Source: Tubulanus polymorphus (lineage: Eukaryota > Nemertea > Palaeonemertea > Tubulaniformes > Tubulanidae). Taken from it: 64,000 bases of DNA. Location of the stretch: NCBI RefSeq assembly GCF_964204645.1, contig NC_134036.1:1426001-1490000 (forward strand), given 5' to 3'. The position numbers and the translations under genes were made by a program. Under the pieces are notes generated by a model that made no database searches, was not told the origin of the DNA, and saw only the letters and a list, made by a program, of their open reading frames with translations. Positions within the stretch are counted from its first letter, which is position 1. Each line of letters opens with the position of its first letter. Positions 1-64,000 of the stretch are shown piece by piece.

Positions 1-133
1 TGACTGACAGCCATCATCAGGTGGAATGCTCAGCTATTCGTTGAAACTAATGACCTATCCGCGAACCGATCTTTGCACTTCTACTGATTTAGATATTGAA
101 ATTTCGCGTTTCAAACTTAATTTCTTCATTCAG

Positions 134-728
134 TCGATGACAATGCGTGGACCGTCACGTCTTTAGTCCCGCTGATAATTGCTGGAGTGGTTCTTGGTAG
201 CATTGCGTTCATTCTGATCGTAATATTTCTGCTCGTATATCTGATAAAACAACTCGAAAACAGAGGAAACAAATCACGTCGAATGTAAGTTTTTATGGAA
301 TCATTTTGTTGTTGTCGTCCCTTTAATTGTTTCGCACCAAATGCCACCTTCTTTTTAAATGACAGAAAACTTATCAATAACAGATCACTAATACATAACT
401 CATCAATTACAGATTAGTTTGATTTGGTTCGAATCCCATTAGTCCTTCAAACCGACTATTTCGGTACCGTCTATTCAAAAGGTATTTGCTGAACCCAGAA
501 TTTTGAAGAATTGAAAAAATCGAGTTAAAATCGTCACTCTTTTATTTCAGTAAAACTAAAGATTTAACGACAGGTAAAAATTATTCATATAGAAATATGA
601 ATTTATTTTCTAGACTTCTAAATATTGAATGTTATTATTTTGACAATTTCATCATTTTTAAACGTATTTTTATTATTACAGTTTATCGAAACAATGACCC
701 GGATTCACGTATTTATACAAGGAAGTAA
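134..728 (+). CDS. IgTM-1: 3' end of an immunoglobulin-superfamily transmembrane protein (5' part lies outside the window)
   Basis: Only the last three coding exons are inside the window: 134-284, 551-573 and 682-728 (stop TAA 726-728), all with GT-AG borders and consistent phase. The first encodes a short stalk and a single hydrophobic span (LIIAGVVLGSIAFILIVIFL) followed by a basic stop-transfer stretch. The two small exons add a short cytoplasmic tail ending VYRNNDPDSRIYTRK. No ITIM or kinase/phosphatase domain is visible in the tail. Identity as an Ig protein is inferred from the near-identical copy at 28713-31177, where Ig exons precede the same membrane exon. A candidate poly(A) signal AATAAA lies at 1066-1071, about 120 bp before the start codon of the next gene, so the two genes are packed head-to-tail. 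Confidence 0.7.
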
Positions 729-1187
729 TGATAGGAAAAAATGATCCATGATTTTAATGATTTTAATTGGTGATTAATTAGCTTTGTGGTCACCCTATTC
801 AGCTGATGCCTGTTTTTTCTGATACGGGGAAAACCAATGGTTTGTCTCATTTTACACGAAAGGGGTGTCATGTCTATCGTGCTAAGGATTTAAGTGGAGT
901 TAATCCGTTAACACTATGAATTAAACTGTTTTTTTTTCATGTTTTGATAATTTGTTCTTTTTACTTATCAAAGATTTTTTCTTTTATTTATTTTTTTCCT
1001 ACTCGGGTAACGGTGACCCTTGATGTTCTGTTCTGGCCTCCTTCCTAACCTCCCCCTCAGAGCAAAATAAACTAGCAAATCTGAAATTTGTTTAAACTTC
1101 CTTTAAAATGATTTATTTGAAAATCAAAAGGAAGTTAATTGCATAGATATGTGAGCGATATCATATTGCGTCATTCAGATAAACAAA
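729..1187 (+). promoter_or_regulatory. IgTM-1 / RPTP-A intergenic spacer: presumed Ig 3' end plus RPTP-A promoter
   Basis: This 459-bp spacer must hold both the 3' end of the Ig gene and the promoter and 5' leader of RPTP-A. It recurs before RPTP-C (31178-31634) and, with an 86-bp deletion equivalent to about 1061-1146, before RPTP-B. The deleted piece contains the AATAAA at 1066-1071 and a small hairpin (aaacttcctt ... aaggaagtt). I see no clear TATA box. Conservation between copies is by duplication, so it does not prove function. Confidence 0.4.
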
Positions 1188-4100
1188 ATGTATCGTGAAA
1201 GAAACATCTTTCGTTTTTTGCTGTTGTTGATTCTATGTTTATTCATCACAAACACATCAGGTGAGTTAATCAATAATCGTTGGTTCCAGAGCTGTTGAAA
1301 ACGTAGAAATCGTAAATTGTACGATTTCAATCCATAAGAGAGCACCGATGATAACCAGAGAAAGAAGAGAATTATTGTTGGAGAACAGCATTTGGAGAAT
1401 ATTTTTGTAAAATAATCTTCTTTTTGTCATTTCAGCAAAATGTTTTGGGAAGAGTTGTACTGGTTGGTTGTGTCATTGCAGTAATACAGCTGTGGACCAA
1501 TGTCCAATCAAGGGTCAGAATATAGATGGCGCTTTAACGTGTCCTGATCCTAATACTGCATGTGAGTCTACAATAAAAATTCCATATCCCTGGACACCGC
1601 CAGGATGGACCGGACCAGCTTGTCAAATCGGTAAGTTTTCTGTATCAACTGTGGGTCAGGTCAAATATCACTGAACCCCGGATTTTCCCCAGATTAACGG
1701 TTTAACTCAACTAATCCGTCATATGAAGCGGCTTTTATTGAAATGAAAATTTTGAAAAAATAAAAGGGAAAAAAATAAAATGAATCATTTTTTTAGAAAT
1801 CCTACCTAATTCACGTAGATCCAAATGGCGACGTTTTCCGTATTAGGGAGCTTAGTCCGAAAAACGTAAAAATAGGCCCATGATCTGTGATTCTTTTTTA
1901 CTTTAAGAAATATCATTTTTTGAAAATACGAAATATCACCATCTGGATGTCATGAAATTATTTCGTGGCTTAAAGGACGCGAATATAGTTTTTTTAATTT
2001 TACGTACATAAGCATAGAATCGAGCTACTTTTTTGTTGATTTTAGGGTGACATTTTCGACTGATATTTATAGTAGCTTAGTTTCGGCGACTACGTAACCA
2101 AAGCTAAGAAATGAAATGATGGAAATAAAATATTTATTTTGAAAATTCTATTCTGCTCGTTTTGTAGGTAACGTGGCTCGCGGTAAAACAGGTACGATGT
2201 CATCCGTTTATTCCGACTCATACGGCGGTAGTAGATGTACAGATGGTCAAACGCTAGCTCACATTGCTTATCTCAGTTATAAGGATATGTGTCACACTAA
2301 TGAGGATCAAGACGCCTGGATTAGAATTGATCTTGGAACACAATACGTGGTACATAAAGTTACACTTTGGGATAGACCAGACGCGGCTGATTGCGGCGAC
2401 GCTGAGTGGAGTGAGTACAAATTATAAATGTTGATTATATCATTGATTATTTCGGTCAAATCTGAAAAAATAGAACTTTTAACTGGAAAAGTCTCGTTAG
2501 ATATAAATTCCGTCTAGTAGATGAAATATCTTCAAAACTAACCAATCATTGATGGATTCTATGAGATGAGTTGAAATATTGAACCCTACCGAAACATCGA
2601 ACTCTGAGTCATCAATAATTAATATCAATGGTTAATATCGTTTAACTCATATCTGATACAAAGAATACGTTAGAAAAAGTCTGGTTGAATATAACCCCGT
2701 TTTAGTTTAGAGATTTTCAAAATCTACCAATTGTTGATCGATTCAGGAACTAAATTCCGCACTGTTTCACACAGTTTTCAGTTACCTTTGACTCGAGATG
2801 AAAATTAAAAAATCTAGAGACAAGATTTTTAACCTGAACTGTGGAAATGTGCGTGGGCCATGAATAATTTGTTTTCCGTTCGACATCAATGTATCTGCGG
2901 TATTCATGGGCGACTCTCTTCAACTTGTTTTCACGAAGTTAAATCTGATTTTCCCCTAGAAAAACGTGCGCGCATGTGCATGGGGAGGTGGAGGAGTTAA
3001 AATAACCGGAAGTCAAGCGAACGTACTTCATGCACGGCCCCTTTACTTATTTTTTCAAAAGAACTTGAACAGAATTGTTTTGCTCCCAAAGCAATCTTCA
3101 ACTTCCCTGATTTCGTGCATTAATTTTGTTTTGTCGGAGTTAACTGCAATATTTCAAAGCTCCTTAATCTTTTCTCAGAAAAACGCGAACGCAACATGGA
3201 GATTCGAGTTGGAAATGAATATGGCACCAATACAAGTATTTCTACATCTAACCAGAAATGTGCTTACCAGGGCCCCGCTCTCTGTGGAACACATAAAACA
3301 TTATCATGCAGCCCAGGTCCTATAGTTGGACGATTCGTCACCGTTCAACACAAGAACATTGGTAAGGCAGAGGCTCTCGCACTGGCAGAAATAGAAGTTA
3401 TCGGGTTCAAATATATCGGTAAGTTTTACATGACTATATATATGTGTAAACTATAAAGAGTATGGAAATGGATTTTGCTTTTCTCGAAAATATTCAGTCG
3501 CTTGTATATAGAATTTACCCCCGAACGAAAAATTTTGAAATGAAAAGAAGTCTCCCTTTATTACCAAAATTTTGTTTTTAGCACCCATTCATTTATGGAT
3601 TTATTATTGTTAAAATTAGATCGATTTATAAAAATATTCAGTGACTTGTAATGAGAACATATTTCCGAAAGATCGAATGATTCATATTTTTCGTATCAAA
3701 TTTGAATTTCTGTTTAGCACCCGGTAGTTGCAGTAAGGGATCGAACTCATTTGGATGTATGATTGAATGTAGATGTTACAACAGTGAAAGTTGTAACTAT
3801 TTGAGTGGTATCTGTGAATCTGGCTGTTCACGGAATTACATCGGAAAGTGGTGCGAGTCAGGTATATTACACTGAATCATAGATTCCTGGGAATCTCACT
3901 TCCTATTCCCGAAATATAGTAACCAATATGAATCGAAAATGATACCAAGTCAAAAAAACCGAAAGTAAAAGATCCTTACCCTTTATTTTATTCAAATCAC
4001 CTGAAATTAACATCTCAGATTTCTTTTTCAGAATTGAAATCGTTTTCTCAATTAACAAAATCTGCGCTGACAGATAACAGTGTAAAAGTCAGTTGGACCG

Positions 4101-5035
4101 CTTACTCGGGTTCTGTAGTAGATTCAGGTCGTGGTACTGTCAGCGTTCAGTATCTAGTCGTTTATCGTAAAATATCAGAAAACACTTGGACTAATCAGGA
4201 AACTGCAGGAGTCCTTACACATCGCACAATTACTGGTTTAACTCCTAATACCGGGTATAACATAGCTGTTAGACTACAGAAATTAGAGAACGGTCAACTT
4301 ATATCAACTGCGAGTCTGACTAGTACAGTATTAACTTTGTGTGCAGGTAAAACCCCTCATTCTAATAAACTCTTAATCATCAATTCAAACACAGAATTGT
4401 GTTGAACATGTTTGTTTTACTGTAGATCCATTAAACGGTCCTAAAGGTGTTCGTGTGGTGTCCACAGCGGTTGAGAACAGTAACACGTGGCCCCAGACAA
4501 CCAATCTGATACTTACATGGACCGTAAGTGTGCCTCAACCAGAATCACATAAATTCACCTGGGCCCGGTTTTATAGACTAGTGTTACCTTCAACCCGGGG
4601 CTAACTTAATTTATTTTCTTACTTTATTAACTAATTCACCTGATGTTCATTTATATCTATATGACAAGGGAAGAAAATTTGACCTTCCCTTTCAGTGACA
4701 CATGATAAAAACATGTAGTGAATTATAATTATGTTGCAGGCTTTAACTGCTGCAGAGTTACAGTGTGACGTCACTAAAGCTGTTTATCAAGTCGAGTATA
4801 AACAACTGAACGGACAAACATGGACCACAACAGCGGCGCAACCTACCGGCCACACACTAACAGGACTAGAACCTGATACTGATTATGAAGTTAGAGTTGG
4901 TGTAAAGAATGACGTCACTCAGAAATTCATTTACACCAAACCTAAAAGTTACAAAACGTCGACTGCGGGTAATTCAATCCCACATTAGATATAGCCAAAA
5001 CGAGAAACTTGAATAAGAGTAAATGTAGTTGGCTC

Positions 5036-5118
<83 letters not shown>

Positions 5119-8100
5119 TTGGAGAACAGCATTTAGAGAATGTTTTTTGTAAAACAATCTTCTTTTGTCATTTCAGTAATATGTTTTGGGAAGAGTTGTT
5201 CTGGTTGGGAGTGTCATTGCAGTAATACAGCCGTGAACATATGTCCAATAAAGGGACAGAATATAGATGGCGCTTTAATGTGTCCAAATCCTAACACTGC
5301 ATGTGAGTCTTCAATAAAAACTCCGTATCCCTGGACATCACCAGGATGGACCGGACCAGCTTGTCAAATCAGTAAGTTTTCTGTATCAACTGTGGGTCAG
5401 GTCAAATATCACTGAACCCCGGATTTTTCCCAGATTAATGGATTAACTCAACTAATCCGTCATGTGAAGCGGCTTTTATTGAAATGAAAATTTTGAAAAA
5501 ATAAAAGGAAAAATAATAAAATGAATTATTTTTTTAGAAATTCTTCCTAATTCACGTAGATCCAAATGGCGACGTTTTCCGTATTAGGGAGCTTAGTCCG
5601 AAAAACGTAAAAATAGGCCCATGATCTCTGATTCTTTTTTACTTTAAGAAATATCATTTTTTGAAAATACGAAATATCACCATCTGGATGTCATGAAATT
5701 ATTTCGTGGCTTAAAGGACGCGAATATAGTTCTTTAATTTTACGTACATAAGCATAGAATCGAGCTACTTTTTTGTTGATTTTATGGTGACTTTTCGACT
5801 GATATTTATATTAGCTTAGCTTCGGAGACTATGTAACCAAAGCTAAGAAATGAAATGATAGAAATAAGATATTTATTTTGAAAATCCTATTCTGCTCGTT
5901 TTGTAGGTAACGTGGCTCGCGGTAAAACAGTTACGATGTCATCCGTTTTGTCAATCCCTACGTTTACCGCTAGTAAATGTACAGATGGTCGGACGGTAAC
6001 TAAACCATATAAAGATCTATGTCACACTCGTTATGATCAAAACGCCTGGATTAGAATTGATCTCGGAACTCAATACGTGGTACATGAAGTTACACTGTGG
6101 GATAGAACAGACGCGGCTGGTTGCGACCTGCCGTGGAGTGAGTACAAATTATTAATGTTGATTGATCATCTAGGCCAAATATGATAGAAAAAAATATATA
6201 ACTTCAGCTCGAAAAGCCTGGTTGAATATAAACCAAGTTTAGATGAGTGATTTTTTCAGAAAAGTTTGACTCGAGATGAGTTGAAACTTTGAACTCTACC
6301 GGAATATCGAACTCTGAGTCATCAATAATCAATAATCTGTAAATAAAGTCAGTTCGACAACAATGTGTCTGTGGTATCCATGGATGACAACTTCATGAAA
6401 AATACGTTATTGGAAAATTTTGAATCAACTTTTTCAAACGTGTCAACATTTTCAGTCGATAACTATAAATTTGTGTTAGGGGCCGTGCGCCTGTCGAAAA
6501 CAATGAATTTATTTTTAGATTTGTTTTTCACAGAATTTGAATAGAATTGCTCTGCACCCAAAGCAATCTTCAGCTTCCCGGATGTCGTGCATTATTATTT
6601 GTTTTCATCTTTCAAAGCTTCTTAATTCTTTTTCTAAGAAAAACGTTCGCGCAACCTGGAGATTCGAGTTGGAAATGAATATGGCACCAATACAAGTATT
6701 TCTACATCTAACCAGGAATGTGCTTACCAGGGTCCCCCTCTCTGTGGTAGGCATAAAACATTAGCGTGCAGCCCAGGTCCTATAGTTGGACGATACGTCA
6801 CCGTTCAACACAAGAACATTAGTAATGCAGAGTATCTCAACCTGGCAGAAATAGAAGTTATCGGGTTCAAATATATCGGTAAGTTTTACATGACTATATA
6901 TATGTGTAAACTATAAAGAGTATGGAAATGGATTTTGCTTTTCTCGAAAATATTCAGTGACTTGTATATAGAATTTACCCCCGAACGAAAAATTTTGAAA
7001 TGAAAAGAAGTCTCCCTTCATTACCAAAATTTACCCATTCATTTAAGGATTATATTATTGTTAAAATTAGATCGATTTTCATAAAAATATTCAGTGACTT
7101 GTAATGGGAATGTATTTCCGAATGTTCAAACAGTTCATATTTTCGTATCAAATTTGAATTTCTGTTTAGCACCCGGTGGTTGCAGTAAGGGATCGAACTC
7201 ATTTGGATGTATGATTGAATGTAGATGTTACAACAATGAAAGTTGTAACTATTTGAGTGGGATCTGTGAATCTGGCTGTTCACAGAATTACATCGGAAAG
7301 TGGTGCGAGTCAGGTATATTACACTGAATCAGAGATTCCTTAGAATCTCGGTCCCAACTGTAAACGACTGAAAGTAAAGATCCTTGTTCATCTAAAACTA
7401 ACATCAATCTATTTTCAGAATTTAAGTTGTTTTCGCTATTAACAGAATCTGCGCTGACAGATAACAGTGTAAGAGTCGGTTGGACAGCTTACTCGGGTTC
7501 TGTAGTAGATTCAGGACGTGGTACTGTCAGCGTTCTGTATCAAGTCGTTTATCGTAAGATATCAGAAAAGACTTGGACTAATCAGGAAACTGCAGGAGTC
7601 CTTACACATCACACAATTACTGGTTTAACTCCTTATACCAGGTATAAGATAGCTGTTAGACTACAGAAATTAGTGAACGGTCAACTTATATCAACTGCGA
7701 GTCTGACTAGTATGACTAGTACAGTATTAACTTTGTGTGCAGGTAAAACCCCTGATTCTAATAAACTCTTAAACTGTAAATGAGTAAAACATGTTGCTGT
7801 CGTCATCAAGTAGATGTCAATTCACAGAATCGCATTACTTAATTTGTCTGTGGTGTTTATTTCAGTACCAGGACCTCCCGCTTCTCTCGACTACTCATTC
7901 ACAAGGGATACATTGAAAACTACATTGACATGGACTTTACCAAACAGTCCAAATTGTGATGTCATCAATTATTGGGTAGGAATTAACTTGTCCTGACCAT
8001 TAGAGGGCACCATCTGCGCTATACTGTAACGTGTCCCTATCTGTTTTCAGCTCACGTGTGAACCCATCAGTACAACTTCCACAACACCTTTAACAGACAT

Positions 8101-11100
8101 AAAAACAATCAACAAACCTAAAATCAAAGGCTCCATCACAACTTTAGACATAACGACGTCACTGATACCTTTTACTCAATACAACTGTTCAATGTTTGCC
8201 TCGAATAGTAAAGGGGAAGGGTCACCTGCCAGTGTTAGCTTTTGGTCAGGTGAGTAATTTGAACCCAATGACCTCAAGTATTCATTGATGTCACTTGTCA
8301 ACATTGTCACTTACTGATATTTCAGGTGAAATAACAATTCCCCTACTGGTTGTCAAGAAAGCAGCGATAACAAACACGACTGTTACACTTCAAATAACAC
8401 GTGTTAATACTGGAAACATTACGTAAGTGTCCTCTTATTTTCATCTATAAATAATGCATGATCTTATAAAACAATTTTTCTCTGATTTTCAGCGGTTACG
8501 AGGTGATCGTCAAGAAACATGATGGACCAATCAGCCGTCGCCGGAAGCGTGCAGTCAACCAATCACAGTACGTCTCGTACGGAGAAGCTAAACAGCGAGG
8601 ATTATCAGTTTATATTACTGCAGTTCTACCACCGAAAGTGCCCTCTGAGTTTATAGTTGGTGATACACGTGACTATTGTGGTTACTTTAATGCTCCTCTA
8701 GAAACTGGAAAATCTTACAGTTTTATTTTAGGAATCGTTGTCAATTATAACGGAGTGAGTTCATCTTGTCTTTGAATGTGAATTGTAGTTTCCAATTTGG
8801 AGGTGACTCTAGCCATTTTTTGGGGATTTTTCAGGAAACGTTTCGGCATTATCCACCAATAGAACAGCAAGAGAGAATCACTGTTCAAGCATCGTCTAGT
8901 AAGGCAGGGATAATAGGTGGCGTTGTGACAGTTGTTCTAATACTGTTATTGGTTGCTGTTGCTCTATATATTGTTTGGAGGTATGAGTAAATAGTGGCGA
9001 CCTCTATAGTCCAAGGCAAATCATTTGACAATCGCCCAATGCCCCTATTCTCACAAAAGTTCCCCCTCATTCAGTTACCCACTATATGGACGCTTTAACT
9101 TTTCAGACGCGGTGGATTCAAAATTAAACAAGCATCGAACAATGCAGAAATATCCATGGGGAATATTTCACCTTCTGATAAACCTATTGAAATACCTTTG
9201 GCGAGAGAAGAAGCAGAGGCTGTTTATGTGAATTGTCCTAAATCACCGAGACAAGAAAATACAGCTAGTGCAAATGCTGCATTTTCAAGAGGTTTGTCTC
9301 AAGACCGTGAGGTTTTGTAAAGTTGTAGCCTATTTTAACATTTAACACTATGATTCCTCTCCCTATAGTAAGCTCCGCGTATTTCAATATCTATGACGAT
9401 CCGAATGCTGTAGATGAAACGCAAGATGGCGAGGATCATCACTACGAAATCGCTTCTAAAGGCGCTACTATGATTTGTGACCTGTTGGGAGAGACCTTGA
9501 TGAAGACCTCTGATGAGTGGAAGAATATGAATGAAGAATTTCAGGTAAAATTGCTGGGAGGTTGCGACTGCTCGTGGGTAAGACATGTGATCATGTTCTG
9601 GATCTATTTTTTCTTTAGAGTGTTCTCAAATTCAGACGAGGATTGAGCGCCTGCGCTGAGACAGTGGAGAATCTTGAGAAAAACAGGTTTCCAAACATAT
9701 TGGCCTGTAAGTATTGCCTGGTCATTATATAGACATGAGTTCTGTCGTAAATACAAGAGTTGCCTTGTGAAACATCTCTATTGAGTTTCATTGACTTTGA
9801 GTGGTTTTTTCTAGATGATTCGACTAGAGTTGTTCTGGAACAAATCGGTGAAGATCCAACATCAGATTACATCAATGCCAATTATATTCGGGTGATAAAT
9901 CAATCCCTCTCTGCTCTTGAAAATGTTGCCACGTCCTCCTATTGTATATAAACGGAAATTCTGAATTTAATTTTCAGGGACTAACTGGTCATGTAATATG
10001 TATTGCTTGCCAGGGTAAGTCTCATGATTCAATTGTTGCGTGTTACTTGTGCGCTCACTCATCTAACTTGTTCTTTCAGCTCCATTGCTATCTACAATCA
10101 ATGACCATTGGCGGATGATCTGGCAAGAGAAATGTCCAGCTATCATTGTACTTACTGTTCTGACTGAAGGACAAGGCAAAGATAAGAAGGTTGCAAAAAT
10201 ACTCTAAGATGCTGAAGCGTAAACAGGCAAAATTTAGAAAAATAAGTACCGTTGATTTTTAACTTGCAGGTGAAGTATCATTTATATTGGCCAACAAAAC
10301 TGAACACGAAAGGTCGATATGGAGATATAACAGTAAAAGTTGCAAAGAAAATGGAAAAACACACTGAGCCTCCGGCTGCCGTACATTTCTTGTCCATTAC
10401 AAAGGTAATGATCATGTCATTGCTTTATCATGAGTGACCTAGTGTTGGTATTTCTGCTATCTATAAGCTTGGTTCAGATATCGATTTTAATAGACTCTCC
10501 CGATAAGTAACATTTCATTTATTTTATAGCGTGGCCACAAACAAGCACATAATCTATTAGTGTTTCACTATCGAGGATGGCCGGATCATGGTGTACCGTT
10601 CCCGGCTTTATCTGTTGTTCGTATGCAACAGTTCATCAAACAGCGTCTTACCGACCCGGATCAGGGACTTGTGCTGGTTCATGGCAGGTAAATTAATTTG
10701 AAATCGTCCAGTCCTTTACAGTTAAGGACACGTTTAGATATGTTATTGTTTGTGTTCTCAGTGCTGGTGCTGGAAGGACGGGTTGTTATATCGCAACGGA
10801 GCAGCTTCTTGAGAAAGCCAAGAAAGATGGACTTGTTAACGTATTCGACATGTTTAGGAAATTACGACAACAAAGACCAGAAATGATCCAAAATATGGTA
10901 AATCTTAATAAAGTTACTGCCTCTCATTTCACGTTTCCAAAATGGAAAACTTCAACGTGTTCCTTTATTACTATCTACTTCAGAAACAGTACATTCTCGT
11001 GCACCAGATTCTACTGGAGGAACTGATACTGGGACCAGTGGCATACACGACCACGAGTTTCAGAGAATCATACGAGGAAAGAAAGGCAACGCGACCAGTA

Positions 11101-12550
11101 TCTAAAAACGTGTCTGATAAAATAGAGGAACAATTTCTTGTACGTATTAAGATCAGCCAAAATGAGATGAAGGGTTTTGGATAACAAACAGATGGCAGCA
11201 ATGAATCCATTGACCCAGATAAACTAGATTTCAATTTTTTTCCTTGGTTTGGTTTTGAAGAAAATAATTACCCAATGCGTTGTTTTCTGATGCAGGTTTT
11301 GAAGGCATCGATTCCGATTCAGGACGAGGAATCACTAGCAGTGGCCAAACTACTCAACAATGTTAACAAGTCCCGATACAAAGACATCCTTCCCGAGGCA
11401 CAGTATCAACCGCAACTCTCACATAAAGGGTTCATCAATGCTTCATTTGTGCACGTGAGTTTGATTCTGAATTAATAGCTGTCCGTGGAATATCTGGTGG
11501 AGGGGGGCATTAATCCTCGATAATCTTCAGTTGAGATATCGATAAGTTATAAGAATCTGATTGAAATACTTTCCTTTTTACAGACGATCACAGATAAAAA
11601 CGTGTTTATAGCAACACAAAGTCCAATGGCAAATACTATTACTGACTTCTGGCAAATGATCTTTGACTATAACTGTGAAATTATTGTGATGATGCATCAA
11701 GAATATCCACAAGATCCGGTAAGGTGTATTCCTAGTCTAGCATCTAGTATACATAGGTCTGCTTTGTAGGTATCTTTTTCCAGAATACATCTTCTGATTT
11801 TAGACATATGCAAGTTACTGGCCTGCAGCTGGAAGCATCAAATGCAGTCCTTTTACAATCACTGTGGAGGAAGTTTCATTGCTCTGTAAGACCATCGTTC
11901 GCCGGGATTTGATCCTCAAAAAACAGAATGTATGTTGAGTTGTTTCGGTAGCTACTGTACAGAGAAATATGGCTGCATTTTTCGGAATTTCCTTCGACAT
12001 TGCTATTTACTATGACCTGATCAGATCAATTGTATTTCTTTGATTTCACAGGAATCGCATCAGATTCGTCAGATCCAGTTTTTAGGATGGCCTGAGGATG
12101 AGTCGGTTCCTAATTTACAACATCTATTCGAGTTTGTGAATCTAGTTACAAGAGAACACGTGACCAGTCCTATTGTTGTACATTGCATGTTCGTATCTTA
12201 GCAACATCAGTCAATTATTCAAAACAATATCACATATTCTATCGATTATGCAAATTTTACAGGGACAGCACAACGAGAGCAGGGTTATTTTGTGCGGCAT
12301 TTGAACTGATCACCAAGGCGCCATCTAGCGAACAAATCGATATTTATCACTGTATACAAAAACTACGAATGACTCGACCTCAATTCATTCCAAATTTGGT
12401 AAGAAATTAATCGATTTTCTTTGTATTTTCACGAGTTATTTTATTGATGTATTTTTCTTGTTTTCGTATTCATAGGAACAGTACAAGTTTCTACACGATC
12501 TGGTGATATTCTATTTACAAGGATTCGACACTTATGTGAACCTTAGTTAG
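1188..12550 (+). CDS. RPTP-A: receptor-type tyrosine (pseudo)phosphatase with duplicated Cys-rich/F-lectin/EGF/FN3 ectodomain
   Basis: 34 coding exons, 1836 aa, phases consistent throughout: 1188-1260, 1436-1630, 2168-2410, 3179-3418, 3718-3861, 4032-4346, 4426-4523, 4740-4968, 5177-5371, 5907-6137, 6639-6878, 7170-7313, 7419-7742, 7866-7975, 8051-8249, 8326-8422, 8493-8754, 8835-8980, 9107-9291, 9369-9544, 9619-9706, 9815-9891, 9978-10014, 10080-10189, 10270-10404, 10530-10687, 10762-10897, 10984-11139, 11296-11454, 11584-11718, 11804-11929, 12052-12188, 12263-12398, 12476-12550. Domains (aa): signal 1-24; Cys-rich Tie/EGF-like 25-89; F-lectin-like 90-250; EGF-like 251-298; FN3 299-403 and 404-512; second Cys-rich 513-577, F-lectin-like 578-734, EGF-like 735-782; FN3 783-890 and 891-993; FN3-like stalk 994-1113 with RRRKR at 1041-1045; TM about 1137-1160; Tyr-rich juxtamembrane to 1282; PTP D1 about 1283-1581; D2 about 1582-1836. 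D1 has KNRF, WPDHG and HGSAGAGRTG (Gly1483 where Cys is expected). D2 has WPED and HCMDSTTRAG (Cys1766). It should sit in the plasma membrane; catalysis by D1 is not expected. The start is the ATG opening a clean signal peptide. The ligand is unknown. Confidence 0.88.
1436..1630 (+). other. Cys-rich Tie/EGF-like module, first copy (RPTP-A)
   Basis: One phase 1-1 exon encodes about 65 residues with the pattern CFGKSCTGWLCHC ... CP ... ALTCPDPNTACES ... PGWTGPACQI. The tail PGWTGPAC is EGF/Tie-like and the paired CHC and CP positions suggest several disulphides. The same module opens each ectodomain block: 5177-5371 in A, 17512-17703 in B, 31887-32081 and 35342-35536 in C. Assignment is by pattern only; I do not recognise a named Pfam family with certainty. 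Confidence 0.5.
2168..3418 (+). other. F-lectin-like (F5/8C-type) domain, first copy (RPTP-A), two exons
   Basis: Exons 2168-2410 and 3179-3418 together give an eel-fucolectin-like fold signature: NVARGKT.. near the start, AWIRIDLG..YVVHKVTLWDR, then EIRVGN, paired Cys, VGRFVTVQH and LAEIEVIGF at the end. This is typical of fucolectin/pentraxin (FTP) domains of invertebrates. The RGDCC fucose/calcium motif of classical F-type lectins is not visible, so fucose binding should not be assumed. Equivalent exon pairs are 5907-6137 + 6639-6878 (A), 18171-18401 + 18988-19215 (B), 32548-32781 + 33279-33521 and 35990-36223 + 36721-36963 (C). Confidence 0.65.
5037..5116. repeat. (TA)n microsatellite at the junction of the two ectodomain blocks of RPTP-A
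   Basis: About 80 bp of pure TA in the intron between FN3-2 (ends 4968) and the second Cys-rich exon (starts 5177). The equivalent intron of RPTP-C carries the same tract at 35222-35281. Sequence left of it matches the post-FN3 intron and sequence right of it matches the intron preceding the first Cys-rich exon, so the tract marks the joint of the internal duplication. Confidence 0.95.
8493..8754 (+). other. Membrane-proximal stalk exon with furin-type RRRKR site (RPTP-A)
   Basis: The exon encodes a degenerate FN3-like segment containing SRRRKRAV at residues 1040-1047. Proprotein convertases cut after R-X-K/R-R, and LAR-type RPTPs are processed at a comparable membrane-proximal position into two non-covalently held chains. 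The site is also present in B (NRRRKRAV, exon 20912-21173) and C (SRRRKRAV, exon 38587-38848). Cleavage is inferred. Confidence 0.6.
10683..10685 (+). other. GGC (Gly) codon at the catalytic Cys position of PTP D1, RPTP-A
   Basis: The exon ending at 10687 reads ...LVLVHG and joins (phase 2) to SAGAGRTGCY in the exon starting at 10762. Active PTPs have HCSAGxGRTG here; the cysteine is the nucleophile. GGC replaces TGC by one transversion. The same codon is at 23104-23106 (B) and 40767-40769 (C). Confidence 0.93.
12184..12186 (+). other. TGC (Cys) codon of the D2 P-loop, RPTP-A, at an intron border
   Basis: The exon 12052-12188 ends VVHC + 'at' and the next exon (12263) completes Met and continues DSTTRAGLF. 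This gives H-C-x5-R with altered filler residues (MDSTT instead of SxGxG). The intron is phase 2, one codon after the Cys, exactly as in D1, which supports both the exon model and D1/D2 homology. Its donor reads GTTCGT, weak but conserved in all three genes. Confidence 0.8.
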
Positions 12551-15289
12551 AATTATGATTCGAAATGCTGAAGAAAGGCAAACAATCAGAAAAGGGAATC
12601 TGAGTAAAGGCACCTGAGTAAAGGACATAAAGATTAACGTACTTTTCGTATTGAGGAACCTTAGGTCTACTCCAGAAACTGTCCGGTTTTATTGTGTTTA
12701 TGTTTACGATTACTTTTTTGTTCATGAATTATATTCATATATAATTTATATATCAGCTATCTAATTATGTATCTATAAAACTGAGTGTTGTCTTACGTTA
12801 TAATTTCAATGTAAATAAAGATATATTCAGATACTTTTCAAAAGAAATAGATTTCAATATAAAGATGATTTATGTAATTATCACTGTTAATTAGATATTC
12901 TTAGTTAATATCATCACTCATATTTGTAATCACCGCGTTCACATCGTGTATCATCCACTTCCTTCCCTCACTGTTATCCACCTATCCACCTAATATACAT
13001 ATACACTAGTAAAAGCGAAAACTCGTAATTTCTAGTGTAAAATAAACATAACTACTGACAGTAAGTTACCGTAAAATAATTCACAATGACAATGTAATTG
13101 TACTGTGATTATCAATTCAGTCACTCTTAATTAATTATCTTTAATTAATCTAATTACTCATAATTTTCATCCGGTAAAGTTTCTACTATACATGTTATAA
13201 TATATCTGCCGATATAGTATTTTTTTGTTGAAACTTTCGAGCCATGCATATAGTCTATCATATTACATATATATCTGTTTTTATATCAGTGCTTGTTTAT
13301 CAGATGTTAATGATTATTATTATTTCTCTTTCTCACTTTGTTATATGTATGTAGAAATGTCAGTCACAAACAGTGCAATTGTTTATACTGAATAAATATT
13401 TGAATTTGAATTGTATTACACTAGTAGCTAAAGCTCGTAATTTCTAGTATAAAATCAAGTTAACTACTGACAGTTAGTTGTTACCTGCTTTCACGTTTAT
13501 TGATTATACACCCAGTCCTTATATAAATATAACTGATTATTTCAATTTCACAATGAACTCGAATATTGTACATAATCTAGAATAAAATATATAGATTTTC
13601 CTGATTTGATTGTGTTTGTTTTTGTGTTTTCTGTTTTGTTTTTGTCTTGTTTTACGATTGAAGATTCTGGGTTCCTTCAGGTTTTATATCTTATTTGTCA
13701 TGAAAATAAACAACTTTCTGCTGCCCTGCGACTCGATCACACCTATAGGGGGCAGAGGGGTTTACTTGAAGTGGGGTTGTTGCCGCTACGTGGCAGCACA
13801 ATACGGCTTTTTCGAATTCCAGCAAATCATACGAATGACGTTTAAATTTCGTTTACAGGCTAAGCCTTAAATGGAAAACTTAATATAAATGCCACTAGCA
13901 AATAACTACAAAAGAAAACATCAATTCAGTCACTCTTAATTAATTATCTTTAATTAATCTAATTACTCATAATTTTCATCCGGTAAAGTTTCTACAATAC
14001 ATATATTACACTAGTAGCTAAAACTCGTAATTTCTAGTATAAAATCAAGTTAACTACTGACAGTTAGTTGTTACCTGTCGTCACGTTTATTGATTATACT
14101 CACAGTCCTTATATAAATATAACTGATTATTTTACTTTCATAATGAACTCGAATATTGTACATGATCTAGGATAAAATATGTAGATTTTACTGATTTGAA
14201 TTTGATGTTTATTTTTGCACTTAATGTTTTTATTTTTGTCTTGTTTAACAAAAGAAAATTCATTTCCGGAAATACATTCGGTGCTTTCTGTTTTGTTTTG
14301 TTTTGTTCTTGATTCGTTTTACAAAAGGAAAGTCTTTCATGAACTCATAGATTTACTTTAAATAGTTTACCAAAAAGTCATCTTTTTCTGAAGTTGAACA
14401 AAAGACATGATTAGCCATTTTTGAAATTTCAACAATATGATTCATATGATAAACATTGGTAACAATGAATTTAGTTTATTAGGAATGGAGTATTCTTTTG
14501 TGGTTGGATCAACACAAAATAATCACGGAGATTATAAAGCACGTAATGACTTACGATTCCGGGGGTCAGTTGGTTAGAGTTAATCAGTGGATCTTTGACC
14601 AACTTTTGAGCATTTGTGGCTCATTACATGCTTTAGAATATTGTGGTGATTTTTTGTTGTCAAGTTAAGACATTCTATTCTGATATCGCACTACGTGTAT
14701 TCACGAAGATTTACAGCGCGATTTACAAAATAAAACATCACGTATCAAAAACTTCCGAATGAAAATAATTTCTAAACTACATAAAAATCATTCAAATGGT
14801 TGTCTGTACTTCATAATGCAAGGTTTCTCATCTTGTTGACTGTAATAAGAGTAACGAACTGCACACGTTTGACGCCCAATGTTCATTTGCCCATTTAACT
14901 TTTTCCAATAATTTTCCAACAATTTTCTTCGTAATAAAACATATCTATCTTGAAAAGTGGAAGTTGTCGCAGAGTTTTTCACTGATCGCCGTTCAGACAC
15001 GTCTTCCTTTGAACGACGAAGTTTTCTGTTTCAAACATAAAATACGTAAATCGCAATTTACTTCCTGGTAGACCGGTAGGTGACGCTTTCGCGGATTTCA
15101 CACAGATGCGACGCATACATTCATTTAACACCGTGCACCTTTTATATTGTCAGTTATATAATACACTCCTGAATAGGAAGACGTTTTTTTTTTAGACTCA
15201 TGTGACCGAACGTTCAAGTATTATACATCAGAAAGCAGTTTGCTCGTACATTGTAACATCGTTTTGCGGCGTTAAAATCTACTTTCTTA
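12551..15289. other. RPTP-A 3' flank: untranslated region, internal duplications, no confident gene
   Basis: A candidate poly(A) signal AATAAA is at 12814-12819. The flank is AT-rich and internally duplicated. Block 13411-13607 recurs at 14005-14200, block 13111-13186 recurs at 13920-13995, and a related piece lies near 13000. A 40-bp sequence near 13780-13820 (gccgctacgtggcagcacaa core) is one arm of an inverted repeat complete only behind RPTP-C (44004-44254). A - strand frame at 14788-15000 stays open in both copies A and B. The region is repeated nearly base for base at 24972-27700. Confidence 0.55.
14788..15000 (-). other. Short open frame kept in both duplicated copies (uncertain coding)
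   Basis: About 70 codons, Lys/Arg/Tyr/Gln-rich, containing DRYVLLRRKLLENYWKKLNG. The copy at 27205-27450 has the same frame and stop with only a few amino-acid changes. No family recognised and no clear ATG or splice context. The copies are recent duplicates, so conservation is weak evidence. It may be a remnant or chance frame. Confidence 0.15.
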
Positions 15290-15356
15290 AGGTTTATTTT
15301 CGCTCTGCTATTGTTTTTATTAGCGTTACGAAGGTCAAGTATCTCCATCGCTAAAG
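15290..15356 (+). other. Candidate 5' untranslated first exon of IgTM-2
   Basis: Sequence ending ctaaag|gtaaga at 15356 looks like a splice donor. The next plausible acceptor is ttcattacag at 16356-16365, just before the signal-peptide ATG. The matching donor in the third copy is at 27767. The 5' limit given here is approximate. Confidence 0.3.
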
Positions 15357-15489
15357 GTAAGAAAAACTAATTCTATTCTATCATCTTTTCGTTTTTTTAT
15401 TATGTTTATACAATTCACTATAGTTAGGCTGATATAGAATATTTATACTCTGTTTCTCCTAATCGGCTGAGCGTCACATTCGTAAAACA

Positions 15490-15670
15490 TGATGAAATTT
15501 GTAATCAGTTCATTTCTATAACTGTCGGGTCTGTTATTGTTAGATTGATCATGATTTAAAACAAAAATAGTCATGTACAGGGTAGATAGACGGTCAATTT
15601 ATGAGCTCAGTAGAAATTTGAGAAACAAGGTAACAATTTTTGTAGCCTAAAATGCGAATCTTTGTAGATA
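15490..15670 (+). repeat. Dispersed repeat 'DR1' copy (about 180 bp)
   Basis: Core words: gtaatcagttcatttctata, ctgtcgggtctgttattgtt, gtacagggtagatag, gagaaacaaggta. The same string of words recurs in this window at 27907-28075 (+), 55375-55580 (-), 56690-56805 (-), 57195-57400 (-), 57985-58195 (-), 58705-58760 (+, partial) and 63215-63370 (+). It has no coding capacity and is probably a non-autonomous mobile element. Ends are approximate. Confidence 0.7.
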
Positions 15671-16377
15671 GATCTTTACTGAAAGGAGGGGTATAGACCA
15701 CGGACTTTAAATTAACTTAGGTTAAGCTCAGCAGAAATGAGAAACAAGGTACGAATTTTTAGCCAGTGTAAATTAAAGCTTATTCGGTTGACCCAGTTTT
15801 TTATTTCCAATTGTTGAAGTTTCTGAAAAAGCTTGTCTGGTAGGCTATCATAGAACCGAAGGTACATGTATTCTATCATAGTGATTACATATGGCCAATG
15901 GGTTCGTTTTCCCCGTTAACGATCCTAAACTGACCACTAGTAGCCCCTAGACATCACAGTGTTATCATCCATGATATTTGTTTGTATACTATTTCTATTA
16001 AAGGCTTTGTGCGGTTACAGTATGTATAGGAAGGTAAGGATTAGCACCGACATTTTGTGGGTCGATTCAGACTCTGAATTCAGTTTTCATTGGTTTAAGT
16101 GACAGTGGCAGTTAAGGACCACCATACCGGTATTGTTGATAATAGTTAATTCTCAGAGGCAGCATATTAATAGTTTTGGAAACACTGATACGTGCGTTTA
16201 GTTAATATAATCCTGAAGCCGGGTCGTGCTACAGATTTAATTCTACATGCTCATAATCTCGATCGCGGTTTAACTGTTTACAAAACGGACTAGAATATCA
16301 AACGTCTTGTCCACTCACAGCGGTACCTGCGATATATTCTAAATCAGTGTTCATCTTCATTACAGAAGTGTTTGCCA

Positions 16378-16897
16378 ATGATGTCGGTGTTGTTGCTAAT
16401 GACGCAGTGCACAGGAATATATGGTAAATAAAATCTACTAGGTTTTCGCAATGTCGTTTGGGAAATGGCAAACGGCTATCTTAGAATTTCCACTTGTAAA
16501 TTGGTAATTTTGTTAATTGTTTGTTAATTATTTCTAGGACAGCAGCAGAACTGTATAGTATTGCTGTGTGCGTTGGGCTTTACAAAGCAAATCCATGTCA
16601 GTAGTGATATCTATTTTCAGTTCCACCCGAATTCATTGTGCTGACTGAATTTCCAAACGGTCAAGTTGTCCAAGGCACATCGAAAACTCTGACATGTAAA
16701 ACTGACTCCAGTAACCCAGAGTTTTCAATTGTCTGGGCGTACAGATATGGACAAATGTTTCACACAACCCTGCAATCAATCATAAACCTGGACCTCACAG
16801 TGGACGGGTATCTACTAGTAGTTTGGTAGTTACAACCGATAAGGATAAAAATGGGAGGCAATACAGATGTACTGATATATATATATTAAGGAAGTAA
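16378..16897 (+). pseudogene. IgTM-2: deleted and frameshifted copy of the Ig transmembrane gene
   Basis: A signal-peptide exon is intact (16378-16423, MMSVLLLMTQCTGIYG). The first Ig exon starts at 16621 with VPPEFIVLTEFPNG ... LTCKTD ... FSIVWAYRYG, then loses 13 nt (the copy-3 stretch ggtatcaacatgg is missing after tatgg near 16748), which shifts the frame. The original frame resumes as SSLVVTTD ... GRQYRC. At about 16873-16888 the Ig exon is joined through a short TA tract directly to the last bases of the final IgTM exon (aaggaagtaatg, stop at 16895-16897). The second and third Ig exons, membrane exon and most of the tail are gone. It cannot make a membrane receptor. Confidence 0.75.
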
Positions 16898-17263
16898 TGA
16901 TAGGATAAAATGATTCATGATTTTAATTGGTAATCAATTAGCTCTGTGGTATGTACTTATTCAGCTGATGCCTATTTTGTCTGATACGGGGAAAATCAAT
17001 GGTTTGTCTCATTTTACACGAAAGGGGTGTCATGTCTATCGTGCTAAGGATTTAAGTGGAGTTAATCCGTTAACACTATGAATTAAACTGTTTTTTTTTC
17101 ATGTTTTGATAATTTGTTCTTTTTACTTATCAAAGATTTTTTCTTTTATTTATTTTTTTCCTACTCAGGTAACGGTGACCCTTGATGTTCTGTTCTGGCC
17201 TCCTTCCTAACCTCCCCCTCAGATATGTGAGCGATATCATATTGCGTCATTCAGACAGACAAA

Positions 17264-20200
17264 ATGTACCGTGAAAGAAACATCGTTCGTTTTCTGCTGT
17301 TGTTGATTCTATGTTTATTCATCACAAACACATCAGGTGAGTTAATCAATAATCGTTGGTTCCAGAGCTGTAAAAAATGCGGAAATCGTAAATTGTACGA
17401 TTTCAATCCATAAGAGAGCACCGATGATAACCAGAGAAAGAAGAGAATTATTGTTGGAGAACAGCATTTGGAGAATATTTTTGTAAAATAATCTTCTTTT
17501 TGTCATTTCAGCGAAATGTTTTGGGAAGAGTTGTACTGGTTGGTTGTGTCATTGCAGTAATACAGCCGTGGACCAATGTCCAATCAACGGATATATAGAT
17601 GGCGCTTTAACGTGTCCAAATCCTAACACTGCATGTGAGTCTACAATAAGAACTCCGTATCCCTGGACACCACCAGGATGGGCCGGACCAGCTTGTCAAA
17701 TCGGTCAGTTTTCTGTTTTTGCTCCAGTAAACCGGGGTCAGGTCAAATATCACTGAACCTCGGATTTATATCAGATTTACGGATTAACTCCATGAAAGCC
17801 TTTACAAAAATAAATCTAAAAGAAATACGAATGAATGTTGTAAATTTCATTAGATTTATCTCAGATTAACGGAATAACACTAACACTAATCCGTATACGG
17901 ATTAACGTCACTAATCCATATACGGATTAACGTCACTAATCCATAAGCGGGAAAAAATCTATTAGTAAAAATATCATAGATTTATGAAACATCCGGGAAC
18001 TGTCGACGAACTGAGATCAACTCTAATTATTTCATCGCGTAAAGAAAAAAATGTTAGTTTTGTTAAATTCTAGTTGAAATTGTGAAATAACTTTGAATCA
18101 ATTTGTTTTTGTTCGTTTTGAAAATTCGTGAAATAATTCAAATCTTTTATTCACAAAATGTGTTTTGTAGGTAACGTGGCTCGTGGTAAAACAGTTAACA
18201 TGTCATCCACTTACTATGAGTTGTTACCCGGTAGTAAATGTACAGATGGTCAGACGGTCACTGGGATGGCTAGTGATCATGTATGTCACACTGAAGCGGA
18301 ACAAAATGCTTGGATTAGAATTGATCTCGGAACTCAATACGTGGTACATGAAGTTACACTTTGGGATAGAACAGACGGGATTGGTTGCACCGCTGAGTGG
18401 CGTGAGTACAAATTATCATTTTTGATTATTTCATTGATTATTTCGGTCAAATCTGAAAAAATAGAACTTTTAACTGGAAAAGTCTCGTTAGATATAAATT
18501 CGGTCTAGTAGATGAAATATCTTCAAAATCAACCAATTAATGATCGATTCTAGGAATCACAAATAAATATCCCGGACTCAGTTCCACACAGTTTTCAGTT
18601 ACCCTACGTTTAACCAAGATGAGTTGAAATATTGAACTCTACCGAAATATCGAACTCTGAGTCATCAATAATCAATAATATCAAACAGTACGACAACAAT
18701 GTGTCTGTGGTATCCATGGAAGACAACATCGTAAAAAATACGTTATTGGAAAATTTTGAATCAACTTTTTCAACGTGTCAACATTTTCAGTCGATAACAA
18801 TAAATTTGTGTTAGGGGCCGTGCGCCTGTCGAAAACAATTAATTTATTTTTATATTTCTTCTTCTAAAGAATTTGAATAGAATTGTCTTGCACCCAAAGC
18901 AATCTTCAGCTTCCCTGATTTCGTGCATTATTTTCTATTTTCATGGAGTAATCTGTCATATTTCAAAGCTCCTTAATCTTTTCTCAGAAAAACGCACGCG
19001 CAACCTGGAGATTCGAGTCGGAAATAGCCCGAGTATTTTTACATCTAACCAGAAATGTGCTTACCAGGGCCCCGCTCTCTGTGGAACACATAAAACATTA
19101 GCATGCAGCCCAGGTCCTATAGTTGGACAATACGTCACCGTTCAACACAAGAACATTGGTAAGGCAGAGTATCTCCACCTGGTAGAAATAGAAGTTATTG
19201 GGTTCAAATATATCGGTAAGTTTTACATGACTATATATATGTGTAAACTATAAAGAGTATGGAAATGGATTTTGCTTTTCTCGAAAATATTCAGTGACTT
19301 GTATATAGAATTTACCCCCGAACGAAAAATTTTGAAATGAAAAGAAGTCTCCCTTTATTACCAAAATTTTGTTTTAAGCACCCATGCATTTAAGGATTAT
19401 ATTATTGTTAAAATTAGATCGATTCATAAAAATATTCATTGACTTGTAATGAGAATATATTTCCGAAAGATCAAACGATTCATATTTTTCGTATCAATTT
19501 TGAATTTCTGTTTAGCACCCGGTGCTTGTAGTAAGGGATCGAACTCATTTGGATGTATGATTGAATGTTATCCGTGTTTCGACAACAGTGAAAGTTGTAA
19601 CTATTTGAGTGGTATCTGTGAATCTGGCTGTTCACAGAATTACATCGGAAAGTGGTGCGAGTCAGGTATATTACACTGAATCATAGATTCCTGGGAATCT
19701 CACGCCCTATTCCCTGAATATAGTAACCAATATGAATCGCAAAAGACCGAATATCCATGAACTTCAATACAGATCAATTTTCTTTTTCAGAATTTAAGTT
19801 ATTTTCTCAATTAAGAAAATCTACGCTGACAGATAACAGTGTAAGAGTCAGTTGGACAGCTTACTCGGGTTCTGTAGTAGATTCAGGACGTGGTACTGTC
19901 AGCGTTCAGTATCAAGTCGTTTATCGTAAGATATCAGAAAACACTTGGACTAATCAGGAAACTGCAGGAGTCCTTACACATCACACAGTTACTGGTTTAA
20001 CTCCTAATACCGAGTATAAGATAGCTGTTAGTCTACAGAAATTAGTGAACAGTAAACTTATATCAACTGCGAGTCAGACTAGTCCAATACTAACTATACA
20101 GACTTTGTGTGCAGGTAAAAACCCCTCATTCTTATAAACTCTAAATCATCAATTCAAACACAGAATTGTGTTGAACATGTTTGTTCTACTGTAGGTCCAT

Positions 20201-23200
20201 TTAAAATGCTATTAGTTGTCGTCATCAAGTAGATGTAAATTCGTATTTTATAAGTAATTTGTCTGTTGCATATATTTCAGTACCAGGACCTCCCGCTTCT
20301 CTCGACTTCTCATTCACAAAGGATACATTGAAAACTACATTGATATGGACAGCACCAAACAGTCCAAATTGTGATCTCATCAATTATCGGGTAGGAATTC
20401 TCTTGTCCTGACCAGTAGAGGGTACCACCCGCGCCATACTGTAACGTGTCTCCTATCTATTTTCAGCTCACGTGTGAACCCATTAGTACAACTTCCACAA
20501 CACCTTTATCAGAGATAAAAACATTCAACAAACCTAAAATCAAAGGCTCCGTCACAACTTTAGACATAACGACGTCACTGATACCTTTTACTCAATACAA
20601 ATGTTCAATTTATGCCTGGAATAGTAGAGGCGAAGGCTCGCCTGCCAGTGTTAGCTTTTGGACAGGTTTGTAATTTGACCACAACGACCTCAAATTTCCA
20701 CTGATGTCATCGATGTCAACATTGTCTGTATCGATATTTCAGGTAAAATAACCATTCCTCAACTGGTTGTCAAGAAGACAGCGGTAACAGACGCGACTGT
20801 TACACTTCAAATAACACGTGTTAACACTGGTAACATTACGTAAGTGTCCTCCATACATTTATCCATAAATAACGCATGATTTTTTTAAACTGGATATTCT
20901 CTGATTTTCAGCGATTACGAGGTCATCGTGAAGAAACATGATGGACCAATCAACCGTCGCCGGAAGCGTGCAGTCAGCCAATCACAGTACGTCTCGTACG
21001 AAGAAGCTAAACAGCGAGGATTATCAGTTTATATTACTGCAGTTCTACCACCGGAAGTGCCCTCTGAGTTTACAGTTGGTGATACGCGTAACTATAGTGG
21101 TTACTTTAATGCTCCTCTAGAAACTGGGAAATCATACAGTTTTATTTTAGGAATCGTTGTCAATTATAACGGAGTGAGTTCATCTAGTGTTTCAAAGCAA
21201 ATTGTAGTTTCCAATTTGGAGGTGATTCCAGCCATTTCTTTTTGATCTTTCAGGAAACGTTTCGGCATTATCCACCAATAGAACAACAGCAAGAGAGAAT
21301 CATTGTTAAAGCACCGTCTAGTAAGGCATGGATAATAGGTGGCGTTGTTGCAGCTGTTCTTATACTGTTATTGGTTGCTGTTGCTCTATATATTGTTTGG
21401 AGGTACGAGTAAATAGTGGCGACCTCTAAAGTCCAATGCAAATCATTTGACAATAGCCCAATGTCCCTACTCTCACAAAGGTTCCCCCTCATTCAGTTAC
21501 CCACTATATGGACGCTTTAACTTTTCAGACGCGGTGGATTCAAAACTAAACAAACATCGAACAATGCAGAAATATCCATGGGGAATATTTCACCTTCTGA
21601 TAAACGTATTGAAATACCTTTGGCGAGAGAAGAAGCAGAGGCTGTTTATGAGAATTGTCCTAAATCATCGAGACAAGAAAATACAGCTAGTGCAAATTCT
21701 GCATTTTCAAGAGGTTTGTCTCAAGACCGTGAGGTTTTGGAAAGTTGAAGCCTAATAATGTTTTAAAACTATGATTCCTGTCTATATAGAAAGCTCCGCG
21801 TATTTCAATATCTATGACGATCCGAATGCTGTATGCGAAACGCCAGATGGCGAGGATCGTCATAACGAAATCGCTTCTAAAGGCGCTACTATGATTTGTG
21901 ACCTGTTGGGAGATACTTTGATGAAAACCTCTGATGAGTGGAAGAATATGAATGAAGAATTTCAGGTAAAATTGCAGGGAGGTTGTGACTACGCGTCGGT
22001 AAGAGATGTGATTATTTTTTGGATCTATTTTATCTGTAGAGTGTTCTCAAGTTGAGACGTGGATTGAGCGCCTGCGCTGAGAAAGTGGAAAATCTTGAGA
22101 AAAACAGGTTTCCAAACATATTGGCCTGTAAGTATTGCCTGGTCATTATATAGACATGAGTTCTGTCGTAAATACAAGAGTTGCCTTGTGAAACATCTCT
22201 ATTGAGTTTCATTGACTTTGAGTGGTTTTTTCTAGATGATTCGACTAGAGTTGTTCTGGAACAAATCGGTGAAGATCCAACATCAGATTACATCAATGCC
22301 AATTATATTCGGGTGATAAATCAATCCCTCTCTGCTCTTGAAAATGTTGCCACGTCCTCCTATTGTATATAAACGGAAATTCTGAATTTAATTTTCAGGG
22401 ACTAACTGGTCATGTAATATGTATTGCTTGCCAGGGTAAGTCTCATGATTCAATTGTTTCGTGTTACTTGTGCGCTCACTCATCTAACTTGCTCTTTCAG
22501 CTCCATTGCTATCTACAATCAATGACCATTGGCGGATGATTTGGCAAGAGAAATGTCCGGCTATTATTGTACTCACTGCTCTGACTGAAGGACAAGGCAA
22601 AGATAAGAAGGTTGCAAAAATACTCTAAGATGCTGAAGCGTAAACAGGCAAAATGTAGAAAAATAAGTACCGTTGATTTTTAACTTGCAGGTGAAGTATC
22701 ATTTATATTGGCCAACAAAACTGAACACGAAAGGTCGATATGGAGATATAACAGTAAAAGTTGCAAAGAAAATGGAAAAACACACTGAGCCTCCGGCTGC
22801 CGTACATTTCTTGTCCATTACAAAGGTAATGATCATGTCATTGCTTTATCATGAGTGACCTAGTGTTGGTATTTCTGCTAACTATAAGCTTGGTTCAGAT
22901 ATCGATTTTAATAGACTCTCCCGATAAGTAACATTTCATTTATTTTATAGCGTGGCCACAAACAAGCACATAATCTATTAGTGTTTCACTATCGAGGATG
23001 GCCGGATCATGGTGTACCGTTCCCGGCTTTATCTGTTGTTCGTATGCAACAGTTCATCAAACAGCGTCTTACCGACCCGGATCAGGGACTTGTGCTGGTT
23101 CATGGCAGGTAAATTAATTCGAAAATCTTCCAGTCCTTTACCGTTAAGGACACGTTTAGATATGTTATTGTTTGTGTTCTCAGTGCTGGTGCTGGAAGGA

Positions 23201-24971
23201 CGGGTTGTTATATCGCAACGGAGCAGCTTCTTGAGAAAGCCAAGAAAGATGGACTCGTTAACGTATTCGACATGTTTAGGAAATTACGACAACAAAGACC
23301 AGAAATGATCCAAAATATGGTAAATCTTAATAAAGTTACTGCCTCTCATTTCACGTTTCCAAAATGGAAAACTTCAACGTGTTCCTTTATTACTATCTAC
23401 TGCAGAAACAGTACATTCTCGTGCACCAGATTCTACTGGAGGAACTGGTACTGGGACCGGTGGCATACACGACCACGAGTTTCAGAGAATTATACGAGGA
23501 AAGAAAGGCAACGCGTCCCGTATCTAGAAACGTGTCTGATAAAATAGAGGAACAATTTCTTGTACGTATTAAGATCAGCCAAAATGAGATGAAGGGTTTT
23601 GGATAACAAACAGATGGCAGCAATGAATCCATTGACCCAGATAAACTAGATTTCAATTTTTTTCCTTGGTTTGGTTTTGAAGAAAATAATTACCCAATGC
23701 GTTGTTTTCTGATGCAGGTTTTGAAGGCATCGACTCCGATTCAGGACGAGGAATCACTAGCAGTGGCCAAACTACTCAACAATGTTAACAAGTCCCGATA
23801 CAAAGACATCCTTCCCGAGGCACAGTATCAACCGCAACTCTCACATAAAGGGTTCATCAATGCTTCATTTGTGCACGTGAGTTTGATTCTGAATTAATAG
23901 CTGTCCGTGGAATATCTGGTGGAGGGGGGCATTAAGCCTCGATAATCTTCAGTTGAGATATCGATAAGTTATAAGAATCTGATTGAAATACTTTCCTTTT
24001 TACAGACGATCACAGATAAAAACGTGTTTATAGCAACACAAAGTCCAATGGCAAATACTATTACTGACTTCTGGCAAATGATCTTTGACTATAACTGTGA
24101 AATTATTGTGATGATGCATCAAGAATATCCACAAGATCCGGTAAGGTGTATTCCTAGTCTAGCATCTAGTATACATAGGTCTGCTTTGTAGGTATCTTTT
24201 CCAGAATACATCTTCTGATTTTGGACATATGCAAGTTACTGGCCTGCAGCTGGAAGCATCAAATGCAGTCCTTTTACAATCACTGTGGAGGAAGTTTCAT
24301 TGCTCTGTAAGACCATCGTTCGCCGGGATTTGATCCTCAAAAAACAGAATGTATGTTGAGTTGTTTCGGTAGCTACTGTACAGAGAAATATGGCTGCATT
24401 TTTCGGAATTTCCTTCGACATTGCTATTTACTATGACCTGATCAGATCAATTGTATTTCTTTGATTTCACAGGAATCGCATCAGATTCGTCAGATCCAGT
24501 TTTTAGGATGGCCTGAGGATGAGTCGGTTCCTAATTTACAACATCTATTCGAGTTTGTGAATCTAGTTACAAGAGAACACGTGACCAGTCCTATTGTTGT
24601 ACATTGCATGTTCGTATCTTAGCAACATCAGTCAATTATTCAAAACAATATCACATATTCTATCGATTATGCAAATTTTACAGGGACAGCACAACGAGAG
24701 CAGGGTTATTTTGTGCGGCATTTGAACTGATCACCAAGGCGCCATCTAGCGAACAAATCGATATTTATCACTGTATACAAAAACTACGAATGACTCGACC
24801 TCAATTCATTCCAAATTTGGTAAGAAATTAATCGATTTTCTTTGTATTTTCACGATTTATTTTATTGATGTATTTTTCTTGTTTTCGTATTCATAGGAAC
24901 AGTACAAGTTTCTACACGATCTGGTGATATTCTATTTACAAGGATTCGACACTTATGTGAACCTTAGTTAG
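17264..24971 (+). CDS. RPTP-B: receptor-type tyrosine (pseudo)phosphatase, single ectodomain block
   Basis: 27 coding exons, 1346 aa: 17264-17336, 17512-17703, 18171-18401, 18988-19215, 19516-19665, 19791-20114, 20281-20390, 20467-20665, 20743-20839, 20912-21173, 21254-21402, 21529-21713, 21790-21965, 22040-22127, 22236-22312, 22399-22435, 22501-22610, 22691-22825, 22951-23108, 23184-23319, 23406-23561, 23718-23876, 24006-24140, 24225-24350, 24473-24609, 24684-24819, 24897-24971. Order: signal, Cys-rich, F-lectin-like, EGF-like, three FN3-type segments, furin-type site, TM, PTP D1 and D2. It has one ectodomain block where A and C have two. Gly993 (23104-23106) replaces the D1 catalytic Cys; D2 Cys is residue 1276. 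From about 22120 it is almost identical to RPTP-A (offset 12421). The acceptor before exon 24225 reads GG instead of AG, which should disturb D2 splicing. All exons otherwise keep frame. Confidence 0.82.
23104..23106 (+). other. GGC (Gly) codon at the catalytic Cys position of PTP D1, RPTP-B
   Basis: Same exon border as in A: VHG + phase-2 intron + SAGAGRTG. Corresponds to residue 993 of the 1346-aa model. Confidence 0.93.
24223..24224 (+). other. Mutated splice acceptor (GG for AG) before a D2 exon of RPTP-B
   Basis: RPTP-A has gattttag|acatatgc (exon at 11804) and RPTP-C the same (41904). B has gattttgg|acatatgc. An upstream AG (ctttgtag ending 24191) would add 33 nt in frame but includes a TGA, and ccag ending near 24204 is out of frame. 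No good in-frame replacement is visible, so correct D2 is unlikely from this allele unless GT-GG splicing is tolerated. Confidence 0.85.
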
Positions 24972-27906
24972 AATTATGATTCGAAATGCTGAAGAAAGGC
25001 AAACAATCAGAAAAGGGAATCTGAGTAAAGGCACCTGAGTAAAGGACATAAAGATTAACGTACTTTTCGTATTGAGGAACCTTAGGTCTACTCCAGAAAC
25101 TGTCCGGTTTTATTGTGTTTATGTTTACGATTACTTTTTTGTTCATGAATTATATTCATATATAATTTATATATCAGCTATCTAATTATGTATCTATAAA
25201 ACTGAGTGTTGTCTTACGTTATAATTTCAATGTAAATAAAGATATATTCAGATACTTTTCAAAAGAAATAGATTTCAATATAAAGATGATTTATGTAATT
25301 ATCACTGTTAATTAGATATTCTTAGTTAATATCATCACTCATATTTGTAATCACCGCGTTCACATCGTGTATCATCCACTTCCTTCCCTCACTGTTATCC
25401 ACCTATCCACCTAATATACATATACACTAGTAAAAGCGAAAACTCGTAATTTCTAGTGTAAAATAAACATAACTACTGACAGTAAGTTACCGTAAAATAA
25501 TTCACAATGACAATGTAATTGTACTGTGATTATCAATTCAGTCACTCTTAATTAATTATCTTTAATTAATCTAATTACTCATAATTTTCATCCGGTAAAG
25601 TTTCTACTATACATGTTATAATATATCTGCCGATATAGTATTTTTTTGTTGAAACTTTCGAGCCATGCATATAGTCTATCATATTACATATATATCTGTT
25701 TTTATATCAGTGCTTGTTTATCAGATGTTAATGATTATTATTATTTCTCTTTCTCACTTTGTTATATGTATGTAGAAATGTCAGTCACAAACAGTGCAAT
25801 TGTTTATACTGAATAAATATTTGAATTTGAATTGTATTACACTAGTAGCTAAAGCTCGTAATTTCTAGTATAAAATCAAGTTAACTACTGACAGTTAGTT
25901 GTTACCTGCTTTCACGTTTATTGATTATACACCCAGTCCTTATATAAATATAACTGATTATTTCAATTTCACAATGAACTCGAATATTGTACATAATCTA
26001 GAATAAAATATATAGATTTTACTGATTTGATTGTGTTTGTTTTTGTGTTTTCTGTTTTGTTTTTGTCTTGTTTTACGATTGAAGATTCTGGGTTCCTTCA
26101 GGTTTTATATCTTATTTGTCATGAAAATAAACAACTTTCTGCTGCCCTGCGACTCGATCACACCTATAGGGGGCAGAGGGGTTTACTTGAAGTGGGGTTG
26201 TTGCCGCTACGTGGCAGCACAATACGGCTTTTTCGAATTCCAGCAAATCATACGAATGACGTTTAAATTTCGTTTACAGGCTAAGCCTTAAATGGAAAAC
26301 TTAATATAAATGCCACTAGCAAATAACTACAAAAGAAAACATCAATTCAGTCACTCTTAATTAATTATCTTTAATTAATCTAATTACTCATAATTTTCAT
26401 CCGGTAAAGTTTCTACAATACATATATTACACTAGTAGCTAAAACTCGTAATTTCTAGTATAAAATCAAGTTAACTACTGACAGTTAGTTGTTACCTGTC
26501 GTCACGTTTATTGATTATACTCACAGTCCTTATATAAATATAACTGATTATTTTACTTTCATAATGAACTCGAATATTGTACATAATCTAGGATAAAATA
26601 TGTAGATTTTACTGATTTGAATTTGATGTTTATTTTTGCACTTAATGTTTTTATTTTTGTCTTGTTTAACAAAAGAAAATTCATTTCCGGAAATACATTC
26701 GGTGCTTTCTGTTTTGTTTTGTTTTGTTCTTGATTCGTTTTACAAAAGGAAAGTCTTTCATGAACTCATAGATTTACTTTAAATAGTTTACCAAAAAGTC
26801 ATCTTTTTCTGAAGTTGAACAAAAGACATGATTAGCCATTTTTGAAATTTCAACAATATGATTCATATGATAAACATTGGTAACAATGAATTTAGTTTAT
26901 TAGGAATGGAGTATTCTTTTGTGGTTGGATCAACACAAAATAATCACGGAGATTATAAAGCACGTAATGACTTACGATTCCGGGGGTCAGTTGGTTAGAG
27001 TTAATCAGTGGATCTTTGACCAACTTTTGAGCATTTGTGGCTCATAACATGCTTTAGAATATTGTGGTGATTTTTTGTTGTCAAGTTAAGACATTCTATT
27101 CTGATATCGCACTACGTGTATTCACGAAGATTTACAGCGCGATTTACAAAAACATCACGTATCAAAAACTTCCGAATGAAAATAATTTCTAAACTACATA
27201 AAAATCATTCAAATGGTTGTCTGTACTTCATAATGCAAGGTTTCTCATCTTGTTGACTGTAATAAGAGTAACCAACTGCACACGTTTGACGCCCAATGTT
27301 CATTTTCCCATTTAACTTTTTCCAATAATTTTCCAACAATTTTCTTCGTAATAGAACATATCTATCTTGAAAAGAGGAAGTTGTCGCAGAGTTTTTCACT
27401 GATCGCCGTTCAGACACGTCTTCCTTTGAACGACGAAGTTTTATTTTCAAACATAAAATACGTAAATCGCAATTTACTTCCTGGTAGACCGGTAGGCGAC
27501 GCTTTCGCGGATTTCACAGATGCGACGCATACATTCATTTAACACCGTGCACCTTTTATATTGTCAGTTATATAATACACTCCTGAATAGGAAGACGTTT
27601 TTTTAAACTCATGTGACCGAACGTTCAAGTATTATACATCAGAAAGCAGTTTGCTCGTACATTGTAACATCGTTTTGCGGCGTTAAAATCTACTTTCTTA
27701 AGGTTTATTTTCGCTCTGCTATTGTTTTTATTAGCGTTACGAAGGTCAAGTATCTACATCGCTAAAGGTAAGAAAAACAAATTATATTCTATCATCTTTT
27801 CGTGTTTTTATTATGTTTATACAATTCACTATAGTTAGGCTGATATAGAATATTTATACTCTGTTTCTCCTAATCGGCTGAGCGTCACATTCGTAAAACA
27901 TGATGA

Positions 27907-28075
27907 AATTTGTAATCAGTTCATTTCTATAACTGTCGGGTCTGTTATTGTTAGATTGATCATGATTTAAAACAAAAATAGTCATGTACAGGGTAGATAG
28001 ACGGTCAATTTATGAGCTCAGTAGAAATTTGAGAAACAAGGTAACAATTTTTGTAGCCTAAAATGCGAATCTTTG
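27907..28075 (+). repeat. Dispersed repeat 'DR1' copy
   Basis: Orthologous by segmental duplication to the copy at 15490-15670, same orientation and core words. Confidence 0.65.
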
Positions 28076-28454
28076 TAGATAGATCTTTATTGAAAGGAGG
28101 GGTATAGACCACGGACTTTAAATTAACTTGGGTTAAGCTCAGCAGAAATGAGAAACAAGGTACGAATTTTTAGCCAGTGTAAATTAAAGCTTATTCGGTT
28201 GACCCAGTTTTTTTTTCAATTGTTGAAGTTTCTGAAAAAGCTTGTCTGGTAGGCTATCATAGAATCGAAGGTACATGTATTCTATCATAGTGATTACATA
28301 TGGCCAATGGGTTCGTTTTCCCCCGTTAACGATCCTAAACTGACCACTAGTAGCCCCTAGACATCACGGTGTTATCATCCATGATATTTGTTTGTATACT
28401 ATTTCTATTAAAGGCTTTGTGCGGTTACAGTATGTATAGGAAGGTAAGGATTAA

Positions 28455-28457
28455 TAG

Positions 28458-28488
<31 letters not shown>

Positions 28489-28497
28489 GTATAATAT
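28455..28497. repeat. AAT/ATA trinucleotide microsatellite
   Basis: Eight or more ata/taa units flanked by imperfect ataatagtataat. Present only in the IgTM-3 upstream copy. Confidence 0.9.
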
Positions 28498-29616
28498 TAA
28501 TAGTTTTGGAAACACTGGTACGTGCGTTTAGTTAATATAATCCTGAAGCCGGGTCGTGCTACAGTGCTACTTTAATTCTACATGCTCATAATCTCGATCG
28601 CGGTTTAACTGTTTACAAAACGGACTAGAATATCAAACGTCTTGTCCACACACAGCGGTACCTGCGATATATTCTAAATCAGTGTTCATCTTCATTACAG
28701 AAGTGTTTGCCAATGATGTCGGTGTTGTTGCTAATGACGCAGTGCACATGAATATATGGTAAATAAAATCTACTAGGTTTTCGCAATGTCGCTTGGGAAA
28801 TGGCAAACGGTTATCTTAGAATTTCCACTTGTAAATTGGTAATTTTGTGAATTGTTTGTTAATTATTTATAGGACAGCAGCAGAACTGTATAGTTGTGCT
28901 GTGTGCGTTGGGCTTTACAAAGCAAATCCATGTCAGTAGCGATATCTATTTTCAGTTCCACCCGAATTCATTGTGCTGACTGAATTTCCAAACGGTCCAG
29001 TTGTCCAAGGCACATCGAAAACTCTGACTCCAGTAACCCAGAGTTTTCAATTGTCTGGGCGTACAGATATGGGGTATCAACATGGACAAATGTTTCACCC
29101 AACCCAGCAATCAATCATAAACCTGGTCCTCACAGTGGTCGGGTATCTACTAGTAGTTTGGTAGTTACAACCGATAAGGATAAAATGGAAGGCAATACAG
29201 ATGTACTGCTTATCAGAACGGTGTGTCTTTTCATGTGGTCACCAACTCCACGACACTGTCAGTATTGTGTAAGTGACGTTTATAACACCTTAAACAACAT
29301 CATTTTTCTTTTCTATTTTATCAAACTTTTTTTTTCTATATATAGGTTATATTATATTTCTAAAATATTCTTCTTTCCTGTAAAATGAAAAGTAGATGTT
29401 TCATATTCTATAGATTCGGCAGATTCTGTTTCGCTGACTCCAGTAAACTCTGTCGTAAGGGAAGGCGGCTCGATTCGGTTTAACTGTGCAGCAACTGGTG
29501 GAAATCCTGATAGTTTCACTTTCGTATGGCAATTCTCAACTGTTTCGGGTTTCTGGAAATCAATCGGATCCACGAATGATTATTTAGCCCTAGATAATGT
29601 ATCAAGAACTGATTCT

Positions 29617-29756
29617 GGGGCTGGTTGCATAGTCATGGCTTAGACTTAAGACTAGTCTAAGACCAACTTAGTTCTATAGCCAATCTAACAATTTAAGACC
29701 GGTCTTATGATTTAAGACCATTTTTGGACTTAAGTCATGACTGTGCAACTGGCCCC
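29617..29756. mobile_element. Short inverted-repeat element (MITE-like) inserted in an Ig exon
   Basis: About 140 bp. The left end GGGGCTGGTTGCATAGTCAT and the right end (reverse complement GGGGCCAGTTGCACAGTCAT) match at 17 of 20 positions. The inside is also palindromic (gacttaag ... cttaagtc, agaccggtct). It splits the Ig motif D-S-G | Q-Y-R-C of IgTM-3. A target-site duplication is not clear. Confidence 0.75.
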
Positions 29757-30431
29757 AGGACAATATAGATGTAATGCGACCAATACAGGAGGTTCTACTT
29801 TCAGTAATATCGCTTCTGTCGATGTTCAATGTAAGTAACCAGCCAATAAAGAGTTTTCCAGTTTCTAGGCACCATTATCCTGTACCCATTTATAAGGACT
29901 CTCAGATTATGGATGAATACAGTATTTAGAATGATTCTGATAATGTGACCAAAAACTTTTTCATTTTTCACAGATGCACCAACGCTCTCAGAGAAACTGA
30001 AACCTGTAGCCGCAAAAATAGGGGAAAGCGTTAGATTTATGATAGGCTACTATGCAAATCCGCAAGCGACGAGTTTAAACTGCATCCACGAGTTCATATA
30101 CAGAACTAATTGGTTCAGATCAGATATAATGTGCTGGGAAGTTACGATCGAATCAGTCCAGGCGTCTGATTATGGATCTCATTCGTGTCAACTGAAGAAT
30201 TCGATCGGTAGCCTGGATATTATTACATTGGATATCCTTAAAACTGGTAATTACTGTTCCGAATATTCTCATCGCTAATATTCCCCATTAATATCCACTT
30301 GCGGCTAACTAACGGCTGTGCAATACAAAAACAAAAAATGGCGAAAGTTTGTGTTTTGTAAGATGCTCAGCTAAATGAAGAAATCCCACACTTCGAATTT
30401 AAAATTATACGATCAAATTTATATTATGAAA

Positions 30432-30473
30432 CCACAACGTTTCGGCTGTTGACTAACAGCCATCATCAGGTGG
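30432..30473 (-). ncRNA. Hammerhead-ribozyme-like motif (Penelope/terminal-repeat style), antisense in the IgTM-3 intron
   Basis: On the - strand: CCAC, then CTGATGA, then a 7-bp stem GGCTGTT/AACAGCC with a 4-nt loop, then GAAAC, GTT and GTGG. CTGATGA...GAAA is the hammerhead core. CCAC/GTGG can form helix I and AC/GU a minimal helix III with U at the cleavage position. Minimal helix III hammerheads are known from Penelope-like retroelements and usually need to dimerise. The base after CTGATGA (T) does not pair with its partner, a weakness. The window's first 24 bases hold the matching part in the IgTM-1 intron. Confidence 0.4.
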
Positions 30474-31177
30474 AATGCTCAGCTATTCGTTGAAACTAAT
30501 GACCTATCCTCGAACCGATCTTTGCACTTCTACTGATTTAGATATTGAAATTTCGCGTTTCAAACTTAATTTCTTCATTCAGTCGATGACAATGCATGGA
30601 CCGTCACGTCTTTAGTCCCGCTGATAATTGCTGGAGTGGTTCTTGGTAGCATTGCGTTCATTCTGATCGTAATATTTCTACTCGTGTATCCGATAAAACA
30701 ACTCAGAAACAGAGGAAATAAATCACGTGGAATGTAAGTTTTTATGGAATCATTTTGTTGTTGTCGTCCCTTTAATTGTTTCGCACCAAATGCCACCTTC
30801 TTTTTAAATGACAGAAAACTCATCAATAACAGATCACTAATACATAACTCATCAATTACAGATTAGTTTGATTTGGTTCGAATCCCATTAGTCCTTCAAA
30901 CCGACTATTTCGGTACCGTCTATTCAAAAGGTATTTGCTGAACCCAGAAATTTGAAGAATTGAAAAAATCGAGTTAAAATCGTCACTCTTTTATTTCAGT
31001 AAAACTAAAGATTTAACGACAGGTAAAAATTATTCATATAGAAATATGAATTTATTTTCTAGACTTCTAAATATTGAATGTTATTATTTTGACAATTTCA
31101 TCATTTTTAAACGTATTTTTATTATTACAGTTTATCGAAACAATGACCCGGATTCACGTATATATACAAGGAAGTAA

Positions 31178-31634
31178 TGATAGGAAAAAATGATCCATGA
31201 TTTTAATGATTTTAATTGGTGATCAATTAGCTTTGTGGTCACCCTATTCAGCTGATGCCTTTTTTCTGATACGGGGAAAACCAATGGTTTGTCTCATTTT
31301 ACACGAAAGGGGTGTCATGTCTATCGTGCTAAGGATTTAAGTGGAGTTAATCCGTTAACACTATGAATTAAACTGTTTTTTTTCTTGTTTTGATAATTTG
31401 TTCTTTTTACTTTCAAAGATTTTTTTTCTTTTATTTATTTTTTTCCTACTCAGGTAACGGCGACCCTTGATGTTCTGTTCTGGCCTCCTTCCTAACCTCC
31501 CCCACAGAGCAAAATAAACTAGCAAATCTGAAATTTGTTTAAACTTCCTTTAAAATGATTTATTTGAAAATCAAAAGGAAGTTAATTGCATAGATATGTG
31601 AGCGATATCATATTGCGTCATTCAGACAGACAAA
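31178..31634 (+). promoter_or_regulatory. IgTM-3 / RPTP-C spacer: presumed Ig 3' end and RPTP-C promoter
   Basis: Same layout as 729-1187 with candidate AATAAA at 31513-31518. Near-identical to the spacer before RPTP-A by duplication. Confidence 0.4.
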
Positions 31635-34600
31635 ATGTATCGTGAAAGAAACATCTTTCGTTTTTTGCTGTTGTTTATTCTATGTCTATTCATCACAAAC
31701 ACATCAGGTGAGTTAATCAATACTCATTGGTTCCAGAGCTGTAAAAAATGCGGAAATCGTAAATATTGTATTGTATTTCAATCCATAAGAGAGCACCGGT
31801 GATAACCAGAGAAAGAAGAGAATTATTGTTGGAGAACAGCATTTGGAGAATATTTTTGTAAAATAATCTTCTTTTTGTCATTTCAGCGAAATGTTTTGGG
31901 AAGAGTTGTACTGGTTGGGAGTGTCATTGCAGTAATACAGCTGTGGACCAATGTCCAATAAGAAGTCGGAATACAGATGGCGCTTTAACGTGTCCAAATC
32001 CCAATTCTGCATGTGAGTCTACAATAAAAACTCCGTATCCCTGGACACCACCAGGATGGACCGGACCAGCTTGTCAAATCGGTAAGTTTTCTGTATCAAC
32101 TGTTTCTGCTCCAGTAAACCGGGATCAGGTCAAATATCACTGAACCTCGGATTTATATCAAATTAACGGATTAACTCCATGAAAGCCTTTACAAAAATAA
32201 ATCTTAAAGAATTAGGAATGAATGATGTAAATTTCATTAGATTTATCTCAGATTAACCGAATAACACTAAAACTAATCCGTATACGGATTAACGTCACTA
32301 ATCCATAAGCGGGAAAAAAATTTATTGGTAAAAATATCATAGATTTATGAAACTTCCGGGAACTGTCAACGAACTGAGATCAACTCGCGATGAAATAATC
32401 AAATTATTTCATCGCGTAAAGAAAAAAATGTTAGTTTTGTTTAATTCTAGTTGAAATTGTGAAATAACTTTGAATCAATTTGTTTTTGTTCGTTTTGAAA
32501 ATTCGTGAAATAATTCAAATCTCTTATTCACAAAATGTGTTTTGTAGGAAACGTGGCTCGTGGTAAAACAGTTGCAATGTCATCCATTCTCAGGATTGAA
32601 AGTGACTATCGCGGTAGTAAATGTACAGATGGTCAGATGGTAAGTGGAATGTGTCACACTAAAGATAATCAAGACGCCTGGATTAGAATTGATCTCGGTG
32701 CTCAATACGTCGTACATGAAGTTACACCTTGGGATAGAAGAGACGTGACTGGTTGCACCGATAACCCGTGGAATTCGTGGAGTGAGTACAAATTATTAAT
32801 GTTGATTGATCATCTAGGCCAAATCTGATAGAAAAAATATATAACTTCAGCTCGAAAAGCCTGGTTGAATATAAACCAAGTTTAGATGAGTGATTTTTTC
32901 AGAAAAGTTTGACCCGAGATAAGTTGAAACTTTGAACTCTACCGAAATATCGAACTCAGAGTCAACAATAATCAATAATCTGTAAATAAAGTCAGTTCGA
33001 CAACAATGTGTCTGTGGTATCCATGGATGACAACTTCGTAAAAAATACGTCATTGGAATTTTGAATCAACTTTTTCGACGTGTCAACATTTTCAGTCGAT
33101 AACTATAAATTTGTGTTAGGGGCCGTGCGCCTGTCGAAAACAATTAATTTATTTTTATATTTCTTTTTCAAAGAGTTTGAACAGAATTGTTTTGCACCCA
33201 AAGCAATCTTCAGCTTCCCGGATGTCGTGCATTATCATTTGTTTTCATCTTTCAAAGCTTCTTAATTCTTTTTCTCAGAAAAACGTTCGCGCAACCTGGA
33301 GATTCGAGTTGGAGATGAATATGGCAATGATACAAGTATTTCTACATCTAACCAGAAATGTGCTTACCATGGCTTACCCCCTCTCTGTGGTACACATAAA
33401 ACATTAGCATGCAGCCCAGGTCCTATAGTTGGACGATACGTCACCGTTCAACACAAGAACATTGGCTACGCAGAGTCTCTCGCACTGGCAGAAATAGAAG
33501 TTATCGGGTTCAAATATATCGGTAAGTTTTACATGACTATATATATGTGTAAACTATAAAGAGTATATGGAAATGGATTTTGCTTTTCTCGAAAATATTC
33601 AGTGACTTGTATATAGAATTTACCCCCGAACGAAAAATTTTGAAATGAAAAGAAGTCTCCCTTTATTACCAAAGTTTGGTTTTTAAGCACCCATTCATTT
33701 ATGGATTTATTATTGTTAAAATTAGATCGATTTTCATAAAAATATTCAGTGACTTGTAATGGGAATATATTTCCGAAAGATCGAACGATTCATATTTTTC
33801 GTATCAAATTTGAATTTCTGTTTAGCACCCGGTGATTGTAGTAAGGGATCGAACTCATTTGGATGTATGATTGAATGTAGATGTTACAACAGTGAAAGTT
33901 GTAACTATTTGAGTGGTATCTGTCAATCTGGCTGTTCACAGAATTACATCGGAAAGTGGTGCGAGTCAGGTATATTACACTGAATCATAGATTCCTGGGA
34001 ATCTCACTTCCTATTCCCGAAATATAGTAACCAATATGAATCGAAAATGATACCAAGTAAAAAAAAACCGAAAGTAAAAGATCCTTACCCTTTATTTTAT
34101 TCGATTCACCTGAAATTAACATCTCAGATTTCTTTTTCAGAATTGAAATCGTTTTCTCAATTAACAAAATCTGCGCTGACAGATAACAGTGTAAAAGTCA
34201 GATGGAGAGCTTACTCGGGTTCTGTAGTAGATTCAGGACGTGGTACTGTCAGCGTTCAGTATCTAGTCGTTTATCGTAAAATATCAGAAAAGACTTGGAC
34301 TAATCAGGAAACTGCAGGAGTCCTTACACATCGCACAATTACTGGTTTAACTCCTAATACCGGGTATAAGATAGCTGTTAGACTACAGAAAATAGTGAAC
34401 AATCAACTTATATCAACTGCGAGTCTGACTAGTACAGTATTAACTTTGTGTGCAGGTAAAACCCCTCATTCTAATAAACTCTTAATCATCATTTCAAACA
34501 CAGAATTGTGTTGAACATGTTTGTTTTACTGTAGATCCATTAAACGGTCCTAAAGGTGTTCGTGTGGTGTCCACAGCGGTTGAGAATAGTAACACGTGGC

Positions 34601-35217
34601 CCCAGACAACCAATCTGATACTTACATGGACCGTAAGTTTGCCTCAACCAGAATCACATAAATTCACCTGGGCCCGGTTTTATAGACTAGTGTTACCTTC
34701 AACCCGGGGCTAACTTAATTTAATTTCTTACTTTATCAACTAATTCACCTGATGTTCATTTATATCGATATGACAAGGGAAGAAAATGTGACCTTCCCTT
34801 TCAGTGACACATGATAAAAACATGTAGTGAATTATAATTATGTTGCAGGCTTTAACTGCTGCAGAGTTACAGTGTGACGTCACTAAAGCTGTTTATCAAG
34901 TCGAGTATAAACAACTGAACCGACAAACATGGACCACAAAAGTGGCGCAACCTACCGGCCTCACACTAACAGGACTAGAACCATATACTGATTATGAAGT
35001 TAGAGTTGGTGTAAAGAATGACGTCACTCAGAAATTCATTTACACCAAACCTAAAAGTTACAAAACGTCGACTGCGGGTAACTTAAAAATGAATGACGAG
35101 ACCAGTTTAAACGCAAGAAATCCCACATTAGATATAGCCAAAACGAGAAACTTGAATAAGAGTAAATGTAGTTGGCTCATAGGCATTAGCCGAAACATTG
35201 CACAAATACATTTGCTC

Positions 35218-35283
<66 letters not shown>

Positions 35284-38200
35284 TTGGAGAACAGCATTTA
35301 GAGAATGTTTTTTGTAAAACAATCTTCTTTTGTCATTTCAGTAATATGTTTTGGGAAGAGTTGTACTGGTTGGGAGTGTCATTGCAGTAATACAGCAGTG
35401 GACATATGTCCAATAAAGGGTCAGAATATAGATGGCGCTTTAACGTGTCCAAATCATAATACTGCATGTGAGTCTACAATAAAAACTCCGTATCCCTGGA
35501 CACCACCAGGATGGACCGGACCAGCTTGTCAAATCGGTAAGTTTTCTGTATCAACTGTTTCTGCTGCAGTAAACCGGGGTCAGGTCAAATATCACTGAAC
35601 CTCGGATTTATATCAAATTAACGGATTAACTCCATGAAAGCCTTTACAAAAATAAATCTTAAAGAATTAGGAATGAATGATGTAAATTTCATTAGATTTA
35701 TCTCAGATTAACCGAATAACACTAAAACTAATCCGTATACGGATTAACGTCACTAATCCATAAGCGGGAAAAAAATTTATTGGTAAAAATATCATAAATT
35801 TATGAAACTTCCGGGAACTGTCGACGAACTGAGATCAACTCTTAATTATTTCATCGCGTAAAGAAAAAAATGTTAGTTTTGTTTAATTCTAGTTGAAATT
35901 GTGAAATAACTTTGAATCAATTTGTTTTTGTTCGTTTTGAAAATTCGTGAAATAATTCAAATCTCTTATTCACAAAATGTGTTTTGTAGGAAACGTGGCT
36001 CGTGGTAAAACAGTTGCAATGTCATCCATTCTCAGGATTGAAAGTGACTATCGCGGTAGTAAATGTACAGATGGTCAGATGGTAAGTGGAATGTGTCACA
36101 CTAAAGATAATCAAGACGCCTGGATTAGAATTGATCTCGGTGCTCAATACGTCGTACATGAAGTTACACCTTGGGATAGAAGAGACGTGACTGGTTGCAC
36201 CGATAACCCGTGGAATTCGTGGAGTGAGTACAAATTATTAATGTTGATTGATCATCTAGGCCAAATCTGATAGAAAAAATATATAACTTCAGCTCGAAAA
36301 GCCTGGTTGAATATAAACCAAGTTTAGATGAGTGATTTTTTCAGAAAAGTTTGACCCGAGATAAGTTGAAACTTTGAACTCTACCGAAATATCGAACTCA
36401 GAGTCAACAATAATCAATAATCTGTAAATAAAGTCAGTTCGACAACAATGTGTCTGTGGTATCCATGGATGACAACTTCGTAAAAAATACGTCATTGGAA
36501 TTTTGAATCAACTTTTTCGACGTGTCAACATTTTCAGTCGATAACTATAAATTTGTGTTAGGGGCCGTGCGCCTGTCGAAAACAATTAATTTATTTTTAT
36601 ATTTCTTTTTCAAAGAGTTTGAACAGAATTGTTTTGCACCCAAAGCAATCTTCAGCTTCCCGGATGTCGTGCATTATTATTTGTTTTCATCTTTCAAAGC
36701 TTCTTAATTCTTTTTCTCAGAAAAACGTTCGCGCAACCTGGAGATTCGAGTTGGAGATGAATATGGCAATGATACAAGTATTTCTACATCTAACCAGAAA
36801 TGTGCTTACCATGGCTTACCCCCTCTCTGTGGTACACATAAAACATTAGCATGCAGCCCAGGTCCTATAGTTGGACGATACGTCACCGTTCAACACAAGA
36901 ACATTGGCTACGCAGAGTCTCTCGCACTGGCAGAAATAGAAGTTATCGGGTTCAAATATATCGGTAAGTTTTACATGACTATATATATGTGTAAACTATA
37001 AAGAGTATGGAAATGGATTTTGCTTTTCTCGAAAATATTCAGTGACTTGTATATAGAATTTACCCCCGAACGAAAAATTTTGAAATGAAAAGAAGTCTCC
37101 CTTTATTACCAAAATTTTGTTTTAAGCACCCATTCATTTAAGGATTATATTATTGTTAAAATTAGATCGATTTTCATAAAAATATTCAGTGACTTGTAAT
37201 GGGAATATATTTCCGAATGTTCAAACAGTTCATATTTTCGTATCAAATTTGAATTTCTGTTTAGCACCCGGTGGTTGCAGTAAGGGATCGAACTCATTTG
37301 GATGTATGATTGAATGTAGATGTTACAACAGTGAAAGTTGTAACTATTTGAGTGGTATCTGTGAATCTGGTTGTTCACAGAATTACATCGGAAAGTGGTG
37401 CGAGTCAGGTATATTACACTGAATCAGAGATTCCTTAGAATCTCGGTCCCAACTGTAAACGACTGAAAGTAAAGATCCTTGTTCATCTAAAACTAACATC
37501 AATCTATTTTCAGAATTTAAGTTGTTTTCGCTATTAACAGAATCTGCGCTGACAGATAACAGTGTAAGAGTCGGTTGGACAGCTTACTCGGGTTCTGTAG
37601 TAGATTCAGGACGTGGTACTGTCAGCGTTCTGTATCAAGTCGTTTATCGTAAGATATCAGAAAAGACTTGGACTAATCAGGAAACTGCAGGGGTCCTTAC
37701 ACATCACACAATTACTGGTTTAACTCCTTATACCAGGTATAAGATAGCTGTTAGACTACAGAAATTAGTGAACGGTCAACTTATATCAACTGCGAGTCTG
37801 ACTAGTATGACTAGTACAGTATTAACTTTGTGTGCAGGTAAAACCCCTCATTCTAATAAACTCTTAAACTGTAAATGAGTTAAACATGTTGCTGTCGTCA
37901 TCAAGTAGATGTCAATTCACAGAATCGCATTACTTAATTTGTCTGTGGTGTTTATTTCAGTACCAGGACCTCCCGCTTCTCTCGACTTCTCATTCACAAG
38001 GGATACATTGAAAACTACATTGACATGGACTTTACCAAACAGTCCAAATTGTGATGTCATCAATTATTGGGTAGGAATTAACTTGTCCTGACCATTAGAG
38101 GGCACCACCTGCGCTATACTGTAACGTGTCCCTATCTGTTTTCAGCTCACGTGTGAACCCATCAGTACAACTTCCACAACACCTTTAACAGACATAAAAA

Positions 38201-41200
38201 CAATCAACAAACCTAAAATCAAAGGCTCCATCACAACTTTAGACATAACGACGTCACTGATACCTTTTACTCAATACAACTGTTCAATGTTTGCCTCGAA
38301 TAGTAAAGGGGAAGGGTCACCTGCCAGTGTTAGCTTTTGGACAGGTGAGTAATTTGACCCAATGACCTCAAGTATTCATTGATGTCACTTGTCAACATTG
38401 TCACTTACTGATATTTCAGGTGAAATAACAATTCCCCTACTGGTTGTCAAGAAAGCAGCGGTAACAAACACGACTGTTACACTTCAAATAACACGTGTTA
38501 ATACTGGAAACATTACGTAAGTGTCCTCTTATTTTCATCTATAAATAATGCATGATCTTATAAAACAATTTTTCTCTGATTTTCAGCGGTTACGAGGTGA
38601 TCGTCAAGAAACACGATGGACCAATCAGCCGTCGCCGGAAGCGTGCAGTCAACCAATCACAATACGTCTCGTACGGAGAAGCTAAACAGCGAGGATTATC
38701 AGTTTATATTACTGCAGTTCTACCACCGGAAGTGCCCTCTGAGTTTATAGTTGGTGATACACGTGACTATAGTGGTTACTTTAATGCTCCTCTAGAAACT
38801 GGGAAATCTTACAGTTTTATTTTAGGAATCGTTGTCAATTATAACGGAGTGAGTTTATCTTGTCTTTGAATGTGAATTGTAGTTTCCAATTTGGAGGTGA
38901 CTCTAGCCATTTTTTGGGGATTTTTCAGGAAACGTTTCGGCATTATCCACCAATAGAACAGCAAGAGAGAATCACTGTTCAAGCATCGTCTAGTAAGGCA
39001 GGGATAATAGGTGGCGTTGTGACAGTTGTTCTAATACTGTTATTGGTTGCTGTTGCTCTATATATTGTTTGGAGGTGCGAGTAAATAGTGGCGACCTCTA
39101 TAGTCCAATGCAAATCATTTGACAATCGCCCAATGCCCCTAAAGTTCCCCCTCATTCAGTTACCCACTGTATGGACGCCTTAACTTTTCAGACGCGGTGG
39201 ATTCAAAACTAAACAAACATCGAACAATGCAGATGTATCCATGGGGAATATTTCACCTGCTGATGAAGGTATTGAAATACCTTTGGCGAGAGAAGAAGCA
39301 GAGGCTGTTTATGTGAATTGTCCTAAATCATCGAGACAAGAAAATACAGCTAGTGCAAATGCTGCATTTTCAAGAGGTTTGTCTCAAGACCGTGAGGTTT
39401 TGGAAAGTTGAAGCCTAATAATGTTTTAACACTATGATTCCTGTCTATATAGAAAGCTCCGCGTATTTCAATATCTATGACGATCCGAATGCTGTATGCG
39501 AAACGCAAGATGGCGAGGATCATCATAACAAAATCGCTTCTAAAGGCGCTACTATGATTTGTGACCTGTTGAGAGAGACCTTGATGAAAACCTCTGATGA
39601 ATGGAAGAATATGAATGAAGAATTTCAGGTAGAATCGCCGTGAGGTTGGGACTGCGCGTTGGTAAGACATTTGATTATGTTCTGGATCTATTTTGTCTTT
39701 AGAGTGTTCTCAAGTTGAGACGAGGATTGAGCGCCTGCGCTGAGAAAGGGGAAAATGCTGAGAAAAACAGGTTTCCAAACATTTTGGCCTGTAAGTATTG
39801 CCTGGTCATTATATAGACATGGGTTCTGTCGTAAATACAAGAGTTGGCTTGTGAAACATCTCTATTGACTTTCATTGACTTTGAGTGGTTTTTTCTAGAT
39901 GATTCGACTAGAGTTGTTCTGGAACAAACCGGTAAAGATCCAACATCAGATTACATCAATGCCAATTATATTCGGGTAAGGAATCAATCCTTCTATGCTC
40001 TTCCAAAGGTTTTCCTGTCCTCCTATAGTATATAAACCGAAATTCTGAATTTAATTTTCAGGGACTAACTGGTCATGTGATATGTATTGCTTGCCAGGGT
40101 AAGTCTCATGATTCAATTGATTCGTGTTACTTGTGCGCTCACTCATCTAACTTGCTCTTTCAGCTCCATTGCTATCTACAATCAATGACCATTGGCGGAT
40201 GATTTGGCAAGAGAAATGTCCAGCTATTATTGTACTCACCGACCTGACTGAAGGACATGACAAAGATAAGAAGGTGGCAAAAATACTCTAAGATGCTGAA
40301 GCGTAAACAGGCAAAATGTAGAAAAATAAGTACTTTTGATTTTTAACTTGCAGGTGAAGTGTCATTTATATTGGCCAACAAAACTGAACACGAAAGGTCG
40401 ATATGGAGATATAACAGTGACAGTTGCAGAGAAAATGGAAACACACACTGAGCCTCCGGCTGCTGTACATTTCTTGTCCATTACAAAGGTAATGATCATG
40501 TCATTGCTTTATCATGAGTGACCTAGTGTTGGTATTTCTGCTATCTATAAGCTTGGTTCAGATATCGATTTTAATAGACTCTCCCGATGAGTAACTTTTC
40601 ATTTATTTCATAGCGTGGCCACAAAGAAGCACATAATCTGTTAGTTTGTCACTATCGAGGATGGCCGGATCATGGTGTACCGTTCCCGGCTTCATCTGTT
40701 GTTCGTATGCAACAGTTCATCAAACAGCGTCTTACCGACCCGGATCAGGGACTTGTGCTGATTCATGGCAGGTAAATTAATTCGAAAATCTCCCAGTCCT
40801 TTACTGTTAAGGACAAGTTTAGAAATGTTATTGTTTGTGTTGTGTTCTCAGTGCTGGTGCTGGAAGGACAGGTTGTTATATCGCAACGGAGCAGCTTCTT
40901 GAAAAAGCTAAGAAAGATGGACTCGTTAACGTATTCGACATGACTAGGAAATTACGACAACAAAGACCAGAAATGATCCAGAATATGGTAAAATCTTAAT
41001 AAATTTACTGCCTCTCATTTCACGTTTCCAAAATGGATAACTACAACGTGTTCCTTATTACTATCTACTTCAGAAACAGTACATTCTCGTGCACCAGATT
41101 CTACTGGAGGAACTGGTACTGGGACCGGTGGCGTACCCGACCACGAGTTTCAGAGAATTATACGAGGAAAGAAAGGCAACGCGTCCCGTATCTAGAAACG

Positions 41201-42650
41201 TATCTGATAAAATAGAGGAACAATTTCTTGTACGTATTAAGATCGGCCAAAATGAGATGAAGGGTTTTGGATAACAAACAGATGGCAGCAATGAATCCAT
41301 TGACCCAGATAAACTAGATTTCAATTTTGTTTCCTTGGTTTGGTTTTGAAGAAAATAATTACCCAATGCGTTGTTTTCTGATGCAGGTTTTGAAGGCATC
41401 GACTCCGATTCAGGACGAGGAATCACTAGCAATGGCCAAACTACTCAACAATGTTAACAAGTCTCGACACAAAGACATCCTTCCTGAGGCACAGTATCAA
41501 CCACAACTCTCACATAAAGGGTTCATCAATGCTTCATTTGTGCACGTGAGTTTGATTCTGAATTAATAGCTATCCGTGGAATATCTGGTAGAGGGGGGGG
41601 GGGGGGGCATTAAGCCTCGATAATCTTCAGTTGAGATATCGATAAGTTATAAGAATCTGATTGAAATACTTTCCTTTTTACAGACGATCACAGATAAAAA
41701 CGTGTTTATAGCAACACAAAGTCCAATGGCAAATACTTTTACTGACTTCTGGCAAATGATCTTTGACTATAACTGTGAAATTATTGTAATGATGCATCAA
41801 GAATATCCACAAGATCCGGTAAGGTGTATTCCTAGTCTAGCATCTAGTATACATAGGTCTGCTTTGTAGGTATCTTTTTCCAGAATACATCTTCTGATTT
41901 TAGACATATGCAAGCTACTGGCCTGCAGCTGGAAGCATCAAATGCAGTCCTTTTACAATCACTGTGGAGGAAGTTTCATTGCCCTGTAGGACCATCGTTC
42001 GCCGGGATTTGATCCTCCAAAAACAGAATGTATGTTGAGTTGTTTCGGTAGCTACTGTTCAGAGAAATATGGCTGCATTTTTCGGAATTTCCTTCGACAT
42101 TGCTATTTACTATGACCTGATCAGATCAATTGTATTTCTTTGATTTCACAGGAATCGCATCAGATTCGTCAGATCCAGTTTTTAGGATGGCCTGAGGATG
42201 AGTCGGTTCCTGATTTACAACATCTATTCGAGTTTGTGAATCTAGTTACAAGAGAACACGTGACCAGTCCTATTGTTGTACATTGCATGTTCGTATCTTA
42301 GCAACATCAGTCAATTATTCAAAACAATATCACATATTCTATCGATTATGCAAATTTTACAGGGACAGCACAACGAGAGCAGGGTTATTTTGTGCGGCAT
42401 TTGAACTGATCACCAAGGCGCCATCTAGCGAACAAATCGATATTTATCACTGTATACAAAAACTACGAGTGACTCGACCTCAATTCATTCCAAATTTGGT
42501 AAGAAATTAATCGATTTTCTTTGTATTTTCACGAGTAATTTTATTGATGTATTTTTCTTGTTTTCGTATTCATAGGAACAGTACAAGTTTCTACACGATC
42601 TGGTGATATTCTATTTACAAGGATTCGACACTTATGTGAACCTTAGTTAG
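31635..42650 (+). CDS. RPTP-C: receptor-type tyrosine (pseudo)phosphatase with duplicated ectodomain block
   Basis: 34 coding exons, 1836 aa: 31635-31707, 31887-32081, 32548-32781, 33279-33521, 33826-33969, 34141-34455, 34535-34632, 34849-35077, 35342-35536, 35990-36223, 36721-36963, 37265-37408, 37514-37837, 37961-38070, 38146-38344, 38420-38516, 38587-38848, 38929-39074, 39192-39376, 39453-39628, 39703-39790, 39899-39975, 40062-40098, 40164-40273, 40354-40488, 40614-40771, 40852-40987, 41074-41229, 41387-41545, 41684-41818, 41904-42029, 42152-42288, 42363-42498, 42576-42650. Same domain order as RPTP-A. D1 has WPDHG but Gly1483 (40767-40769) in place of the nucleophile; D2 has WPED and Cys1766. 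The D2 acceptor lost in B is intact here. The two F-lectin-like exon pairs inside this gene encode identical first halves and share intron sequence (offset 3442), pointing to recent conversion. All splice sites are usable and no stop is seen, so this and A are the best candidates for working genes. Confidence 0.88.
35222..35281. repeat. (TA)n microsatellite between ectodomain blocks of RPTP-C
   Basis: About 60 bp of TA, same place as 5037-5116 in RPTP-A. Flanking intron sequence differs by an extra segment (about 35178-35220) in C. Confidence 0.95.
40767..40769 (+). other. GGC (Gly) codon at the catalytic Cys position of PTP D1, RPTP-C
   Basis: LVLIHG + phase-2 intron + SAGAGRTG. The Val-to-Ile change next to it shows this copy has diverged, yet Gly is kept. 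Confidence 0.93.
41593..41607 (+). repeat. G15 homopolymer in a D2 intron of RPTP-C
   Basis: The equivalent intron sites in A and B have about six G. Likely slippage; a place where read errors are also likely. Confidence 0.9.
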
Positions 42651-44003
42651 AATTATGATTCGAAATGCTGAAGAAAAGCAAACAATCAGAAAAGGGAATC
42701 TGAGTAAAGGCACCTGAACTGCTACTTTACACCTGGCATTAACCGAGTGATGGCGCCACTAGCTGGAACACGAGGCAACGAAATTCACTTACTAGTTTAA
42801 TCATGTATCTTTTTAAATTGTTTTATTCAAAATATTGCTCGAACTCTTGGACATAAAGATTAACGTACTTTTCGTATTGAGGAACCTTAGGTCTACTCCA
42901 GAAACTGTCCGGTTTTATTGTGTTTATGTTTACGATTACTTTTTTGTTCATGAATTATATTCATATATAATTTATATATCAGCTATCTAATTATGTATCT
43001 ATAAAACTGAGTGTTGTATTATGTTATAATTTCAATGTAAATAAAGATATATTCAGATATTTCTCAATAGAAATAGATTTCAATATAAAGATGATTTATG
43101 TAATTATCACTGTTAATTAGATATTCTTAGTTAATATCATCACTCATATTTGTAATCACCGCGTTCACATCGTGTATCATCCACTTCCTTCCCTCACTGT
43201 TATCCACCTATCCACCTAATATACATATACACTAGTAAAAGCGAAAACTCGTAATTTCTAGTATAAAATAAACATAACTACTGACAGTAAGTTACCGTAA
43301 AATAATTCATAATGACACTGTAATTGTACTGTGATTATCAATTCAGTCACTCTTAATTAATTATCTTTAATTAATCTAATTACTCATAATTTTCATCCGG
43401 TAAAGTTTCTACTATACATGTTATAATATATCAGCCGATATAGTATTTTTTTGTTGAAACTTTCGAGCCATGCATATAGTCTATCATATTACATGTATAT
43501 CTGTTTTTATATCAGTGCTTGTTTATCAGATGTTAATGATTATTATTATTTCTCTTTCTCACTTTGTTATATGTATGTAGAAATGTCAGTCACAAACAGT
43601 GCAATTGTTTATACTGAATAAATATTTGAATTTGAATTGTATTACACTAGTAGCTAAAACTCGTAATTTCTAGTATAAAATCAAGTTAACTACTCACAGT
43701 TAGTTGTTACCTGTTGTCACGTTTATTGATTATACTCACAGTCCTTATATAAATATAACTGATTATTTCAATTTCACAATGAACTCGAATATTGTACATA
43801 ATCTAGAATAAAATATATAGATTTTCCTGATTTGATTGTGTTTGTTTTTGTGTTTTCTGTTTTGTTTTTGTCTTGTTTTACGATTGAAGATTCTGGGTTC
43901 CTTCAGGTTTTATATCTTATTTGTCATGAAAATAAACAACTTTCTGCTGCCCTGCGACTCGATCACACCTATAGGGGGCAGAGGGGGTTTATTTGAAGCG
44001 GTG

Positions 44004-44254
44004 TTGTTGCCGCTACGTGGCAGCACAATACGGCTTTTTCGAATTCCAGCAAATCATACGAATGACGTTTAAATTTCGTTTACAGGCTAAGCCTTAAATG
44101 GAAAACTTAAGATAAATGCCACTGGCAAATAACTACAAAAGAAAACATCGCGAAAAAAATAAAATCAATTCGGGACTCGACCCTAAATATCAAAACGTAA
44201 CGGTTCCGTAGAGGTTCGAAAAAGCCGTATTGTGCTGCCACGTAGCGGCAACAA
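44004..44254. repeat. Perfect 40-bp inverted repeat with 171-bp spacer
   Basis: Left arm 44004-44043 and right arm 44215-44254 are exact reverse complements (core ccgctacgtggcagcacaat). Copies behind RPTP-A and B retain only the left arm. It may be a fold-back element or the scar of an inversion or duplication. Confidence 0.9.
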
Positions 44255-44734
44255 TCCCGCAGTACACGATTAAACCAAGTTGACGCGACGATCGAAATCG
44301 ACTGACGCTTCGTTTGTTTTTGGCTCTGGTTTATCTATGAGGTGTATTTGACGGAACCAAACGCTACTTGAAAATGATCTATACACATTGTTGTTATTGA
44401 CACATCTTGGAAAAGGTGAGTGAGTGTATAATCTTTGAGAAAATGCTTACAGAAAGTTTGAAGCGACAGATTTTCATTGGATTGTAATTGATGGGCGTGA
44501 AAATTGATACACACTTCCGGTAACGAACGTTAGGCCTATATCCCTACCAACAATATGTCTCCATGCCTACCAACTGAAGTTTGTTACGTAGGCATGGAAA
44601 CATATTGTTAAACTTTCAAATCATGGAGTCACTTCTCTTCATTTAACCCCTCCTTCAATACAGTTTCAAATGGATTAAAAAATGATGATTTAGGTCGACT
44701 GCCTGTCCTTTCTGGTCCTATTAAGACCTTTATC

Positions 44735-44830
44735 AGGTATGTACTACCAAAACTGACTGAGCTTGGCCACTCGGAATGCTCTCAAGTCAGGTTGAAATAG
44801 ATATTAGCTACATTGCCACATCAAGGCCAT
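44735..44830 (-). repeat. Dispersed repeat fragment related to 46015-46165
   Basis: Contains actaccaaaactgactgag (reverse complement of the gttttggtagt head of the other copy) and gctctcaagtcaggttgaaa, similar to 46130-46155. Confidence 0.45.
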
Positions 44831-44970
44831 ACTAAAATGGGCGTATTGACTCCACACCTGTTTAATGTGGGCTAGATTGATTGTGGGACCAACGAGACGT
44901 GAGACTAATAAGAACCCGCGAGGAAACCAACGGCATCCTTCTCTTCAATTGATTCTTTTTCATCGTTCAG

Positions 44971-45654
44971 AAAACGTTTTGGCATTATCCACCCATAGAT
45001 CAACGGCAAGAGATAATCATTGTTCGAGCACCGTCTAGTAATGCAGGGATAGTAGGTGACAATGCAGGAATAATAGGTGGCGTTGTGGCTGGTTTTATAT
45101 TATCATTGGTGCCTGCTATTCTAGTTCTATGTGTAGTATGGAGGTACGAGTGAATAGTGGTGACCTCTGTAATTAAAATCACGTATCATTTGACAACCGT
45201 CCGATGCCCCTTAACTTTTTTCACATCTTGCAGACACAGCAGGTTCAAAACTAGGCAAACAACGAACAATGCAGAAATAGAGTATGATTCATCTTCTGTT
45301 GAAAATATTGACAGACGGCCATTCGCAAGACTAGAGGTTATCCCAAGACAAGAACATGTTAACCCTGCATTATCAATAGGTTTGTATATAATGAAGCTTG
45401 AAAAGTTAAAGCCTAATAATATTTTTAACAACAAAGATTCTTCTTCACGTAGAAAGCTCCATGTATCACAATATCTATGATGATCCGGAAACGGAATACG
45501 ATCAGCAAGATGGCGAGGAAAAGTTGCTACTGTGATTAATCGTGACCTCTTGTTTATTTTCTATTTATAGGAACAATACAAGTTACTGAAGTTACTGCAT
45601 GATTTGATGATATTGTATTTACAAGGACACGACACTTATGTGAACCTTAGTTAG
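44971..45654 (+). pseudogene. RPTP-D: collapsed fourth RPTP copy (membrane, juxtamembrane and last exon only)
   Basis: Exons matching the RPTP genes: membrane exon 44971-45143 (KTFWHYPPIDQ ... TM ... VVWR), juxtamembrane 45234-45379, the next juxtamembrane exon from 45453 (SSMYHNIYDDPETEY), and the final exon 45571-45654 (EQYKLLKLLHDL ... DTYVNLS, stop 45652-45654). The ectodomain and both PTP domains are missing. Within the exon from 45453 a deletion of about 23 nt shifts the frame to a TGA at 45533-45535, and the next sequence jumps to the last intron. It is more diverged from A-C than they are from each other, so it is an older copy. A very short TM peptide is conceivable but a remnant is more likely. 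Confidence 0.8.
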
Positions 45655-46814
45655 AATTATGACTGGAAATGGAAAACATTTAGTGAATTTGAGAAACGGC
45701 GACCGGAAATACTACTTAACACCTCCTGAGATCCGGAACTAGAAAGGACGCGTTTTTAGCCAAAGGGTGGCGCCGCTGTAGCTGCGATAATTGTATTGCT
45801 TATTCTACATTTTATGTTTATGTTTTACAATTGTAAATACTTCTTGATGTTTTCTCTGTATAGCACTCGTTGAGGTGATCAGTGTAAATAGATTTTATTT
45901 CATTTCATTTAATTATATGAGCAACTGTTCATTCGCTCTTATTTTGTTTTATTGAAAATATAAACGGATTTCTTGTAGATAATGATTAACGCAGCTTTCG
46001 TTAGGGAACCCCGCCGGTCCGTGGCTTAGTTCAGTCGGTTTTGGTAGTACAGGCCATTCATTGGGACCAGCACAGATTGAGTACAGATTGACTAAGAAAT
46101 TTGACTGAGCCAGGCCACGACCCGGCATCCTCTCAAAGCAAAGTCGAAATCGACATATAAATCGATTTCATTGTGTTTCATTATATATAGTTTAGAATGT
46201 GTGATATTTAATCATTCAATCTATCTTTAAAAAAATAACCTTAACATTTTCTTAGTGTAATTTCTCAAAATAACTTTTACCAAGTTTTACAAAACCTGTG
46301 ATACCTAATCATACGATGGAGAGACATAGACAGCTTATAAATTATATAACTTGCTGAGCATATCGAAAAAACAATGGATTTTATATCATACAAAGGAGTC
46401 TGATATTGCTATGTTTGAAATCATTTAGTTGTATCCATTTAGAAGAAAATATAACTCGATTTCATTAAAGGCCTATGGTTTGGATTTGTGTGATATTAAA
46501 TCATTCAATCTATCTTAAGAAAAAAGTAACCTTAACGTCTTCTTATTGTAATTTCTCAAAATAACTTCGACCAAGTTTTATAATCTGTGATACCTACTCA
46601 TGCGATGGACAGCATATAGACAGGTATTAGACAGCCTATAGACATATCCTGTCGACGCGAATAAACGGCTGAGCAGTTACTTCTCAATAAAAATAGCTTT
46701 TACACATTTCAAAGGACTCGAATATATTATACTTGTTTTTTTTTCATAAATTGTTTATAAGTTAACATAAAATTTTCTCTGAGATATCGATTTATCTATT
46801 ATATCCAACAAATT
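45655..46814. other. Non-coding region with repeats downstream of the cluster
   Basis: Contains a dispersed repeat (46015-46165) and a direct duplication of about 165 bp (46165-46330 and 46455-46620, spacing about 290 bp, sharing atcattcaatctatctt and aatttctcaaaataactt). No gene seen. Confidence 0.5.
46015..46165 (+). repeat. Dispersed repeat with a possible tRNA-like head (SINE candidate)
   Basis: Begins gtccgtggcttagttcagtc, resembling a tRNA A-box (TGGCttAG). A convincing B-box is not seen. A related fragment lies at 44735-44830. Confidence 0.35.
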
Positions 46815-48235
46815 TACAATAAAGACCGAAGTTTGAGAATGGGGCCTTGAATATGCGAATTCCGCCTTTGTTGGTGGTTATACGCTACAAGTTGCCCCAG
46901 ATAAATAGCTACATTATCCGCCTTTATTGTTGTCTTATTTCGGTCGTTCGAATGTTTGAATGAAAATATCGATCGGTTATTGTAAGGTGTTAGATAAATG
47001 CTAGGACAAGATGGCGGCACGTACCAAAAGTCTATTATAACCAGTTGGTACGAGGAGACAGTTTGTTGTTTGGCGTCTTTCGAGGAATGTTCGAACAGTC
47101 GGAGTTAGACAGATTAAAGAGAGAGGAGAGAATGAAAATAGTTGACTTTCCAATAAACTCAATGGATACAATTCACCACTACACAAAATGCGGAAGTGTT
47201 CAAGAGACAGGCAGTGCGCGGTTCATCCGTTAGATGTCGCCTCGGTAATAGCATCCGACAAAAATTCAGAAGTGAATTTAAAGAAGGTAAGAACAGTTTA
47301 TAAGAATTTATTTCCAATACAAGTGGTTAGAATTTGGAGGTTTCGGCGCCGTTTACATATAGGTGGTTTTCAATGTTGTCCAATTAACATAAACATCCGT
47401 ACAAGGTGTTGATTTTTTTCAATTGGCCAAAGATCCATCTTTCGTCCTGGGCATTTGTGATTTAGGATTTCATAATTTTGTCCAGTAAGAAAAAATCAAA
47501 AACCGATATAAAAGAGAAAAACAATCATCTTTTTTTAATATATTAATATTTTATTGACAAATATTTCAATTCCACATGTTACATTTCGTGTGTTCAATAG
47601 TTCGAATAAAATATCATTTTTAAAGAATAATTCAATTCAAAAACGACGACATTTCAGAAAAAAGACATATTTAGACAATTTAGACAGACATACAGTGAGA
47701 CAGGGCCCTCGAGAGAGATACAATTAATCAATACCGGGGGGGTCGGGGGGGTTAGAAGTTGCATTTATCTTACTTCGGTTTTATAGTAGATAGTAGAAAT
47801 ACTTATGTATAATATTGATAATTCTCAGTATGATGTCATTGGGTGATTTATGAAGGTGGCCATTTTGTTTTCTCCTCGATTTAATGAACGCCTCCATTTA
47901 TCACTCAATGACATCATTATCTTGTTTAAAAACTAACCAATTAGAAGCCGCCTCATTAATTATTCATTGAAATATCTATATTTTGAATATATGTTAATTA
48001 GGCACTGATTAATAGATTATAAAATTTCAATCTTGCTTTTCCTATGACGGTTTACACCGCTAGATGGCGAATGGATCTTTCCAACGAAGGGTTCTGAAAT
48101 CTTGCTTTGTATTTATTTGTCTTCAATGGCAGGCTATCATGTCCGCTAGGTGGCGCATTGAGCTCGTTTTTGTATGCGATACCTCTAAATCTTTGCTAGA
48201 CGATTTTTGCATATGATATATTGAATATTTCTCTC
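46815..48235. other. Unassigned region
   Basis: Around 46990-47290 is a promoter-like sequence (aagatggcggcacg) followed by short open frames on the + strand and a possible donor gaag|gtaaga near 47286. None gives a recognisable protein. A G-rich pair of runs (47736-47751) could form a quadruplex. 47880-48230 is AT-rich with two CTCF-like motifs. Confidence 0.3.
48057..48155 (+). promoter_or_regulatory. Two CTCF-like motifs
   Basis: CCGCTAGATGGCG (48057-48069) and CCGCTAGGTGGCG (48143-48155) both fit the core CCRSYAGRKGGCR on the same strand. CTCF is conserved across bilaterians. Binding is not shown. Confidence 0.4.
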
Positions 48236-48240
48236 ACTTT

Positions 48241-48405
48241 TTCATGATAATGATATATGATAATTAATTAGTGTTATAACTCTTATCTTTATAACAAAGC
48301 TACGCGCGTTAATGATAACATTATCATCACGATCGATAAAGTTATCGTTATCATTCATGATAATATCGGTTACTTCTGAATAATATGATATATATGATAA
48401 ATATT
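48241..48405. promoter_or_regulatory. Cluster of GATA-type motifs just 3' of the cholinesterase gene
   Basis: About ten GATAA/TTATC words in 165 bp, several in inverted pairs (taatgataacattatcatc, aaagttatcgttatcattc). It may be an enhancer or simply AT-rich chance. Confidence 0.3.
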
Positions 48406-48447
48406 ATGAGTGATCACGTGATACGGACTATTCGACGATCACGAGTG

Positions 48448-51409
48448 TCAGTTGCGTAGGAACAGAGCATTGTTGATAATGTAGAAAACGATGACGAAAA
48501 CAAACGATGAAAATGACGACGTTGCCGACAAAAATGGAGGAGAACCGGAAGTCCCTGAGTTTTTACATTTTTCGTGCAATTCTGTAAACAAGAGAAAAAC
48601 GGAATTGATTACTACTAGCGACACCTAGCGGACTAGGATTAAGTAGAGACAACTAGGACACTTACCCAATGAGGCTGTAAGTTGAGGTATATAATAGTTC
48701 CAGAAGGCACATTGTTCAAACCGGGCCGCCTGGCCGGTTTTGGGGGACTCTTTTTTATTCCACAATACCACGTACTCTTTACCGTTTGTAGTATATTTAG
48801 GCCATTCGACCGACGCGTTTGCTTCGTCTGGCCTCGATTTGTTCGGGTCGCTGAAATGGAAAATTAAAGAAAAAAGAATTACTTTAATTTCAATTTTGTT
48901 CCGTTCGCAAAAGAATTAAGCCTTTTGTTTGTATGGTCACTAGGGGGCATTGAATAGCAGAGTTAGTTATATTTAACTGAAAAGTCGTAGCTCGTGACAT
49001 GTTCTTCGATTGTGGTCGGTTTCAAGGCTATTAGATCTTGTATATGGTCACCAGGGGGCGTTGAATAACATAATTCAATTTGAAGGTTGTAGCTCGTAAC
49101 ATGTTATATGATTGTGGCGAGTTCTGCGGTCATTGATTTTTGCATATGGTCACCAGGGGGCGTTGAATAACATAATAACGAATATTCAATTGGAAAGTTG
49201 GAGCTCATGACATTTTCTATGTTTGTGGTCGATGAGTGCCTTAAAAACGAATTTAAATTGTATTTAGAATACAGTATAACGATAGTTTACCCAGTCCTGG
49301 CGAAATTCGCCCAGAATTTCATCATTCGATTCGCGATGTTAATGTCAGCCTCTTTATAGCCTAAATTCGTGTTCAGAGGTAAACCGAATATGAATTCGAT
49401 TTCGTAACCGTGCATTACGCCCATCCACGTCGGCCACGGATTCTTAGACGATCTATGGAAAAATCTGCAAAATAAACAAGAGGAAAAAGGCTAAAAACAG
49501 ATTGAAAAGGACATTTAGAAAAAAAAACAATCGCAATGGAAACTTTCTTTTTTATTTCTTAGTTGAAATTTGAAAACGGAAAAGGAAATGTTTCTGATAG
49601 TTTCTATGTTATGTCTTTATGTATCTGCGTATTGCTGTTCTCTAGCTGTGAGGTGGGAGGGTGTTAACCAAGGTTCTATACTAGCTCCTCTATTGTTGGC
49701 GGCTGTTCTAATCACTCGCTCCACTCCCACTGGTCACGCAGCTGGTCACTGAACCGAACATGACACCACCAGAAGAACTAATCAGGACTCTGTCCGAGCA
49801 CAAGTGACCATAAGCGGCGCCGTGGCTTAGCGGTTAAAGCGCCTGTCTAGTAAACAGGAGATCCCCGGTTCAAATCCGGGCGGTGCCTTTATTTCCTTTA
49901 ATTTTTTAAAATCTTTTTCTGTTGGTTTTACGCACTTGGTTCGTTTTCGTGCATACGACATTATTGGGATTTTTTTATGGCTCATAATGGAAACAATCTT
50001 CCATTCGGGCTGAACCGGTTGGGAGGAGGATGTCCAACATGTACATGTGCATTTCAGTATGACGTTACATATAATTACCTGTACATGTACGCGTCCTGGT
50101 TATCCAACGCGTAGGAATCGAGTAAGGAATGAACCGGACAAATAAAATTAAAATCGCCGACAATATCGTCAACAATGTCGCGATACGAGCCGCTGTCGTT
50201 TGGCAACCACGAGCGAACGTATTCGAAATCTACGGCGTCGTTGAATAGCGTGCTGTTTGAACGTAACGCGAGTTTCAGCGCCTCCTCGTAGCCCTTACGG
50301 TCCCCCGTACTCGAACCGTCAAACGGGAATATGTGTTGCATTCCGTACATCATGAAATAGATACCTTCATCTTTGTTCGTGCCGGCCAGCACCGGACATT
50401 TTTTAAACTCTTTCGCTTTCATCGATTCTTCGGGCGTTTTTTCTATGAAATACCCGTCGACAACCGGCGATACGGGCAAGTCGAAAAAAAATGGAGAGGC
50501 CACTACCTCCCATTGGACGTTCGCCAGACGATCAGACGGAATCGTCTTCATGCAGGCGACCGTTTCGGCTCGCGTATCGCGATCGCATTTCACCAGTTTA
50601 GCGATACGAGTCGCGCGATCGATTTGGTCCTCTTTCGATCGCAAGGCGTACGGACTGGTGGCGCTAGAGCTCTGCATGATCGCTCGGTGAAATAGCGGTT
50701 TGGTCAACGGCGATATCAGGTGAAACGCTACGCTCGCTGCGCCTGCGCTCTCGCCGAATATCGTAATGCTGTTCGTATCGCCGCCGAAAGCTGCGATATT
50801 GTCCTTGACCCACTTTATCGCCACGTATTGATCCAACAATCCGTAGTTGCCAGGCGCCTCGTCACCTAGGTAATAAAACCCGAATATGCCTACTCGGTAT
50901 TGCATAGAGACGACAATGACATCTTGATTGGTGGTCAGGTAACTGGCGTCGTAAATTTTCAAGGTCGCCGTTCCGGAGTAGAATCCACCCCCGTAGATCC
51001 AAACCATCACCGGATATTTCTTCAGGGCAGTTTTAGCGTTCGCGGGCGTCCAGATGTTCAAATATAGACAGTCCTCGTGAACGGGCGTGTTCGGGTTCCA
51101 CATTTCGACACCAGGGAATCGTTCGTACATGTCGTCGGTGATTTGCATACACGAGTTCGGCTGCTTCGTCGCGTCTATCACGCCGGACCATTTCGGAATG
51201 GGCACCGGACGCTGGAATCGTAAATCGCCGACGGGCGGTTTGGCGAACGGGATTCCCAGAAACTGATCGACCGACGAGGGCATAAACTCGACGTTCTTAC
51301 GGGTACCGCGTACGGCGCCAGATGGCGTGTCGACCATGACATCATCGATAGCAGTTGCTAATGACGTCATCGACGCCAGCAGAAACCAAGCGCAAATGGC
51401 GCCTACCAT
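48448..51409 (-). CDS. ACHE: Acetylcholinesterase (cholinesterase, GPI-anchor-type C-terminus)
   Basis: Four coding exons on the - strand, 607 aa: 51409-50079, 49464-49291, 48850-48666, 48581-48448; phases fit and the total is 1824 nt. Hydrolyses acetylcholine (type-B carboxylesterase family). Visible: signal peptide [20 protein letters not shown]; catalytic Ser in FGESAGA, Glu in NKDEG, His in MHGYEIEF; choline-site Trp in EMWNPN; peripheral-site Trp in VQWEVV; disulphide cysteines NSC/EDC, KC/AC and FNFIC/QCAFW. The acyl pocket keeps one Phe but has Leu for the second ([15 protein letters not shown]), so larger choline esters may be accepted. The last exon has one free Cys (EKCKNSG), small residues and a hydrophobic end, the pattern of a GPI-anchored dimer. 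An acceptor at about 51440 (gtttcag) implies an upstream untranslated exon. The ATG is at 51409; an in-frame GTG just upstream is not needed. Confidence 0.88.
48932..49190. repeat. Imperfect tandem repeat (three units, about 102-111 bp) in the last large intron of ACHE, each with a CTCF-like motif
   Basis: Units start near 48932, 49043 and 49145, sharing tatggtcacYagggggcRtt and gctcRtRacatgtt. Motifs at 48937-48949, 49048-49060 and 49150-49162 (TCACCAGGGGGCG or TCACTAGGGGGCA) differ from the CTCF core only at the first base. An opposite-strand near match is at 48619-48631. Confidence 0.6.
49816..49888 (+). tRNA. tRNA-Thr (anticodon AGU)
   Basis: 73 nt. Acceptor stem GGCGCCG/CGGTGCC, D stem GCTT/AAGC, anticodon stem CCTGT/ACAGG with loop CTAGTAA (anticodon AGT), T stem CCCGG/CCGGG with loop TTCAAAT, discriminator T. 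A-box and B-box are intact. It reads ACU (and by A34 deamination ACC, ACA) threonine codons. It lies in the first coding intron of ACHE, on the other strand. No CCA is encoded, as expected for a eukaryote. Confidence 0.95.
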
Positions 51410-51440
51410 CACGGATTTGCCGTTACCGTTGACGTCACCT

Positions 51441-52357
51441 GAAACGACAGATTAATATCTAGAGTAAGGATTAGAATTTAAACTATGGATTAGTCCGATC
51501 TCGAAATTTTGTCGCCCATAGAATTTCCAACTTCATAATTTCTATAAATTTTTTTGCGTTACGTTACAACGTTTTTTGACGTTTCTTTTTTCTAAGATTT
51601 TTTCTCATATTCTTACGTTGGGATATATTGAATGACCACATTCTAGGAATACCACCACAGTTTGAGTTCAATCAGTTCTATCAGATCATTAGAAATATTG
51701 TTTTCTTTTTAGTTTTGAACTTGATATGCACTTGTTATATATAGGTAGGTCTTGATCCGGGGATTTCAGGAATCGTAAATTGCCCTCACAGCTTGGATTC
51801 GTTCACAGTCGGCGCCCTGCACCCAGTTTCACAAAAGAGATTAAGACCTAAATCGATTTGAGTAACTGAATTAACACAAAAATTAAGCTTGTTTAAGAAT
51901 TAAACCTTTTTTTGAAGCTGGGCCCAGGACGATAGGACGAATCCAAGTCGTAGCCGGGCAATTTCCGATCCGTAATACTAATGCGAACGATAAACTAAAG
52001 TAGCATGTCGACTGACTGATGATGGGTGACTGATGACGGATACACCATCTGTAACTCGGATGTTGAAACTGCCACATTGTCGCAATTACAGCTACAATAA
52101 TAGCGTCGATCGTGTGATAGTCTGTGTTTAAACCTGTCAATGTAAATATTATCATATCTCTCTATTTGACGCGTTACTCGCCGGTGATTCCCTATGATTC
52201 CTGCAGATTCTTTACGCTTTTATTGCCATACGTATGTAATATTTCTGTTAGGAGTAGTCAACCTTGATTAGTGCTCTCGGTATACCGATGAGATATACGT
52301 CACGAAACCAGGCACAACACTGTTGAACTACGCAATGGTTCGCGAGAGACGAGTTAG
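51441..52357. other. Upstream region of ACHE, no confident gene
   Basis: Includes a diverged short inverted-repeat element at about 51820-51925 (ends cccagtttcacaaaa and its counterpart ttttgaagctggg). It must contain the ACHE 5' untranslated exon(s) and promoter, or these lie further right; I cannot place them. Confidence 0.4.
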
Positions 52358-52555
52358 ATATAAATCCAACAATTACGATATATCGAAAAGTCTTTTGAAA
52401 ATATCAAAACGTTTGAATTTATTGAAAAAACGAATTTTCGGTTTTTCACTATAAACCCTTTATCAAGGAAAATGAAAGGAAATTCGGATTTTTGATAGAT
52501 TTCAACATTTTGATATCTTTTAAAGACTTTTCGATACTTGTGAGATTTATATCTA
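52358..52555. repeat. Fold-back element of about 200 bp
   Basis: The left arm (agatataaat ... cgaaaagtctttt ... atatcaaaa, 52358-52413) is repeated inverted on the right (ttttgatatc ... aaagacttttcg ... gatttatatct, 52507-52555). The middle has ccctttatcaagg near ttttcggtttttc, a Penelope-end-like pattern. Confidence 0.7.
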
Positions 52556-53228
52556 ACAACTCTTAAGATTGAACAAAACCCACAATGGACGATATAACGA
52601 TTTACACTTCCGCTTCCTCCCTGCCCGTGGATAAGATATCTTCGAATTTTTTATTTTTTTGTAAAATGTTTGGTGATGGTTTGTTTTTCGTAGGTGTTTT
52701 AACCTTGACCCCTTCCAACATTTCGCATAAACTCCTTCGTGCACGCAGTATCTCCTATTTCAATCTCGATATATCAAGTCGATATTGAGATGACGTAGGT
52801 CTCAGTGAGAGTGTGACGTCTTCTTAGTTGCGATCTCTATTTTTGTAGATTAAAGGAATCTCGTGTTTCGCTCCTATTGATCTTCGCGCGCATGCGCACA
52901 CGATCGCGTTTGATCGGCGAAACGAAAATAGAAAATTTCTCTATTTTTCGAGAACACGGTGAAATGTGAGACGGGCACAGGGGAGCGAGTGTCGTGGTGG
53001 ATATCATACCTAGGTCTTAACAAAACCGATCGATACTTCAACCTTCTGGTAACATTATATTCCACCATTCATTAGCGATACTCCCATAGAAGCAGATGAT
53101 ACATACTCGAGTTACAACTGTTAATATCTATGAAAAAAGAACACGTTCGACTTGACTTATAAAACCTGATCTGATATCAATACGCAGCCTGAAACCTGCA
53201 GCCTGTCAGATTAGAAAGATATTATATC

Positions 53229-53735
53229 AGCTGACCAGTTCAAAAACTGATCGTCCACACTTCACATGTATTCAGTGCTTCACCTGAGACATTTCTAATT
53301 GAAAATGAACTACAAACACCAGCCATTAGACATTTTATCACTTTCAAAAACTGATCGTCCACACTTCACATGTGTTCAATGCTTCACCTGAGACATTTCT
53401 AATTGAAAATGAACTACAAACACCAGACATTAGATATTTTATCAGCACAATTTCAAAAACTAATCGTCCACACTTCACATGTGTTCAGTGCTTCACCTGA
53501 GACATTTTTAATTGAAAATGAACTACAAACACCAGACATTAGACATTTTATCAGCACAATTTCAAAAACTGATCGTCCACACTTCACATGTGTTCAGTGC
53601 TTCACCTGAGACATTTCTAATCGAAAATGAACTACAAACACCAGACACGAGACATTTTATCAGCACACTTTTCATAAACTGATCGTCCACACTTCACATG
53701 TGTTCAGTGCTTCACCTGAGACATTTTAATTAAAA
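53229..53735. repeat. Satellite array 1, about 109-bp unit, 5 copies
   Basis: The word tcgtccacacttcacatgt recurs at 53251, 53355, 53464, 53573 and 53683 (steps 104, 109, 109, 110). Consensus also has cttcacctgagacatttcta and aatgaactacaaacaccaga. The same unit reappears at 59190-59515. Confidence 0.95.
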
Positions 53736-55374
53736 AAAACCACCCGGTTCATTCAGTAAATTTTCACTCATTCCTAACTTGACAATTCAACAAATAAATG
53801 TAGTAAACAAAATAGTTTCTTACCCAACATGATTTAGATCACAGGATATCTTTAGTATCTGGTGTCGTCTCGATCTGTAGACGGCCAGAAATTACAACAG
53901 GTCGAACTTGTACTGGTCTTTAAATACATTTCTGGGACAAACTCGTTTATTTTATTCATAGCTCGATAAACTAAATATATCGTCCTTTTCATAGACAACG
54001 CCGAACTAAAGAAAGACTCAATGTGTATCATAAATGACATTATTAAATGTTTTATGTTTTCGATTTATTATTCCATTCATTTGACAGTATATTTTTGTAG
54101 ACCAGGGGCTCTAGAATTCAAGGGTGATGGAAGTTCCAGGGCTCCATGATTCGCATCACAAAAAAACCGGTTTTGCCCAGAACTATTGAAACGAACTCGA
54201 TATAAGTCTAGTTTGTTGTGTAGTATATATAGTCTGTTTCTAATTATGTAAGGTTATATATTTTCCACTTTTAATGATTTTGCATTTTCTATTCATAGAA
54301 CATCTTTTGTTATTCATTTTTTCGTTTCATTATTAGGACGCGGATTTCTATGTTATTGGCCTTTTGACATTTTTCCAAAATAGTTACACATTCACTATAA
54401 TACAATAGGGATACTTAGAATTAATTTCATAATTAAGATTTTGGGCATTTACTAGAACGGCCTCCATGTACACATTCAGACGTAATGAATAGATTATAAT
54501 ATCAATATCCACGAAAGTTAAAAGACAAAAAAATTGTTTATCAAGAATTAAAATAAAAATCGCAGTTATTGAATGCACCACTAGGAAGTAAAATTTCTTT
54601 TTTTTAGATAATTAATCGTTTCAATTTTCTTGAATATTTACACATTTAACACATCAACAACGATGGTCTTTAATGAGAAAGCTTATTATTTCTACTTAGA
54701 AATAAACTTGTGATAAAATTCTAGTCATTTAGTAGAACAGCCGCAATGTATACAATCAGGGGTAGAGAATAGATTAAAGTATTAAAAATCCGCTAAAATT
54801 AAAAAATCTAAAAAAAGAGAAATATGTATTTATGGCATTCACTCATAGGAAGTTTTCATTTTAATCTCTAATCTTGGAGGTCAACCGTTAATCTCCAATA
54901 AAACAATAGTCCTGCTGGAATGACCCCTGGGCCCGGTTTCATGGACAAGTTTTTAACCAAAATATCTGCCTGAACTGACGAGCTCGTGTTCAACTTCCGG
55001 CGTCATTTCAAAATCCTAAAAAGAAACATGTCCACGCCCAACTTTTAGCAGTAAAAATCTCTCTATCGAAAAGCGAATGAATAATCATACCCTTAGAAAA
55101 TGATAATAAGAAAAGAAACGTACCCAAAGATAAAGACTGAAATAAATCCACCGCTGGAATGTGAGGTCCAACTATTTCTACGCAAATTCGGCGAATGAAT
55201 TTATTAAGATGCTGAACTCGCTTTAAATTCGTGCGAACCGCTTCCGTTAAAAATTACATCAGATACGACGTGTCGAAATTAACATTTAGCGATTAGAAAG
55301 ATTTAGAACAAGGCCGAACGGGGACGGCGCGACCTCCAACAATTCGCATACGTTTAAACTACATTTTATAGTAT
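53736..55374. other. AT-rich region, no gene seen
   Basis: Only short open frames with no recognisable product. Contains an isolated gggcccggtttcatggaca motif near 54929, a partial end of the gggccc-type inverted-repeat element family. Confidence 0.4.
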
Positions 55375-55580
55375 CAAAATTGATGTCCTATATATGGTGC
55401 CAAACTTTAGGCTAGAAAAAATGATACTTTGTTTCTCATCATATCTGTTGAGTTAAAAAGTTGACCCGGCCGGCCGCCTATCTACCCTGCACATTACTTT
55501 TTTTTAAATCGATATCAAGCTAACAATAACAACCCGACAGTTATAGAAATGAACTGATTATAAATTTTATTGCTGATAAC
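55375..55580 (-). repeat. Dispersed repeat 'DR1' copy, reverse orientation
   Basis: Has gatactttgtttctcatcat, ctatctaccctgcacatta and acagttatagaaatgaactg in reverse order relative to 15490-15670. A second partial copy follows at about 55600-55690. Confidence 0.65.
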
Positions 55581-55699
55581 AAAAATGACCTCGCCAATAC
55601 GTAGAACACTATAAATCGATATCAATCTAACACTATATAACAGACCCGGCAGTTATAGAAATGAACCGATTAAAAATACTACTCAGGCCAGCGAAAAAC

Positions 55700-56689
55700 C
55701 AACAGATATTTGAATGAATGAATTTCATCTCTCAATGAATATTCAATACGGAAGGATCACAACCCCTAGAAAATAATGTACTAGGGCTACTTGGTTCATT
55801 ATATAGGATATTATAGGATATTGGCCTATTCGAAATGGCTGTAATTATTATTGATTTTTTAAATTAATTATTATTTAATAATATAAGTTTTCTAAATTGA
55901 GTACAAATTGGATAATCAAAACATTGATTTGCAAATGGAGTCTTAAAAATGATTTTTATTATTTGTGATTTTATCGTTTAATAGGTAATTTTACTCTTAA
56001 CCTCAGAGTTTTAGGATGTTCAAGGTGCACCTATTTTAATTTTACTCACAACTCAGCCAAAATATCTTTATCTATGAGAAAATATCATTATCAAACATTC
56101 CTCAAGTCTGGAGACTCATTTCCATTTTCGAAAACATTTTTTTTTCAAAATCGTAATAAAAGAGATCAATGGCGACTATGTTAAAAAATGTGACAGGCGT
56201 TTCTAAAAGATCTGATGACAATTTGTAGAGTTTGTGAATGATATAAGGTTCTTGGAACAAATCCAAGGTTAACATTGTTTCAGTAGTTATTCCGCAAATA
56301 CAACAATAGATTATTTCATTTCTAAAGTCTACAATTTGTCTACGATAAAGAAAATAAAAATATTTCATGGACAACTCAAACAGAACTGGTTTTCTAGATA
56401 ATGAAAAAAAGGGAAAAAATATTTGACATTTACAATCGGGACAAAATGATTAATATCCCCAGGTTGTGACAATGAGCTGCTCAATTCAATACCCGGTAAT
56501 AAAAATTCCCACCTTAAAGAATAAAACGTGATATAAATTCTTTTCGCTGACTTGAAAAGTTAAACTTGTGTCATAGATGAGAGCGGTCAGTGGCAAGTGA
56601 GTTTAAAATGTAGTCTCCTGATGGAAATCTAAACTGTCTTTCTAGAATAAAGTCTTCTAAATATGTTTCAATGTCGCGCCCTTTATCCC
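55700..56689. other. AT-rich region, no gene seen
   Basis: A 90-codon - strand frame (56102-56374) is low-complexity and unrecognised. Nothing else is supported. Confidence 0.35.
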
Positions 56690-56805
56690 TACAGACGAAA
56701 ATATTGATACTTTGTTTCTCTCATTTCTGCTGAGCTTAAAATTTTACCCGGCCGCCTGTCTATCCTGTACATAACTGTACTTGAAAATCATGATCAAGCT
56801 AAACT
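56690..56805 (-). repeat. Dispersed repeat 'DR1' copy, reverse orientation
   Basis: Shares tactttgtttctctcatttc, tgctgagcttaaaa and ctgtctatcctgtacataac with the family. Confidence 0.6.
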
Positions 56806-56810
56806 ATAGA

Positions 56811-57180
56811 ACCGAGAAGCCCAGGACTCATGTTCCACATCTACGAGTTGACTTTGCTTCCTAGGAGTTGAAATTAGTTCATTTTCAATGAATTCAACTC
56901 TTAAGGGGCAAAGTCAACTCTAATCTTTGGAACCGAGAAGCCCAGGACTCATGTTCCACATCTACGAGTTGACTTTGCTTCCTAGGAGTGGAAATTAGTT
57001 CATTTTCAATGAATTCAACTCTTAAGGGGCAAAGTCAACTCTAATCTTTGGAACCGCGAAGCCCAGGACTCATGTTCCATATCTACGAGTTGACTTTGCT
57101 TTCTAGGAGCTGAAATTAATTCATTTTCAATTACTTCAACTCTTAAGGGGCAAAGTCAACTCTAAACTATGGATCCGGGC
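56811..57180. repeat. 121-bp tandem repeat, 3 units, each with an internal inverted repeat
   Basis: Units start at 56811, 56932 and 57053. Each contains cgagttgactttgc ... gcaaagtcaactc, so a single-stranded unit folds into a hairpin. The outer sequence (agcccaggactcatgttcca ... ggatccgggccc) resembles the gggccc/cccagg inverted-repeat elements at 58211-58326. Confidence 0.9.
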
Positions 57181-57194
57181 CCAATGACGAGTGA

Positions 57195-57400
57195 GATAAG
57201 GATAAAAAACTGATATATTGTTTCTCTCATTTCTGCTGGGCTTAAAAGTTGACACGACCGACCGCCATTCTACCCTGTGCATTACTTAAAAAAATCATGA
57301 TCAGGCTAACAATAATAATAACAGACCCGGCAGTTATAGAAATGAACTGATTGCAAATTTTATTATATTTGACAAAAGTGATCCAGCCGATTATTGAGAA
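57195..57400 (-). repeat. Dispersed repeat 'DR1' copy, reverse orientation
   Basis: Contains attgtttctctcatttctgc, taccctgtgcattactt and ggcagttatagaaatgaact. Confidence 0.65.
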
Positions 57401-57984
57401 ACAAGATATCATTTTATATCAGCCTTAATAGAAAAACGTGGCTCAAAGTATCGGAAATATTTACACCGTATTCGTCTGCTGGTGATCATAGAAACAGCGA
57501 AAACAGAATATGAAAATTAGGTCGATCATAAGAAACAAGGCATGAATTTCTAAAGCCTAAATATCTATATCAAACTTGCATCACAAACGAAGTATAAACG
57601 TTTTTAAATATGAATGACCTTCCTAAAAAAAGTGTTTCAAGGACCTTCGTGCAGTACGTACGCATTACCCTAGATATCCGACTCCAAACGAATTTCTTTT
57701 CAAATTGCAAAAAATTGACGCGCGATGTCTTGATTCCTAAAAGTAGGTCTAGTTCTAATTGTCGGTTCTTTTTATCCAACATATCCGAAATTCGGGCCAA
57801 ACTTCAAGGTTTATTCATGTTATCGACGTGGTTAGAGTAATTAATAATTAATTACTCTCAATCGACCTCGTCCGTCAGAATTTACGTGTATAATTACCCG
57901 CTGGCCTAGTGTTGTCACAATCTCCCTTCCCTTATAATTCTTGTATAATTCTGTGATATAATTCTTGTCTTGTAAATCATGATT

Positions 57985-58195
57985 TATGTATCAAAATTGA
58001 TGTCGTCCTAAATATGATACCAAACCTTAGGCTAGAAAAAATGATACCTTGTTTCTCTCATTTTTGCTGAGTTTAAAAGTTGACTCGGCCACCCGCCTAT
58101 CTACCTTGTACATAACTTTTCTTTTGAAATCACGATCAAGCTAACAATAACAGACCCGGCTGTTTTAGAAATGAACTGATTACAAATCTAATTGC
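57985..58195 (-). repeat. Dispersed repeat 'DR1' copy, reverse orientation
   Basis: Contains taccttgtttctctcattt, ctatctaccttgtacataac and acccggctgttttagaaatg. Confidence 0.65.
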
Positions 58196-58210
58196 AGTTT
58201 AAACAATGAC

Positions 58211-58326
58211 CCAGGACCCAGTTCCACAGTCGTGAGTTAGGGTTAACTCTGGGTTAAAATAAGTTCATTTCCAATGATTTAACTCTGAGTCAAATCTTAA
58301 CACAGAACTGTGGAACTGGGTCCTGG
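58211..58326. mobile_element. Short inverted-repeat element (MITE-like), 116 bp
   Basis: Ends ccaggacccagttccacag and ctgtggaactgggtcctgg are perfect 19-bp inverted repeats. Inside, taactctg and its complement continue the palindrome. This end sequence is of a type common in invertebrate genomes. Confidence 0.85.
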
Positions 58327-59189
58327 TCGATTAGGAGAAGCAAGGCATCATTTTATCTTAGCCTTATTACGAATCGTGCAAAGTTTCATTCCAAAATTCG
58401 GTGTAAAATTATGAAATATATTTGTAACTTTATTGAAACTAAGTCCTCACAACGGAAGGGATAGCCTGCTATGCATAACATGGATTACAATATTTCAAAA
58501 ATCTTTTTAATGGGCGACCTTACGACGGAAAGGTAGGTAAATTAGCTGAAATGGATTGTAGTTACTGGACAGATGGATGGACGAAGGAAATGGAGGAATT
58601 TGCCACCGTTGTCAAATGATATCGGCGACAATTTCATCTATTTCGTGGACTAGGCTTGAATTGAATCCCCCCTGTCTCTCCTAATTGACCGCAGGTTGTT
58701 TTTGTAAACCGCAATAAAATTTGTAATCAGTTCATTTCTATAACTGCCTATAACCACAAATAAAACAAAGAAAAAAAAACATCAAAATATCATTTCCTTA
58801 CTCCTGGTTTCTGTTCGTCGAGGCGTCGTTAGTGTGAGGCTTGATTTTTTTCACGCTCCGAAGATAAATGATAAAACGATAATAAATGTTTGAACAGCAG
58901 GTAAAGTGGTGATTATCGAAAGTCGTGTTACTTCAAGCGTGACTTCTGCTGTGGTCGGAGAACACTGGCCGCTAATCGCGACTCTTTTGTGAAATAGATT
59001 GCAAATTGTCAGGGCATCATTTGTTTAACTATTGTTCTAATGATATTGTGTTGTGTGTTTAACCATAATATCATAGAGCCCCATATACAGTGGACCAACA
59101 AGAAAATATTTAAATAGAAATCTCAAGATCTGAAATTATAATTAATATAATTACAATTTGCAGGCTGAATACCTCCTCCATCTTGGCCT
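58327..59189. other. No gene seen; partial DR1 end at 58705-58760
   Basis: Holds the fragment aatcagttcatttctataactg at about 58718-58746. No coding signal. Confidence 0.35.
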
Positions 59190-59515
59190 GAATGGAAATG
59201 AGACATTTCTAATTGAAAATGAACTACAAACACCAGATATTAGACATTTTATCAGCACACTTTCAAAAACTGATCGTTCACACTTCACATGTGTTCAGTG
59301 CTTCATCTGAGACATTTCTAATTGAAAATGAACTACAAACTCCAGATATTAGACATTTTATCAGCACACTTTCCAAACTGATCGTCCACACTTCACGTGT
59401 GTTCAGTGCTTCATCTGAGACATTTCTAATTGAAAATGAACTACAAACTCCAGATATTAGACATTTTATCAGCACACTTTCCAAAATGATCGTCCACACT
59501 TTACAACATGTGTTC
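59190..59515. repeat. Satellite array 2, about 109-bp unit, 3 copies
   Basis: Markers at 59273, 59382 and 59490 (steps 109, 108). Same unit as 53229-53735, with cttcatctgaga for cttcacctgaga. A + frame across the array is open only because of the repeat. Confidence 0.95.
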
Positions 59516-60262
59516 AGATTAGACTCAATCAATTTTCTAAACGGATGCTTTGCATTTTTATCGTCAAACTTAAGCCCACAATATTTCTTATCGTGTGTCC
59601 TACTATCGTCTGATGTCTGCAAACGGATTTTCCGATTCATTGCCGTTTTGAGTGATGGCTTTTTTCCTCTCTCTCTTTCTCTCAACGTCTGTTATTGTTG
59701 TTGTTAATGGTAACCGTGTGTAACAATTCTTTCCGTTACGTACAATTTAAACTTTGCGCACCTGTTAATTCAATTACTGCTTAATGTCAACGCGCATGCG
59801 CGTAATTATCACATATCGCCGGAAATAACTTCCATTACGAGAAAAATGTAAAAGGAAGAAAAAGAAAATAAAAAAAATGAATTCGTAAGTTGCGAAATGT
59901 TGTGAATTTAACTGTAAATAGTATCGGCTTAATCCTAATCCGCAGTTCATTTCACGGATAATCCTCGATAATCCGTCACGGATTACGAAGTTGTTAATCC
60001 CGGCTTATCGCCGTTGCCGTCAGGCAGTTCGGAATCAGGTGGTGGATTTTCGAGTACAGTTTCACTGACGATTTCAACCGCAAAGTTAAATCGTTATAGA
60101 AGCATTTTTAGTCCATGACTCGGGAATGGGAGGGAAGGGATGTTCAGACTGGCGTATGAATAACTCTATGGGTAACACCCAAATCTCCTGATAGAAACGC
60201 GAAGTCTTATGAAACCTCTAGTGAATTCTATGGGTTCCTGCAAAATCAATTAGTAATTTTTG

Positions 60263-61156
60263 AAGCCTTATGGCTGGGATGCAAGACTGGTTAACCACCA
60301 TGGAAGCATTTGGTTTCCTAAAAAATCAATTAGTAATTTTTCTAAGCCTTATGGGTGGGATACAAGACTGGTTAACCACCATGGAAGCATTTGGTTTCCT
60401 AAAAAGTTAATTTCTAATTTTCCTGAGCCTTATGGCTGGGATGCAAGACTGGTTAACCACCATGGAAGCATTTGGTTTCCTAAAAAATCAATTAGTAATT
60501 TTTCTAAGCCTTATGGCTGGGATGCAAGACTGGTTAACCACCATGGAAGCATTTGGTTTCCTAAAAAGTTAATTTCTAATTTTCCTGAGCCTTATGGCTG
60601 GGATGCAAGACTGGTTAACCACCATGGAAGCATTTGGTTTCCTAAAAAGTTAATTTCTAATTTTCGTAAGCCTTATGGCTGGGATGCAAGACTGGTTAAC
60701 CACCATGGAAGCATTTGGTTTCCTAAAAAATTAATTTCTAATTTTCCTAAGCCTTATGGCTGGGATGCAAATCTGCTTAACCACCAGGGAAGCATTTGGG
60801 TTCCTAAAAAATCAATTAGTAATTTTTCTAAGCCTTATGGCTGGGATGCAAGACTGGTTAACCACCAGGGAAGCATTTGGGTTCCTAAAAAAATAATTTC
60901 TAATTTTTCTAAGCCTTATGGCTGGGATGCAAGACTGGTTAACCACCAGGAAAGCATTTGGTTTCCTAAAAAATTAATTTCTAATTTTTCTAAGCCTTAT
61001 GGCTGGGACGCAAGACTGGTTAACCACCAGGGTAACCTAAAAGGTATTGAAAAGTTAATAGATTTTTTTCGTAAAGTTGAACATGAATCCTGTAATTGCT
61101 GTAATGAACAATTTGTTGAACCGCTATCGAAGCCTATGCGTCGGTATAGCACGTAA
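60263..61156 (+). repeat. 81-bp minisatellite (10 units) with one reading frame open through the whole array
   Basis: Each 81-bp unit reads 27 residues beginning (K/E)PYGWDARLVNH and ending IWFPKK(S/L)ISNF(S/P). Because 81 is divisible by three, one open unit keeps the frame open. Units alternate S and L variants, a higher-order pattern. After the tenth unit the frame continues about 40 residues with Cys pairs (CNCC) to a stop at 61154-61156. There is no in-frame ATG upstream and a TAA precedes the array. Coding is possible only as an internal exon. Confidence 0.8.
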
Positions 61157-61288
61157 CATTAACGATGAACCTCATCTTTAGAAAATAAGGTCTCCTATCA
61201 TATTTTTATATCGAGTGCGAGTTTACACGAGATCAGTTGCCCGTGGAATTTATTACGGGAAGTTTATTTTGAAAATAATGTCAGCTAT

Positions 61289-61330
61289 TTGATATATACA
61301 CATATACACACACACACACGCGCGCGCTAC
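61289..61330. repeat. CA/CG simple repeat
   Basis: Runs of tatacacatatacacacac passing into cgcgcgcg. Confidence 0.85.
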
Positions 61331-61599
61331 TCCCGGTGTAACGGTTTATACTCTATACTCGGGGGAGTTAAATCAACTCCAGGACTAAAGAACGTTTAGT
61401 GATAGTTTACTCTTTGGGGAATAAGTCGACACGCAACGTCTTGAGAAGGGTTTCGGTTTAAAACGGTGTCCACGTGCAAGGCTTACGGTCCATTTTGTTT
61501 TAAAAAGTTTCGATACGGAACCAAGAGGCAGCTTTATAAACAATATTAATCTAGGTTTCATTGCACCTGCGTTCAGAGTTAAATGCGAACTTTCCTATC

Positions 61600-61860
61600 A
61601 GAAAGGTTCCTTTGAAGGGAACTTCCCAAGTCGACATCCATCAGAAACGTTCCTTTGAGGGTAACCTCCCAAGTCGACATCCATCAGACACGTTCTCTTG
61701 AGGAGAAAGTCCCTAGTCCACACCCATCGTGAACGTTCCTTTGAGGGAACTTCCCAAGTCCACACCCATCTTAATGTTCCTTTAAGGGGTACTTCCCTAG
61801 TCCACACACATCAGAAACGTTCCTTTGAAATCTACACCCAAAAAGGTTCCTTTGAGGAAC
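61600..61860. repeat. About 43-bp tandem repeat, 6-7 units
   Basis: The word gttcctttgaggg recurs near 61606, 61649, 61692, 61735, 61776, 61819 and 61846, interleaved with cttcccaagtccacacccat. Short + and - strand frames across it are repeat artefacts. Confidence 0.9.
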
Positions 61861-62105
61861 TTGACCCGTACTTAGGAAATACCCGTGCACAAATATTCTT
61901 GTTTCCCAAAACTACAGAGAATATTGTTTTGCTTAGGTGCCCAGTGATGTTATAACCAGTCCAAACTTTGCAATTACGACCAGGTATATATTTCAAGAAG
62001 TCCTATGGTTAACTTGTTCTTGTAATTTTGTAGTCATGCAGGTAGCCGCCAGATGTCACCGAAACTGATGCAAAGTACAGAATCATTGATTTCTGCCTAT
62101 AAAAC

Positions 62106-62439
62106 TTGAAACAAACACTCCCTCCCTCTAGATTCAGTCTCGACGTGGTGACGGTTTCTTTACCCAATCAGAGCTCGATGTTTACAGCAAATAATCAAAT
62201 AGATACGTTAATTAGGTTTAGCGGCGCTTTACCCGAAATAGATCCCGTAACAAATAAATCGGTAATGAAATTTTCGATAATCAGTTACCTTAAATTCGTA
62301 TCATCATCGTATCCGCTGTGATGGTGAACGATCGATACCAATTCGAAGACGACTTGTCTTTTAAATACTCGTTGCCCGACGACACGATAAAACGGTCGGT
62401 ATTGTTGTATATGCCAAATGTCGGCGCGATCTATTTTTA
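62106..62439 (+). other. Possible orphan coding sequence (two frames, unassigned)
   Basis: An open stretch after a polypyrimidine-AG (ctccctccctctag, ends 62130) reads DVVTVSLPNQSSMFTANNQI, with a possible donor cg|gtaatg near 62261. A second frame starting at about 62290 reads MVNDRYQFEDDLSFKYSLPD and ends TAG at 62437-62439. They look like one protein split by a frameshift or short intron. No family recognised. Confidence 0.18.
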
Positions 62440-62799
62440 GCGATTCTAACCTTTGTCTCATTATAGTTTGATAAGATAATGTATATGTTTTTTCTTTACC
62501 AACGTTTGGAATGTGGACCTTTTTCTTTTTGTCTGAACCGTCGTTTGATATTGATCGTCTGTTCCGAGACTGACGCAGACGACAGTTTTCTGTTGTTGTT
62601 GTTCATCGCCGTTTTCTTTCTGTTTCTGTTTGTGACGTGGCGTTTTTCTTACGGCCATTGTTTTTTCGTTTGCGGTTGCGGGGGTTGTCGGAAAATACGA
62701 AACGCCGAAGTTTCGAATTTTTTTTTCGGAACAAACATCTTATCTACGAACTGTGTATCGAAAGTTGATCGCCTCGCTTGAATCAAACCCGAATGAGTT

Positions 62800-63214
62800 G
62801 ATTATGTGAATATGACGTCATTGGGGGAACAAATAGGAAAGTTTGTTTTTACTTTACTTTTATACCATCAAATGCTTTTTAAAAATCGTTTCAGTGTTAG
62901 TAAGAAGACGCTTAAGATAAGATAATAATATCTTGCATGGAATCCGAACTTTGACCAAGAGTTTAATTCGACGCCACATTGGGGGCAACGAATAAAGGCT
63001 TTCAACTCTAATTTCTTATAGCATCGAACGCTTTTTGAAAATCAGTTCGCAGTTTTTCGAAAGAAGACACTTCGGATTAGAGCATCAAAACTATCGGATA
63101 TTGCATGGAATTATGGTAACTTGACCCATTCAAAAGCTAAATGGATGTATAAAACTTCGAGCAGAGTCGAACGGAGATGGATATTGAAAATACGCAGTAG
63201 ATATTCTCTTGCAA
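62800..63214. other. No gene seen
   Basis: Two related stretches share aatgctttttaaaaatcg or gaacgctttttgaaaatcag and agaagac...ttggcatgg-type words near 62870-62950 and 63020-63115, suggesting an old duplication. Confidence 0.3.
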
Positions 63215-63370
63215 GCATTAAAATGCTACAAATGACACCTTGTTTCTCCTAATCGGCCGGGTCATTTTTGTTATCAGCAATAATATTTATAATCAGTTAA
63301 TTTCTATTACCGCCGGGTCTGTTATTGTCAGCTTGATAGTGATTTCAAAAAGAGTAATGTACAGGGTAAT
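63215..63370 (+). repeat. Dispersed repeat 'DR1' copy
   Basis: Contains ataatcagttaatttctatt, gccgggtctgttattgtcag and gtacagggta in the + orientation. Confidence 0.65.
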
Positions 63371-63407
63371 AAAATGCATCTGGAGAAACAGGTCCTGATG
63401 ACCTTTA

Positions 63408-63450
63408 CTGCACACGCACGCACGCACACACGCACTAACGCACGCACACA
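63408..63450. repeat. CACG/CA simple repeat
   Basis: cacacgcacgcacgcacac type run. Confidence 0.85.
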
Positions 63451-63594
63451 AATGACTCTCAGGCAGATGAGGTCCTACTAATAAAGAGACAATAACACCT
63501 AACGACCTATCGACAGACGACAGCCGTTTAAAGGGACTTGACTCGAATCTGTTTGTCTGCAGCGAGAGAGATTGAGCGAGAGGATGCATATAAA

Positions 63595-64000
63595 CACGTG
63601 CGCGTTGTACTTACCGTCGACTCTTTACGTAAACGTTACAAAAAACGCTTCTTCGTAACGTATCCAGCGTTCCGTTGAATTATACAAACGTATATACGTA
63701 ATAATGATATATACATATGATAATATATATAACGTTAATAACGTTGCGCGATAATTCAACAATACGTCATCGCACAGCTGATGCGCTCATTCATTTTTAC
63801 GTCGTTGTTATGCGCATCGTCGTTTTTACGTATCACTGTAAATTTGCGTATATATATACAGAAGCTAATATCGTTACGTTAACGTTTTCGTAGGCCTACG
63901 TTGTAGCGTTTGGTCGTAACGTTGTTGTTCGCGAAATCGTAAACGTTGCTTTATGACGTAATAATCGACGGTATTGTTGCTTATTTGTTGTAACAAGGTG
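63595..64000. promoter_or_regulatory. CpG-rich, AT-rich segment at the window edge
   Basis: Unlike most of the window, this stretch is full of CG dinucleotides in acgt/aacgtt context and short palindromes (cgttaacg, acgtaaacgt). It may be an unmethylated promoter of a gene beyond the edge. No ORF supports this directly. Confidence 0.2.

Follow-up and report, generated by a model that had tools for sequence, protein, structure and literature searches.

What becomes of a receptor-type tyrosine phosphatase (RPTP) when its first phosphatase domain (D1) carries no catalytic cysteine is the question raised by three neighboring genes, A, B, and C, in the genome of the nemertean Tubulanus polymorphus. 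The genes lie within the 64,000-nucleotide stretch of DNA analyzed here (the window; C12:1426001-1490000 of a 268-Mb assembly of 77 contigs), and their features are listed in window positions in Table 1.

Active-site codon and gene models

The initial annotation of this DNA had placed a glycine codon at the D1 nucleophile position of all three genes, within a P-loop HGSAGAGRTG that spans a clean phase-2 intron, and direct reading of the DNA bears out both points. GGC is read at exactly the bases listed in Table 1. The exon ends CTG GTT/ATT CAT GGC AG before gtaaat, and the next begins, after cag, with T GCT GGT GCT GGA AGG ACG/ACA GGT (in gene A, the end of exon 9 reads GGA CTT GTG CTG GTT CAT GGC AG and exon 10 has ACG), giving a spliced P-loop of V/I-H-G-S-A-G-A-G-R-T-G across a GT-AG intron. 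For gene A, the phase-2 junction of exons 9 and 10 yields LVLVHGSAGAGRTG. In a structure-sequence alignment, the Gly of the D1 P-loop falls on the catalytic Cys of the solved PTPRE and PTPRA.

By sequence, gene A is a receptor-type tandem classical PTP with an ectodomain, one transmembrane segment, and two PF00102 domains; its best Pfam family is Y_phosphatase (PF00102, 400.9 bits), with DSPc reaching just 44.5 bits. The cytoplasmic model of gene A (8835-12550), starting at the transmembrane exon and ending at the stop, comprises 17 exons and is open, with all introns GT-AG.

TABLE 1 Coordinates of the features of genes A, B, and C within the window
Gene	Feature	Position	Strand	Remarks
A	Ectodomain	1435..8766	+	Two modules (Cys-rich / F5/8C / EGF-like / FN3), FN3b in first module only, then FN3c and PTPRU-type FN3
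A	Transmembrane and juxtamembrane exons	8835..9544	+	
A	D1 PTP domain, exons 4 to early 11	9619..11019	+	Pfam PF00102, best stretch residues 187-428; nucleophile absent, other pocket residues retained
A	Exon 9	10530..10687	+	WPDHGVPFPA ... LVLVHGS; WPD loop and first half of P-loop
A	D1 P-loop nucleophile codon	10683..10685	+	GGC, Gly, not Cys
A	Exon 10	10762..10897	+	Remaining P-loop SAGAGRTG and start of Q-loop
A	D2 PTP domain to stop TAG	11020..12550	+	WPE, HCMDSTTRAG, Q-loop Gln to Pro; inactive type
B	Ectodomain to end of transmembrane exon	17511..21402	+	One module, no FN3b
B	D1 and D2	22040..24971	+	D1 at 22040-23441
B	D1 nucleophile codon	23104..23106	+	GGC, Gly
C	Ectodomain to end of transmembrane exon	31886..39074	+	Two modules
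C	D1 and D2	39703..42650	+	D1 at 39703-41109
C	D1 nucleophile codon	40767..40769	+	GGC, Gly

An alternative exon supplying HC, which the initial annotation had named as an outcome that would overturn its claim, is ruled out at the genomic level. There is one exon-9 match and a single P-loop exon per gene, and introns 8 and 9 of gene A, at 125 and 74 bp, leave no room for another. As the GGC codon abuts the splice junction, it could still be supposed that splicing or RNA editing restores the Cys in the transcript. With no second P-loop exon, flanking introns this short in gene A, and GGC to TGC being a G-to-T (G-to-U) change outside the common editing types (A-to-I and C-to-U), we regard the chance of this as close to negligible.

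In PTP catalysis, the P-loop Cys forms a cysteinyl-phosphate intermediate. As the nucleophile is absent and this intermediate is therefore denied to D1, the loss of D1 activity is, from established PTP chemistry, close to certain. A further residue considered as substitute nucleophile, Cys210 just after the P-loop, is an unlikely candidate, since another receptor of this genome (L005), whose P-loop is a normal HCSAG, also has Cys there.

Spread and history of the Gly copies

A search of the assembly with the exon-9 peptide gave 26 matches, and the exact exon end CTGNTTCATGGCAGGTA was found at 17 loci and nowhere else in the assembly (reversed control pattern, 0 matches). At these 17 loci, Gly stands where the HCX5R signature requires the catalytic Cys. 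A sequencing error at one site is ruled out by the identical exon end at 17 distinct loci, and an error at all three sites, a second outcome that the initial annotation had singled out, is excluded by the same count together with the empty control.

The Gly loci sit on the chromosome-scale contigs C7, C9, and C12. Eleven are consecutive at C12:1.325-1.467 Mb and include A, B, and C, three lie at C12:1.078-1.111 Mb, and single copies are found at C12:2.513, C9:4.322, and C7:6.505 Mb. By exon mapping, almost all copies share one exon plan and have canonical splice sites, and on translation the D1 and D2 exons that were found are open in 16 of the 17; the C7 copy is cut short in exon 10 (D1). All 16 copies open in D1 and D2 have GGC as the Gly codon. 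Exons 4-6 were not found in the copy at C12:1.110 Mb, in two further copies exon 4 was either missed or incompletely covered, and exon 6 was not found in the copy at C12:1.348 Mb, whose tail is slightly longer. A, B, and C are best read, on these sequence features, as members of a lineage-specific family of receptor-type tyrosine pseudophosphatases.

Three neighbors, at C12:278, 290, and 307 kb, share the D1/D2 exon plan of A, B, and C and have the D1 P-loop HCSAGAGRTG; their D1 is predicted to be active. Cys is likewise retained in every other receptor D1 P-loop checked in the genome, among the loci examined. An 18th member of the subfamily, at C10:9.378 Mb, is its only Cys-bearing one (TGC, HCSAG) and is a pseudogene, in which exon 5 contains a stop and D2 contains frameshifts. 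The claim that Gly occurs in every copy consequently holds in the window and for all open copies genome-wide, and fails for this pseudogene. The decay at C10, with its stop and frameshifts, gives a picture of genuine loss, to be set against the open Gly copies.

In a D1 tree built without the catalytic codon, the Gly copies group together with the C10 pseudogene, with good support, to the exclusion of the Cys-bearing neighbors. C10 nests inside the Gly copies (support 97/96), and by an AU test (p = 0.08) the grouping of all Gly copies in one clade escapes firm rejection. One TGC-to-GGC change with subsequent duplication explains the pattern most simply. It is possible that C10 is an early branch misplaced by a mosaic history, or that it represents a back-mutation in a dead gene; its TGC is unlike a copy taken from the Cys-bearing sisters (CATTGC versus their CACTGC). 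Exon by exon, similarity to these sisters alternates between high and low, which suggests gene conversion.

Pocket residues and selection on D1

According to the initial annotation, WPD, KNR(F), and the P-loop Arg remain in D1, and this extends across the family. In the open Gly copies, the WPD Asp, the P-loop Arg, and the Q-loop Gln are each present in 16/16 and the P-loop glycines are invariant; where the KNR motif was found, KN is kept in 13/13 and its Arg in 12/13, the remaining copy having KNS. HGSAGAGRTG is exact in 15 of the 16 open copies, with S202R in the intact copy at C12:1.078 Mb, so that the pocket, given this change and the KNS of another copy, is imperfectly guarded. KNRF was also considered as an extra disabling change and ruled out, the F being no lesion since two of the three Cys-bearing neighbors carry KNRF too. 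Among the five copies of the A/B clade, Tyr stands at the position that corresponds in the alignment to the "backdoor" Cys found in other PTPs, a substitution to be expected once its redox partner, the nucleophile Cys, is gone (the role of the backdoor Cys is taken from work on PTPRU; PMC7320164).

Pairwise means are dN 0.040 and dS 0.144 for D1 and dN 0.046 and dS 0.184 for D2. The dN/dS across D1, a measure that the initial annotation had proposed, was estimated with a one-ratio (M0) codon model on the 16 Gly copies only, that is, after the loss of Cys, with branch lengths scaled and not refitted. Omega is 0.38 for D1 (2dlnL of 54.7 versus an omega of 1), 0.34 for the P-loop exons 9-10 (15.5), and 0.36 for D2 (91.8), the exact values being rough because of the scaled branch lengths and likely gene conversion in the cluster. 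Over the estimates made, D1 omega ranges from 0.28 to 0.38 and neutrality is rejected by 27 log-likelihood units, a rejection that is solid, not marginal, despite the roughness of omega. D1 is thus under purifying selection, like D2, and is maintained, not decaying, in keeping with the annotated picture of a domain that has lost its nucleophile and otherwise kept its pocket. On so short a tree, the invariance of the Gly codon is by itself not significant. Conversion between genes of the cluster can bias omega, and it could also spread one allele without benefit.

These values weigh on the proposal that the D1 change is a recent loss with no replacement function, the copies drifting and persisting through tandem duplication and gene conversion. 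Damage of the kind that it would predict does occur (the C7 copy cut in exon 10, no exons 4-6 found in the copy at C12:1.110 Mb, the C10 pseudogene, and, in gene B, a GG acceptor instead of AG for exon 14, in D2, at 24223-24224), and the alternating exon similarity fits it as well. However, with 16 copies open in the exons found, a D1 that has reached the mean dS given above at so low an omega, and a neutral D1 omega so clearly rejected, we consider such drift improbable.

State of D2

The second domain of the Gly copies has WPE, the P-loop HCMDSTTRAG without its glycines, and Pro in place of the Q-loop Gln, and by sequence it too is inactive, of the usual dead type. As the His, Cys, and Arg of its P-loop are retained in 16/16 open copies, one might argue that D2, with Cys and Arg in a C-X5-R arrangement, is a working phosphatase and the receptor still an enzyme. 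WPE for WPD, the missing glycines, and the Pro speak against this, as does the D2 P-loop of the Cys-bearing sisters, HCMDSTTRTG, which is of the same dead kind, so that the death of D1 brought no new activation of D2. We therefore hold an active D2 to be very unlikely.

Ectodomain and proposed role

Gene B has a single set of ectodomain modules, and A, C, the copy at C12:1.37-1.38 Mb, and the Cys-bearing 307-kb gene each have two; the membrane-proximal FN3 of gene A matches the Pfam family Fn3_PTPRU (PF23144). The 307-kb gene, the sole Cys-bearing neighbor whose ectodomain was read fully, matches A, B, and C in ectodomain architecture. Shared substrates are plausible, because the Cys-bearing sisters have the same exon plan and this gene has the full ectodomain architecture as well. 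In the F5/8C domain, fixed blocks alternate with loops of variable length and sequence, and in a comparison of nine copies its dN/dS is near 0.95, with dN > dS in 11 of 30 pairs, against 0.33 for D1 exon 9, the pairs being non-independent. This suggests varied ligand recognition outside and a conserved inner part. It may tentatively be speculated, with the doubt on the larger side, that variable F5/8C domains common to a few active (Cys) and more numerous dead (Gly) RPTPs make up a paired-receptor system. If so, the same kind of ligand would lead to phosphotyrosine being either removed or protected, a logic resembling that of activating and inhibitory immune receptors, by other means.

For the Gly receptors themselves, we find it reasonably probable that, with two inactive domains, they serve as noncatalytic decoys or scaffolds that bind phosphotyrosine or substrates. 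They would descend from a conventional RPTP with tandem domains, of which D1 was active and D2 inactive, and with an ectodomain of the F5/8C-EGF-FN3 type. In one lineage, the D1 nucleophile would have been removed by substitution of a single base (TGC to GGC), and the Gly version would have spread to 17 loci, mostly in tandem. The D1 so altered would form no phosphoenzyme, hence be inactive, and could still bind phosphotyrosine or the substrates of the Cys-bearing sisters, allowing the receptor to shield phosphosites and compete with these sisters in the way suggested for PTPRU. That D1 continues to have a role is favored by its retained pocket residues and purifying selection.

PTPRU, on the other hand, has an occluded D1 pocket and binds substrates largely via D2 (PMC7320164), so the intact-looking D1 pocket may not be the working part. 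It is conceivable that the receptors act through ectodomain and D2, with D1 a folded spacer or protein surface whose pocket binds no phosphotyrosine. Such an arrangement would agree with the finding that the D2 of PTPRK suffices for phosphorylation-independent recruitment of Afadin (PMC9640194), with a constraint on D2 equal to that on D1, and with a diversity that lies outside, in the F5/8C loops, while D1 is conserved. A mere spacer, however, would need none of the ligand-contact residues that are invariant in D1 (WPD Asp, P-loop Arg and Gly, Q-loop Gln), and we judge a purely structural D1 to be possible and rather unlikely. Fold constraints could account for part of the invariance of these residues.

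Comparison with known systems

For decoys or scaffolds of the kind favored here, the nearest precedent by function is PTPRU and the nearest by residue is STYX. R2B receptors have a MAM-Ig-FN3 ectodomain. PTPRU, one of them, has an inactive D1 and D2, lacks activity, shields sites on p120-catenin, and is a proposed decoy; it keeps the catalytic Cys, its pocket being collapsed by a WPD-to-WPE change, a P-loop Thr, and a divergent pTyr loop (PMC7320164). The present receptors resemble it in being single-pass, with tandem PTP domains both predicted to be inactive, and in the PTPRU-type FN3 of gene A. Unlike PTPRU, they keep WPD and KNR(F) and thus the pocket motifs of D1 and have lost the Cys itself, their ectodomains combine F5/8C, EGF-like, and FN3 modules, and the Gly loci number 17.

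The neuroendocrine vesicle proteins PTPRN and PTPRN2 have one PTP domain, with the Cys kept and other inactivating changes. Both (IA-2) are receptor-type PTPs reported to be inactive (PMC7320164). The Gly family shares with them the receptor type and, as predicted, the inactivity. EGG-4 and EGG-5 are a pair of proteins and not tandem-domain F5/8C-FN3 receptors. In Caenorhabditis elegans, these PTP-like proteins, with a signature residue missing, bind phosphotyrosine-bearing MBK-2 and act without catalysis (PMC3507883). The proteins described here are likewise invertebrate and PTP-like and lack a signature residue.

Gly for the nucleophile Cys is the hallmark of STYX, a non-receptor DUSP (PMC8269279, PMC3507883), and MK-STYX, alongside STYX and EGG-4/5, is a further precedent (PMC3507883). 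The label "STYX-type" given in the initial annotation is apt for the residue, Gly replacing Cys in a P-loop otherwise intact, but not for the domain, as STYX is a single-domain DUSP relative and no receptor, whereas classical tandem receptor PTP domains (PF00102) are found here.

A literature search of partial coverage, and hence weak as evidence, yielded no report of Gly in the D1 of a receptor with tandem domains. As far as this literature shows, such a receptor with a Cys-to-Gly change in D1 and amplification to 17 loci is new; a receptor with dead D1 and D2 (PTPRU), the inactive PTPRN and PTPRN2, and Gly for Cys in STYX are already known. The earlier statement that no receptor family with this D1 change had been described thus stands for Cys-to-Gly within the literature searched and gives way to PTPRU where a dead D1 and D2 are concerned. 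Known receptor pseudophosphatases are mostly single genes with several inactivating changes (PTPRU, PTPRN), whereas here one clean nucleophile change has been fixed and amplified. A family with a selected pocket and active sisters offers a natural test of two questions: whether an RPTP domain can be turned into a module for phosphotyrosine binding, and what use a receptor makes of a dead D1.

Within the receptor phosphatase family that carries Gly at the catalytic Cys position of the membrane-proximal phosphatase domain (D1), a second cysteine is altered in one clade. In exon 7 of D1, the Cys that lines up with the "backdoor" cysteine (KxxCHxYWP) known from other PTPs is replaced by Tyr in genes A and B of the window and at loci L035, L039, and L041 of the same assembly, and in this clade only. 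The replacement looks as if a redox role had lapsed together with the catalytic Cys. Just one member of the subfamily encodes Cys (TGC) at the D1 position, and it is a pseudogene on contig C10 (L050; 9376000-9380200), with a stop within the DYINANYI motif and frameshifts in the membrane-distal domain (D2).

When the Gly copies are compared with the neighboring Cys-bearing receptor genes, similarity alternates between strong and weak by exon (exons 4, 6, 10, 12, and 14 versus the rest), and this alternation suggests exon-wise gene conversion between clusters.

Across nine copies, the first part of the F5/8C domain in the ectodomain consists of fixed blocks separated by loops variable in both length and sequence, and its dN/dS is near 0.95, versus 0.33 for D1 exon 9.

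Gene B differs from A and C, which have AG, at the acceptor of D2 exon 14. Splicing to the closest AG upstream would change the reading frame; skipping of the exon (126 bp) would preserve it.

Coordinates of features in the window
Feature	Position	Strand	Detail
F5/8C, first part	2161-2424, 5900-6151, 18164-18415, 32541-32795, 35983-36237		
Gene B exon 14 acceptor	24223-24224		GG
Immunoglobulin-domain exons	29425-30242		two, between genes B and C
TM-exon-like stretch	45001-45144		isolated, downstream of C; 44% identity to receptor TM exon
Carboxylesterase open frame	50078-51451	-	458 aa; PF00135, 443 bits
Repeat within open frame	60231-61029		81-bp unit, 9.9 copies

The TM-exon-like stretch is possibly a remnant or another receptor. 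Pfam matches at the 81-bp repeat look like chance low-complexity hits.

Elsewhere in the assembly, on contig C7 (6352250-6353824; L001 and L002), lies a receptor phosphatase in which a single uninterrupted open frame of 837 codons spans both PTP domains. In this it differs from the cluster genes, which are intron-rich, and it may be a retrocopy.
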